Positions 1 to 64,000 of a DNA stretch of 64,000 nucleotides are shown piece after piece. The DNA is taken from contig OU452199.1 of assembly GCA_911728435.2 (NCBI GenBank), forward strand, positions 13,898,860 to 13,962,859. The letters run 5' to 3'. Every line of letters begins with the position of its first letter. Positions within the stretch are counted from its first letter, which is position 1. A model generated the notes under the pieces. It saw only the letters and a program-made list of their open reading frames with translations. It was not told where the DNA came from and ran no database searches. This stretch comes from Apoderus coryli (taxonomy: Eukaryota; Arthropoda; Insecta; Coleoptera; Attelabidae). The translations under genes and the position numbers were made by a program.

Positions 1-1261
1 CATAGGAATAAACCAAACCTAAACGAATCCTACACAAGTCTTCGGTAAATAGCGTAGCATAAATTTGATCTAGAGATAAATTTTAAGATTTGTATAGTTT
101 TCCTTTTACTATTTATATACGGTGTCGTGACTTAAACCCGGGAACGGATAGGGGATTTCAAAATTACCATAGTTTGTCATATACAATAAATTCCTAAAGT
201 GCCTTCTTACATAGCCTCAAAGCTTTACTCAGCAACTTACATTTTGGACTTTTGAACTGGCCTGTATAGCATAATGAAATTTTCATGTTTACTGTTACAT
301 AGCCATAAAGACTCATAAAACCATAAGTAGATCGATGTTGTACATTATGTCAGCACTTGTCAGCACACTCGTTTGAACAAAATATTGAGTCGATTCAAAA
401 ATGTAAATTGCTGAGGAGGTGGTACACCTTTGATGAATTGGTTGAAACGTTGAAGCGCGATAGTGGAAGAAGCACAAAGGCACACAGACAGACAAACTTC
501 TATCTGGAAATGGTCTTAAACGTCTCAGAGGGCTTCAAAGTGTTTATGTCCGTCTTTATCTGATTTTTTTTTAACGCGTTCACAATTCCTTGGATGGGGA
601 AAGTAAAATATAATCATATCACAAACGGTTTTCAACAACCTGGTTTTACATAAACTGTTTATGTTTACATACTACGTATTTTGTTGAGCATTAAAATTGC
701 CACCACATATGTGGCTTATTAAACTACACAAATATCGAGATGCTTTCGTGCAGTAAACTTTTTAGACATCATTTGCCATTTATTCCGATTTCAAACATGT
801 AACGATCAGAACGTAAAGCCAAGTTTGAGCACCACTCGTATTTATCTCTGGTAAATTAAACCTAACATGTCTGGCATTAAGCCTGGCTAATATCGCCTGC
901 ACATAAAATGCCATAAGCACGCTGGTAAAGTTAGTCGTTTGTTGTAAATGTGCAGGGACGTATCTAAAATAAAACAATTATTGCTTAATAATAATAATAA
1001 TTTAAATTGTTTTATAATTTAAGTGTCAGTTCATATATAGGTGAGGTTCGATCTCATAAATATCTAATTGTCTTGGTTTATAGCTAAATAGTATAGTTCC
1101 TCCTCCTACTTTTTAGCTCATTTCAAACATATCTTTTGTTTACAAATGTTAAGTTAAATAATTATTCGTATCCAAGATAGGGTTAGGACAGGCATCTTGA
1201 AAACCGTAAGAGATATATAAAGAGATTTACATTTAAAAGTGTATACGACAAGTTGTGGCCA
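1..1261. other. AT-rich sequence without a recognised gene
   Basis: Only short, low-complexity open frames are present on either strand, none with a recognisable domain. A short AAT trinucleotide run lies near 988-1002. I see no RNA gene or transposon terminus here. Confidence 0.6.
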
Positions 1262-2353
1262 GGTTATGTTTTTATTCGAACACATCATATATTATTAGAT
1301 CTTCTGTGATAAAGTGATCGCCCTAGTCATGACAATAACATTTACCATTTCTATTTACAACTTAAAACCAACAGCAGCACAGAAAGTTTTTAAAAAATTA
1401 TTTCTACCTCAATTTCTTTTCTATAGGTGCTTAATAATATAATATGTTGTACTTATTAAGTTTTTGATTTCTTGCCCTAATAATTTTATAATACTGATGT
1501 TGGTTGTTAGATTATAAGGACTTTAAAGAGTTTCTAGGCTTATATTTCTTCAAAAAGTCAGGTCACCGAATGCCCTCTCTGCTATGGCACTCTTGGCGAG
1601 CCGTACTGCCAGTAGCCGGAACAGTGCGACAATTGAATGGACGACTTTGACCTCGTTATACGTCGCACCAGACGGCCTCCATCTCATGCCCTTGAGCGTC
1701 GTTCAGCGCGCCCACCATCTTACTCACGCATTCTGTGTGGAGCCGTGTGATTGCTAATGTGCAGCAGCATTACCACGGTAAATAATGTCACGTCACGTAT
1801 TCCAAAGAAGGAGAAGTCCTATTTGTGGCTCTAGGGTAGGTCTGTTTAGCACAACAGAAATCCCTGCGTTATAATTCATACTCGTTAGCGCGTTAATGCT
1901 GATGATGATGATTCCTTCAAGAGACGTTTCACCATATATCTATACAGTGGCCACTATACTATAGTTGTCATTGTGGTTCTCGACAACCAGCTTGAGCTTC
2001 TTTTTGTTGTTATTTTGTGTCTTTGAGTAATTGGACACTATTTTCTTGTTTGTATCATGTGATAATGATTGTTGTCACAATATGAGAACAATTTTATAGT
2101 TCTTTTACCCTAACAACTAACATTAGAATTATAAAATTAGCAGGATGAGAAAGCATAAACTTAATACGTCATAAATTATTAAGCAACTATGATAAAATGA
2201 GCGTCGTACAGATGAAATTGACGTTGACATTATTTATTAAACACTTCACGTGCTCCTGTTGGTTTTTAGTTATTAATAGAAATCATCATCTCTAGCACGA
2301 TCACTGTATCACAAAAGATCTAATAATATACGATGTGGAAAAAATAAAACCAT
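1262..2353. mobile_element. About 1.1-kb element with long imperfect terminal inverted repeats
   Basis: The stretch 1262-1386 is the reverse complement of 2242-2353 with scattered mismatches. The clearest matching block is 1281-1321 against 2299-2339, built around TATATTATTAGATCTT. The match continues inward through a second block around AAAACCAACAG. The arms enclose a markedly GC-richer core (about 1560-1800), which suggests a non-autonomous DNA element that captured, or was invaded by, other sequence. No target-site duplication could be fixed because the outermost bases are degenerate. The superfamily is unknown. Confidence 0.6.
1560..1800 (-). pseudogene. GC-rich island, possible decayed C-terminus of a non-LTR reverse transcriptase
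   Basis: This segment is far richer in G and C than its surroundings. Read on the minus strand, it contains pieces reminiscent of the C-terminal tail of insect endonuclease/reverse-transcriptase proteins (GGR..RR, then VPAT and W/Q, then LAKSA). These pieces lie in different frames and need frameshifts to join. That makes it at best an old remnant, and the match is weak. It lies inside the inverted repeats at 1262-2353. It could instead be part of that element's own internal sequence. Confidence 0.25.
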
Positions 2354-3004
2354 TCTGTATTGTTTTTGACGGATATTTTAGGAACCAGTCGCAATATTAT
2401 GTTCGAATGTTCGAAATATTAGATTCGGAAGAGACATTCAACCGCATAACTTTCTGCCTATTTTTTAACGATTTTCTATTCTAAGGGATTTTGAGATCCC
2501 TATACTGGTTCTCCTTATCTGAGAAACAAATATAAATAGTTTAAAATGTGTATAAAAGCACATAGCTCCGTGTTTTGTCGGGTTCTTAAAACAAATTATA
2601 CTCTATACGATTCATTTCATATATACGTATAATAAGGTAAATCAACGGATTATGCTTAGCGGTTAATTAGTAGTAGTAATAGCAAAAATAAAGTAAAAAC
2701 CATTCTTAACACCTAAATTGCTCTAATATTATATACTCTAGTATTATGCTTGAGCTTTCAACAATGTTTACCGTACCTAATTTTTATTTTTAGAATTATT
2801 TAAATCTTCTAAATTGTGTTGCTAATATTTGATTACATTAAATAAAATTTACAATGTTGTTCGTTTGATTTTGGTGTCATACACTTTATTCCCTTATATT
2901 TCCCCTAACAATTACAATAAGTCGTACGCCCACAAAATACCGTTAGAAAAATCACTATTAATATAAAATGTTACATTCGCTTCTAGTAATTTATATCACT
3001 GATC
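2354..3004. other. AT-rich sequence without a recognised gene
   Basis: No coding signal, repeat terminus or RNA structure was recognised in this stretch. Confidence 0.55.
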
Positions 3005-3037
3005 CTGATGATGAAACCTGGTGTTTCCAAACATGCC
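3005..3037 (+). ncRNA. Decayed hammerhead ribozyme, family 2
   Basis: CTGATGA occurs at 3005-3011, followed by T and a five-pair stem II (GAAAC/GTTTC). The catalytic GAAA has become CAAA (3028-3031) and the sequence continues ACATG. The layout CUGAUGA-U-stem II-GAAACAUG matches the copies at 3160-3199 and 50928-50968. Downstream, near 3070-3090, lies ACGACTTTTATTGAAAT, related to the terminal sequence following the other family 2 motifs. The core change should abolish self-cleavage. Confidence 0.5.
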
Positions 3038-3159
3038 ATGATTTCTATTAAATTTGCTTCCCGGGCTTACGACTTTTATTGAAATTTAGATTAATAAAAT
3101 GACGTCAGCTACACAAAATAAACATACGTATATTAATTAATTCAGGGCATTGTGCCAGC

Positions 3160-3199
3160 GTCAGACATGTTTCGAGAACACACTCTCATCATCAGTGAC
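3160..3199 (-). ncRNA. Hammerhead ribozyme, type I, family 2
   Basis: Read on the minus strand: stem I GTCA (3199-3196), core CTGATGA (3195-3189), one unpaired T, stem II GAGA/TCTC around a six-base loop, GAAA (3173-3170), C-AT-G minimal stem III, cleavage triplet GTC (3166-3164), and TGAC (3163-3160) closing stem I. All core positions are present. Cleavage is predicted after the C of GTC. Stem III is only two pairs with a two-base loop but is palindromic (ACATGT), so a dimer could be the more active form. It lies at the inner edge of an inverted-repeat arm. Confidence 0.7.
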
Positions 3200-3682
3200 T
3201 TATACAAGTTTTATCCTTACAACATAGTAGGTATAAATATATATACGTTTTAAAATAGGATAAAATGAATGCATTATGATTACAACAGTTTTAATTATAA
3301 AGAGGTCTTACCATTTTGTGAAAAAGATAGTTTTATAAATTTTCTTCTACTACTAAATGAAATTAAAATAAAAACTCAAGTGAAAATTAAGGTGTTGGCG
3401 ATGAAGCCTAATCAGAACATTTTCTTTTCGTATATATCATATTAATGAATAAAATACTTTTAAAGATTAAATGCGTATGTTACACCAGACAAGCGCGTAG
3501 TTAATCAAAATTTGAGGTTAAAGATAGTTCAGCAGCATAATTGAAGTTAAGTACATAAAAGTAGATAAAATCTTCTAAAAGTAAATTGGAGGTATAGCCG
3601 AAGGTAGATCCCAAATTCTAGATGGGTACTCACCATATCAATAAATGATGGTAAGAGGAAAATTGTTTTAATATTGTATTTT

Positions 3683-3718
3683 GTGAAGATGAAAGAGAAA
3701 AGATTTATGTCTGACGCT
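3683..3718 (+). other. Hammerhead remnant at the right arm of the foldback
   Basis: The plus-strand sequence GAAGATGA...AGAGAAAAG...TATGTCTGACG aligns with the left-arm ribozyme. The GAAA box and the stem II pairing are destroyed. GTCTGACG, which contains the cleavage site and the 3' strand of stem I, is intact. Confidence 0.4.
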
Positions 3719-3795
3719 GGCAGAATGCCCTGAATTATATAATATATTCAAGTTCATTTTATGAAGCTGACGTCGTTTTACTAATTTAAATAATC

Positions 3796-6700
3796 ATCGC
3801 TCCTCTCCGAGATGGATTATTTCATTTATTTAAATACTTACAATAATTAAAAACAATACATATAATACATATACCGTAAAATTACATTATTTAAATTAAC
3901 ATGTTACTCTGAAAATTTACATAACCATTGTGTTATACGAACTTCCACATTAGGCCAAATGCAAAGGCAAGCAATTGAGTAACGAATGTCTTAAAAAATA
4001 CACCCAATACGTCTGAAATAAAAGCTCCACATCCAGCCTATACTTAAATTGAAACTATAAGTTTAGACAGCGACACATGAGAGATCGCAAATTTGCACGA
4101 TTGTGCGCAAACACGTATTTGCAGTTAGCTAATTGTTGCAGTCTTATATACATATCCTAATTCATTCATTCATTCATTCTATGCTTATATAACAGTATAG
4201 TTTCGATATCTTTATCTACAGAACGTATAAGAGCTCTTCAATCTAGGTGATTTTGTTGTTTGTTAAAAAAAAATAGATATTAACAGTTATTTTTTTAGTC
4301 CTATATATAGAATCATCTAATAAAGGTTAAGTTTATATGCTCAAAACGAATTTTTGGCAACAATTAAAAAATTAGTGCATAATTGGCCATCTCTCATACC
4401 TTCGGGACTGATCAAACCGCCTTAATGTTTCAAAATGGAATTAGGTTATCAAGTAGTGTACTATAGAGAATATGAATAATAATATGTAACTATACTAACT
4501 TACTAGATTATAGCCTTTCAAATTACGTGCCGCTACTGATGAAGTTTTCTAGGTATATTTTCCATTTTGTTACTAGTCACTGCAATCTATATGGCGGTTG
4601 CTTTTTTCTAAGAATCGATTCTCAATATCATTTGAATCCGTTGCTGTTCGAATATAATCGAAGCGAAAATGAACGGTAGCTACGCCCGTATACAGCATTT
4701 CAAATTATTTTATCGGTCGTTAAAATCTCCACGAGGTATTATGCCATCATGGTGTAGAAACGAGGAGTGTTCGCGCCCCTATTTCAGATAATAAACCATT
4801 TTAGAGCCGTTTTATATAAACCGTTGAGCACAACATGTGAGGTAATACTTAAATCCACTTAAATTTCCAAATGGCGAGCAAAATGTCGTCTTCAGCAGCT
4901 AATAGAGCTAATGGAGTTTCTGGCTTTATTTGAGTTTTGCAGGAGTTAGCGTAGACAACAAAACATGCCTAATATTAAGCGACAGCCTAGATTTTAGCAA
5001 ACTTTTATTTTTCGTCAATACGTCGATAATTTTTAAGTACAAATACATTTTAAAATGTGGAAATATCGCATTATTCCAGCACATCCTTATGATGAACAAT
5101 TAAATATTTACTTTTTATAACTTGAAATATGCTTGATGGGCCAAAAACTTTTAGTCTATAAATAAATTTTAAAATTTTTCCAAAAAAGAACGACGAAAAC
5201 AATTTCCTTAAACTGCTAAAACTCTGACTAATTTTACATCCTAATTGTTTTAATTTTTGGAAAGAAACATGCCTGAATAATGCTCAGGTGTCGTCAAACT
5301 GAAATTCGTTATATTTTCCTCAAACGAAGTCATCGTTAAAATATTATATATAATCTCCAATCATTAAATTTAACTTAATTTATACAGTACCAAACGATGT
5401 TTCGCTGTTTTATTTTTGCATAAACCGCACGGTTCTCGTGTTTTTCGTTCGACGCATAGCGTATCTATGCCATTTGAGGCGGTTCTGTTATGGTACATAT
5501 AAAAATGATGCCTACCGCAATATTATATACTGAACATGATGTTGAGGGCAAAACATATTTGTAAGAAATTGGGATATATAAAATTCAAATTTGATGGAAG
5601 AGACTAGGTTTTCATTTCCTCATTAAAAATATAATATTTGAGTACTTATTTTAAAATTATAAACTTTTAAGTAGCTGAAACTATATTCTGTGTTGAAAAA
5701 TTATTACGAATTATGATATACCAGCAAACTATTTCAAAAGCATAGAACTTAAAGAGTTTTTCAGTCTAGACAACTTAGCATAAAATAGGTACCAATTCGA
5801 AAAATGCATGCTGGAAAACACTAACTCAGATATTCGAAAAACCAAATTACAGACTTAATATACCCACTAGTCATTTGCATTAATATCCAAAAATACATTG
5901 AGTTTTAGGTGAAAGTTGGACGAATAGCATATACTTATATCTTATTTGCATAATGTAAGTAAAATGCATAAGAAACGGTGGAGTTGGTTGAATAAGATTT
6001 GTAGAAGGAAATGTATAAAAATAGTTGTTATTATTTCTGACAGCAGTTTCGTATTCGGAATTAAAATTGGGTGGGTAAACAATATTATGTCTACATGCAC
6101 AGGAAGACCTTTTTGAATGAATTTTGAGCAATAAGTATTTATCTTTGTTATTCGGTATTTTTAACCAGGCTTTACGTCAATGCTTCTATAATCAAAAAAT
6201 ACTATGTGAATCTGATATAGAATATACAGGGTGACTCACGTTGAGTGTTCCATACATTTATTGTAGTTTCGGATTCTATACAAGATTCTAAGTAAATTTT
6301 GTTAACCTATATACTCATTCCTAGGTATGAGTAACATTAAAAAAAAATCTATTCAACGAACGGTAATGTAGGTAATAACTCACGCAGATGGAGTTCGCCA
6401 CGCCTGAGGGTCGTACTGTAAATCAGAGTTATTCTCATTACAGCAAGTTGAATACTATACTTTATCTACAAAAATAACAATAAAACTCATTCATTTTGTA
6501 TATTTTAAAAATTCTGTCAACTTTTAGCATGCCACTTTGATATTAATAATACAATTTTTACAATATTGCCATGCAAAAAACGGCATTTCGGAAATAAAAA
6601 TTTAAGAGTTTCATTAGTTTGCCATTGATTTTCTGCAGACTTTGACAATATCACTGTACAATGTTAAGTTTTAAGAAAATTCTTGGCTCTTCAATTGTTT

Positions 6701-7865
6701 CGGAAATATATAGGGTAAAAATATCGATTTTAAACGTTGACTAAATGGCAGACGGTTAAAGAAAAATACTCACGTTTTTCAAGCGAACTATTTAGGTAAA
6801 CTGTTTAATATCGCTAAGGACATAAGACATGTCAATATTAAGTTCTGATATTAGAAATATAGACGATGGGCGTTGATCAAACGATTCATCACATACGAAG
6901 AAATATATTTCCTTTATATAAATTTACGAGTATTACTACGATACTCGTATATAACATCGAAGAAATTACGGTTTTTTAATTTTTTACTTTACCTGTGGAA
7001 ATGTAAAACTTTTTTGTTTCCCTTCAGTTTTATTCAACAGTAATTAAAATCGTTTTAGTTAGACTAAAACTTTTATTACAATATACTATGTCAACAAGAA
7101 GAAAATTACTGCTAACTGAGAGAAAATTATCTATAAACATTCCAACCTCTTATCCTTATAAATTAATTGCACAAAACGTCTATTACCCGTTTGTTTCTAG
7201 CGACGAGAATAAGAGTTTACTTTCAAGTTTTATTCCGAGAAATTTACGAAACGTTTAATTTGAAACTTCGCCCTCTCCATTCTAATTAAATATTGTTCAA
7301 ACGTACTTTCATTTTCTTAATAATTATTAGCGCGTATACAAATGCAAATTAATTTCCTACATTTCCTATTCGAGCCTTTCGTCCTTAGTTTAAATTACAT
7401 TTCTTAACTAACGCGACCCCATGGGTATGATATAACAGAAACACAAGTACTTGTAATGCGATTACTCAACACGTTTAATGTCTTCAAGTAAATACTTTGG
7501 CGGAGAACTTCTATACACTACTTATAGTCCACATTACAAACAGAATGCATCTATAATGTGTACTCTCTTTCAGAAGGTAACTTAAAAAATACACACAAAT
7601 TTATTTCAGACTAGTTATACTTTATATTATTCGTGCCCTTTTTAGGTATTAAAACTATTTGTAAGAAGTTCACGACTCAGAACTTAGGTTTGGGAATCAA
7701 AAAATTAAGTAAGTAGTTGTAGTTGAAATATTTGCAACAATAGGTATTAATTTGTCAGATAAAGTAATTTTATATAATTTTGCATCAATATGTAAACTAT
7801 ATAATATTATAGATACCCTGGTCAAAAATTTCACAAAATTTAAACAAATTTTAGAAACTTGAATT
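3796..7865. other. AT-rich sequence without a recognised gene
   Basis: No coding region was recognised. There is a five-copy ATTC microsatellite at 4160-4179. Near 6226, TATACAGGGTGACTC resembles the ACAGGGTG-type end of many insect mariner-like and miniature elements, but no partner end was found. Confidence 0.5.
4160..4179. repeat. (ATTC)5 microsatellite
   Basis: Five perfect tandem copies of a four-base unit. Confidence 0.9.
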
Positions 7866-7981
7866 TGAAGAAGTTGAATAGTTTTGCACATTTTATCCTG
7901 CTGCAGTTTTGCAAGTTGCACCTATAGAGCGACAAAATGGCAGTAGGATATAAAATGTGTAAAACTATGCAACTCCTTCTT
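7866..7981. repeat. Short foldback (hairpin) repeat
   Basis: Bases 7866-7903 pair with 7937-7981. Both arms contain AGTTTTRCACATTTTAT and the GAAGRAGTTG end, with a few mismatches and small indels. The loop is about 35 bases. It has the size and shape of a miniature foldback element. An 74-codon minus-strand frame across it is a by-product and not a gene. Confidence 0.6.
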
Positions 7982-10900
7982 GAGTTATCAAAACTAGTTT
8001 TGTAATAATTATGTTAAATATAGCTTAATTAAGTTCTAGCAATTGCTAGAGTACTTTTAAGTTGAGAGTCTTTTGTATTTTGTACTTTGTCACCGGCTTA
8101 AATAGTATATTGTGCAACGAACATGAAATGACATATTTATATTTCCTACGAGCTACGAGTATGATCGTATAATCGATCATAAATATGTGAGTTCCACACT
8201 ATACTTTTTCTACGACTGTTTTAATGCTTTTGAATACACTAAACATCATAATTTTTAGAAAATATATTGAGGATAATTATTTTTCGAAACTTACCTATAC
8301 TCGCCCTGTTGGCGTAAGCCTAAATACGATCAGTTCAAAGTATTAAATTGACTGGGTGGTGTTAAACGATATTCACTATCACAATCACTGTTTTTGATTA
8401 TATAAATAGCTTTGGAACCTTCGAAATTAGAGAAATAATTTAATAATAATAATAAACTCTCAATTTGGTTTAAGTGTATTGTCGGCATTGCTATGATTTT
8501 TCATAACTGAAGCTAGTTTTGTCATCACCAGGAAATTTACCCGTGCATTTTTAAATATTTTAAATGAAATACAGCATTACAATGTACTACATTTTCAAAT
8601 TATGATTGAACATATAGTAAAGGCATTTAAAGACAGTCGTAGGAAAAAATATTACTAGATTCCTATCGTTGACTTTTTAATCCTTAATATTAGCCAATAT
8701 CTAACAAAAAAAAAATTATTTTAAGTATTAATATATCTAAACCATGGTTAGGAATTTAGTCAGCAACGCAAAGCATGAGCTTGTGTATATTTTTTATTTT
8801 ACCTTTTGTTGAAACATAATTTTGACATTTGACTTTTAAAATATATATCAACCAGCTGCAAACTAACGCTAAATTTTTAATAAAAGGAAAACATCTGTTG
8901 TTAAATTTTATCGTTCAAAGACCTAGAAAATTAAAGTCTAACGAAGTTAAATCGCAACGATTGGACAGGTTAATCTTGATCAAATAATTTCGCAAACTTT
9001 ATGTGACAAACCTTGTAAAAAAATGTGTCGTCTATATACATATTATGTTCCAGAAACTTATAATTATAATTTATTTTTTTGTTATTCTTGAACCGCTATT
9101 CTATAATTATAATGTCACATTGTCGAGTGCCAGCAGCTGTTGTTACCCAACAGATGCAGATCTGTAAATCAAATTCCGAAGTAAGACTTTTTGATGCATT
9201 ATTTTCTAAACAACATATGTGGATTTTTTGAAGTCTATTATGCGACAGATTTAATGATCAATAAAACTCCATAATGCAATCTCTTCGTCGTATTTGGCCA
9301 ATTGAAACATGGAGATATGAACCTTTTTAACTCAACCCAACCCAACCCCCCAGTTTTCTTTAACTATATAATGATACTAAGTTATATGACCATATTTTGA
9401 ACACAAAGTATTTCAATTTTTTATATTATTTATGTTATACAGTGTGAAGAACTTTTGTTGAATAGATTTATTTCATTTATCTTGTATTTGCTGCGTGCAA
9501 TGATAATTAACAATGCATTGTGGCAGCATGTAGTTTGTCTATCTTTTTGATTAATTACCTTTCCATATTACATACTTTCAAAGACTCAATAATATACAGT
9601 TTACTAGCATTTAAGCCTTTGAGAGTCATATATTTCTTGAATATGAAAACACAATTGAGTTTTATTCTATTTTCGTGGCTATCAGTAATGATTAGAAAAT
9701 TCATATTTATGCAATTATTGCAAATTATATTCTACTATATGTAGTACAAAACAATATAAGTATTTTATTATTATAAATAATACCAACTACTGTTGTTGCT
9801 AAAAAAAAAACTTGCCCCAAATTAGGTATTTATTTGTTCCTTAACTATCTCACATTGTAAAATCTAAAACCACTTTTGTTAGTCTTAATAGAATAAAATG
9901 TTAACAAAAACTTTTTTCCGCAAACTATGAACAGTAAATACGTGCATTAAAGTTCACGAGTTTATCACATCTAAATAAATTATTCAAGCTGAGTAACCAA
10001 ACAGATGTTTTCACTGTCACTGTAAGTAGCTGCCGGTGTCTAAGAATTTAACTTCAGGCATTTCCTTATACGCCGTAGAAGATGTCACGTAAACGGTATA
10101 TACAGAAGCGCAGATAACAAATGTTGCAAGCATTTAGTTGCCAAGAATATACGTTCTTTTATTTTGTAATTTGAATAAAACAGGATTATCTGAATATTGA
10201 TTTAAATCACCAAATATAACAATGGTTAAAGATTTGTAATGTTTTTTACGTTTTTACTGTTGAACAATTAAGAGTAAATCACGCGGTTAATTGTCAATAC
10301 CTCATGAACTTGTGTGCATTTTTTCCTTTATTGGTTGCTTTGTGTTCTGTAAAAATGTGTGCGCCTCTTATTTTATCTGGCTTAAGTATCATTTAATATT
10401 TTCTTGAATATTTTTATTTTTTAAATGTATTCACACAGTAGTATTATAATATTATGTTTGTGTAATAAATTATATGGGTACGGCAACAATTTTATAGGTT
10501 TACAAAGAAACCAAAATCATACAGCTAGTGAAGTACCAATGTAACTGAAATCAAAACACAAGTACGTTACGCATTCCGATAATTAATATTAAAATACTAC
10601 TCTATACCAAATATAAATTAACCAATTAAATACCTAAAGGAAGATTAGAAAATAGCAAATGCTCATGATGTCGCAGTGATTTTGATTATAAAAAGAATAT
10701 TATTAAGCATTAACTAGTTTTTAACAGATTTCTTCAAGGTGTACTATCCCAAAAATATCTATTTTACGGGCTCATATACGTCCGGAAAATGCTTTTCGGC
10801 TTAGTCTCTGAAAGGCGCCACAGCACGATTTTAAATAATTAAGTAGATAATAATTTTAAATATTGTTTGACAAGTTTTCAATCACAGAATTAATAAATAA

Positions 10901-13207
10901 ACCAAACAAATTTGTTGTTGTGATACCTACAAGATTCCAGACTTTCTCTTTCAAAGATACTTTCATTTAAATAACTGTTGTCATGTTTTCCAATATTTCT
11001 CTAGTAATTGACTAAGTATTCTGAAAAATTTTTGAGAGCAACAAATTTTTGTTTGGTACACATAAGGTATATTGGGTTTTGTAGGACTATTCCGGGCACA
11101 GAGAAGACCTCGTATGGAAACTGCAATATTTTTCCTAATAAATCCTATTATAGGTACTAGGTACAAAAGTAGTTTGTTTCTTTTGCAATGGTCTGTTGAA
11201 ACCACAGCTTCGGATATTTTCAAAAGTTACTTCATTACAGCTTTCTATTATTCACGAAAAATAATTTGAGTTGATGTCGCGGTTGGCTTGGCAATAACGT
11301 TATTAGGTAATTGTGGACTATTGAAGAAACACCACTCGTTTATCGAAATACTATGAACTAGCCGTTCAAAGTATAAAAATGATTGATAACTCGGCTACTG
11401 AACTTAAATATGACTGGTGTTGTTGTAATGCTATATGATGCAACCAGATTTGATCCAAGTCCAAATAGCCTAATAGAACCAACAAAAAACTATTACATTC
11501 AATCATGATACCACTGCAAAACTACGGCAAAGCGCGACTTCACAGAACACGTTGGCCTCTCTACCAATAGATACGGATTTTTAAAACTCAAAATGCAGCA
11601 GCTCGGATGTTAGCCTAACCTCAAAGTTAAAAATATGCTTCCTCTCAGAAATTATGGCAAAAATTTTTAAAGCGATAACAAACCAAACGGTCATTTATTG
11701 TCTTCAATTTCAAAAATTCTTCTCAATTTTTTTACAGTTCATGCAGCAAAGAACCTGCCCTTTAAAAATTATTATATTATTACATATTAATTTATTATTT
11801 CGTGGTGGTTCTAAACATATCTGTCCAATAATAGCAGTGCTTTCTCTAGAACTTATAGTTTTTAGTTGTTTACTGGGTGAAATTGTTGTTTCTGATAATT
11901 ATTGTATATCTTTTTTGCAGGTTAGAATACACTAAAACAAACGATCCATAGCAGCATAAACCAGCTCATACTTGAATCGTAAGTTCTATTATAAATTTAT
12001 TTAAGGTAAATATTTTTTACGATAAAACGCAAAGGAATATTATTAAGCTAGGGGGTTAGAAAGGAAAATAAAAATTCAATATTTTAATATTACTCACTCA
12101 GGAAGGAGCGTATTTTTCAATGCTGAAAAATTTCTTTCAATGTAGGTATTTTTTATTGTTATTACAATCGATGAGCAAAAGCTATGACGAGTAGTAAGTA
12201 TTGAAAAACCCGTATCCCAATCAACCAAAATACTTTTTTTTTAAATTTCGACGCGCGTTTTGCTAACAAGGCATCCTTAAGATAGAATTAAAACTGTTAT
12301 TGTTACTATTCACTTTAAATAACAATTGCTTTCGGTATCATTCTGAGATAGCAAACCGTGTCTGGCTAAAGACTATGACACCCGTACAGAATGGATTTTT
12401 CTCAATGTGCAAAATTCTCGATTAACATACGACGCATCTTCTGTTATAATTTGAACAGTCGTTCTTTGTTTGATAAGGAATTTCTTCCCCCTTTGAAAAT
12501 ACCCCATAACTGACTTTTTCTGCGTAAAAGTTTTTTTTTTCTAAATAATGTTGTTGCTGCCTATTTTCAACATGCTATTCCTCATATTTATTTTATATTA
12601 TTTTTTTTTTCATAAGAACGTTAGCTTTATGAAAAAAGTCATATAAGGTGGTTTTTTCCAAATATTTGTAACTAACCTAATCTCATCTAAAAGTCACATA
12701 CTATGCAGTAGTACTGTCATACACTCTGTTGATTTTAGTTCAAATAATTTTTTCGACAATTTTGGAAATGATATATCTCTAATGGTCACGTTTTGACCTA
12801 AAATTTTGAGAAGATACTAACCCTATTATACTACCTGTATGGAAAAGGAATCACTATTATTAGTATTTAAAGTTTCTGGCAATTGAATTGTTTGAACACA
12901 GGGGATTTAAGAAACACAATCACAAGATATGTATACCCCTTTTTGTTGCTAAAAATAAAATCGTACCGCGTTTCGATGTATGAGCATATATCGCACACAT
13001 ACAAATTGGACTAAAATTATGTTTTCTAACTTTTATATAAGGTTTCATTGACCATTTATTTTTACCGAATCCACGTTCATCGTTTATAATCTACAATAAA
13101 ATTGAATATTTTCTGCAAAGTTTTATTGTGCTACCACAACATTACATAAAGGAACGTTTGGTCACTTAGTTGAAAAATGACGATTTACATTGTTCAATTT
13201 TTATTAT

Positions 13208-13241
13208 ACTCATTATAATAATTTTTATGATCATTGTAAAT
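13208..13241 (+). repeat. Direct repeat, copy 1 (partner 14195-14229)
   Basis: A 34-base AT-rich segment around TAATTTTTATGATCATTG recurs 987 bases downstream with one substitution. Such a long match is unlikely by chance even in AT-rich DNA. It may mark the ends of an inserted segment or a fragment of a dispersed repeat. Confidence 0.5.
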
Positions 13242-14194
13242 ATTATTAACTATAATAAAACGCTAGCTATTATTCACTCTAATCTTCAACGAAAACAGGG
13301 TAAAGCTAGGCGCGCATTTCCAACAATCTAAACAAGTGTAAAATATGCCATAATACGTTTAAATAGTCAGCCGAATGCAATGTTTACTTTTGTTAAGGCT
13401 TCTTTGAAGGGAAACATTTTTAAAATAGTTCCCAAATCGTCACTTTTTTCATTAAAGTAATGTCATTAGAAAATAAATCAGATTTGTGTGTTATTCTTAT
13501 GGAATCTACCTACTCGCTTAAACAACATACAAACTTACAATGCTAGGCTGCGAGAATTTATTTCAAATTATCGCTATCCTACGTCTCGTACTTATTATTC
13601 ACGCAATACCGTTATTAATCCAAAATCTATTTACACCTGACACACTCGCAGATGTTTCATTAAACTTAAACTTTATTTTCCCAAGTTTATGTTATTTTAT
13701 TCTTGCTAAAATAATATTATTTAATTTCACTCAATTCAATTCATTCAAAATCTGACAACAACCAAGAAGAATTGCGAAACTCGCGGATGCCACACTTTGT
13801 TTGAGGAATTTTACCGTAAACATATTCCAGCACATTTTCCTTTATAAATCCACACATTAACCAATAGATTTACACTTGAAACATTATTAGATACTTGATT
13901 TTTCAACAAATTTAATTTACTCAATTCCCACAATAATGTAACAAATGTTAAAAAATTATTTTATCTAAAAAAACTACTAATTTATACTTATTTTTATTTG
14001 ACTACTCTTCACATGAATTAAATCTGGCAGATCTGTTTTAAATGACACTAGTTGACACATTTCGCATTCGAATATTGATTTTTTACCGTCCTCACCAGAC
14101 TGTTACAATTTCAATAATAATAAAAAAAGTTCAATGAACTGAGATGCAAGAAATGTATTGATATATTCCATTCGATCTCAACTTCTTTCGCTTG

Positions 14195-14229
14195 TACTCA
14201 TTATAATAATTTTTATGATCATTGGAAAT
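14195..14229 (+). repeat. Direct repeat, copy 2 (partner 13208-13241)
   Basis: Same sequence and orientation as the first copy, with one base different. It is followed by an unrelated sequence. Confidence 0.5.
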
Positions 14230-16729
14230 ACAGGAAGCTACCAAATTATAAAATGTTTTGTATTATGTAGGAAATTCTATTCTATAAGTCGTGAAAGGTG
14301 AAAGCCATATTAAATTTCTAAACATCCTACCCCATTCAATAAAAGAGGCAACAAAGTCTTTTTTTTTTTAAATAACTAGTAACAAAATTCATTGGGAACA
14401 TGACAAAATGCCGATTAAAATTGTTTTTAGCAGGTTGTATATTTGAAAATATTTTTAAAATACAGCTCGAATGGAGCTGCATATTAGACTAGTAACAGGA
14501 ATGGAAAATCGTATCTAGTTTTGCCGTACCTAAGACTCCGTGACGTTAATATGTTATTTCACATTGTTGCTTTGTTTGAAGTTTATTTTTTATTTTTTGG
14601 ATTAAAGTTTTTATCCCATAATTTTATGCATCATCGATAGCTGCTTGCCATCAATTATTTATATATTTTATATTCTTTACTTAGTTAGTTCTAGAAACAA
14701 CTGCAAAATAAAAAAAAATAGAACAAAAAACATAGTTTATCCCATATTATTTTATATTCCTAACATAATTTATTCAAATTTTAATTTAATATAATTTTAT
14801 TTTGCTGTTAGCATACAGCCTAGTCAAACATGTTACTTAACTTAGTATGATTTGTAGCTAAAAGCGATATTTATTACATTCCCTTGTTCAAAGTGTATTA
14901 AACTACGAAACTCTAAATTAATCCCAAGTTGCTTTGTCCGTGTTTAGGTACATTGAGATCCGTATCATGTGCATTGTCTAGAATTTATAGATATTCTCTG
15001 TTGATATGCAAAGACTAATAGTCGATTTGGAATTACTCCGTAGTGGCAGCGTAAATTCAACCAATATTATTTTATTATTTTTTTTTATGATCGATTTGTA
15101 CTTTGTCTGAACTAGACTGTATTGCTAAATAATTTTTGTATACAGGATAGTGTTGTGATCTTTTTTTAGTAAAACCCACTATAATCGACGAATAAAACTT
15201 GGTTAATCATTATTTCACCTAAACGCTTTTTTTTAATATCTCACTTTTTTATTTCAAATATAGTTATATGATTAGATTCCTTACATGTTTTAAATTATTT
15301 TCTCATAATACGTCTCTATATTTATTTTTAACTGTTTTTGAATTAATAATTTATTTTGGATATTTTTGGCCCAAAGCAGGTCTTCGAAAATATTCTATAA
15401 TTTTATCACTTTCCAATAAATAATAAATAAGTTCACAAAAACTTAATTTGAGTAATTATTATGCATGAGTGCAGCCAAAGAATGCAATGCATTGCTTGTC
15501 TGTCCCTATCACTATTAGATCACAATACAGTGGTCGGAAACTACCACTTTGTAAGTTGTGGGTTAATCTGTCAACATAATTGATTTATCTAAGGTATTCT
15601 TCAACTACCATCAAAATTTCAAGTGCCTGTCTATTCAGGTAACGAAACGGCGATTATTTTCTAGATACCGGTTTAGAGACCAAAAAAATTCATAAATAAA
15701 TTATTTGTTCAAAAACAGTTGAAGATAGGTATAGCGAAATTTTAACACAAATTACTCAAAAATGGATAAGGAATCCAAAAATATAATTATATACAAGGTG
15801 GTCTATTTGAAATAAGAAAGTTGGTATCACTTTCCGATATAACCTTTTTTTTATTATTGATCTCTGTATGAGTGAATTATATTGTTCTTGAAGGGCTGAT
15901 TATGAAAATTTATATTTCCGAAATATGTTCCCAATTTTTTATAAATTTTTGAACAACAGTTAGTGAAGACAGACTTTTGATTTCAATATTATTTTCATCA
16001 CTGTGAGAATGCACTACCACATGAAAACTTAAAAAAAGTGTTTTGGAAAAGGAAAAACGGGTTTTTTAATACAATCCAATATATGTTTTAGAATTATAGA
16101 TTTACTTGCAATAAAATTGGTAAAACAAATGAACAAAATATGAAACACAAACTAGGATCCTTATGCAATTATGCACACCTTGGTCATGATACTGACCATA
16201 AATCCCACAGTATACTTACGATGTGTTTTCGCCAAACATTGTACAAAAAATGTGTTGTGTTATTATTCCATAAGTAGCCTTTGAAAAGTATTTACATTTC
16301 ATAAATCACAAAACATCCATAATCTGCGAAGAAGTTAAAGTAACTCCTGACCATCGTAAATTATTTTTTTTCTCTAATTATTTTAATTATTAACCATGCA
16401 TTTAGGAATCCAATAAATATTATTAGGTTGGGCTCATTTTGTGTCATTTTAGACAAATGATTTAGTATACAATCGTAATAATTATAAAAAGATTTAATTT
16501 TAGTCTAGTATTTTAGCAATGGGGCAGCATGTGTCTTTGGTTTCTATTTTTTTTTTTATTTGAAATAACTGATTTTCAATCCTTGCTAGCATGAATATTT
16601 ACATTAGAAATAAATATAACCGATATATTTGGAACTTTACAACTTTTTTTTACAAACAATAGTGCACAATTTATATACTAAATGTAATGGGAGCACAGTA
16701 GTAAAAATTCTGTCTTTGGCAAACTTATT

Positions 16730-16732
<3 letters not shown>

Positions 16733-16762
<30 letters not shown>
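16733..16762. repeat. (TA)n microsatellite
   Basis: An uninterrupted run of TA dinucleotides about 30 bases long. Confidence 0.9.
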
Positions 16763-16769
<7 letters not shown>

Positions 16770-17589
16770 CCGCATATCTATTTTGATTCCTTTCACATTG
16801 GAACCTTTCTACATCCCCTAGAAGGAGTGGGTTTAGAAGAAAACTATCCGCGTATATTGGATAACCCGCCGATATGTGGCGCAACTGACTACTTTTGATG
16901 TCTAAATTGTAAAAATTGAAATATACATTTTTTCACATATAGCATCTTTTTGTATCTTTACAAAATAAGGTTTTCTTGATTCCAGGCTGTATATTTCCTT
17001 TCATAATCCGCACAATTTTGTGTCCAATTTTCAATATATTTTTCATTTTACAGACTATTTTGTATCTGGCGTTGTTGCCAAGTGATACTTATTTCTGTTA
17101 AGATTAAATATTCATACATGATACTATTTTAACTCTATTTACTGTATATTTGTATTTATTGGTAAAAATCTTTAAAAATTAAGCATTAAATTTGCAAATG
17201 TACAGTGTGGTCAATTTATCTTGATATCATTTTGATTATTTGATGAATTTTTTTTATTTTCAAAGATAGAATGCCGAACGAAAAAGGTATTGTAGGGTAT
17301 CTTGCTAAGTTTTTTGCTAGTAAAAAACCAAAATACTGTCATTTTGGAACAGATACGAGCACAAGTGCGTTTTTTTAACACGCAGTTTATTGAACGCTCG
17401 TTAAAGACTGTGGTTTATTCTGATTTTATTGATATATGACACTTTATGTATTGTATCAGTAGTTTTCGATTAATTTGCAAAAAATGACCGAATGACATAA
17501 AACGCCAACACTTTAACACTTAGGCCTATGGAATGAATAACGTCAGTTTGAGACACATTTTGTTCTAATAATTGTACGTAAGGTTATAT

Positions 17590-17623
17590 GAAATCAAAAT
17601 AGTGTGCCGTATCAAACGGCATG
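17590..17623. repeat. Left remnant of the 138-bp satellite
   Basis: GAAATCAAAATAGTGTGCCG followed by TATCAAACGGCATG is the same sequence as in the units of the array at 19760-20790. It is separated from the array by the transposon at 17624-19762. It stops precisely at GGCATG, where the units continue TATACT. Confidence 0.75.
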
Positions 17624-18029
17624 ATTACTAGGGTGGGCCGAAAATATGAATTTTTAAATTTATTTTCGGAATAGTGAAAAAAAGTTGCATTTTTTTATTA
17701 CAAAAAAAAAAAGTTAATAAAACTTTTTTTGATTGAAGTGCATCTTCTGCCCCCTACCATAACCTAAAATTATAAAAATGTCTGAAATTCAAAATTTTGT
17801 ATTTCGATATGGAATAGCTCGAAAGGCCTTGCTTTGGATATGTTAATCAAAACATGTATGTAAACTTTTTTTCTATCAGTTTATATTCTGCCCCCTATCG
17901 TCCCTACAACCTTAGAAAAAAAAATAACGACCTTTTTGATCGAACGAGGTTAAGTAGATGATGAGCTGAGTTTTCCTGGATTCTGGTTCGCTAAGCCCGC
18001 CGAACAATGACCTTAAGATATTGCGAGGC

Positions 18030-19283
18030 AAATTTTGTTAAGGTATCTCTGATCAATACATATGTCACAAAATTTTACTTCTGGTAATTTGCAGTCCATA
18101 ATTTCATATTTTATAACTGGTAAATTTTCACAGTGGGCTGTAAGCTTTCCCAGTCGCACTGAAATCGCCTTAGGACCCGTTGTTTGTCCATCATTATGGT
18201 GAAAAATATGTCTTTTTTAAGGGTAGCTCATTGCCATGAAACTGACAGACGACTCGTTTGAAAGGATGTCCTAACTTTGATTCAAGTTGAGCTATGACTC
18301 CATTTTTTGATTCGGTGTTGACCTGTACGAATTCAACTATACGTCGACAGATATCTTTTGCTGATCCAGAAGAAGGCATTGTGTGACCCAGAAACACAGA
18401 ACCTGGCTCTTGCACCAAAGAAGCATGTTCTTCCAGTAACGTTCTTCTGTGAAGCCTGCCATCTATTTTTTCAAAAGACAATGTTTCATCTTTTCACCCG
18501 TCAAGGTAAATGGAATTTCTTGCTTGCCCGGATTTTGAAAACTGTATGCAAAATTTCATTTCTTAAACTCTCTCTAGCTCTTTATAATTTATTTGTATCT
18601 ATTACTTGCACTGACCGTTTTTTTATTACAAAGGCAACATCTTGTAAAATTAGGCGATGCAACTGCTACACCAGATCTGTCTGACAAACCATATCTGTCA
18701 AACATTTAAGCGGGAGTAGGTAGTTTAGTTCTACTTTTAGAATTGCTCTAAATATTTATTTTGTCGTTTTGCGTGACTATAAACTCGTAAACAATTCTTT
18801 CCTCCCTTACATTTTTTCAAATCTTCTAGCGTTGTTTGTTAATTTTTTGGCTTGCTTTTTTGGATCAATACCCCCTATAAATATGTTTCTTGAACTCCTC
18901 TGCTCTTAGAGAAAGTAACGTTCTTTTAACGATAGCTGTCAGAACAACCGTACGATGGACAAATAACATTTTAAAATAAAATAACAAAAATCGTACGTCG
19001 TTACAAAAGCTTTAAATATCTATGGTGTTGTGTTTTGATCACTTGCAAAACACGTTCACGGATTACTGTAGGATTTGCCGCTTTCTCCCACAAACTTAGA
19101 ACCTTGTCAGCTAGTATATTAGAAATTTGGGAAACTATTGCCTCTTTTCCACAGTGCGGTGGTTATAGACTAAGCCTTATCCATAAAAAGCACTTTAACA
19201 AATCTTCTTGGGTAGGAAGAGTATTATCTTTTAAATCTGAAGGTGATCCCACTAACGGACACTCGGTGCATCGTCTTGGGTAA
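18030..19283 (-). pseudogene. Transposase-like protein, frameshifted
   Basis: Read on the minus strand from about 19283 downward, several blocks resemble an uncharacterised protein family that I associate with arthropod DNA transposons. One block is VSQISNILADKVLSLWEKA followed by R..VLQVIKTQHHRYLKLL (about 19170-18990). The next is GVIAQLESKLGHP plus VCQFHGNELPLKK (within 18194-18481). After a frameshift comes DGQTTGPKAISVRLGKL (about 18190-18120). The longest uninterrupted piece is 95 codons. Several frameshifts and stops show it is dead. It fills the interior of the element bounded by the GGGTGGGCC inverted repeats and is probably that element's own transposase. Family membership is from memory of the motif pattern and is not verified. 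Confidence 0.6.
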
Positions 19284-19427
19284 CAAGTTTTTGAGAAACT
19301 CATAACTCTAATATACTTCAAAGAAAAACATCTCATCTAACAACTGAAAACTGAATAGAAATACAATAATCACTTGCTTATGAGCAGCCGTCGATATCAC
19401 GATCCGCTGCTATTAATCGTTTTCAGG

Positions 19428-19534
19428 CTAGCTGTTTATAACACATATTATGAAGGTTTTAAATTTCTATAAAAGTAGCGATGAGTTTTTTATAGAAATT
19501 TAAAAACTTCATAATATGTGTTATAAACAGCTAG
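19428..19534. repeat. Near-perfect long palindrome inside the transposon
   Basis: 19428-19472 is the reverse complement of 19491-19534 (CTAGCTGTTTATAACACATA at the outside, AAATTTCTATA at the inside), with only small differences and a loop of about 18 bases. It would form a stable cruciform or RNA hairpin. It could be a nested miniature element or a subterminal structure of the host transposon. Confidence 0.75.
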
Positions 19535-19759
19535 TAGTGATGAGTTTTTTTTCAAATACTAAAGTATATCTTCAGGAAAAAAAAACCAAAAAGAACATTA
19601 CAAGCTTATCTTTAAGGGCTGGTAGGCGACATAAGACAGATTACAATAAAAAAACCGTTAATAAAATATTTTTTGTAACAACAAAAGGCATCTTTTGTGC
19701 CCTATTCCAAAACGAAATTCCAAAAATTAAAAAAAAAAATGATTTTTCGGCCCACCCTA

Positions 19760-20790
19760 ATGTATACTATATAAATATACAGTTTGTTTCAGATGGCGCA
19801 TTATTTTGATACCAAATATCTTACACGGAATCAAAATAGTGCAGCACATGAAACAAAATATATATTAGAATCAAAATAGTGGGCCGTATCAAACGAATTG
19901 TATATTATTTCAATATAAATTTCGTTTTGTATGACGCATTATTTTGATTCCAAATATCTTACATGGAATCGAAATAGTGTAGCACATGAAACAAAATGTA
20001 TATTGGAATCAAAATAGTGTACCTTATCAAACGACATGTATATTCTGTCAATATACATTTCGTTTTATTTGACGCATTATTTTCATTCCAAATATCTTAC
20101 ATGGAATCAAAATAGTGCAGCACATGAAACGAAATGTATATTGGAATCAAAATAGTGTGCCGTATCAAACGACATGTATACTCTCGCAATATACATTTTG
20201 TTTTATATGACGCATTATTTTGATTCCAAATAACTTACATGGAACCAAAATAGTGCAGCACATGACACGAAATGTATATTGGAATCAAAATAGTGTGCCG
20301 TATCAAACGACATGTATACTCTCGCAATATACATTTTGTTTTATATGACGCATTATTTTGATTCCAAATAACTTACATGGAACCAAAATAGTGCAGCACA
20401 TGACACGAAATGTATATTGGAATCAAAATAGTGTGCCGTATCAAACGGCATGTATACTCTCTCAATATACATTTTGTTTTATATGACGCATTATTTTGAT
20501 TCCAACTACCTTACAGGGAAAGAAAATAGTGCCGCACATGAAACGAAATGTATATTGGAATCCAAATAGTGTGCCGTATCAAACGACATGTATACTCTCT
20601 CAATATACATTTCGTTTTATATGACGCATTATTTTGATTCCAAATAACTTACATGGAACCAAAATAGGGCCGCATATAAAACGAAATGTATAATCTGTCA
20701 ATATACATTTCATTTTACATGACGTACTATTTTGATTTCATTTATGTAAAATATGCATTTTGACTTTTATACGCATTATTTTGATTCCAC
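19760..20790. repeat. 138-bp tandem satellite with internal inverted symmetry
   Basis: The landmark CGTATCAAACG recurs at about 19884, 20022, 20161, 20299, 20437 and 20575, giving a period of 138 bases. About seven full or partial units are present. Each unit contains GGAATCAAAATAGTG and, further on, its inverted form CATTATTTTGATTCC, so every unit can fold back. Units at 20161-20575 are nearly identical and the outer ones diverge, the usual gradient of a tandem array. A detached half unit lies at 17590-17623, beyond the inserted transposon. Confidence 0.85.
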
Positions 20791-22804
20791 GTATTCAACT
20801 AAAGAAATTTCTAAATTAGGTAATGGGAAATATTTTAAAGGGTTATTTTGCAGCAAAAATAAGCAAAGCTAGAGCCCATTAAGGTTAGGGAAAAAGTTGT
20901 TTTTATTTAATAACTCGACTATGGAAGAATTTGGAAGAATGAAATGTAACAGTTAACTTCTAATAAAATGTGAGTTGGTGGTAGTTTTCATAATACTTAT
21001 TCGAACTACTATAGCGTCTCCTAAAATTGACATGTAACTAACTAAAATTCCTAAAAGAGCTCATCTCAATTATTAGAAGTCATAGTACTTTATATAATTT
21101 AATATTGTGTACAATAGTAAATGAAATCAAGCAAACGTCTACATATGCTATTCATGTCATAAACAGTAGGGAAATAAGGAACACGTTCAAGGTTTTTTAT
21201 TTACTTTAGTCAATATATCATCCCCGGGGTGGTATTGGAGCGTGCATATTGGTGATAGGGATGAAGCTTCCACATATGTAATTTTTATAATGTTTTAATT
21301 ATAATCTGAAAACTAAGCGTTTTTTGCGAGAAAAGTTGACTGAGATATCATCGCTAAAAATGTGCCAGTTTTTTTAGTTCGTTTACTTTAACATCATTGT
21401 TATTTACAGATTTGACAAGACGATAGTTTTTTACTCAAGTTAACTTGTTAATAATAAATAGATAATATTTTCGCATTTTTAACGATTAATTATAATTAAT
21501 GAGTAGAGCCTTTGGTGTAGGTAGACTAATTTGAACAAAACGTTTTATAAACCTTCACCACAACACTTTTTTAAAACTCTACGAATTAATTATTATAGTA
21601 AAATAATCGAGGTCTTTCGTTTCACAAAATTATAATTTTAGTAGGTATCTATATTTGAGGATTTTGTTAAATAAATAGATACGGAATTAAATATTTTCGT
21701 ACATTTGGTTCTAGCTCTTTAATCACTTTCTCAATAATATCTCATCCTCTAATATAATAAAATTTAAATATTTCTAATAAAAAAAATACATATCTATGTA
21801 CATAATATCAAATAGGCACAAGATATAGTGTAATTAATTCATTTCAAAAGCAATACAGTTTTACAAAACTGTGAAAATATTTATGTATTGTTATCAGATT
21901 AACTTGAAATACTTTTAGTGAAACTTAATTATCTAGTAAAAAGTTACAATTAAAACTATTTCATAGTGAACTTCAGAAAATAAAAAAAAATGACTAAACT
22001 TGTTGAAGACACCATGTGAACGGATAGTATAAATTTATTTTATTTAGTTTTAATTAATTATCAATACCTATACCTATGTCTGCTCAGATAAAAGATACGA
22101 GCAAAAAACAACCAAAAAATAGTATTTTCCTAGTTTTTAAATTGTTTTAGAATATTTTTTGCATCAAAAAATATGGAAAATTAGTTTCTCTACAAAAAGT
22201 TTCCTATTAGCTATACCTGAATTTTTCTTACTTTTCGAATTATAATAATTATTGTATTTCAACCCTATCTCCAGTATGCAGATTTATTATAGGAACTGAG
22301 AATTGATAAAAATTTTTATTTCTTATAATTTTAAAGGAATCAAAATAACGCGTAATATTGTAAGTTATCTACAACAACAGTGTTGTCATGTTTTGTAACT
22401 GTGGTTGAAATAAAGGATTCAATACAGTGCTCCTTATGTAACCACAAATATACTCTACTGTATATTAACAGCGCCAAAAGAAAAAAATTGCGGAATTTCG
22501 GTGAACTAAAATTTATTATACATCTTTCATAAATAGCATCAAACTGATTCCCCTATCGGCTTAACGTGACCAACTAAGAGAATGCCATTAAATAAGATAA
22601 AAAATAGACTATGAAAAAAAATGAAAGCCCTAAGATCTGTGTCTGTAACTTCAATACTATGTGAGATATAAGGCAAAACTATTTTGCGTCCGATATTCGG
22701 ACGTAAAATAGTCAAGGAAACAGTTTGATATGTGACGAGCTATAAGAGGGACGCAAAATAGTGTGCGGGATGTATATATATATATATATATACGAGTATA
22801 AATA
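20791..22804. other. AT-rich sequence without a recognised gene
   Basis: No coding signal. A small hairpin, CTATTTTGCGTCC/GGACGTAAAATAG, lies at about 22680-22712. GACGCAAAATAGTGTGCGG near 22751 shares words with the satellite. A (TA)n tract lies at about 22770-22791. Confidence 0.5.
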
Positions 22805-23189
22805 TATAGTTAATTTTTTTTAAATTTTCTTGATTTTTGGTCACAGGTAGAAATAGTCAAATTTAATTTGTTCAATTTATTAACGTTTCGACCATAGTTT
22901 GGTCTTTCTCTCTCTCTCTCTCTCTCACACACAAGATTACAACAATTTTGTATTCGTCATATTTTTAAAAACAACTACTATCTATATGTTTTAAAAAATA
23001 ACATAATTAGTAAATAGTAAATAGTAGTTGTTTTTAAAAATATGACGAATACAAAATTGTTGTAATCTTGTGTGAGAGAGAGAGAGAAAGACCAAACTAT
23101 GGTCGAAACGTTAATAAATTGAACAAATTAAATTTGACTATTTCTACCTATGACCAAAAATCAAGAAAATTAAAAAAAAATAAACTATA
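22805..23189. mobile_element. Long foldback with hammerhead-like motifs in both arms
   Basis: The left arm (about 22805-22981) and right arm (23021-23189) are inverted copies about 170 bases long with few differences, around a loop of about 40 bases. Each arm contains GACCAAACTATGGTCGAAACGTT, on the minus strand at about 22886-22910 and on the plus strand at about 23089-23113. That is a stem II GACC/GGTC followed by the hammerhead GAAAC box. The CUGAUGA half is replaced by a GA-rich microsatellite, so self-cleavage is not expected. The arms point outward from the motif, the same plan as in the other hammerhead foldbacks. As RNA this would form a long, nearly perfect double strand. Confidence 0.75.
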
Positions 23190-23303
23190 TACAAGACTGG
23201 TCAAAGAACATAAAATAAAAAACTAACAATATATATATATATAATATATATAGAATTTATTCAACTACTAGTTGAGTCACTTTAAGTGAATATTTTGCTT
23301 TAG

Positions 23304-23305
<2 letters not shown>

Positions 23306-23336
<31 letters not shown>
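23306..23336. repeat. (TA)n microsatellite
   Basis: An uninterrupted TA run of about 30 bases. Another short TA tract lies at about 23231-23251. Confidence 0.85.
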
Positions 23337-23339
<3 letters not shown>

Positions 23340-23860
23340 AAACGTTAAAGTGGCCTCCAAAATATATATACGCTAAGCGCACTGGGCTCCAAAACGGAGG
23401 CGACTGCGTTTTTTCGGAGGCCACTACGTACCCCCGTGTATATAGTGTTTTTTCAGGTCTACAGGGTATACCCACCCATCTGGCAAATTTTAGGGTGGAG
23501 CCCACTGGGTAGTATACACACATACAGATATACAACCGGGTTTGAAAAAATTCCACCACGTGGTGCGTTAGACATACACAGATATACACATTTACTTGTG
23601 CGCTAGTTGCACTGGGTTCCACGTGTAAGTACACATATTAGCCTCCTAAATTTGGCAACGTTACTGGTGGCTAATGATACCAGCTAACATATATCGTAAA
23701 CCTTCATGTGTATATTTCGTGGGTAGAATTATTTATTTTAGGTATTGTAAAGTATATTTGATTTCTCAACCTGTCATAGCAACACACGTACTTGTCCGCT
23801 AGTTGCACTGGGCTCCACGTACTAGTTGGCCAATAATAAACACATAGTTTTTTCAGTTTT
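23337..23860. repeat. GC-richer mosaic of CACTGGGCTCC modules
   Basis: This block has clearly more G and C than its surroundings. The phrase CACTGGGCTCC or a close variant recurs at about 23380, 23609 and 23806, and in inverted form (GGAGCCCACTGGG) at about 23485. A longer match, ACTTGTSCGCTAGTTGCACTG, occurs at about 23594 and 23791. A 109-codon minus-strand frame crosses it but has no recognisable domain. Related phrases recur at 25260-25440 and 28010-28620, suggesting one dispersed modular repeat family. I cannot name it. Confidence 0.5.
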
Positions 23861-24016
23861 ATTTTAAAATTTGCTTGGCGCAAGAATCTATTTGTTACTT
23901 AACAGTAGCTAATTACCAAGGTCGAAAATAGTACTTTGTTCATAAACCAAATTTTATAATATATTTGTCTTTTTATGGGAGTTTTATTAGTCGAACAAAT
24001 ATAGTTTCTTTCGCAC

Positions 24017-25290
24017 ATTTTTAATCCATTCATTTCATCCTGTTCTTACATATATTGTTCTTGTTTATTTATTTTTCTTTGGGTTTGAGTTCATTACAAA
24101 AAATACTTTTTTTTTTTAAATCAATGCCACATCTATTATAACTAAATAAATAACTTCAAATTGATCACTCCTATAATACAAAAATTTTGAGTATATTGCT
24201 TCGGTTTAAAACTACTACTACTTCTGAAAATAATTTTAAGGAAAGAGCAATTGCGTTAAAAGGTGTGCAGGATTTAATATATCGACTTTGACATGACTTT
24301 GACTTAAATTAAGTATATTAATAAAGGCTCTCATAAGCAGCTGAAATGGACTTAGTAAGTCTCGGGTCAATTTTGTAAGATATACTAATGTTAACCGTAA
24401 CTATTTGGCTTTAAAACCAAAAGGCATGAATAAAATAAAAAAATAACAAAAGTAAAAACACCGTAAACACGTAAATGTAACATATGGTAAGAGAGAATAC
24501 ATGAAGTTAGAAAAATGTCTAGAGTCAACCATTTAAACTTTTATAATTCGACCGAATGAACTGACCACTGTTTCCGTTGATCTTCTGTCACAATGTTGGT
24601 TGACTCTAGTAAACAAGTATTCCTTATAATAGAGTACCTACCTTACAATAGATTATTGTCAAATAAAATTATCGGCGAGGAAAATATACGAGTAGTTACC
24701 GTGTTATTTCAATGTTTAATATTTGTACTAATTGAGTAATATGAATATTAATTTTATATTGTGTTGAAATTCCAAATTTAAAATTTGCTTGTTTTCAATC
24801 ATTTTTTAATTACTAATAACTAAGAAAACAATACTTTATTTTTTGTGTAAAAATAAAGGCCAATAAGTTAAATGCACATAAATTATCTATATACAAAGCG
24901 CCTGCGAATAATAAAATTAATGAAGAAGAATTTCAGTATAAAAAATAGCGAGAGATTGTAAAAAATGAAGACCAATAAGATGAATGTAAATAATTCATTG
25001 ATATACAACTCGTCGACAAAACAATAATTTGTTTGAATGAAAGACGTCTACTCCACAAAAAATTTTTTGTGGAGTAGACGTCTTTGATTCAAACAACAAC
25101 ATTCACTCCTCGATCGATGGATTACTTCAGAAAAAAAAAACAATAATTGTTTTGTCGACGAGTTGCAATTATTGCAATAATGGAGTCGTATTTACTCGTA
25201 GTTATAAAAATATGACAGCGGGGGCGATTAAAACGTCTGTTTGTATAAATAATATACACAGCGGAGGCTAGTAAGTTTGTTGTGTATATG
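24017..25290 (+). repeat. Diverged segmental duplication, copy 1
   Basis: The order of short matches here is repeated in 27343-28290: AATCCATTCATTTC, TTGGGTTTGAGTTCATTACA, GGCTTTAAAACCA, ATGTCTAGAG, GATCTTCTG, TTCCTTATAATA, TTTGCTTG, CCAATAAGATGAATG and ACACAGCGGAGGCTAG. Copy 1 additionally contains the nested palindrome 25005-25166, which copy 2 lacks, so the palindrome probably arrived after the duplication. No gene is carried. Confidence 0.7.
25005..25166. repeat. Nested palindrome sharing the family 2 hammerhead terminus
   Basis: The core is a spacerless palindrome, 25031-25062 against 25063-25094, with one mismatch in 32 positions. It contains GACGTCTACTCCACAAAA and its inverse. An outer pair, CAACTCGTCGACAAAACAAT (from 25005) and its reverse complement (ending 25166), encloses it. 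The GGAGTAGACGT phrase is the same one that ends the hammerhead segments at 40142-40250 and 50860-50968. The core therefore looks like two such termini joined head to head. Confidence 0.75.
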
Positions 25291-25697
25291 TTCTGATTAT
25301 ATACACTAAATGTAAATTTTGTCTTGCTATTAACAAAAAGTAGATGCCACTAAGATAGATGTACATAAATAGTTTATATATATAGAACACGTGTTCCGGC
25401 AATGGAGGCCTATAATATAGATGCACATATATTGTTTAGATATACAGCTAGTGTAAATTTGACGCACGACTTATCCATAAGTATTGATTCAATTATTTAA
25501 ACAAAGATCTACAAAGATTTTAAGCCTAGGGAATAATGTAGTATCATCATTCATCGCATTGGCCCACCCGTCAGACTTCAATTTCAGTTAAAGTATCACC
25601 TACTACTTGAAACATATTAACAAACCCAACGAATTTGAGTAACTTAAACAGTATTTGTTAGTTTGTTTCTTTAGTTATCTATTATACAGGGTGTCTA

Positions 25698-26421
25698 TGA
25701 AATTACTGTACAACGCTTAACCACAAATTTCTCAACTAAAAATATCTAGGCGAATATACCAAATATCCAAAGTCCAGAGGCGTTAAGTTGGGTGATCTTG
25801 CTGGCCGAATTCCGATCCATCTATTTGGATATGTTTCATTTGAAAATCTGCGAACGCTGGTACTAAAGAAGGATGGCGCTCCGTCGTGCACAAACCACAT
25901 TTCAGCACGAATATGTGGTATTCTCATTGGCTTGATGAGATGGTAAAACGTCAGCCGACTTTCAGGGTCCTTTGGTAAAACATTTCGCACCTGTTAGACA
26001 TGATACGGATGGAGTAACTGCTCTCGTAGAATGTTATTAATTGTACTTCTGGAAATCTCCAAAATTACTGTACAACGCTTAACCACAAATTTCTCAACTA
26101 AAAATATCTAGGCGAATATACCAAATATCCAAAGTCCAGAGGCGTTAAGTTGGGTGATCTTGCTGGCCGAATTCCGATCCATCTATTTGGATATGTTTCA
26201 TTTGAAAATCTGCGAACGCTGGTACTAAAGAAGGATGGCGCTCCGTCGTGCACAAACCACATTTCAGCACGAATATGTGGTATTCTCATTGGCTTGATGA
26301 GATGGTAAAACGTCAGCCGACTTTCAGGGTCCTTTGGTAAAACATTTCGCACCTGTTAGACATGATACGGATGAAGTAACTGCTCTCGTAGAATGTTATT
26401 AATTGTACTTCTGGAAATCTC
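25698..26421. repeat. 362-bp tandem duplication within the mariner
   Basis: Unit 1 (25698-26059) and unit 2 (26060-26421) follow each other without a gap. I find one difference between them (GATGGAGT at about 26009, GATGAAGT at about 26371). The unit covers the C-terminal transposase codons and the region up to the left inverted repeat. Such high identity means a very recent duplication or an assembly artefact. Confidence 0.9.
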
Positions 26422-26715
26422 CAATCCGAACCCCTAGCGTATACGACTTAACTTGGGATCATCTTCAATTCTGTTTAAAACTACCTCTTCAAACTCAGCA
26501 GTCCTAATTGTAAGTTGGCATCCTGGCTTAACATTATTTCCATGAAAACTACCTCTTTCTCTATGTCACTTACTTCTTAATATTCGTGAAAGTTTGATCG
26601 ATAGGAATTCTGGATATTTTTCACGATAGACTCTGACACTCATACGTCCATTTCTCTCACATAATCCATATACCAGAAGCATGTCGACCTTCTCAGCGAT
26701 AGAATAATGGTCCAT
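25737..26715 (-). pseudogene. Mariner-lineage transposase, broken and duplicated at the 3' end
   Basis: The minus-strand start MDHYSIAEKVDMLLVYGL is the usual N-terminus of this family, and the frame runs to a stop at 26566-26568. Beyond it come TAEFEEVVLNRIEDDPK, ISRSTINNILREQLLHPYH, VRNVLPKDPESR and, directly afterwards, AEMWFVHDGAP...NRWIG...ARSPNLTPLDF. The section that should carry the first catalytic aspartate (FTDEA motif) is missing, so the central domain has been deleted. The DGAP aspartate is retained. The SPDL aspartate has become Asn, and the usual His after DGAP is Phe. The C-terminal section occurs twice because of the tandem duplication. No functional enzyme is possible. Confidence 0.85.
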
Positions 26716-27342
26716 TTTAAAGAACCAATAGTTATTTACGTAAAAGAAATAAAAACTATCGTTATGTCAGATTATTTATTTTATTGTTGCCTAGTAAACA
26801 AACATAACAATTATTTTAAACATTGTTCAGAATTAAAACTTTCGATATTTTTTCGTGTCGAATAAATAGGCAATGATCAATTTCAAGGTATTGTAAATAA
26901 TCTTTTTGTAGATAAACTGTATGTCTAGCGCAAATTTTACGGGAGACAGAAACTTTTCTTTACGAATCAGGCACCATTTTTAAATTTCTAGGCATTAACA
27001 AAAAATCGGTTAGTTTCAAAATTAGTGAAAATTGATAAAGGCGTTTAGAAAATAATTATTCTGAAAAAGCGATATGCATTCAAGAACTTTAGCGCCCTGT
27101 AGGCAAAACGGCTAGATCGGCTTATTTTTATTTGAGGAATTTGTAGTTAAGCGTTTTACAGTCATTTCATGGATATATTATACCTACTGTATTATGTCTT
27201 ATTTTATTCTTTTAAGTAGCTATTATTTATCTATAACTTGAATTTGTTATTTATTTTATTTAACGTTATTTTATTGTTTATAGTATAGAGTATATTTTAT
27301 ATTTCTTTCAAAATAATTTTTAAAATTACACGATACATTTTT

Positions 27343-28290
27343 TTAAATCCATTCATTTCGTTCTGTTCTTGCATACAATGTTCTTATTTATTTATCTTTT
27401 TTTGGGTTTTGGTTCATTACAAAAATACTGTTTTTTTTTTTAAATCAATATACCTAACTAGATAAAAACTTCATAAATAAGTTCAAATTTACTGGAGGGT
27501 TAATATCTGGCATTTTAACTTAAATTAATTTGTATTAATAAAGACTCTTATAAGCCTAGCCTCGGAGCAATTTTGTTAGATGTACTAATATTAACCATAA
27601 ATGTGGCTTTAAAACCAGAAGGCATAAATAAAATAAAAAAGTACCAAAAGTAAACACAACGTAGATATGTGGTAAGAATACATGAAGGTCGAAAAATGTC
27701 TAGAGGCAAACATTTAAATTTTTACAATTCGATCGAAAGAAATGAACACTGTTTCCGCTGATCTTCTGATGTTGGTTGCCTTTGGTGAAGGAATAAATAA
27801 GGATTCCTTATAATATAGTACCTACCTTATAAGAACAAAATATTCAGCAAAAGAATCTCACTAGTTACGGTGGTATTTCAATGTTTCATAATTGTACTAA
27901 TTGAGTAAGTTGTAAGTTGAAATTCCAAATATAAATTTTCTCAATTTGCTTGGTTTTAATCATTTTTTGTCCACCAGTAACGAAGGAGACAATACTTTCT
28001 TTGTATGTAAAATAGAGGCTGATCAGTTATATGCACATAACATTATTTATATACAACCCGTCTGCAAAACCAGAAAACCAATCAAGAGGAATTTAGGTCA
28101 GAAAACGACCGCGAAGTTCGTTATAAAAAATGGAGCCCAATAAGATGAATGTAAGTAATTGATATACAATTCCTCAACAAAACAAGTTCAATAACGAAGT
28201 GGAATTTAGTTATAAAAAGACGGAGGCGATTAAAACGTGCCTGCGTTTATATAAATGATATACACAGCGGAGGCTAGTCAAAGTAGAGGC
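27343..28290 (+). repeat. Diverged segmental duplication, copy 2
   Basis: Collinear with 24017-25290 but lacking its nested palindrome. Both copies end in GGAGGCGATTAAAACGT or a close variant, then ACACAGCGGAGGCTAG. Small indels are frequent and coding potential is absent. The mariner at 25681-27182 lies between the two copies. Confidence 0.7.
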
Positions 28291-28619
28291 CATAAAGATA
28301 CATTTACATATATTGTTTAGATATACAATATGCCTCGATATGGCAACATCGTCGGTGACCATTAGGTCGAGATAGCATATCCAATTATATGCACCGGAGG
28401 AGAGTTTGTCATGTCATATGCGGAGCCCGGTTTCTATCTTGAGTCTATACTTTTTTCGTATATATTTTTTTTACGAATTTTCTTCCCCTCTCAAGTTGCC
28501 TTTGTTTATTTTTTTCCGGGGAATTCAAATATGCAATGTATACACGCGTAAATAACGTGGTTCTGGTGGAGGCCAGGGCGCCTTATCCACGTATGGAGCC
28601 CACTAAGATAGATGTGCAC

Positions 28620-28658
<39 letters not shown>

Positions 28659-28660
28659 AC
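28291..28660. repeat. Module repeats ending in a (TA)n tract
   Basis: GGAGCCCACTAAGATAGATG at about 28595 and AGAGGCCATAAAGATACATT at about 28283 are further copies of a short module also seen at about 24856, 24967, 25341, 25404, 28014 and 28131. Each is followed by a TATATA-rich segment. An uninterrupted TA run occupies 28621-28652. Confidence 0.5.
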
Positions 28661-28839
28661 GGAATTGGTGAGTCATATTAGTATGTACTTGTGTCTGTCA
28701 TAAATTATTTCGCTTACTAAATTAATGAACTATTCGATCACGATCGTTTAGAGCATACTTTACTCGGCACAAAAGAGTTTCAGCAGAGTGCCAAATTTTG
28801 TAGTTTCATCCGGGAACGCGCGTGTGTACGTATGTATGT

Positions 28840-29266
28840 GTGTATGTTATCGAGTGTATGTGCACCGCCCGTAAACCGGGGTCGCCATTGTGCGTATTGT
28901 TGTGGACCAGTGATTTATACTGTCTATAAATAAGGGGGCGAGAACGCGGTGATGGCTTTGGCTCCTCACATCCTGCTTACCATCGTACAGAGGGCCGAAA
29001 CCGTAGATGTCCTGCTGGCACGACCGCAATATATGAAAATAGTAGCGGATAAATCTTTTTTGGGATTTCGTGTTTTACGCCTGTTTGCACCGACCAAAAC
29101 AGGATTTCATGTAAACTGCTATATATAGCGTTAATGTTACTGTTCGTAGAGACACAATTATATTTCGACTATTGACGTTTTCTCTTCAAATATAAAAAAT
29201 AAACAAATGCTTCTTCACTATGGGCGCTCAAGTGTAAGATACTGTGGAGATCCTCTCATTTACATA
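28840..29266 (+). mobile_element. Possible solo LTR
   Basis: The segment starts TGTTATCG and ends ATTTACA, giving the TG...CA borders of a retroviral-type LTR. It contains a TATAAATA box (28925-28932) followed by a GC-rich stretch, and an AATAAA at about 29196. No five-base target duplication was found and no internal LTR-retrotransposon coding sequence lies nearby. The borders are guesses. The GC-rich centre also produces a 60-codon minus-strand frame that I regard as spurious. Confidence 0.3.
28925..28932 (+). promoter_or_regulatory. TATA box of a putative LTR promoter
   Basis: TATAAATA followed by AGGGGGCGAG, in the one locally GC-rich segment of this area. It is the strongest promoter-like signal I noticed, but TATAAATA is frequent by chance in AT-rich DNA. 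Confidence 0.3.
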
Positions 29267-30055
29267 GATTTATTTATATATTGTTAACCTAAGCTCATGA
29301 TGGGGGTTTTATACTCCAAAACATGTCACTAAATCTTTAGAAACTAAGTTAAACTTTGTGGAGGTGTTTTTTATTGATATTTTATTAGCGCTTGCACCAC
29401 TCTGCATATTTTTTCACAAAAATTTTACCCGCATATGAATATCCTAAGCATTATAAGAGCACTGCAACTAACTGTAACTCTCAAAAGTTAGAGGCTATTA
29501 TAGTTTAGGATTCACTATGTTGGATTGTTGGGTGAGTTCTTCAGTAGTTGTCCTCGTAGAGAAAGAATTTGTATACTTTTAAAAGTAAAAATTCCAACTG
29601 ATTTGGTAATTTATATGTATATCACTCCAAATCTGTTTACAAATAGAATATAGCTATAGGCAACAGTTCTTGTAAAATGCTGGTCTAATCGAAAGTTTAT
29701 ACTGTTATGTTGTGTAGTTATTTAAAGAACAAGTGTATTAATAAGGGCGACACACAATCGAGATAATTTAACGCGCGAGATGGAAAAATAAATTAATATT
29801 TCATTATTCATTTCTATATTCACGTTAGGTACCATCCATATAAACAAACTTGAAATGGACATCTACGATGAACTAAACCAAAACATAATTATTATGAATA
29901 TCAAGACTTTATGGTTTAGATTGTTTTGATATCGCTTCATTTAACTCCGCCTATCAGTAGTCGACAAATTAAGGCCTATCAAGGATAGGACATATTAAAT
30001 TCTTGTAACTAATTTTAGTATAATATTATGAACTGCTTTTTGACTGAGACTATAG
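29267..30055. other. AT-rich sequence without a recognised gene
   Basis: No coding region, structured repeat or RNA gene was recognised. Confidence 0.5.
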
Positions 30056-30615
30056 AATTTTTTGCCGAAGGGGCCTTCCTTTTCGAGTTACAGGAAGTTA
30101 AAAAATATATTATTTTTACTATTCTTTCTAACTGACTCTGAATTATAAGTAATAACGGCAGAACCCATTAAAGATACTCGGGTTCTTTTAAATCATAGAG
30201 GACGCTACTCACACTATGTCTAAGCTAAATTTTCATTCATAAATTTCTTGATGTTTACTTTAAAGACTTGGTAATGACAAAAAATTATGGACCGTTTATT
30301 ACCCACCAAAAAAGGTTCTCTTAGAAGAAAACGCCTGGATGTATCGTTTCCAAGATATTTTATTAATGCATACCTATATGCTATTAGTGTTAAATTTATT
30401 AGAGTCCTATGTGGCTAAAAATATGTTTACAGTTTTCGTAATATGACAGATCTTGTCGTTTCCAAAAAAACTTTCTAGTTTGTAAAAATGGTAACTCCCT
30501 GTATCTCGAAAAGGAAGGTCCCTTAGGAAAAAATTTATATAACAAGGTACACTTATTTTGAGCAGCCAAATCACCTCTAGCAATTTGGCCAGGTCTTTCT
30601 GAAACACCCTGTATA
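30056..30615. repeat. Inverted repeat pair with an ACAGGGTGTTTC end
   Basis: 30056-30093 (CCTTCCTTTTCGAG, then TTACAGG) is the reverse complement of 30496-30536, with a few changes. At the outer right edge, CTGAAACACCCTGTATA (30599-30615) is an ACAGGGTGTTTC end of the type shared by many insect miniature elements. Overlapping minus-strand frames of about 80 codons are by-products. A weak third match, TATCTTGAAAAAGAAGGAG, lies at about 60469. Confidence 0.5.
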
Positions 30616-31049
30616 TTATGATGTTTTGGCGTTGTGGCAAACATGGCCTTGCAAATAGTACCCGAATAATTACTTATATATAATATGTGAGATCAATTTT
30701 TAATGTAGCATTGGTTTATTCTATACTGTTGTTGAACATCATCTGCAGCAAATCTGGTAAATGCTAAATTTTCAACACAATAAGGTGGGTTTAGGAGTTA
30801 CATAATATAGTAAAGTTACACAGTTTAAGTGTCAATTCTGTGCTTGAGTTACATGATCTTTACGAGACCGTATTTTTGTGGATACTCGCTCTATAATTCT
30901 TTTTTAGAGGATTTATTAATATTAATTATTTAACTCGTACGTCGCGTCGTTACCAGTTTCTAAATTCGACTCAATTGCTAATAATTATATTAATGAACTT
31001 ATATGGGACCGAAAACAGAGAATCATCAATATACGTATATATAATTTTT

Positions 31050-31394
31050 TTAGGAATATTCGGAAGTAATTGCACAAGTGCATCAAAATTACCGATAATT
31101 TTACATGACAGCGTGTTGTCTAAAAACTGCATGAGTGCATTTTCATATTTTGGGAGAAAGAAACTTTTAACAGAATATGAAAATGCCCGAATGTAGTTTT
31201 TCCAAGACAACACGCTCGAATGCAAAATTATCTGGTTATTTTGATGCACGAGTGTAATTCGGGGGAATATTTCCCTCATGTGTAAACAATGCAATTATCG
31301 CAGTGCTCTTTCGGTTTCTACAGTGCAGTTACCGCTGTAATCAATCGATAATTGCACTCCTCTTATAGGATTTTTTACACATGAGGGAAAAATT
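31050..31394. repeat. Two adjacent foldbacks
   Basis: The first pairs about 31052-31155 with 31172-31272 (GTGCATCAAAAT, AGCGTGTTGTCT and GCATTTTCATAT in both arms). The second pairs TTTCCCTCATGTGTAAA and TGCAATTATCG (31269-31300) with 31347-31393. Both begin or end with GTGCAATTATCG-like sequence, so they may be two nested copies or one compound element. Short frames of 71-107 codons across the arms are artefacts of the symmetry. Confidence 0.65.
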
Positions 31395-32734
31395 CAGAAT
31401 AATGCTTCCTTCGGTGTGGTTGACCTATTATTGTGGCACGGATCACATGCTTGTTTCCTGTGCAGTTGCCTTGGTATTGCTGGTGTTCCGCGATTTTTGT
31501 TAGTTTGATGATGATAGTTTCCATAAAAATGCAATAACATGAACTTAATGTGATATCTGATCTATATACAATATCAATATACGCCATCATACCTTCGCAA
31601 TTCTAAAACATGTAAATGCCAGCTTCGAGAGTATAGTTTCTCGTACACTTCTAGTATCTCTTATTTATGTAAATAAAATTGTGATTGTCATTTACGTAAA
31701 AGTGACTAACCTGATTTTGTCCATTTCGCGTGCGGAATCTATAGCAATTCAACGAGATCCTGCTAGTGAATCCTTCAACTAAAACTGGTATCAATTAAAT
31801 TACTACCAATTTCATTGTCCTGACCTTCCCATCATTCGTGTTCCACCAGAAAATAGCCGGTGTTTTTATCTGCCTCATGAGCCATGAAAAATTATGCCTC
31901 ATATATCAGTATTACTACAGTGCATACCCTGGCTAATGGGAAATTTTTAGGAGACCTTATTTAAATTTAATTACCTAATATTATGTATGTGTTGCTTGAT
32001 GCTTTCATTGGATATTATGTCAACTTTCTGTTATATCAACATTAAATTGTGTGCATTCCATTTCAGTCATACCACGCGATATTATAATCGCTTATTCAAA
32101 ATTCTCCGGGAACTAGCCGTTTTATTTTCTGATTTAATAATGCATAACTATCCATAGCACGCTATTTTCCAAATCTTATGATTTCTTTCGGTTCCATTTT
32201 ACGTAAACTTACCGCACGCTGAGAATTTTTATAGGTGTTTTGCTGACGAAATATCCGTGTAAAGGTTACCTATATGTCTCTTTTTTAAAATAAGGGACTT
32301 TATATTAAATTGTATTATAACTGCTGCTACGTTTGAATCGAAATTTTTTGTTGTGGCAATGGGAAAAAGAAGAAAATGCAATAATGTTGAGTATAAAAGC
32401 TTTTACAACATCACCTAATGTTGAGCGTAGAAGGTATACGAGTATATTTAACATCGTTGAAAATATTATTTTTAGGTTTTTGACATATACCAAATAGGGT
32501 AAGCTATGTTTTAAAGGAAAATACCAAAAATCTATAAAATATTCACTTATGCCCTTTATATTTTAATAGTATATTAATCTATTGCCCAAACTTACCACAG
32601 AATTCTAATATTTTCTATGTCGATAAAAGTAGTAAATATTACAACTTTGAGATTGGGAGACAGCGTCAGAGACACATACCTACAAGGTGATATAAACTCA
32701 ACAGTAACCCAAACAGAAAACAAGAAATAGAAAA
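31395..32734. other. AT-rich sequence without a recognised gene
   Basis: Nothing supportable was recognised. Confidence 0.5.
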
Positions 32735-32764
32735 TCACTTTTCGGGCTCACCCTCATCGTCAGT
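32735..32764 (-). other. Hammerhead-like motif
   Basis: On the minus strand ACTGACGATGAGGGTGAGCC is followed by CGAAAAGTGA: CUGACGA, U, a stem II with GGG/CCC, then GAAA. The order and spacing match the family 2 hammerheads, but stem III and the GUC cleavage triplet are lost (AGTGATTTTC). Probably a diverged terminal repeat. Confidence 0.4.
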
Positions 32765-33918
32765 TTTGTGTTACGCCTCAAAATTCAACGATTGCTTTTG
32801 TGAAATAAATAGATTGCTAATATATAGACATTTAATTAAAGTTATGCAGCTACAATAAATATCGTGGCCCGGTGAAAACGATACAGAAACCTTTTCGAGT
32901 ATTTAAAATAAAATTTTTGAAAAAATTCATCGACATGACGATTTTCTTTGGTAGAAGGACACGTTTTGACAAATTTGGAATTTTTGTAGAACGTATCTCC
33001 TTCGAGGGGTAAGTGTCACCCCAGAATTTAAATCAGGAAATTAAGGCTAGTGATACCTTGTTTTAAATGTTTTGTTTCTCTTGACAACACGTTTGTTTTC
33101 GATAGGTTTGGCAGTTCCATACAAAATTATCATAGTGCAGCTTGCAAAATTTGTGTCTAAGAACCACCTCACTTGCTTTTTGCAATTTAGTACCTTTTCT
33201 ACTGCATAAATTAATCTTTCTAATAAAAATATATCACAGTTTTCGTATCTTCCTTTGAAAGTAGAAGTGATAAATAATAATTTCAATTATCTCCATTTCG
33301 TATCATACAGTATTTTGAACGGTATTGTTTAAGTTTACTATTAAATTTATCATAAAAACGATAGGCCTGCTACCGATAATACGGCTGATGAAATCCGGAA
33401 TACCGTCTTAACCGAATATACGTAATTGACCTTTCAGCTAAATTTAGAGAGATAGGATTGGTGCGAATAGAAAACGAAAATCCCCAAAAAAACTGTGAGA
33501 AAAGAGGGTATGGAAGTTGCTGTTTTAGACCACGTCAATGTCGATGCATTCCTATGACATTTAAAAGTCCTCAAATTCCACCTGTACAAAATTAATCTTC
33601 TACAGGAGTTAACTAAAGATGATTTTGATAGAGGTTTGCAATGAGTGAACTGTTAATAAATTATCCGAATTTATTTCTGTACTTCCGAAACCACTTTGAA
33701 CACAAGCTATATATGTCTGGCCCACATTTTGAAGCTTTTGAAAAAAGCTTTTTAAAGAGAACAAAATATCTTTAAAATAAGCTGTCACTCGACCTGCTTT
33801 CTCAAATAATATTCGAGGGTGTCACTCATCACTCGCAGGGACCACAAAATTTCATCCTCATAAACAAGTCGGTTTCACCAAGAACTTACATTACCCACTC
33901 AAAAAAGGGGGTGTTTCA
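32765..33918. other. AT-rich sequence without a recognised gene
   Basis: Nothing supportable was recognised. Confidence 0.5.
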
Positions 33919-34436
33919 AAAAGACCCACCAATATTTAAGGGGGTGATTTCTCAGGTCATTTTTTGAAAAAGAGTTCCCATAAACATAAATTGTAAATAT
34001 TCTTGGTATGTTGAAAATTGTTTTAAATTTTCATCTCGTAAACGAAGCAACCTATGAAAAAAGTACAAGAAATGAAAAAGTTGTAGTTTTAGTTGGTTTA
34101 TCTCAAGACAATATACAAATGGAATTACAGACAGTGGCGTACATTTTTTGTTAATCATTTTTATTAAGTTGCCCCCCTAACGCCACTGGACTTAATAAAT
34201 TAGATCTAGGGTCATATAGGCTCCCTATTTCTAGCAACAACGCTGTCAATTTTCAAAGAAATCGGTATGGAGATATTTGAGTTAATTAAAAAAAACCGTT
34301 ATTTACAAAAAAACTTTAACACCTTGTAGCTTGGAACAATGCATTTCCGGACATGTTATGTTTATGGGAACTTTTTTTCGTAAAATGACCTGAAAAATCA
34401 CGTCTGATAGCTGGTTTGTGGGTCTTCGAAGTTTGC
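33919..34436. repeat. Foldback element with about 45-70 base arms
   Basis: 33941-33988 (GTGATTTCTCAGGTCATTTT ... AGTTCCCATAAACATA) is the reverse complement of 34357-34401. Outside these, AAGACCCACCAA (from about 33921) pairs with the inverse of GTGGGTCTT ending near 34428. The interior of about 370 bases has no open frame. It resembles a non-autonomous DNA element. Confidence 0.65.
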
Positions 34437-35185
34437 TTGCTTCATGATACTCGTCGGTGTGTAGTCCACCGATATGAGTTGGGGCGGCGTTATCTGGTTG
34501 TATTTTATTATGATGTACAATGTACAGTACTGTAATATTCTCTATGCCCTCAGCTGGATTGTTTTCTTAATCTGTCTGAGTCCTGTATTGGTAGTAGGAT
34601 CGTCATATTTGTATTGTCTTTAATATTGACCCAGATGTTTCTATTCAAGACGTGGAAAATACGTACCTATAAGCTTTATTGATTATTCGTTAAAGGTATG
34701 GAGGTATTAGTCATTTCGGCATAGTAAATTGTAACCACAAGTATAATAATTAATTGTAGGATATTAATTCTCTATTTTATTGTTAAACTATTATTGTTCA
34801 AGAAATGTGTGTCGACCTGGAATATTCATAACAGAGCATAAACGACTCCGAAAAACAATCTACAATACTATACCTAATGTAATAATAATATATTATTAAA
34901 ATATAATAATATTTACAACTTATACATTTAATTACTAAAATAAAAATATAAAAAGTAGCGATCACCACAGTCAAAAATATATGTTTTCGAAAAATATCCG
35001 TCATATTAGACTTTAACCAGGTACACTAAAATATTTGTAAAACTTATTTTAAGCAAAACTAAAAAGTGCTAAAAGTGAAACACGGGGTCCCAAAACTCCG
35101 AAAGCGCAAAGATATTTCAAAAAAATCTCTTAAAAATGCGTCGCAGCAATATTGTATGTTATATTATACATAATTGGCATATTAT
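34437..35185. other. AT-rich sequence without a recognised gene
   Basis: Nothing supportable was recognised. Confidence 0.5.
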
Positions 35186-35351
35186 ACTGGGTGTCCGTAA
35201 GTAATGGAACGGGCCATTACGTTCAGGTACCTTTTCAAAAGAAAATCAGACACACGTAGTGTTACTTAATTAATTTTGTTTTTGGGAGGACTACCTAGAG
35301 CAGTTTCTCAAAGTGGGCACCCTTAATCGTTTGGCAGTGGGCTAACCTTCC
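35186..35351 (-). pseudogene. Mariner-lineage transposase, C-terminal fragment
   Basis: On the minus strand the codons LGRLAHCQTIKGAHFEKLL end in a stop at about 35294. A C, then G.HFE.LL at the extreme C-terminus, is typical of the same transposase family as the element at 25681. Beyond the stop, at 35187-35215, TACTGGGTGTCCGTAAGTAA resembles the terminal repeat of such elements. Upstream codons are not recognisable, so this is a 3' fragment. Confidence 0.5.
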
Positions 35352-35656
35352 CAGAAACGACACACGGTTTTTGAGATGTCCCATAAAAAACGTCTTCTCT
35401 CTATATGGCTGAACCATAACAAGGTACAGCCCTATTCAAGGTTGAATTGGCCAGAAACGAATTTTTTAGTACCATAACAGCACTTATAGCGAGTATCGTA
35501 GGTCATACTACTAAAATTAACTTCGCTGGAAAACCTGCTATTTCTCAAACCTGTTCTTATGTTACATGTGGCACATCATTGTACTCAGAACGACAGCAGC
35601 ACTTAAAAGTGCCCTAAAAAGTAGAGGTTACAATTTGTAACAAACATGAATTAATG

Positions 35657-35745
35657 AATTGCTTGTTACATAATGTAACAGGTGAACTGTGTTTCACCGG
35701 GCATATTGCCTGCTCTCACTAGATATCGCCAAACACATCTTGTTG
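35657..35745. repeat. Fragment of a family 1 hammerhead element without the ribozyme
   Basis: ATTGCTTGTTACATAATGTA (35658 onward) is the inverse of the right flank of the ribozyme element at 58 kb (about 58192-58208). ACTAGATATCGCCAAACACA (from 35718) matches the left module of the element at 60111-60386 (from 60184). The order corresponds to the left part of a family 1 element. No CUGAUGA/GAAA core follows. Confidence 0.5.
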
Positions 35746-37002
35746 TCAAACATGAATTAGTTGGTGGCCATGCGGCAGATTTCAAATCAAATACACGCTT
35801 ATTATTACCCCAATGGGCACAAAAAGTAAGAAGGTGGCCTAGGTAATTGGTAACTTTAACAGGAAAGCACACAAAGTGTATTTTCATCAACATCCACCTA
35901 AGTATACATCTAATATGTAAGTATAATTTTCTTTATTTTACATTTCTGTCACTTTTGTTTATTCAGAAAGTTGACATAAACTTTGTATTTCATTGACACA
36001 CACCTTTTTTGCCAGTACACTAAAATACTTTTATTTGGAAGAACGTGAGACGTGATTTCGAATATTACTCTACCCCAAAGGTTTTACTGATTGATTTTTT
36101 GTTATTTCTAATGGAATTTAGCTATCACTTTTGGAATATTTGATCTAACACTAGTATAAGCCTATCTTCTCTTCTCGTTCATTTTACTTTTTAAAAAAAC
36201 AGATCTACGAAAAAAAATGTACCTAATTTCATCGTTTAATATTTTGACAGTAGCTGAACGACAATAAATTTTAGCAGCATTTTTGTTTGAACGATCTAAT
36301 AAAAATAAAGTATCTAGTCCATACTTTTCAATAATTTTTACCGAATTTTTCATACTCACTTGGAAAAGCTTACACGTCTATAAAAGAGAAGCGTATATTT
36401 CATGCGAAGCGACAGATTCTATTTACTATGTTCGAGCATATTTTATTATTTATTACTCAAGGTACACGTGTGACCCAACAACCTTAGCCCGCTTATTTTG
36501 ATTGTTTAGCTAGCACGGGTACAAACTCCGATGTTATTTTTTATATTATCTTTTCATGAGAGGAGAGAACTAGAAAGAAGTTAATGCATTTTTATTTTTG
36601 CAACAAAATTAAAAGCATGCTTTAGTTGAGTTTTAAAATGCTACTTGAATCGGTTTTTACTCTCGACTTTTTTATATACTAATTTAGTCCCAAAGGGCTT
36701 TAATTAAAATGTTTACCAACCTGGAAATCAGTCTTTGATGTCAGTGAGAAGTTTTTTTAAAAGCAGTTAGAACAACATTTTGTATTACCTATACATACAT
36801 TCAAACCCAATTAAAAAAATATTATGCAAGTACCTACCTATGTTTGTAACTGGTATAATATATATTCTGGTTTTAATACGTCTAAAGTTTGTATGAACAT
36901 AAATATAGCTTAAACAAATAATTAATAAGGTGAAAATGTACACCGTCGACAAAAAATATATATATTATTATCATTGTACGTTTTTCATGTTTGTTAATCT
37001 TT
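35746..37002. other. AT-rich sequence without a recognised gene
   Basis: Nothing supportable was recognised. Confidence 0.5.
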
Positions 37003-37203
37003 GAATATATCTTGTACATCGTGGGTATGAGGGCAGCGGTTATTAGTTAAACACTAAATTATAGTTTGCGACGTTTCGTGAATATATGTTAACTTCTTCA
37101 GGCTCACTCCAATTAGTGATATAATATTCATAACGTCGCAAACCATAATTTAGTGTTTAACTAATCACCGCTGCCCTCATACCCACGAAGTACAAGATAT
37201 ATT
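37003..37203. mobile_element. Foldback with a hammerhead-derived motif between its arms
   Basis: Left arm 37003-37075 and right arm 37131-37203 are inverted copies with a handful of differences (GTGGGTATGAGGGCAGCGG, TTAAACACTAAATTATRGTT, GCGACGTT). On the minus strand, 37102-37065 reads AGCCTGAAGAAGTTAACATA ... TTCACGAAACGTCGC, a CUGAAGA...GAAACGUC arrangement at the inner edge of the left arm. The right arm starts within the ACGTCGC of the predicted cleavage region. Core position U4 is changed to A, so ribozyme activity is unlikely. The layout matches the other hammerhead foldbacks. Confidence 0.65.
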
Positions 37204-38584
37204 ATACTTTTTAAAATTTTCATTTAGTTATGAGTAAATTTTGAGAAGTATGTTTGTAAAATGTTTTTGATTTGGTAGAATAAGTCAGACCCTGGATTTC
37301 AGGGCCTAGAATTTGTTACCCGCGCATTATAACCCTATCCCTCACCTTCATTTTGTTGATCTGAGTGGACTGAAGGGACCCAAAATATCCAAAATTGTAT
37401 CCGTTTAACCGTTGACATAAATTTCTTATAGGGCAACCTATTCTCTATTTTTTATTATAATTTTATAATTTGATTCCTGTATAAAATAACTGCCTCACAA
37501 TATTTTGACGAATTCAATTTTTGTAGGAGCATTTATACCCTTGTATTAGAAATCATAATTAATTATATATAACTACTTACTACTAAAACCAAACGATTGC
37601 CTAACTAGTTCGAATAAAACCTTTGCTTCGCGGTCGCATCAGAGAAAGGCGAAGACTGTCACGCTATAATTGAATTTACGACGACAGTTTTCGCCCTGGG
37701 AGATCGTTTATTTAGCCGCCGACAACGCTTCCGAAACGCCAATATCTGCGACTCCCTAATGGACAATCAACACTACCCAATATTTGAAAGCTTTGTTGCC
37801 AAATCATGTAATTAAATCGACTAACAAATTTTTCAATATTTTTCAAGAAGAGGGTGGTATTTCCTTTCATTTGTTAAGCGTTCTTTGACGAACATTTTAA
37901 GCGACAAACAGTAGTAGTAGTTTATAACAGATACCTGAGTCAAGGTTCTTATCTAGGTAAGCTCTGTGCTTTCAAAAAGACAAATGACGTTTCAATTTGT
38001 TACCATGACAACTCCAACCAACGGGTCGGTTTGTGGTCTTACGCACACTCACACTCTAATTAAGTGAACTTGTTAATAGAATAATTACTATTTATTTATA
38101 TGTGTTAATTTAAAAACAAAATAAGTTTACTATAAAAAATTCAAATAGCGGTAAGTGTATGTTTTATCTTTACAAAATATATCTTATAAATATATCATAA
38201 AGAAATGTACAAGAATAATGAGTTGATTAAAAACACAACTTTTATACTTTTCATTTAAAAATTCAACTTTTCTACATAACAGTGTTTCTAATTCGAAATT
38301 AATTCGGATATTCAACTCAGAAACTAGGTTTTTGTTTAAGCTGGATATATAAATTCAGTAATATAAAAACTAAAACACAACATACAATATTTGCTATTTT
38401 TTAAGTGACAAGAAACTAATGAATAGAGATTCACTATAACAGCCAGACAGGACGCCGCTGACGCCGCTAGGTCCCATAGTTGGTAATGTTAATGGTGATT
38501 ATTATCAATAGATATAGATGTGCTTATATTCCCTAGCGGAACGTCTATAGTCACTCGGACTTATTTGATAAAATAAAAATTTGG
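37204..38584. other. Mostly AT-rich sequence without a recognised gene
   Basis: A somewhat GC-richer part (about 37620-37780) contains a hairpin, GGCGAAGACTGTC against GACAGTTTTCGCC (37646-37697). No coding match was recognised. Confidence 0.45.
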
Positions 38585-38765
38585 TTTTAAGAGTGTGTCT
38601 GTCAAACACTGTACTTTCACCAGACAGCTGTTGCGTCGATCTACGACTCATTTCTCTTCACTCTTTCTATACCACAGCTAAATTAAGAGTGACTGTATAT
38701 TACTGGCCGGTAACCACTGACAAGTCGAGGATGGACTTGTTTAGTTAAACCAGCCCAAACAACTT
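38585..38765 (-). mobile_element. Degraded family 1 hammerhead element
   Basis: On the minus strand, 38650-38585 reads ATGAGTCGTAGATCGACG, then CAAC, GTCTGGTGAAAGTA and TTGACAGACA.ACTCT, clearly homologous to the element at 60280-60355. GAAA has become GCAA and the CUGA half is lost, so this copy is inactive. The opposite arm lies at about 38700-38762, where GGTTAACC-type and GTTTAG.TAAACCAGCCC sequence corresponds to the inverted terminal repeat of the 60-kb copy. Confidence 0.6.
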
Positions 38766-39097
38766 AGTAGTAGTTTTTGTTCACCTATTGCTTAAACCAT
38801 CAACCTTAAAAGTAATACGCTTTGCGGGTTTAAATAAATTTCAGCAATAATCCATCCATTAAAAATAAGAAACCAAGACGCTAATATAATATAAGGATAA
38901 AGCTTTACTAGGATGAATAAAGTGAACCCTGTACTTTGAACTCAATATCAGAAGGTCGTAGAAAGGAAAATTGTGATAATTATCAGAGATAATTACAAAT
39001 TACTAGGAGCAATATGATTTCCTTTGACCCCGTACATACCGGATGCCTAATATTTGGGTTTGGGTGCGGAACTGTATAATTTTCTGCTCTTTGAAAC

Positions 39098-39373
39098 ATG
39101 TCATATGTGGAAATCAGATTTGTCGCCTATATTCTAGACGAAAATAATAATAGATTTACTAATATCTTCTATTATTGTTTTGATGGGTTGTTGACAAAGT
39201 ATAAGAAAAATCAATTTATTCTAGCTTCTAGAAGCTGCTTCTATTTTCTTAATACAACGTTGATGCCGTATGTGCTCTCTCATCGATGCAGCTTTGATTT
39301 GATTTTTCTTGACGGAAAAAAAATTGTTCGAGCCGTGACGATGGTAGTAAAAGTCACCGAAACGTCGGCATAG
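39098..39373 (+). other. 91-codon open frame, function unknown, probably not a gene
   Basis: The frame has no recognisable domain. Its last 14 codons are made of a hammerhead-like motif (39331-39370), so at least this end is repeat sequence. Confidence 0.2.
39331..39370 (+). other. Hammerhead-like motif
   Basis: AGCC precedes GTGACGA, followed by TGGT ... CACC (stem II GGT/ACC) and GAAACGTCGGC. GCC/GGC would close stem I. The first core base C is G here, and stem III (ACGT) has no loop in a monomer, so only a dimer could fold. Likely a diverged terminal repeat. Confidence 0.4.
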
Positions 39374-39772
39374 AATAAGTTTGATTTCCGTACACTTTGT
39401 CTACCCATCAATACTATCACTAAGTTATAATTTAAATTATTATTTTCCGATGTAGATTTCTTGATTATTATATTGAATTAAGTTTTAGTTACTAATAGGT
39501 ATGCATAATATAATTAAAACAAAATCTACATGGTATGATTTTCATTTAAATTATGCTCCACTCCTCTTCTATATTTTTATGAATAAAATTAGTGACATTT
39601 TGAAATTTTCAAGGCCGAGTTTTTTGGAGATGATTTGGAGTTATATAGAAAAATTATTTGTGATGCTTACTGCTTACCGAATGCTATTGTTGCTCTCTGG
39701 GAGTGGTCTCTTTCTAATAGCTTGAAATTTAATATCGAAAACTATTTATTACACACTATTATTTACATATCT

Positions 39773-39937
39773 GTACCGTATGGGGTATATACCACATTAT
39801 TTATGGCTGTGAAATTCTGACCGATCACCACTGATGAGTTGTGGATCGACGAAACGGCCATCTGGTGAAAGTATTGGGAAGTTGACAGACAAACTCTCGG
39901 AATTTAAGTCTTGTTTTGATAAACAAGCCCATTTCTA
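39773..39937 (+). mobile_element. Family 1 hammerhead element, left end incomplete
   Basis: CTGTACCG, GGGGTATATACCACATTATT, the ribozyme core, GTTGACAGACAAACTCTCGG and GATAAACAAGCCCATTT occur in the same order as in 60211-60386. The right inverted repeat is present (39910-39934). The left inner arm is damaged (TATGGCTGTGAAATTCTGACC) and no left terminal repeat was found. Confidence 0.7.
39826..39867 (+). ncRNA. Hammerhead ribozyme, type I, family 1 (weakened)
   Basis: Stem I CACCA (39826-39830) pairs with TGGTG (39863-39867). CTGATGA is at 39831-39837, stem II is GTTG/CGAC with one G-U pair, and GAAA is at 39851-39854. The cleavage triplet is ATC instead of GTC, so the second stem III pair becomes C-A. 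The NUH rule is still met, but stem III is destabilised and activity is probably low. Confidence 0.7.
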
Positions 39938-40141
39938 ATATAGAATACTATTGTTTGATCAGTTTTTTGGATGTCAAATCCAGATTTCCTACTCAGTATG
40001 CAATGTGACCTATTGAAGTATGTTAATACATTTAATTTTAATTTTATAACGATTTTATGTTTCAATAATTTCCACTAGTTGTGTGTATAGATAGATGTTT
40101 AAATAATCCATGCCATACTGTGTTTGACTTGTAAACATGAC

Positions 40142-40184
40142 GGCCACTGATGATGGAAATTTAAGTTTCCGAAACATTTCTGGC
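40142..40184 (+). ncRNA. Hammerhead ribozyme, type I, family 2 (cleavage site altered)
   Basis: GCCA (40143-40146) pairs with TGGC (40181-40184) as stem I. CTGATGA is at 40147-40153, then T and stem II GGAAA/TTTCC with five pairs. GAAA is at 40171-40174. The triplet is TTC rather than GTC, losing the second stem III pair. Confidence 0.65.
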
Positions 40185-40250
40185 ACCACAATTTGATTTT
40201 GAACATATATATGAGTAATTTGCTGGAGTAGACGTAGTTTTATTTGTATA
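40142..40250 (+). mobile_element. Family 2 hammerhead terminal segment
   Basis: The ribozyme core is followed by ACATATATATGAG and ends CTGGAGTAGACGTAGTTTTA. The minus-strand segment 50968-50860 has the same order: core, ACATATATAAT, then GTGGAGTAGACGTG and TTTTATTGAAAT. The shared tail defines the terminus of this family. Confidence 0.6.
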
Positions 40251-42615
40251 GGAATAATATTTATGTGATTTGTTTAATTTAAAATTTTCTGTCATTTAAC
40301 ATTAATTGATTGTTGTTAATATAAATGGGGTGTCTTGTTAAATTATTAAAATTAATATAAATTTTAACGCTAGGCTCCGATAAATGTATATAATGTTTGC
40401 CGAAAGATTGTATGTGTATTGATTTCAATTCCTTGTAACAAAGCAATTTATGTGGAATTGAATGGGATGTTGATTACTCTCCAGTATAATTGTTATGAAT
40501 ACCTACTCAATTTTAAATAGTTAATTTAAATGTGTCATTAAGTAACACAGAGAGAAATAATTTCATTGCTTATAAAACTAAAACAGAGGAAACCGATAAT
40601 ATCAAATTCTCGCAAACAAATCGATACACTCACACTGAATATACAGGTGAAGCTAGTAAACATACATTACGAAAAAAGTAGGAAATTGAACGCAAAAATT
40701 AATTGAATCCTCAGAACGCCAGAAGAAGACCACTTTATCCTTGTGATAGCATCATCAATATATAGAGTATGAGCGACGCTCCGGAAGGTACTCTCCAAGT
40801 GTTCGGTCGTCAGTTTCAAATGCCAATTATAAAACTGGCATTGGACAAAATCATTTCTACGTTATATAGAATATTTCATTCTAGTGTGTCACGACTACTA
40901 GAATGGTATGATACTTAACGTTTATAATGAACACATATTGACACATATTTGACTTATCACACAATCAATTACAAAAATATACATTTTACTAGGAATGCTT
41001 TTCTGTCGTGTGCCACACATAATTTTTTTTTCGAATGACTCCATTTTTCACAAGAGTCATTTGGTTTTATATCCATTAAAAAAAAAACAAATGATCGTAT
41101 CTATTTGTATAAAACCCAATACGAACTGTAATTATTGTTGTTTACGAGTCTTTTTCGGAAAATGTGTTAGTACCTACCGTATTTTTTTTTTAACTATCGA
41201 GGAAAATGAAATTAACGACGTTGTGGTCCATTTACTCAATGTTAAAAACTACATTGAATATAAACCATAACGTTGACTTGGCTAAATATTTCATGTTTAA
41301 AACCACAGTCAGATGTCCTCAAAGCAAACAAATCTCGTGTGCTATAACGATCTGATATCGAGAAATTTCTACTATAATAAGTTTATCCATTCTGGAGTAA
41401 GTAATTGTTTCAATTTATATTTAAGGCTGTACTTATTATAGCAGTACCTGGGGCCCGTAGATGTGATGAACTTGTCCAAATGAGGACATTAATGATATGA
41501 ACGACAAATTATTATTTGTGTTTCCAAATACCGAATCAATAAAAACCAGAAGTTTCATGTGTTTTTAAAATTATCCTATTTATCACTCCTATCGAACTTG
41601 CGAACAAATTTGACAGTTGCCTATACGTGATTTCTTTAATTGATATGAATATAAACAAAATATGTCTAAAAATATTACAACTAGATACAGTTTCGTAATA
41701 AGAATTGTATGTCTTACAAGAAAATGTAACAATATACGGGGTGTTCCATAAGTAAAGAAATAATAAGTCTTACAGCAAATTTACGAGAAGCCGTGTATAG
41801 AAACAAATTAGGTCAGCTTTTTCTATATGAAAAAGTTGTTTCTGAAACGAATTATCTAGAAATACAAAAAAGTTATTGACCGAAAACGAAATCGATCAAA
41901 AATTGAGAACCGCCCCCTGGCGGCGAAATGGTTTAGGACAAACCTATATCTGTTTCCACCCTTGAGTTTTTCAACGTATTTTTGCTCATGATGCACTAGC
42001 ACATTAAATTAAATTTTTTAGTAGCCGTAGTATAGTAAGTGGTAATAATATTATGTACTTTCAGTTCTTTTCTACTGTACTTTAAAAAACCTGTGTAAGT
42101 TTTGGAACATTACAAATATTTTTGTAGTTGATATACATTTACACATTTATAATTAACTTAAATTTTCTATAAACTGTTTTAATTACATTCCTATTCCAAT
42201 ATCTTACATACATAAAGCACAACTTCATTTTTCTGCTAAACATCTGTGGCCAATTCGTAGCAATATAAATAATACACGTCAGAAGTTTAGCAGAATGTCG
42301 CCAACAATAATATGAACCGTACCAGAGAAAACTTTTAGTAATAGACCTCGAAGTTAAACAAAAACTCCCATAACAATTGGTGTTTAGCAAAACTTTTATT
42401 TTACTCCCACTTCGGATTCGATATTATAAAGTTGCCTTTATCGTTTGCAGACACAACGAATATCTAGATTGTTTTTTGTATTTTAGTTATTATCTACCTA
42501 CCTGATATTGAAAGTGTAATTGAAAATAATGTAAATTTTACGGAATGAATCCTGAACAGCATTTATTTCCATTCAGCTGTTCAAGCAAAGTTCTACAAGT
42601 ATTTAATATACTGGT
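40251..42615. other. AT-rich sequence without a recognised gene
   Basis: A small hairpin, AATGCCA/TGGCATT, lies at 40818-40845. ATACGGGGTGTTCCATAAGT near 41735 looks like an isolated transposon end. Hydrophobic frames of 83-91 codons have no recognisable domain. Confidence 0.45.
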
Positions 42616-42817
42616 TTCAAACAAAATATCAGGCCATCTATGTTAATATATCAAGGATTATAGCTCGTATCCCAGAAAGTGTCAGGCATTCTCACTAGGG
42701 TCAAATTATTTCTCAGGAAGAGGACTATTAGAAACAAAATTAAAGAATCCATAAAACTGGGAATACGTGGGTCGTTTCAAACAAAATATCACGCCATGTA
42801 TGTTAATATATCAAGGT
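42616..42817 (+). repeat. 160-bp-spaced direct repeat
   Basis: A 42-base segment, TTCAAACAAAATATCASGCC followed by ATSTATGTTAATATATCAAGG, occurs at 42616 and again at 42776 with two changes. GTGTCAGGCA follows close behind both copies. This is an old local tandem duplication. Confidence 0.75.
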
Positions 42818-42934
42818 GTCAGGCAGGTTACGGTGTTCTTGCGAAAACGTGATTTTGCTGTTTTTTTTTTTTTTGTTTCTGTAGAAATAAGTCCTAAAGA
42901 TAACCAGATATGTATTTTTTAGAAACATTTATAT

Positions 42935-42993
42935 AATATCGGCCTGCATTTAATTAAATGCATGCATTAATTAAATTAATGCAGGCCGATATT
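42935..42993. repeat. Inverted repeat AATATCGGCCTGCATT
   Basis: 42935-42953 pairs with 42976-42993 across an AT-rich loop. The GGCCGATATTGT phrase occurs again at 63723-63735, so it belongs to a dispersed repeat. The hammerhead-like motif at 43019 begins 26 bases downstream. Confidence 0.6.
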
Positions 42994-43018
42994 GTAGATG
43001 GGCAACGACATTGGTACT

Positions 43019-43066
43019 CTGACGAGCTCATAATAAGAGCGAAACGAATATGACAGTATATCTGTC
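43019..43066 (+). ncRNA. Candidate hammerhead with a CUGACGA core
   Basis: CTGACGA (43019-43025) is followed by GCTC and GAGC (43026-43029 and 43037-43040), forming a perfect four-pair stem II with a seven-base loop, then GAAAC (43041-43045). The U-to-C change is at core position 7, which tolerates any base. A GTC at 43064-43066 could serve as cleavage site if stem III contains the AUAU.../AUAU hairpin. Stem I (GGT/ACC with bulges) is weak, so this candidate is uncertain. Confidence 0.4.
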
Positions 43067-44193
43067 GACCCATGCCTCGGTCTGGCTCTACTGAATTAGA
43101 CTGAGGCCCTGCTAAATTAAACAAAATACCTTGTGTAGGTAAAACCAGTCATTTTGTTCGCTATGCCACGAAATTATTTTTCATTCCTTACAAAAGTTTC
43201 TTGGTTTCAAAGAATTTTTTTGTTTTGTTTTGTTAATAATACCGAAATATGCTGCACCGGAACACCTTATATATTGTTTACATTCCTTGATAAAGGTAGG
43301 TAACCTTCGAAAGAACTGCCTAATGGAATTTTATATAAATTAGACTGAAATTAATTATGTAGGTAGGTATTTTTCAAGAAATTGAGGACCGTATAGGTCT
43401 TATAAAATTGTGTCGCAGATCATTGGAAAAATTACAATAAAATTAGAACTGTTCGGAAAATTTTTGTAGTATACCTACATTTTTATGAAACAAGTTCAAT
43501 GTAGATGTAATAATACATATATGACCAATGAAGCGCAATATACATATGAGAATAGTAGTAGGATCATGTTTGTAGACACGTGTAATTACTCAATCCATTT
43601 AGAGGCCATATAATTTGCATGTTAATTCAAATTGGTCATTAGGGATGCGTATTAGAGATAGCAACTACTGATAACGCTATTGGTTCATGATTATAAGCTT
43701 TACAAGGGCAGCACTTCTACTGTAAATAATTACCATAGAATCTAATGCCATTAGGTGTATACTATGTATTTGTTGTGTTCGCAGTCAAACAGTAATAAGA
43801 ATTATTATTTCCGGCTACCTGGGCTCTAAGCCTTGAGGCCCTTGAAATAATTATTGGTTTTCAAATTACAGCTCCCCACCCAGTCCCAGCTCTTATAAAT
43901 TTTGTTGTTTTGAGGCATGGAACTTTCCCGTATTATATTAAATCAAGTGGATCGTCCTGTTTTATTTATTGTCTTGTTTCCTCAGACGACAATGTTCCCG
44001 GAAACCGCTCTTGCTGAGATCCAAATAGGTTTCCCCTCTTTTAGTGACTGAAGTCTGCAAGAAAAAACTTAGTGTCTCAAACCAGGAAGAGTGCTAATTT
44101 GTCAGGTTTTCTCTTCATTTTGAACATTCTTTATATACGAGCTCTTCACTCAATGGTTTGGGACCTACACAGGGAGTTCTTAGCAGATCAAAT
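43067..44193. other. AT-rich sequence without a recognised gene
   Basis: Nothing supportable was recognised. Confidence 0.45.
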
Positions 44194-44229
44194 AACTCAT
44201 CTCTTTCACTAGCGTGAAAGAGATGAGTT
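44194..44229. repeat. Perfect 16-bp hairpin
   Basis: AACTCATCTCTTTCAC, loop TAGC, then the exact reverse complement. It is not followed by a T tract that would suggest a terminator, and its role is unknown. Confidence 0.8.
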
Positions 44230-44635
44230 TGTGCGTATTACAATCAAATATATTTTAGATATGGTAGAGGCGGCATATCGGTGGATTTTGCTGAATTAAG
44301 AAAAAATTACTGACTGGGTAGGGTCAATATAGAGTACCTACCTACCACAATTAATAGCTCAGTTATAGACGTTATTGTATCTGTATCGTGAATAACTCTA
44401 GTTTTTCGGGTTTGCCGTAGTCTTGTAGAATTTCATATCAACGAAACGAGTGCTGGCTAGCATCTGCAAAAGTAAACGTGTTGAATAAACAGAAATTGTT
44501 GAAAATGTTAAGTTAAAATCAGATTTCATAGTATTATATTGTGGTAATACTTAGATTGCATTGAGTTGTTCGCTTTTTCAACTTTAACTTTATTATTTTA
44601 AGCCATCTATAGATGTATACAAATAGGTTCACTGA

Positions 44636-44850
44636 ACGTTCTATTGATTCTTCTTCGTACTAAACACCATCTCAGTCTTCCTGGGGTTGACTTATAAGTA
44701 AGCAGGACTTGAGATCAATGGAGTAGTTTCAACAGACGCCTTCTCGATGTCTATAACAACGTCAAGGCAAGTACATCGATCTTTCGATACCAAAAGTAGG
44801 ATCATGTCTGTCAACTTTACCCAGGATGTCAAGATGATAAATAGGTAAGC
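44636..44850 (-). pseudogene. Non-LTR reverse transcriptase fragment
   Basis: The minus-strand frame reads TDMILLLVSK, CTCLDVVIDIEKAS, SSPAYL, a stop, then VNPRKTEMVFSTKK. This matches the segment downstream of the YADD box in jockey- and R1-type reverse transcriptases, where an aspartate-rich box is followed by ...L.VNP.KTEMVLFT. The YADD box itself is mutated. No recognisable flanking domains remain. Confidence 0.6.
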
Positions 44851-45997
44851 TTTCGAGCTTGTGGTTTAGAGTAGCCGGTATTATCTAATGTTCATAATTT
44901 GTTGTGCTTCAGGTTAAATGTTTAAAAATATTGATTCTTACACGGCGTCTTTTAATAAGCAACTATATCGCTCAACTGACGTCGCATACAGAAAAATAAT
45001 ACTCTTGCGCCACTACAAGAAGATTTGTTTTAAACATAATTGAGTATGTTTGATGCAAATCAACCAGGCTCCAAAAAATATATTCCACTTTCATGTAGTT
45101 ACTTCTGCTGAACTCACAGATCAAACAGAAACTCAGTGGTTCGGTGGTTGCAACAACAATCCGTAATTACTTGCGGTAAACATGTTTGTATATTGGAAGA
45201 CGATCGATTGCACTAAAGTTAGATTTGAAAAGTTTGTGGATATACGTAAACATGCCGCTCGCATTTACTGCATTCTACATAGCTAGATCCAAGGGCATTA
45301 TACTCATGAGCGAATACGTGCAAGATGTTCCGGAATCGGTATTTGTATGTTGTGTATAGTCAAAGGCAAGCGAAACTATACGGCTGAATTGAGATGACCA
45401 GGTAAACGTAGAATATGGTATATATAATAGCAATATATTAACCAGAGTAAACTATTTGAAATAGCATAGCAATAGGCTACTATTAAAAGAGTAAAGCATT
45501 TCCATGTATGTATACCAGCTTCTGAATATGCTATTTTAATTTAAATTCGCAAAATTATCTTTTCAATGATACAACACTGTTGTCCTAAAAATTGTGACAA
45601 TATTTAATATTTTAAAATATTTTAGTTCCATGTGTTTTCGTACAGACCAAAAATTTTATTAAACAAATACTTTGAATTTATTTAACTTTAATTCTTGATT
45701 TTCTTCATCCGTAATAAAACTTTTGCAATAAATCCGTTGATTGTTCATATCGTTCTGAAATGCTGATGTGTTTTTTATTTCTAGGAACAATAATTGTATT
45801 GAGTTCTTCAGTGGAAATTTAAATCTACTTACTCATATTATTATGCTTTGACAACTAATAATTTTTTTTTGTTCTCTTTTTTCTTAAGCCTTATTTCTGC
45901 AATATTTAGATTCCCAAATTCGTGGGATGAGGCTCACAAATTACAACACAAACTAAATAACAATTTGTTATTTAATGTCAAAACATTCTTTTTAACA
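44851..45997. other. Sequence without a recognised gene
   Basis: Nothing supportable was recognised, although parts (about 44990-45400) are less AT-rich than average. Confidence 0.4.
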
Positions 45998-46033
45998 ACG
46001 TTTCGGCAACGTACAACTGTTGCCTTCTTCAGG
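45998..46033 (-). other. Hammerhead-derived motif with a six-pair stem II
   Basis: On the minus strand CCTGAAGAAGGCAAC and GTTGCCGAAACGTTG frame an eight-base loop. GGCAAC/GTTGCC is a perfect stem II and is followed by GAAAC. CUGAAGA instead of CUGAUGA and ACGTT instead of a normal stem III with GUC make catalysis unlikely. The same class of motif occurs at 37065-37102. Confidence 0.45.
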
Positions 46034-47667
46034 TAACACATATAATACAAAAATCGTTTAATAGACAAGTGTTTTCAACAGCCATTCATTCATACAAATG
46101 AATAGGATACTGGCCATTTTTTTCCAAAAATGCTGTTAAAAATTATTTAGAATCATCTGCAGTAAATATCTAAAATTACCGTACCCAGGTTTTCATAAAT
46201 ATACAGTTATGCACACTTTTAGACTTGCGGAATAAAGTTGCATCTTCTATCTAAGATTACTTATATATTTAATTATTTTGGTGACATTTTTGATTTTTAC
46301 CCAGCAATAATCTGCACACAAAATATTAAAAATTGTCACCATTTTCAAAATATATAACACAAATAGGTATACCGAGTTGTATCATTTTGCGTTAAATTAA
46401 ATTTCTGCCTATTTGAGCCTGTTATCGTAGAAAATTCAGATTTGTATCTGAGCCCTTAATGACTTGTTTCATATTGTTGTTGCTAATATTTCTGGTATGT
46501 CTGATTAGACTAGTATTCAAAGAACATACCTACACCATAATAAACGACAATCTAAACTATTTTAGTAATTATCTACTAAGTATATTATAGTACAAATGTA
46601 TCTTCAAACTAAATACCTACTAAATATACAGCAATTTTATTTAATATTAAAAAAAAAAAAGGAATGGAAAAATATTCACTGCGTTGAAGGCTCAGCCCGT
46701 CACTCAATGTCAAGTTATACGGTCTAGTTAACAAACGGAGAATATGCCGGTATGTTTGCATAACAACAGACCTAAAAAAAAGCACGCAAAATCCTGACAC
46801 AAACATTTGGCTATTCAGCATATTATTTGATGGAACATAGTTTTAGAAAAGTAATTGACAGTTTATCTCAGTTTTAACAAAATTTTCTGGGCTTGTTCAG
46901 ATAATAATCTGGGTGTCAACTAGACTAAATAAAAGAGTTGAATAATTTATATTTAATATATTGTAAGATAATTATAGTAAATTCAAATAAAACCCGATAA
47001 TAATGCAAATAATTGAATTTAATCCGTTCAGTACAAAAGCTTTTTTCTATATTCGACTATTCTCTAACAATATAATCATCTAAGTAACTAAAAGATCACT
47101 TCTCTTTCGGCATCCAAATTAAAACTTGTACATTCATCCTTTTTTAAAATCTCAGTCGTTGACATGTTTAGAGAGTATTAACATAAACAAAAACCAAACA
47201 GAAAGTGCAGTATCTTCACTGTTTAGGAATAACACATTAAGTATAATATGAAGTGTGTTAAAATAAACAAGTTGCAGGTCATCGAATAGTACAATGCCCT
47301 TGCTATACTAGAAATATTATAACAATATAATAAATTATAAAATAACATATTAACGGTTTATTGTATAGCGTCAACAACATTCTTCGTTTTGCAATTCTGA
47401 AAAATTATGTAGCTAAAATATTTAAAACAATACTTTGATTTTTAATAATGTATTGTTAATTGGATAAAAGTGTATATTATTCCAAATTGTATTTATTACA
47501 AATTGTTATTTAAATATTAAACATGAAAAACTCGAGAATTTTTTATTTGTATCTTTTCAAACAAGACAAAAAAAAAGTTAAAATTCAAAATATGGACAGA
47601 CGGCTTTCAAATTTTACTGTCTTATTCACCTTTTCTCCTAAACAACTTTCTTCAACAACATTTTGTA
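46034..47667. other. AT-rich sequence without a recognised gene
   Basis: Nothing supportable was recognised. The frame at 47523-47732 overlaps the following reverse-transcriptase remnant in another reading frame. Confidence 0.45.
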
Positions 47668-48180
47668 AAACCTACAAATTTTTGGAATTTTATAAGATCA
47701 AAACAAAAAAACTCTGCAGAATTACCGTTTGAAATTCATTTAGGGGATGAAACCTATTGTGGTCCATAGGAAATATGTCAACCATTTGCTAATTATTTCG
47801 AGACAGTATACGTAAAACCTCAAAATCCGAACATATCGAATGAATTAGTTTCAAACGTTGAATCTTGTTTCACAATAGACGCTATTTCAGTAGAAGATGT
47901 TAAAAATGCATTAATTAAAAATACTAAAGCCCAAAAAATGTTTAGGCTCGGATTTGATACCTAGATTTATTCTAAAAGGCTGTAGTGTTATTTAGCGAGC
48001 CAATAAGAGTAATTTTCAATCTATCTTTAAAACAACAAATGTTTCCAGATTCTTTGAAGGTAACAAAGATAACACCGATAAAAATGGAGATCGTACAAAT
48101 ATAGAAAATTACCGCCCTATAGCAATATTATCCAACATAGCAACAGTTTTTGAAATTATATTATTAAAAAGGTCGTTTTC
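47668..48180 (+). pseudogene. Non-LTR reverse transcriptase, N-terminal part, broken
   Basis: Plus-strand blocks in successive frames: KPTNFWNFIRSK, AELPFEIHLGDETYCGP, a stop, then EICQPFANYFETVY, SVEDVKNALIKNTKA, GSDLIPRFILKGC, EPIRVIFNLSL and MFPDSLKVTKITPI, KNGDRTNIENYRPIAIL, SNIATVFEIIL. FWxFI, the GSDxIP box, FPDSLKxTKITPI and NYRPI are the usual order of motifs from the linker to RT domain 2 of jockey-clade enzymes. At least four frame breaks or stops are needed. The catalytic YADD section is absent. It is a different, more decayed family member than the LINE at 52283. Confidence 0.8.
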
Positions 48181-49651
48181 CAAGGAAAAAGAAAAAAAAG
48201 AAAATATTAAAGTAGGCCTAGGATATTGCTTTTGTTCAGTCACTCAGTTTTTCATTCTGAATGACTTTTACTCGTATTAATAACATATTGTCGTAACTTC
48301 AAGCCAAAGGACACTTTCAAAGTGTAAAAAATCAGTATTTTCAAAATTTCCAAGACATAGCTATTACTTGATTTTTCAAAACTAAAATTATGTCTCAAAT
48401 TAGATTGTCTTTTACAAGAGTCGGTTCACCTGTCCGGGGGCACACTGTATGTTTCTAGATCGTGACTACTTTGTTCTGAATATTCTTTCCAATCTGGGTA
48501 TATAGCAGTTTGGTTATTACATAAAAAGTTTAAAAAAATGTTGAGTTTTGGCTTTGGTGTAGGTATATTTTCTAAATTTGTTTTTGTAGCCAGTGTAGCT
48601 GTGCACGCCTGAGTTTACACAACTACGTTAATATAGTACACTTTTTTTTCAAATGAATAAATGCATTCTATAAGCTAAGGAACAATACAAATACGCTCAT
48701 TGAAACTAAAAAAAGTACCTACATAGACCTTCGAGATTGTTTTTTGTAATTAAAATCTAGTGTTTGCGCCAATTCATGTTGCACGTAAGAGAAACAAAAA
48801 CCCAGTTAATTTCAATTTGAAATTCGAGCTCTATAAAGCGCTCGCCATTATTGTCATTTTTTCATTTAAATAAGCGTTTGTCGATTGCAGTATAATGCTG
48901 CTCAGCTATTGGGAATTTGCATAAACAAGCGGCATAAAGTCGAAAGTCATGTAGTATATATATAAGCCACCCTTTTTTATGATACCTATTATACACATAT
49001 GCGTTTGAGGTAAGTAATAAAGCATCAAGTCTCTCTAACAAAAATATGTAATACAAAAAAAACAAGGATAAACGAGTTAAAAGTATGCTACAGTCTTGTC
49101 CAGCCCCAACGTTAATACGATCGCTGAACCCACGAATTATCCTCCCTTTCCTCACTGAATTCATCTAAGCGGTAGATTTTGAGTTGGCCTGCCTCGTATG
49201 CACGGAAAATGGGTCCTAATTATAAGATATTTTTTTGAGATACCGACCGATTTATTGTTATTATAAATTCCAAAAAGAACCTGCGCGATTGCTGTAATGT
49301 TATGTTTTACAAAATATAGCATGGTTTCTAAGGGCGTAGACATGGGGGACGGGAGAGGCGTTGATTCCCCTCGCTGAATATTGAAAATTATTTAAATAAT
49401 TTCTAGGTAAATACGGGTGTTGGCTTGTTATCTCCTTATTAAATAGGGTAAAGCTTTGGCTTATGGATTACCTTTGTTTTGGACATACACTACTAATAAA
49501 CATTTTTTTTTGCTTTTTTATACGCATAAAACCCAATAGTCTTTATTTGATCACGGCTAATTAGTATTTTCAAGAAACAGTCCATGACACAGTAGAATAT
49601 CTATTTCCACAAGTCGTTTTGTAGAATTACACTTTAGAATATAAAGTGAAT
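48181..49651. other. AT-rich sequence without a recognised gene
   Basis: Minus-strand frames of 60 and 100 codons (about 48860-49340) have no recognisable domain. Confidence 0.45.
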
Positions 49652-50280
49652 TTATGATATCGAGGCGCACTTTGTGCCAACCAGCACATCACGACTCTTG
49701 TGTACTGGAGCATTGTCGTCTAAGAGCAAGATAATATTTGTCAAATTTTCTCCTCCTTCTTCTCTGATTGTCTAGTTTAACTGTTGATTAAAGCTTAAAG
49801 CATAATATTCTCCACTTGTATAAATACTTTTATCTTTGTAATGAATCAATCGTGTTCCTTCTGAGCCCGAAAAGTTTTCTGGCTAACTGTGTGACCTTAA
49901 ACTTCTGGGGTAATGGTGTGCCTTTTTACGCCATTGCATAGATTCCTGCTTGAAATGAGGTTCATTTTAATGAAACCAAATTCGTTTCCAGTAAAAGTAC
50001 GGGCCAACACACCTTCCTTATCTTCACTACAGTGTCGTCAATTTTCGATAGAACGTACAAATAACAGAATCCAGTTAGTTCTAAATTTGGTGTCCCCATT
50101 TGCCACTAAAGTTTATCTAAGTATATTTTCCTTCAATTTACGAGAAACGCTTTTTCCAAACACCATTAAACTTTTTTCACAAATTTTACCCGACATTCTA
50201 TTATTCATTCTTTATGTATTGAAAACTCTCGCGCGTCTTTACCGATTTGCCAAAAGCAAAAAATAAAAAGTTTTTTGCCT
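49652..50280 (-). pseudogene. Mariner transposase, broken
   Basis: In one minus-strand frame with internal stops: WFH, NEPHFKQESMQWRKKAHHYP (about 49966-49905), FSGSEGTRLIHYKDKSIYTS, GEYYALSFNQQLN, a stop, then TIREEGGENL and NIILLLDDNAPVHKSRDVLV, ending in a stop at 49652. These are the mariner segments around the first catalytic block (W.HH..P..K..S.QW), the YYA..L..L region and the second catalytic aspartate in DDNAPVHKS. The third acidic residue and C-terminus are missing. This is a different subfamily from the element at 25681, which has DGAP. The 117-codon plus-strand frame at 49913-50266 is its shadow. Confidence 0.8.
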
Positions 50281-50859
50281 TCTATTTTTATAGGCCTCGT
50301 GGAACTGAAAACTGAATAGTTTGTTTGCTTTTAAATGGAAACAAATGGCTGTTATTGATTTCAGAGCAGTTATCAGGGAAACAAATTGCTTGAATGAATG
50401 GTTAGAGTAGCTAGTCAAAACATCGTTATTTTTGATTTTATTGAGAAACTTCTAATAGCTACAAAGCAGCCAATAAATAACTGTGTAAAGCTTTTGCGGC
50501 GATCTACTGGCGTAAATGTCGTTTCTTGGATTATTAGGCCGTTGCGTTGTCTTGTAGGATTTCTCCTGATTCAATACAATTCAAAATTCAACAAGACGAC
50601 GTCGAGAGGTCACGGCCTAATAATCTGAAGAACTCTTTATTTTGCATTAAATATTAAGTGTGGAAGGAGTTTGCATATGAAAGTAGGTAAAACAACAACA
50701 GCTCTGAGTTCTTAGTACTTACTTATGAATATCAGTTATTGTCAAGTACAATCATAACAAAAATTCTAACATACCACAGATGTTCGTGATTTGAAAACTC
50801 TTAATTATAATTTTCTAAATTAATCCATTTTACGAGGAATGTATGATATTTATTTCAAT
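50281..50859. other. Sequence without a recognised gene
   Basis: A 76-codon plus-strand frame (50398-50628) has no recognisable domain. An inverted word pair, ATTATTAGGCCGT and CGGCCTAATAAT (about 50530-50624), suggests a small foldback. Confidence 0.4.
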
Positions 50860-50968
50860 AAAACACGTCTACTCCACAAAATGATGATGTATATAATATA
50901 TTATATATGTTGAAATCTACAAATATCAGCCAGACATGTTTCGGATCATATGTCCATCATCAGTGGCT
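50860..50968 (-). mobile_element. Family 2 hammerhead terminal segment
   Basis: Read on the minus strand: ribozyme, GATATTTGTAGATTTCAACA, an AT palindrome, CATCATTTTGTGGAGTAGACG and TGTTTTATTGAAAT. The tail is shared with the segment at 40142-40250 and with the palindrome at 25031-25094. Confidence 0.65.
50928..50968 (-). ncRNA. Hammerhead ribozyme, type I, family 2 (best preserved)
   Basis: Minus strand: AGCCA (50968-50964) pairs with TGGCT (50932-50928), giving five stem I pairs. CTGATGA is at 50963-50957, followed by an unpaired T and stem II GGA/TCC. GAAA, the minimal C-AT-G stem III and GTC follow in order. All core positions and the cleavage triplet are intact. Stem II is only three pairs and stem III two pairs, so the monomer may be weak. 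Palindromic ACATGT allows dimerisation. Confidence 0.75.
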
Positions 50969-52279
50969 AAAGTAACCTTAGTTTAGTTACATAAATGTGA
51001 GGGTTATTTTTATGTTTTGTCTATGATTTAAACATTTATACACATCTGTAAAAAATTACTTATTTGAGATATACTGTACTAAATTATCACATGAAATCTT
51101 ACATTTTGTCGAAAATTAGATTAATTGTTAATGTTACTTAAATAAAATAAAATTTAAACCATAACTTTACGGGATTAGTTAATCTCTGTTTTTATTTTCT
51201 TTCTTTTTCTCATTCTAGTTGAAATATGTATTTATTAATTATAAGATCAACACATCAAGCCATTTTATAGTATAAGTAAATAAAAAACAATAGCGGTCCT
51301 GATAATCAAATATTATTAGTACCTGCCTATGTAATGATTAATTTATTTTTTTTGGAGTATATGATTACTAGCCTATTATTGACTTGCGTTTGAGTATATT
51401 TGTTTATGTCCAATAATTGAATATTTACAGTATTTGCTGTATATTTACTATAGCAATAAATAGAACGAAGTATTTTTAATGATTTATATACACATTATTA
51501 TGTAGTTGTGTTCAAAACATTTTAATATAAAAGCGCTTTGTTTGTGTTTTTCCATTTTATATCAGAATAAAAAGAGAGTTGGAAAATATTTTGTTAGTTG
51601 TTTACAGAACCGTTAGTAATTCATCAGCTTTTACATTGAATTACAAAATCATTTGCAGTAGTGTGTCGCTTTGTACAAGCTGGCGTTGCATTAATAATGT
51701 TCACGTGTTTGCTTTAATTTAGACAAAACTCAAATAACAATGTATTTATGCTTTTGTTATTGTGCAGATAATGTTATTTATTATAATTTTTTTTGTTTAA
51801 TTAATTTTATTTTTAAATGCCTATTTTGTATTTCCAATCTGATAGCTCGCCTTAATTCATGGCTCTATACGAAATGTTTGGATATGACGGAGTGTACTCA
51901 AGAGTGTTAAAGGTATCCCCAATATACTTATGCCGCGCTTGTGTATGTCTGAGACATCCTTTATTGGGCTGCCCTTCTATTAGGCGCAGTGTATATCTCG
52001 TATGGCAGTCATGTTGCCTACGGAAAATAGACGTGGTATACATCATTAAATTTTCTGTGGCTTAGTATTTAAACCTAGAACCACAAAGAACACCAAGAGA
52101 CGAAGGCCAGCCGAATCCCTTTTAAGTTGTCAGGTGCCCTCATTTAAAAATGCGTGAGTGCTGGTGGTGCCCTGTGCGCGTATTGATACTTTTATACAGT
52201 GTATATTTTTCGTGTGTGTCTTAACGCTTAAAATTACCGGGTAGCATTAGCATGTTTTTTATGTAATGTTTTTTATGCT
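50969..52279. other. Sequence without a recognised gene upstream of the LINE
   Basis: AT-rich to about 51850, then slightly GC-richer. No endonuclease domain is visible before the LINE reverse transcriptase, so this is probably target-site DNA. Overlapping frames on both strands at 51852-52065 have no recognisable domain. Confidence 0.45.
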
Positions 52280-54354
52280 AGGTTGGACGATGTGATTTCT
52301 GCATCAGTACCGGTTTCATATGCAAGAAACTGCAAATATCCGCCTTGGTTCTCGAGTGATGTCGTTCGGAATATCAAATTAAAGTCTAGGCTCTGGAGGA
52401 AATATAAAACTTCTGGTGATCCTCACTTTCTGAATGAATTTCGAGTTTTGCGTCAGATTATTAAAACTGAAGTGAACTCTTCATACAGAGTTTACTTGGG
52501 TGATGCTGAGCGTAGACTTAATGGTGACCCTAAGACTTTCTGGTCATTTATAAATTCTCGTAAAAGTTTTGGACGTTTACCTAGAGATATGTATTATAAT
52601 GGCGATAATATTAAAGATCAGCAAGAACTTGTGGATAAATTTGCTCAATATTTCAATGAATCCTATGTCAATTCTCTGAATGTGTCCTTTTTGTCTGATT
52701 GTGGAGTTACTGAATCTGAAGTTTACGGAGCTCTTAGAAAGCTCAAAGGTAAACCAACTGCAGGTCCGGATGGTATACCATCCTTTTTGGCTCGTGATTG
52801 TGCTGCGGTATTGGCTGGGCCATTGTGTTCCATATTCAACCTTGCTTTACGATCGACTAATTTTCCTGCGTTTTGGAAGTTTTCAAGGGTGACGCCGGTT
52901 TTTAAAAAGGGAGATAAGCATGATGTAGGAAATTATCGTCCTATATCAATTCAATCATGTTTTGCGAAAGTGTTTGAGTTTTTACTACATGATATTATAA
53001 TGTGTCATGTTAGACGACAAATTTCAACTGTGCAGCATGGTTTCTTCCCGGGTCGTTCTACATCTACCAATTTATTGGTTTTAACCCAGTTCCTGAGTGA
53101 ACAACTTGATAATGGAGGTCAGGTAGATGTTATCTATACTGACTTTTCCAAGGCCTTTGACAGACTTGATCATGGTGTCTTGATGGCTAAATTGTGTCGT
53201 TTTGGTCTATCCAATGGTTTGCTCCTTCTCTTGGATTCATATTTAAATGGTCGTTATCAATATGTTGAGTATAGAGGCTTCAGGTCTGTCAATTTTTTAG
53301 TGACCTCAGGAGTCCCCCAGGGTTCTGTGTTGGGGCCATTGTTGTTTTTGTGCTTTATTGATGATATTTCCAGTGGCTTGACTAGTAGTTCGCTCTTGTA
53401 TGCCGATGACTTCAAGATATACTCGGTCATTGATAGTGAGCATGATTGCTCTGTTATTCAGGAAGACCTTAACAAGATTTATGAGTGGTGTGTTCGCAAC
53501 AATCTTTATTTGAATATTGAAAAATGTTTTTCAGTTTCTTATACACGCAGATTAAAGCCTATAACGTATTTGTATTTCATTCACGATTCTCCATTGGTTG
53601 TTTGTGATCGTATTAAGGATTTGGGGATTTTCTTTGATAGCAAACTAAACTTTATTGAACATTACAATTATATGATTTCAGCTTCGTATCAGTCTCTGGG
53701 TTTTGTCATGCGTAACGCAAGGGATCTTAGGTCTCCTCAAACACTTATTGCGTTATTCAATGCATTTGTTAGGGCTAAGTTGGAGTATGCCTCAGTTGTG
53801 TGGAGTCCTACATATGAATTTCATTCGGCGAGTATGGAACGTGTTCATCGTCGTTTCGCTAAGTTTCTGTGGTTTCGTAGCGATGGAGTTTATCCAGTCA
53901 TTGGATTTCCACATGATACGCTCCTAAATCGTTTTAATTTGACATCTTTAAGTACCCGTAGAGAATATTCTGCTATTATCTTCCTGTACAAAATTATTAA
54001 TGGAGATATTGATTGTCCAGAGCAGTTAGAATTGCTTCCATTTTATGTACCTAATTTGCGTACACGTAATAATAATACAGTTTTTTACTTGTCAAGAGCA
54101 CGCACTAATTTGTTGTTGCATTCTCCTTTGTTCGTAATGTGTAATATTTGTACCCGTGTGTCTAGTGATTTTGATATATTTGATTCAAATTTGTCATGTA
54201 TAAAACATTTATTTTTTAAGTAATTAGTTTAAGTTATTAATTAGTTATTATTGTTATTTTGATATTATTGTATTATTTGTAATTTTTACCTGCCCTTTAA
54301 TTGGATATTTATCTGTCTGGGCAGTTGTATCTTAAATAAATAAATAAATAAATA
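52280..54354 (+). mobile_element. 5'-truncated jockey-superfamily LINE
   Basis: The element comprises a reverse-transcriptase frame, a short AT-rich 3' untranslated region with a potential stem (CTGCCC at 54290-54295, GGGCAG at 54319-54324) and a tail of AAAT repeats (54334-54354). Such 3' stem-loops and simple-repeat tails are usual where a LINE enzyme recognises its own RNA. The 5' side stops just before the reverse-transcriptase linker, so ORF1 and the endonuclease domain are missing. I found no target-site duplication. Confidence 0.85.
52283..54223 (+). CDS. Non-LTR retrotransposon reverse transcriptase, N-terminally truncated
   Basis: This protein would copy LINE RNA into DNA at a nicked target. 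The 646-codon frame is uninterrupted. Residues 1-100 are the linker seen after the endonuclease (YPPWF at 19-23, DPKTFWSFI at 82-90). GPDGIP is at 161-166, TPVFKKGD at 204-211 and NYRPIS at 217-222. The catalytic block YTDFSKAFDRLDH spans 285-297, SGVPQGSVLGPLLF 342-355 and YADD 373-376. The C-terminal thumb (about 440-520) contains LGIFFDSKLNF and EYASVVWSP. The first codon is TTG with no in-frame ATG nearby, and the frame is open back to 52232. It is the surviving 3' part of a longer ORF2, not a gene with its own start. Intact catalytic residues and lack of stops indicate a recent insertion. Clade: jockey/CR1-like; finer placement would need a tree. Confidence 0.92.
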   Translation: MDDVISASVPVSYARNCKYPPWFSSDVVRNIKLKSRLWRKYKTSGDPHFLNEFRVLRQIIKTEVNSSYRVYLGDAERRLNGDPKTFWSFINSRKSFGRLPRDMYYNGDNIKDQQELVDKFAQYFNESYVNSLNVSFLSDCGVTESEVYGALRKLKGKPTAGPDGIPSFLARDCAAVLAGPLCSIFNLALRSTNFPAFWKFSRVTPVFKKGDKHDVGNYRPISIQSCFAKVFEFLLHDIIMCHVRRQISTVQHGFFPGRSTSTNLLVLTQFLSEQLDNGGQVDVIYTDFSKAFDRLDHGVLMAKLCRFGLSNGLLLLLDSYLNGRYQYVEYRGFRSVNFLVTSGVPQGSVLGPLLFLCFIDDISSGLTSSSLLYADDFKIYSVIDSEHDCSVIQEDLNKIYEWCVRNNLYLNIEKCFSVSYTRRLKPITYLYFIHDSPLVVCDRIKDLGIFFDSKLNFIEHYNYMISASYQSLGFVMRNARDLRSPQTLIALFNAFVRAKLEYASVVWSPTYEFHSASMERVHRRFAKFLWFRSDGVYPVIGFPHDTLLNRFNLTSLSTRREYSAIIFLYKIINGDIDCPEQLELLPFYVPNLRTRNNNTVFYLSRARTNLLLHSPLFVMCNICTRVSSDFDIFDSNLSCIKHLFFK

Positions 54355-54700
54355 ATACCATTGAATATTAACTATAGACAAGAAGGTCCAGTAGACGCTG
54401 AAAACGGCATCGACTTGTCGCATTCCCAGCTACATTTCTGGCCCGCTACTATATTATACTATATCTATATATACTATAAGATATTATACTATAACTATAA
54501 GTGCTGAGAATTGCTTTGTAGACATGAACTTCAGACGTACCGACACGATGAGAATCATCTGTATATTATTTTAACTGTGATAATACAATCAATATTATGT
54601 AATACGTTCGTGTATAAAAACTAGCTGTGGTATTGAAATAACATAAAACATACAAACATATTTAAAAAATTACAAAAAAACATATATAGAAAATAGGAAG

Positions 54701-55024
54701 CTAATTAATTTGCACATACAAAAAGTAAGAAGTAACAATAGTTCCGCTTGGACGTTGATCCACCATCAAGAGTAGTCTGGTTGGGACTGCGCTGGCTAAT
54801 AATAACTTTCGGTTTTCTGGATTAATATACATTTTTTCAAAGCACACGCGATAATTATTGTAAAAATGGGTAGGCGTTTTAGGAAATAAATCTTCACGAT
54901 TGCAACCCATTGACCACACTTGAGATCTGGAACCGCTTTCTGTTCTTCTTCTTGGATGAAACTTTATGAAACCAGGTGGAAAGTGGAGGAGTTTACAAAA
55001 ATACTTTAGAAGGCAATGTTTCAT
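54701..55024 (-). pseudogene. THAP zinc-finger domain, zinc ligand lost
   Basis: THAP domains are C2CH zinc fingers that bind DNA, found in P-element transposases and many domesticated animal proteins. The 107-codon minus-strand frame shows the expected order: Cys4 and Cys10 near the start, LLHFPP at 12-17, an invariant-type Trp37, NREDL at 42-46, NNYRVC with Cys61, and KLLLASAVPT ending in the diagnostic AVPT at 79-82. The normal C-S-x-H-F-E is CFEKMY here, so the zinc-binding His is missing, apparently by loss of two codons. C-x5-C is also wider than the usual C-x2-4-C. No transposase or other domain follows. It could be one exon of a host gene, but the lost ligand favours a decayed remnant. 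Confidence 0.65.
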
Positions 55025-58000
55025 TTATTCCCTGAACTTATCATTTACAATCTTACATTGTTTCTATTTGAGTGTATTAGGAGCGTTCGATAGTTGCAAG
55101 TAATATTTCTGGAAACATGGATAGGAAGACAAAGTACGTTTTCAGATACTTATTTATTTCTAAAAAAGTTAGTTAAAGTTTAAGTAAGGTAATATGCAGT
55201 TCTTAATTATAACTCTTAGCCTAATAGTATCAAGATTCCTGTGCACGTTTAATATTTCAGTTATTGGGTGTTGTTGTTGTGTTGAAAACAAATGTTATGA
55301 TTTTGCAAATTACGAACTAAGGAACTGAACATAATTGATAAGCTCACAAAGAGATCCCAACTGTTCAAGCTTTTGAAACCGCCTATTGTATTGTATTTTA
55401 GCTTGTTTCAACTACATTTACTTCACGCAATTAGGTACTTTAACATTTGAAATATTTTTAAACAAATATATAATACAAAAAAAAAAACTTTTTTAAAAGC
55501 TTATACTTCGAATTTCTATAAAATGAAGTGAATGTGTATTTGAGTAAATATTTAGTTAAATAAAAACAACCTTTGCCGGCTTACGGCGAACCATTAAGAA
55601 ATAGCCAAAATATTGATTTTGTTTCTTACTAACATATTCTTCTATAATAATTATCAAGTTCCAATTATACGGAATAATAAGTGAAATGCAGTTAATTCTT
55701 ATTTCTGACCATATTATATGAAAACGCATTCTCTAATAAAACCAGCGGTCACCTTCGAAAAATACTTTCGAACGGTCCTGTAGGAATTTATAGATCAGTA
55801 TTTAATAGAAATAGCAAAGTTATGCGATATAATTTGTTAATCTAAGCCAACTTCATTTAACCGAACAAACTTATTTCTAATTCGTAAAATAAATTCTTAA
55901 CATTAAAATGAGTAGTGCAAATTTAAGGATAATGTCTGGCGTAGTATCTATTAGTAGTAGATATTCCAATTTGTATCTAAGAAGTTGGAGTATAACATAT
56001 ATCTTTCTCATTTCCCGTTCGGAAGTTAAGAGTCTTTAGCTTTTACGCTTTCCTAATGACAAGTATTAGGTTTATGAACTAGTTTCGCTAGCTAATAGAA
56101 GTATCATTAATACAATATAACTTGTATTCATAACAATGGTAAAGTTTCTAACATTAGTTTAATTTCTAATTCAAATATTTAAGTGTATGACGCGAAAGTT
56201 TCATAATCGTTGGAAACTATCATATATTTAACATCATCCGTTTTATATATTAATTTACGTTTATTTCAAAAATTGTACTACAAAAAAACTAATATTCAAA
56301 TATCACGAAGGAATTAAATATATCGATAGTAACAATACCAAAAGTAGTTGTAGTTTGTCAAAGCAAATTATTCAGTTTGATGTATTCACAGTGTGCTTTT
56401 ATTAATCAATATTGTACACACAAAATAATTACATATCTCCAACATTGTGCATAATATTACAAATTTAATAATCTTAGTAAAGTGGACAGCATTTTTCCCT
56501 ACTCTTGATGAGACTACAATAGTATGTACTAGTTTCTTAAAGAATTTGTAATATACAATAATTATTATTGTTTATAATGCATCTGTAAAGCTTTTGAAAG
56601 AGGGCAGGAATTTAAACAAATTAGTTGTATTTAAAAATTTTTAAAAAGGGTATCAGGCACAGAAATTTTCTTTGAAAAATATACAATAAACAATTAGTAT
56701 TAATTGGGGACCAAGAAGGGTTCACCCACAAAAATATAAAAGAAATGTTAGAAAGTGCTTTAAATTTAAAATAGATTTTTCGGTACATAATTTAACAGTA
56801 GGTAGCAACTTTGAATTGTTTGGATTACTCCTTTATAAACACGAAGATAGTAATTTCTAAGACTTAAAAATTGGCCATGAATAAGTGAATTTGTTTCAAA
56901 CGCAAATAATTTTAAGTGCTACCTTTAGTTCCAAGTATAATACTGGTCTAGGTTTTAGTATTTTCTTGTAGTAACAAATTTAGCAGTTGAAATATCTAGT
57001 ACAGTCTATATTTGGTTTCGTTAAGCCGTTTGATATGTGCAAAGTTTCTCTAGAAATTCTCATATTTCACTGAATGTAATCTGTACAGAACGTAGTTAAT
57101 ATAAAGTGGGGCAAGTTCGTATAAGATCGAGATGATTCTGGGTATGTGCAATGTGCCTGGTATTAGCTAGGCAATAACAAGATAACTCTTAGACTGTCGA
57201 TTTGTATAGCTCGATATGCAACCACACAATCTCCATTTAAATTAATGGCTCGTCTCAGACGATAACTTCTTAATCATGATAAACGACATCGAGATGATTT
57301 CGCATAAACTCCCTGGGCAAAGCAAAGTGCACTTTGCCAATAGGAAAACAGTTTGCCTTTGAGTTAAAGATCTTAATAATTAATGGTCGCTATTTTGCAT
57401 GGGCGTGGACATTGGGCGACAAAGTGAATGATACATATTAATGCGTGTGGATGAATAGATAATTTGTTTGGAAAATCATATAATTAATTGATGGTATCAG
57501 TGAACAGCAATCGTTACGAAGAGTGTTGCAACTATGTTGATAAAGAATGTACGGAGTGTCGCATAACTTAGCCAAAGTGAAGTTATTAGGGAGTGAGGTG
57601 AAGTGCGACCAAAAACTCCCACTTGGTGCCCATATTCGACGAGTTTCAGAGGCATTAGATTTTGGTTGAAATCGCTTTCGCCCTGTGATAGGGGTGGACA
57701 CAACCACTAAATTTTCATATATCAGTAGAGGTCGAGTGATACATTATTTTAAAGCTTTACAGCAATAGGCCACTTTTGAAATTTGCCCCCGTAATTATCG
57801 AGAAAATTGCGTTTAAAATTTCATCAGTTAAGTCGTTGGAATCAATATTCTTATAATATTATATGTAGGTACTTGAGTACCTACTTTATATCACATCCAT
57901 AGAGCGTTCTCTTCGCATGCTTACATAAATATATTATCATTGTACCATATTGGTTATATACGTATATTATAGTTAAGTGTCTGTGATGTATTATGTGACT

Positions 58001-58047
58001 ATGAATAAAACTTTGTTGAAAAATTTGAATTTGCTTCGCATGCGGAA
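55025..58047. other. AT-rich sequence without a recognised gene
   Basis: Less AT-rich parts (about 57110-57420 and 57490-57720) hold minus-strand frames of up to 89 codons without recognisable domains. I see no repeats or RNA genes. Confidence 0.45.
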
Positions 58048-58208
58048 GGCAGTGTGACCCAAATTTGTTGGAAATTTGGGTCACACTGCCTGCCGATCAC
58101 CACTGATGAGTCGTGGATCGACGAAACGGCCGTCTGGTGAAAGCATGGTGGTGTGAAACAAATTTCCAACATAACTTAAAGTCTTGTTGCTTTATGTAAC
58201 AAGCAATT
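58048..58208 (+). mobile_element. Family 1 hammerhead element, 58-kb copy
   Basis: A perfect 19-base hairpin (58048-58066 and 58072-58090, loop GTTGG) directly precedes the ribozyme. Downstream, GGTGGTGTGAAACAAATTTCC (about 58146-58166) pairs imperfectly with the 58072-58090 strand and extends stem I. The segment ends with GTCTTGTTGCTTTATGTAAC and AAGCAATT, the inverse of 35658-35679. The flanks differ from those of the 60-kb copy, although the ribozyme is identical. Confidence 0.7.
58098..58139 (+). ncRNA. Hammerhead ribozyme, type I, canonical
   Basis: Stem I CACCA (58098-58102) pairs with TGGTG (58135-58139). CTGATGA is at 58103-58109. Stem II GTCG/CGAC (58110-58113 and 58119-58122) closes the loop TGGAT. 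GAAA is at 58123-58126. Stem III has A-U and C-G pairs with a GGCC loop, and the cleavage triplet GTC is at 58132-58134, cut predicted after C58134. Every core position agrees with the hammerhead consensus. GAAACGGCCGUC resembles the short palindromic stem III of the known schistosome repeat ribozyme. Confidence 0.92.
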
Positions 58209-58639
58209 CTTTAAAATATTTGTTTGATTGGTTTAGAATAGTGCCTCTCTAAAAAAAATTTATACATATCTGCATAATCTCCATCTAATTCAACAAATTT
58301 CAGTTGAAAGAGCGCCAAATCTTAAAAGGCAATTGCTAATTTCACAAGTGATTTCATATATCCCCATATTTTGAAAATCTAACGCATTAAAACGTGTACT
58401 TTTTGCAGGCAGCTATTTGACTTCCACACCCTATCCATTTAAAATTAATATTCAGAACAGAATCCCACCGGTCTTTAAATGCACAAGAGCACCTATCTAA
58501 CATAAATATTTAAATATTATATCCCAGCGTAGAGTTTAGGGTTAAGGTAATTTTTCTAAGCAATCAACCAATTTTGTTTTAAGTGAGAAATGTAACTAAA
58601 ATTCACCGTTTAAATATGAAAACAAAAATGTGTTGCGCA
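58209..58639. other. Sequence without a recognised gene
   Basis: CCACACCCTATCC near 58431 could be the 3' terminus of the mariner remnant at 58640-58970 (on the minus strand, GGATAGGGTGTGG). Nothing else is recognised. Confidence 0.4.
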
Positions 58640-58970
58640 TACCACATCAATATTAATTTTAAACTCATGTTGAACCTGTCCTTCCACAATGCGGTTCGTA
58701 TGCATTTATATTATTTCAGAAATGCTTGTTTCTAAAGTTGAATATTCTCCGTCGTTTAAATGTGGCTTCGTCAGTAAACACAACAAATAGCGGGAAATTC
58801 TAGATATTATATACATGCAAATATATTTTGCATGGCCGTTAAACAGTCCTTGTAGTCATAAGCCTTACACTTATCTCTGACCTTTCAGCAACCTGAATCG
58901 AAACTTCTTTTAGATCCACATTGCGTCTATTTCGTCGTTGAACAGTATCTCGAAAAGAATTACGTAGCTT
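58640..58970 (-). pseudogene. Mariner-lineage transposase, central fragment, broken
   Basis: Minus-strand pieces: RDTVQRRNRRNVDLKEVSIQ and VAERSEISVR (about 58955-58870), matching the helix-turn-helix region. Then comes VFTDEATFKRRRIFNFRNKH (about 58780-58720), containing the first catalytic aspartate in FTDEATF. FKINIDVVC (about 58660) corresponds to F.INVWCG. Stops and frameshifts separate the pieces, and no DGAP motif follows. It belongs to the same broad family as the 25.7-kb element and holds the section that element has lost. Confidence 0.7.
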
Positions 58971-60110
58971 TACAAAATAGCTTATTTTTGTTAATATTGA
59001 CCAGATGCGTGCGGTTTATGTACAACACGGGGCTTCCCCTTATATAATAGTATGACAAACTATTTCAATTATTTAAATGTTATTTATTATATTTAAATGG
59101 TACTTTCGGAAGTCGTACCTAGAATATTTACATTTTCATCTGAACCTGAACTAGATACTATATTGTGAATTGAAAAATGCGTAATAGTAAACTAAATTGA
59201 AAAAAAGTTGATGTTTCACTTCAATGATGGTAAAAACGAAAAAAGCACGCAGTTTAAAAATGTGTTGAATCATTTTTGCCCCCTTTAGCAGCTATGTATC
59301 CGAACAATCTAATCAGTCTTCGCCATAAATTCAGTTTGAGCCGTTTTCGAGTAATCGCGTAAACAGACATGCAGACTGACAAATAGAAATTTTGTAAAAA
59401 CGGTTTATTTCCGTCTAAAAAGAAAAAAAAAGCATTTCCGGTGAAAATATATATCTTTTCATGAAATCCAATAGATTACAATAGCAAAAATTTACAAAAA
59501 TGTGTTTACATTACTACCTTCTAACTTGGTTGTTATTGGCTTTAGCGCTAACTGAATTTAATTTTATCTAAAAACTTTTTTTGCAAAAAAACTGATGTAA
59601 AATAATTTATCATAACCCTGTATATTGTGCTTAGTTTTGAATAAAACGAACAAATCATAATATTCTGTATCTATCTATACGGCAATGGTGATAGGCAGAC
59701 CTGGAAACTTAATGAAAACTTTGTAGCCAGCTTTCCAAGACAAGAGGAAAAGGAGTGAGGTAGATAAACTTCAAGAGAAAGTTTAAGATCTGTATTTCCT
59801 TTTTAGTTAGGCAGTGTTGAAATCATTAAAAAACGAGCTTACTACGTGCCGAAGAATGCAGAGATCGGGTATCTCAGCTTGATGGCAAGAAGAGGCTGAT
59901 AGTCGTTTATCGGCCAACTTGGTAATGCATCAAATCACTTAGACTACAAATATTATCAAGGGTTAACTTTGTGTAAACCGAAATTGTTTATTGGGAAACA
60001 AAATAACGCAATATGTTATACAGGGTCGTTTGATTTACCTACTTTTCCACCAACCAACTACCAACACATAGACGCGCCGATACTCCCTTGAGCGGGATCG
60101 CCTATATTTG
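58971..60110. other. AT-rich sequence without a recognised gene
   Basis: TATACAGGGTCGTTTGATTT near 60017 is a possible isolated transposon end. Nothing else is recognised. Confidence 0.4.
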
Positions 60111-60386
60111 AAATGGGCTTGTTTAACAAAATAAGATATAGCCGATATAGGAACTGTTTTTACTCGGCGTACTACCAACGAAAACTAGATGTCGCCAAAC
60201 ACATCCTTTTACATCTCTGTACCGTTTGGGGTATATACCACATTATTTACGAGAGTTTGGCTGTCAACTACTGACCGATCACCACTGATGAGTCGTGGAT
60301 CGACGAAACGGCCGTCTGGTGAAAGTATAGTGGTTGACAGACAAACTCTCGGAATATAAATCTTGTTTTGTTAAACAAGCCCATTT
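60111..60386 (+). mobile_element. Compact hammerhead element with terminal inverted repeats
   Basis: The 27 bases at 60111-60137 (AAATGGGCTTGTTTAACAAA...) are the reverse complement of 60360-60386 with one mismatch. Inside, 60251-60273 pairs with 60328-60350 (GAGAGTTTG.CTGTCAAC) and brackets the ribozyme, extending its stem I. The left half carries an extra module of about 113 bases (60138-60250) containing TCGCCAAACACATC and GGGGTATATACCACATTATT. There is no open frame. The 276-base unit looks complete. It resembles non-autonomous ribozyme-bearing retroelements, but terminal inverted repeats of this kind are unusual for them. Confidence 0.8.
60280..60321 (+). ncRNA. Hammerhead ribozyme, type I, canonical
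   Basis: Identical to the ribozyme at 58098-58139. Stem I CACCA (60280-60284)/TGGTG (60317-60321), CTGATGA 60285-60291, stem II GTCG (60292-60295)/CGAC (60301-60304), GAAA 60305-60308, stem III A308-U315 and C309-G314 with loop GGCC, and GTC at 60314-60316 with the cut predicted after C60316. Outside the ribozyme an imperfect 23-pair helix extends stem I, so a transcript should fold efficiently. Confidence 0.93.
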
Positions 60387-62766
60387 TAAATAAAAACTGT
60401 CTTGTCTACCTCCTTCAAGGCAAGAATTAATTTAAAAAAAATTACTATTTTAGAGTTTTAAAAAACCGTATCTTGAAAAAGAAGGAGTATTATCAATCAT
60501 ATAATGAAGTCTTTTCCCCATATTAACATTCACTTATTGGCATATGCATTTTTTAAAACAGGAGCGCAGTTTGCGTCTGTCTGTAACTAATAAACTAGTA
60601 CATAGGCACTAAAAATGTATGAAAATAAAAGTAATTACATTTGTACTATTTTTTATCTGTGAATAATTAACAAGGAAAAAATGCTTATATTTGCTTATTA
60701 TTGTAATTGCCTTAGCATAGTATAAGAGTTGCGAAGACAACTTTACTCTTCCATGTACCGAGTGAAAATAATTAATGCTACCGTATTATACTTGTCTATA
60801 TAAAATTTTATCAAAGGCATATTTTCCTCGTAAAAAATTTGAATCGATCATACATTTTTCATTGCCGTATATTCGCAACAGTAAGTTGCTTTTGGCTTAA
60901 TTCCGGTACAAATGCTTCGTAATAACCTCGCGGCAACGAAATAATAATTTTTTTGTTAATTATTTCTCGCAACGAACTCTTAGAATGTCTCAAATATCCT
61001 TAATGAACGAAACAGAAGAGGGCTTACTGCAGCTTGTCGGCCCTTCACTTAATGAACCCACCATTCTTATATATATTTTTTGAAAGTCCACTTCCAAAGG
61101 CGAAACTTTGTGATACAGGAGACACTCGGAATATATATTACAATTCTTTGCAACATTTTCATACTTTGAAAGAGAAACACGAACTGCAAATATTTGTGTT
61201 GTGAGGTTTGTACATATTTATATTATTTATGGGATTGTGTTTGTGGATTCACTCGCTTTATTGAATATATTTGTTAAAATTCTATATTTTTGGATACTTT
61301 TAGAAATCCAATGCAGATGAATGCTGACAATCTTTTTAGATAACAAAAAGTTATATACAGGGTGTTGTGATATTCGATCAATATCTGTAAGGGTTTAGTT
61401 CTCCATAGGAAAAGAGACTTTTGAGAATGTTATTGCTGGTGGGGTGCAGGTGATTATAGTTTGTATTAATAGACAATAAATAATTTTCTGCTTTATTAAC
61501 ACAACAATTTTAATTTTATTTACAAACACTATTTACAAACACCAATTATTATTGATTTAAAGTTAACGATTTTACAATGAACAAACTGTTTACTAATTTT
61601 AATATAACATTAGACTTATTGCTAATATCAAAACTATTTATTATAAATATTTATTACATGTGATAAAGGGAGCTTTATTATTTATTATTACGTATAATAT
61701 ATTATTTATTATATGAGAGAGAGTGAGTGAGAAAGAGAGTTTTTCGACTCGCTTGAGCGTACCTATACCTTCGGTCGACAAAAGCCAAGTGAAGTGCGTG
61801 GAATAACGGGAAGCGAAAAATCCAAAAGTGGCGGCTTTTCGGCAAGTCGGACTTAGAAAGAAAAGCGTTGTGCGGCTTTTGCTTTGAGAAAAGCCGCGCG
61901 GGTAATAAATTTAGTTGGTATAGTATAGGGTGAATAATAGAGGTATACAGTGTGAGGTATGCGAACAATATCCTTTCAGGTAATAGGTTGTGGGTTTAGA
62001 GCAGTTATCATGGAGGCAACAAATACCAACGACGATGGAACCGTTTTTTCACACCTTTACTAAAATAAACTGTTGCACCGTAATGATTGTTGTGTTTATT
62101 TCTGTTTAAAGACAAACATATTTAAATTTCAAAAACCTCTTGATATTAGCATAGTAGAAGTTAATAACTTTTTGTAACATAAAATTACATATATTTTAAC
62201 CATAATAAAACGTAATAGCTCACGCACCACTGGCTTTAATTATTTTAAGACTTTAAAATAAAACTGGGTTCCAAAATCCTGACGTAGCCCCGGCGGTGTG
62301 GACCAATGTCGTACTTGAGCCTTGAGAGCTTATTGTGCCATTTTAGGACCATACTCACTATCATTTTACTCTCTCTGTTGTTTCCTAGAGAATTGTTTGA
62401 ACATACGCAGTTGCTGGTTTGGAATTCTATTAAATATATCTATGTAAAATCGATATTATCACATTTATTTTTCAATGGTTCTCTCAAGTTAGTACCTACT
62501 GACTTCGCTCTTATTAGGAGCTCGTCAGAGTACCATAGTCGCTGCCCATTTACAACATCGGCCTTAATTTATGAAAATGTATGGTGGGCTATGCATTACT
62601 ATGTGTTTGAATTGTATTTACATATTTAGTTAAGTTATTTGATAATACTTATTTAATTGGGTTATTGGTGCATTAACGAATTTAATATATTATTTTCGAG
62701 TGGATAGTAATTATGCGACCACCCCTTGGAAAATCAGATAATGAATCGGTCCATATCTTTCAACGC
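60387..62766. other. AT-rich sequence without a recognised gene
   Basis: ATACAGGGTGTTGTGATATT near 61358 is an isolated transposon-like end. A GC-richer stretch at about 61700-61970 has an 88-codon minus-strand frame with no recognisable domain. A 107-codon plus-strand frame at 62306-62629 is also unassigned. Confidence 0.4.
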
Positions 62767-63340
62767 TTTTTTTTTTTTTATTATGCCAAGGCAGAGAAAT
62801 CATCATGACACCTAGGGAGTTCCTTACCACTTCCCTAGGTAGTGTGGGACTCTAACCCAAACTAAAACTCTGCCTTATCTTTGTAGTATGGGTCGGGAAC
62901 CCTCCCTTTTGCATGTCCTCGCTTGATTGTCCTCTGTTGCTGTTGTCTTCTGATATTGATTGTCGTCTGTTGCTGATGTCCTCTGTTGGTGGTGCCTAGA
63001 AAACACTCTGAAACATACATTTAGATGAGTATGCCTGACCTGAAAGAAACAATATTAATTGGTGTCCTAGTCCTGTGGATTCCTTCGTCAGAGTTGACTC
63101 CTCGGTCTCCGGTACCGCCTGGCACCGTCTTCTACGTTGTAGTTGACTGCTTCGCGAATCAGTGGGTTTGCATGGGTCTCTGCCATAGCAAAGACCTTCT
63201 GGGCTTTCAACCTCATGACGTCCGTGAGGGCGTCGAGTTTGAGGTTCCTTTGGATCTGTGCGTTTGACACAAACCAAACGCTATGAGCATCTTTGGCTGA
63301 AGTATAATATACCACCCCGCGTGTTGACACTTAGTGTTAG
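62767..63340 (-). mobile_element. 5'-truncated jockey-type LINE with poly(A) tail
   Basis: On the minus strand the end of a reverse-transcriptase frame is followed by about 300 bases of CA-rich 3' untranslated sequence and a run of 13 A (complement of the T run at 62767-62779). This is the normal 3' structure of a jockey-clade insertion. The 5' end is cut within the last part of ORF2. No target-site duplication was found. Confidence 0.75.
63088..63330 (-). pseudogene. Jockey-type reverse transcriptase, C-terminal 80 residues
   Basis: The frame reads VWFVSNAQIQRNLKLDALTD, then KVFAMAETHANPLIREAVNY and RRYRRPRSQL, stop. WFVsN.QIhRdL followed by a H.NPL box and a basic RRPR.L end is the C-terminal signature of jockey-clade ORF2 proteins. 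The frame is open but lacks all catalytic domains because of 5' truncation. It is preceded by an ATG that is probably internal. The overlapping 93-codon minus frame at 62996-63277 and the plus frame at 63025-63267 are shadows. Confidence 0.75.
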
Positions 63341-64000
63341 GTTTTGTTTAATATTGAAATGTGTCTCTAGGGAAAAAGAGACGAGAGAGAAATAAATAAG
63401 AAGTACTATGATGAAGTAATAAGAAATCGTTCGTGGTTCGTTCATGCATCAAAGAAAAACTGATCTACCTTATAACAATTATGTTATTGTTAGTAATTAT
63501 GAAATTAGTTAAGGATGTATGTTATGAACCATTTATTTGCGATTTCAAGTTAAAATTAAAATACAGTCCACTAACGTTTAATTGAAACAGTGTTGTTTTA
63601 ATTACCAATTCAACCTATGTTGGTTATGAGCTATTGAAGCCTTTATGTGTAACACTATGTGTATGTAGATGGTACGGTTTAGATATATCTATACTGTTGT
63701 ATATCTCACTGTTCTTAAATGAAGGCCGATATTGTCTATGGCATTTTGAATTTTATTATTTAACTAAACCCAAGAAACAAAGGGTAGTATCTGAAATATT
63801 GTGACGTATAAATTTGATGTACGATTACCTTTAATCCAACCTGAATAACGTTCTTTTGCCTGGCGCCACTTGCTTAATCTTCACCGCGGGCATCGGTCGA
63901 ATTCCGGAAAAGCAAGAACCTATTTAATAGTAAATAATTCGGGGATCGACTTTGAGAATAAAACACTTAGGTTCATAAAATCATTGGTGTCCTCTATTGA
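63341..64000. other. Sequence without a recognised gene
   Basis: GGCCGATATTGT at 63723-63735 repeats part of the inverted repeat at 42935-42993. A GC-richer patch at about 63840-63910 is unassigned. The window ends in unannotated sequence. Confidence 0.45.

Follow-up and report, generated by a model that had tools for sequence, protein, structure and literature searches.

Hammerhead remnants of a retrozyme family and of Penelope-like elements in the genome of Apoderus coryli, and their partly shared insertion anatomy

Penelope-like elements (PLEs) are said, in work by Cervera and de la Pena of 2014 and by Lunse et al. of 2017, to carry a type I hammerhead of minimal form close to their 3' end, adjoining the RT/GIY-YIG coding region. 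The anatomy of their insertions is described for Penelope of Adineta vaga (PMC3846280) and Poseidon of Anolis (PMC11167929), in which inverted pLTRs stand head-to-head, one of them with an optional 30-40-bp tail. The RT start sites of both are internal to the RNA (PMC3846280, PMC11167929); the Poseidon start lies about 85-92 nt past the ribozyme cut, as calculated here from two figures (PMC11167929), and the target duplications of A. vaga Penelope measure 8-10 bp (PMC3846280). Metazoan non-LTR retrozymes (mussel, coral, and axolotl) are characterized, in the available part of PMC7229834, by a canonical type I hammerhead, tandem copies, a strongly self-paired RNA, co-occurrence with PLEs, units of 170-400 nt, and a GC content below 45-50%. 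The available parts of PMC7229834 and PMC7761336 name PLEs as likely candidates for the enzyme that mobilizes animal retrozymes. The window analyzed here, a 64-kb stretch of the A. coryli contig OU452199.1, contains about ten real or decayed hammerheads left by two retroelement kinds, designated families A and B; both kinds of element are already known, and the insertion anatomy that they partly share is the new point.

Hammerhead motifs of the window

The initial annotation had listed 16 hammerhead or hammerhead-derived sites in the window, about ten of which stand. Full type I hammerhead folds were found at four of them (3160-, 50928-, 58098, and 60280), while at two others (39826 and 40142), outside the exact-fold set, the core is intact and stem III weakened. 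Four further sites (3005, 3683, 38615-, and 45998-) are decayed copies with model or homology support, and four (32735-, 37065-, 39331, and 43019) are doubtful. The remaining two, 22886- and 23089, were rejected, being the arms of a palindrome (22803-23191) without a CUGAUGA core; a match to MIR7533 at 22887-23107, in the same palindrome and under the MIR7533 cut-off, was rejected as well. A suspected A-B chimera at 39826/40142 proved to be two adjoining copies, with no joint sequence on reading by eye.

The pattern CTGATGAN{4,30}GAAAC had six matches in the window, against a shuffle mean of 0.21 and a shuffle maximum of 2. The Rfam check proposed in the initial annotation came close to dismissing the motifs, with no match across the 64-kb window at the gathering threshold; at E<=10 the sole hammerhead matches were 58097-58140 and 60279-60322 (Hammerhead_1, E 1.2e-4), both at 33.8 bits, just under the cut-off of 34 bits. 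This outcome was reversed by a family-specific covariance model, R1, which was built from 15 family-B hammerheads, all taken outside the window. Strong R1 scores were obtained at three sites, and the model added two decayed sites to those previously listed (15895-15930 and 29297-29327). Weaker scores were given to 3000-3044 and to the family-A hammerheads at 58097 and 60279 (18.7 bits each), the exact folds of which were recorded at 58103 and 60285; the weakest were those of 39825 and 39330 (13.9 bits each, E 0.11) and 32729- (11.4 bits, E 0.63). The features of the window are as follows.

3000..3044, + strand: decayed family-B (PLE-type) hammerhead; R1 19.2 bits, E 2.5e-3; GAAAC box changed to CAAAC
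3084..3831, - strand: family-B insertion whose arms, 3084-3168 and 3707-3791, form an inverted repeat of 85 nt (84.7%); PLE-type tail on the right arm, left arm without it; right end approximate; site 3683 belongs to the inverted repeat 3084-3791 as its decayed arm
3158..3201, - strand: intact family-B hammerhead at the left arm of the 3084 insertion; R1 54.4 bits, E 4.3e-14
15895..15930, + strand: decayed family-B-like hammerhead, new; R1 21.7 bits, E 4.4e-4
29297..29327, + strand: partial decayed family-B-like hammerhead, new; R1 19.3 bits, E 2.5e-3
35650..35740, no strand assigned: fragments of retrozyme subfamily A2 without hammerhead; BLAST against the A2 segment of locus L019, 84-88% over 31, 38, and 59 nt
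38590..38651, - strand: decayed family-A retrozyme hammerhead (site 38615-); matches the A1 unit at 88.7% over 62 nt
39762..39942, + strand: family-A1 retrozyme copy, matching the A1 unit at 88.4% over 189 nt; hammerhead 39825-39868 with weakened stem III; 3' end about 80 nt past the cut, at site E1
40141..40186, + strand: family-B hammerhead with weakened stem III; R1 47.5 bits, E 5.3e-12; tail checked and none seen; about 105 nt are homologous to loci that include L043, L002, and L018
45990..46040, - strand: decayed minimal hammerhead of a different PLE family (site 45998-), without an R1 match; matches, at 76% over 63 nt, the L022 hammerhead region, which lies 543 nt downstream of GIY-YIG
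50927..50969, - strand: intact family-B hammerhead of a tail-bearing 3' end, with tail motif; R1 53.0 bits, E 1.1e-13; 73-78% to L018, L002, L015, L005, and L029 over about 125-160 nt
58060..58214, + strand: family-A2 retrozyme copy with hammerhead 58097-58140; Rfam Hammerhead_1 33.8 bits; 98.4% over 128 nt to the A2 segment of L019
60052..60392, + strand: family-A1 retrozyme insertion with hammerhead 60279-60322; Rfam 33.8 bits; 95.3% to A1, in both orientations; inverted left arm (60052-60136) stops at E2 and right arm at E1

The window's own family-B copies are remnants or non-coding derivatives with no coding found: six PLE frames searched against the window by tblastn had no match better than E 1.8. 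EcKL kinase frames, which are typical of insects, occur in the genome.

Families A and B across the genome

Hammerhead core matches numbered 20,403 genome-wide (428 Mb), the control giving 2,791; the many genomic relatives foreseen in the initial annotation do exist. The local density that it had considered striking is not unusual here, since the whole genome is dense in core matches: the window holds only about twice the genome mean, with 3.05 matches expected per 64 kb at the genome rate and P(>=6)=0.09. Among the core matches listed, 47 of 73 distinct ones had a stem II of at least 3 bp, compared with 10.8 after shuffling (largest 20), and the stem II sequence was highly varied. The four genome-wide matches to Rfam Hammerhead_1 came from just 73 of 52,198 first-look candidates scored and therefore carry no information on copy number. 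Folds, R1 scores, and family homology bear out that the motifs are hammerhead-derived and fall into several families; the split between canonical family A and minimal family B, as well as their partly shared insertion anatomy, had been missed.

Family A, with 2,848 copies found genome-wide (control, 0), belongs to the non-autonomous non-LTR retrozymes; its unit measures 333 bp and contains a canonical hammerhead. Like the published metazoan retrozymes, as the available part of PMC7229834 presents them, it combines a canonical type I hammerhead, tandem copies, co-occurrence with PLEs, and a unit within 170-400 nt. Its RNA is strongly self-paired (MFE -121.4, z -6.8, for one unit in a linear fold), and the GC content is 45%. 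Among 100 exact copies listed, 16 same-strand neighbors were counted, 15 of them spaced 331-339 b; the copies listed span C1 from 0.44 to 33.7 Mb. The hammerhead assignment of family A draws on the full folds in the window, its sequences being too uniform for a covariation analysis.

Family B groups minimal type I hammerheads located close to PLE 3' ends. Across 15 sequences, 98.7% of cells were paired, and 33 double, compensatory changes were counted versus 8.8 after shuffling; self-cleavage is predicted. As in PLEs with minimal hammerheads, the motif lies near the 3' end and adjoins RT/GIY-YIG frames; two features that may set family B apart are a U that bulges out between core and stem II (15 of 15 aligned sequences) and the many stem II sequences. 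RT and GIY-YIG domains occur in the same insertions as family-B hammerheads. In L017, an RVT_1 frame (4595-5767, Pfam) lies between two such hammerheads, with 99.7% identical arms, a 12-bp duplication, and a GIY-YIG-like motif read by eye; in L018, the GIY-YIG domain was identified by Pfam. At seven of 30 GIY-YIG loci, a same-strand motif was found 196-766 nt downstream, of the B type in L029 only, and at 19 of the 30 no motif was found downstream. The relatives beside PLE RT/GIY-YIG frames that the initial annotation had proposed to look for were recovered. Some PLEs of this genome have long open frames, of up to 774 aa around GIY-YIG.

Insertion anatomy of the two families

Many copies of both families stand in head-to-head pairs with the ribozymes facing outward. 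Among the 100 exact family-A copies listed, neighbors within 2.5 kb included 14 divergent and no convergent pairs, and among 150 GIY-YIG hits scored, all 19 neighbor pairs within 8 kb were divergent. The two ends of a pair are unequal. In family B, one arm carried a tail and the other did not in six of six clear pairs, the tail being 38-40 nt long in the three pairs measured; in family A, the arms differed in six of six insertions read. When A1 pairs were scored by position alone, using exact matches only, the E1-E2 segment was present on exactly one outer arm in five of seven, on neither in two, and on both in none; that all five unequal pairs had it on the right-hand arm counts, like the two pairs without it, against a common machinery. 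One A1 pair (C1:21378283) was counted in both sets, the seven position-scored pairs and the six insertions read. Also against it, family A has three 3' end sites, at about 68-80, 120-129, and 229-238 nt after the cut, where PLEs use two; the first end lies 53-76 nt after the ribozyme cut in four B insertions and 68-80 nt in A. The possibility that the 3' end sites of both families share an RNA fold was rejected, since no such fold was found (z 0.24, 1.23, and -1.61).

Exact target duplications of at least 12 nt were found in three of six insertions of each family (each P<=3.3e-4 versus a pooled null), although under locus-specific nulls the matches of 12 in L017 and L051 stay within the 99th percentile (15 and 32; repeat-rich or short loci). 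The duplications are 12 bp long and AT-rich. They were absent from three of the six A insertions examined (L004, L019, and window 60052); in family B, the matches in L005 and L018 were no more than suggestive (P 0.02), and the window's 3084 insertion had no convincing duplication (best match P 0.047). The junctions read were few, with ends placed partly by eye and several loci chosen for being paired. Family B resembles A. vaga Penelope and Anolis Poseidon in its head-to-head pLTR pairs, the tail on one arm, putative RT start sites internal to the RNA, and short duplications (exact in three of six), and differs in their length of 12 bp and in partly sharing this anatomy with an enzyme-less retrozyme. 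Family A, in turn, differs from metazoan retrozymes as described in the available part of PMC7229834 in that many of its copies form head-to-head pairs with 3' ends that are unequal, some of the insertions having a 12-bp duplication; no description of PLE-type anatomy in retrozymes was recognized in a partial literature search.

Mobilization of family A

The motifs are probably the footprints of two retroelement kinds using one insertion machinery. The canonical hammerhead would cut the family-A transcript to unit-length RNA (333 nt), which would probably be circularized afterwards. At the target, a PLE RT/GIY-YIG protein would make cuts in the two strands at a distance of 12 bp, and each target end would prime cDNA synthesis on the element RNA, starting from a small set of fixed positions past the ribozyme. 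The two cDNAs, both 5'-truncated, would then be joined head-to-head, the order of these steps being the one that we infer. Such joining would leave outward-facing ribozymes, unequal 3' ends, and a 12-bp duplication, and copying round a circular retrozyme RNA would yield 333-bp tandem units. If the two ends of one insertion start at different RNA sites, this would account for the PLE tail as well as for the head-to-head pairs seen in both elements. The anatomy suggests that the small element, lacking its own copying enzyme, borrows that of the large one; since A insertions resemble those of the resident PLEs, they lend partial support to the idea, already stated in print, that PLE enzymes mobilize animal retrozymes. 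The general proposal that animal retrozymes are PLE parasites, with the PLE protein performing two-ended target-primed reverse transcription on retrozyme RNA, is evenly poised. Because this genome has retrozyme copies in the thousands and numerous PLEs, of which some keep long frames, the idea of PLE mobilization can be tested in it by junction counting, and the unequal pair ends bear on the insertion mode of PLEs, relatives of telomerase.

Mobilization of family A by a LINE (non-LTR) reverse transcriptase instead of a PLE is unlikely. LINEs are present, among them a 663-aa RT frame inside the window, and the available part of PMC7229834 lists them as candidate mobilizers; however, in the window's LINE family, compared by copy spacing alone, none of the 100 copies listed (from 135) formed a close pair, and head-to-head pairs, unequal ends, and 12-bp duplications are common to A and PLEs. 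It is also distinctly improbable that a DNA transposase moved family A, with the arms as foldback or MITE-like terminal inverted repeats and the hammerhead as cargo. Although inverted pairs are frequent among A copies, as are inverted repeats without hammerheads in the examined loci, 15 of 30 close A neighbors among the copies listed are head-to-tail units 331-339 b apart, the distance between paired copies ranges between 139 and 622 b in the same listing, and the outer ends were unlike each other in every one of the six insertions read.

An origin of family A as a satellite spread by unequal crossing-over or rearrangement, with head-to-head pairs as breakage products, would fit the tandem 333-bp units and the copies that lack a target duplication. 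It is very improbable in view of the dispersal of the listed copies along C1 (0.44-33.7 Mb), the exact duplications of at least 12 nt at three of six insertions, and the absence of convergent pairs among the 100 copies listed. Chance or convergent matches to the hammerhead motif are scarcely credible: the Rfam model alone gave two near-threshold matches and six of the 16 listed sites were doubtful or wrong, but the covariation of family B, the R1 scores in the window from a model trained outside it (E 5e-12 to 4e-14), and the excess of genomic core matches over the control contradict this explanation.

Hammerhead motifs in the window and in the genome

The initial annotation had reported about fifteen hammerhead or hammerhead-derived motifs at a striking local density. 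The window spans 13898860-13962859 of contig C5. At the Rfam gathering threshold, the window contained no hammerhead matches, and at E ≤ 10 two type I hammerheads were recovered, both near threshold. The exact core CTGATGA..GAAAC occurred six times, versus 0.21 in shuffles. A descriptor requiring all three stems yielded five exact folds (none in 20 shuffles) and, with one mismatch permitted, eight sites (1.95 in shuffles).

Exact folds found in the window by the three-stem descriptor
3195, minus strand
50963, minus strand
62528, minus strand; passes this simple descriptor, without confirmation by a covariance model trained on 15 family B sequences
58103, plus strand
60285, plus strand

Across the 428-Mb assembly (129 contigs), the core pattern was found 20,403 times versus 2,791 for the reversed control, in agreement with the many repetitive relatives expected initially. 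Since this count predicts 3.05 matches per 64 kb, the six in the window are unremarkable (P 0.09), and the claim of a striking local density was not upheld.

The proposal of several sequence families was borne out, as the motifs sort into two families by stem II, stem III, and an extra U. Family A, the hammerheads of a candidate retrozyme, has a 4-bp stem II directly adjoining the core, and its stem III is a short hairpin (39826, 58098, 60280, and the relic 38615-). Family B, found near the 3' ends of Penelope-like elements (PLEs), has an extra U before a stem II of highly varied sequence and a 2-bp stem III (3160-, 40142, 50928-, and the relics 3005 and 3683). The extra U between core and stem II was present in all 15 aligned family B hammerheads from loci outside the window; viroid hammerheads carry a similar extra residue. 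Across 15 family B sequences taken elsewhere in the genome, pairing held in 98.7% of cells and double changes affected 33 cells versus 8.8 in shuffles; the covariance model built from these sequences matched the three non-relic B sites of the window (E 4e-14 to 5e-12). This covariation test was limited to family B because family A sequences are too uniform for it.

Other repeats in the window
19760-20692: tandem array of a 138-bp unit, 6.8 copies, with inverted repeats among units
22803-23191: palindromic element without a hammerhead core, matching a microRNA model below that model's cut-off
25700-26424: tandem pair of 362-bp copies, 99% alike
37004-37203: palindromic element resembling a hammerhead in a core-like match alone
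43019 and 62504-62564: one repeat family, also at L011:5332-5531 (another locus of this genome), with a hammerhead-like core CUGACGAGCUC..GAGCGAA lacking a convincing stem III; its copy at 62528- is the one among the exact folds above
52232-54223, plus strand: LINE reverse transcriptase frame (RVT_1) open over 663 aa without interruption; one of its 40-mers occurs 135 times in the genome

Affiliation of the two families

Family B derives from PLEs. In locus L017, an RVT_1-domain frame (4595-5767) with a GIY-YIG-like motif identified by eye lies between B hammerheads 4135- and 6351+; the arms of this insertion are 99.7% identical over 639 b, with a 12-b flank common to both sides. In locus L018, GIY-YIG was placed between the two B hammerheads, so relatives beside Penelope-type coding frames, as the initial annotation had suggested seeking, do exist. 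Its statement that no Penelope reverse transcriptase lies nearby also held, a search of the window finding no PLE coding. Among the 30 best GIY-YIG loci (coding strand clear in 29, the exception being L029), a hammerhead-like motif occurred in 11 and was not seen in 19; in seven of the 11 it was on the same strand, 196-766 nt downstream, the types being mostly other than B.

Family A is retrozyme-like. A 41-mer of its motif had 2,848 genomic copies at ≤3 mismatches (control 0), and one 333-nt unit had a predicted fold of -121.4 kcal/mol (z -6.8). On contig C1, the 100 exact copies listed gave the following arrangements for neighbours no more than 2.5 kb apart: 11 ++, 5 --, 14 -+, and 0 +-. Same-strand spacings were 331-339 b in 15 of 16 cases, the remaining one being 476. 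Loci L019 and L020, about 30 kb apart and with zinc-finger frames, contain related pairs of subfamily A2 whose flanks resemble each other; a single insertion was apparently duplicated together with its surroundings.

Paired arms, 3' ends, and target duplications

Opposite-strand A neighbours were divergent in 14/14 cases among the listed C1 copies, and close GIY-YIG neighbours in 19/19 (from 150 hits scored among 1,260 candidates). In the window's LINE family, none of the 100 listed copies (135 in total) had a close partner, the smallest spacing being 44 kb. Convergent neighbours do exist in the unsorted core list, since close neighbours at the start of C1 were 7 -+ and 2 +-. The 26 B sites fell in 21 insertions, and in ten of these an inverted partner lay to the 5' side; both inverted matches located 3' (L005:2632 and L043) were past the element end. 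Inverted repeats without hammerheads were frequent in the loci examined, so pairing by itself is not decisive; several loci of the pairing sample had been chosen beforehand for being paired.

The arms also differ in their 3' ends. In family B, the distance from the predicted cut was 53-76 nt for the first end (four insertions measured) and 93-111 nt for the end of the optional tail (three measured), with one arm of each sort in all six clear pairs (L005, L006, L009, L017, L018, and window 3084). L007 and L015:8209 look similar, but their partner arms are short or diverged; L008 and L014 were left out owing to excessive decay. Family A ends at E1 (~68-80), E2 (~120-129), or E3 (~229-238 nt after the predicted cut), and the arms ended differently in the six insertions read (L001, L004, L019, L051, L052/L053, and window 60052). 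The second end lay beyond the locus or could not be read clearly in L016, L020, window 39762, and L006, which were excluded along with window 58103 (left arm stopping short of the ribozyme). The E1-E2 segment of subfamily A1 had 929 copies at ≤3 mismatches. By position and exact matches only, it allowed 7 of 14 A pairs to be scored, the unscored seven including the known A2 pairs L019 and L051; exactly one outer arm carried it in five, neither in two, and both in none. The right-hand arm on C1 had the longer end in all five unequal A1 pairs; this may be due to chance or to biased sampling in the list of exact matches.

Exact target duplications (each P ≤ 3.3e-4, pooled null of 3,000 flank pairs)
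L051, family A: 12 nt
L001, family A: 13 nt
L052/L053, family A: 17 nt, of which 5 may be microhomology
L006, family B: 14 nt
L009, family B: 13 nt
L017, family B: 12 nt

Weaker B flank matches had pooled P values of 0.02 (L005 and L018) and 0.047 (window 3084). No target duplication was found for the A insertions L004, L019, and window 60052, three of the six A cases tested. Under locus-specific nulls, the L017 and L051 matches fell within the 99th percentile.

Probable insertion mechanism

Both the A and B elements belong to known kinds; PMC7229834 and PMC7761336 already present metazoan retrozymes and propose their PLE-driven mobilisation. The A. vaga Penelope, as portrayed in PMC3846280, has head-to-head pLTRs (terminal repeats), one of which may carry a 31-bp tail, together with 8-10-bp duplications; the joints are explained there as self-priming on an antisense template. 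The alternative proposed here is priming at two ends, which is favoured by the unequal ends, although not proven. For an anole PLE, PMC11167929 gives internal RT start sites and extension on both strands. The motifs are probably the footprints of two kinds of retroelement with one common insertion machinery, a reading made slightly less confident by the right-hand arm bias and the locus-specific nulls. The point of interest is that retrozyme A appears to bear, at least in part, the insertion signature of the PLEs in the same genome, on few junctions and with half of the A cases lacking a visible duplication. At 3000-3084, an older, decayed B copy is followed immediately on its 3' side by the start of another B insertion, hinting at a preference of PLEs for their own ends as targets.
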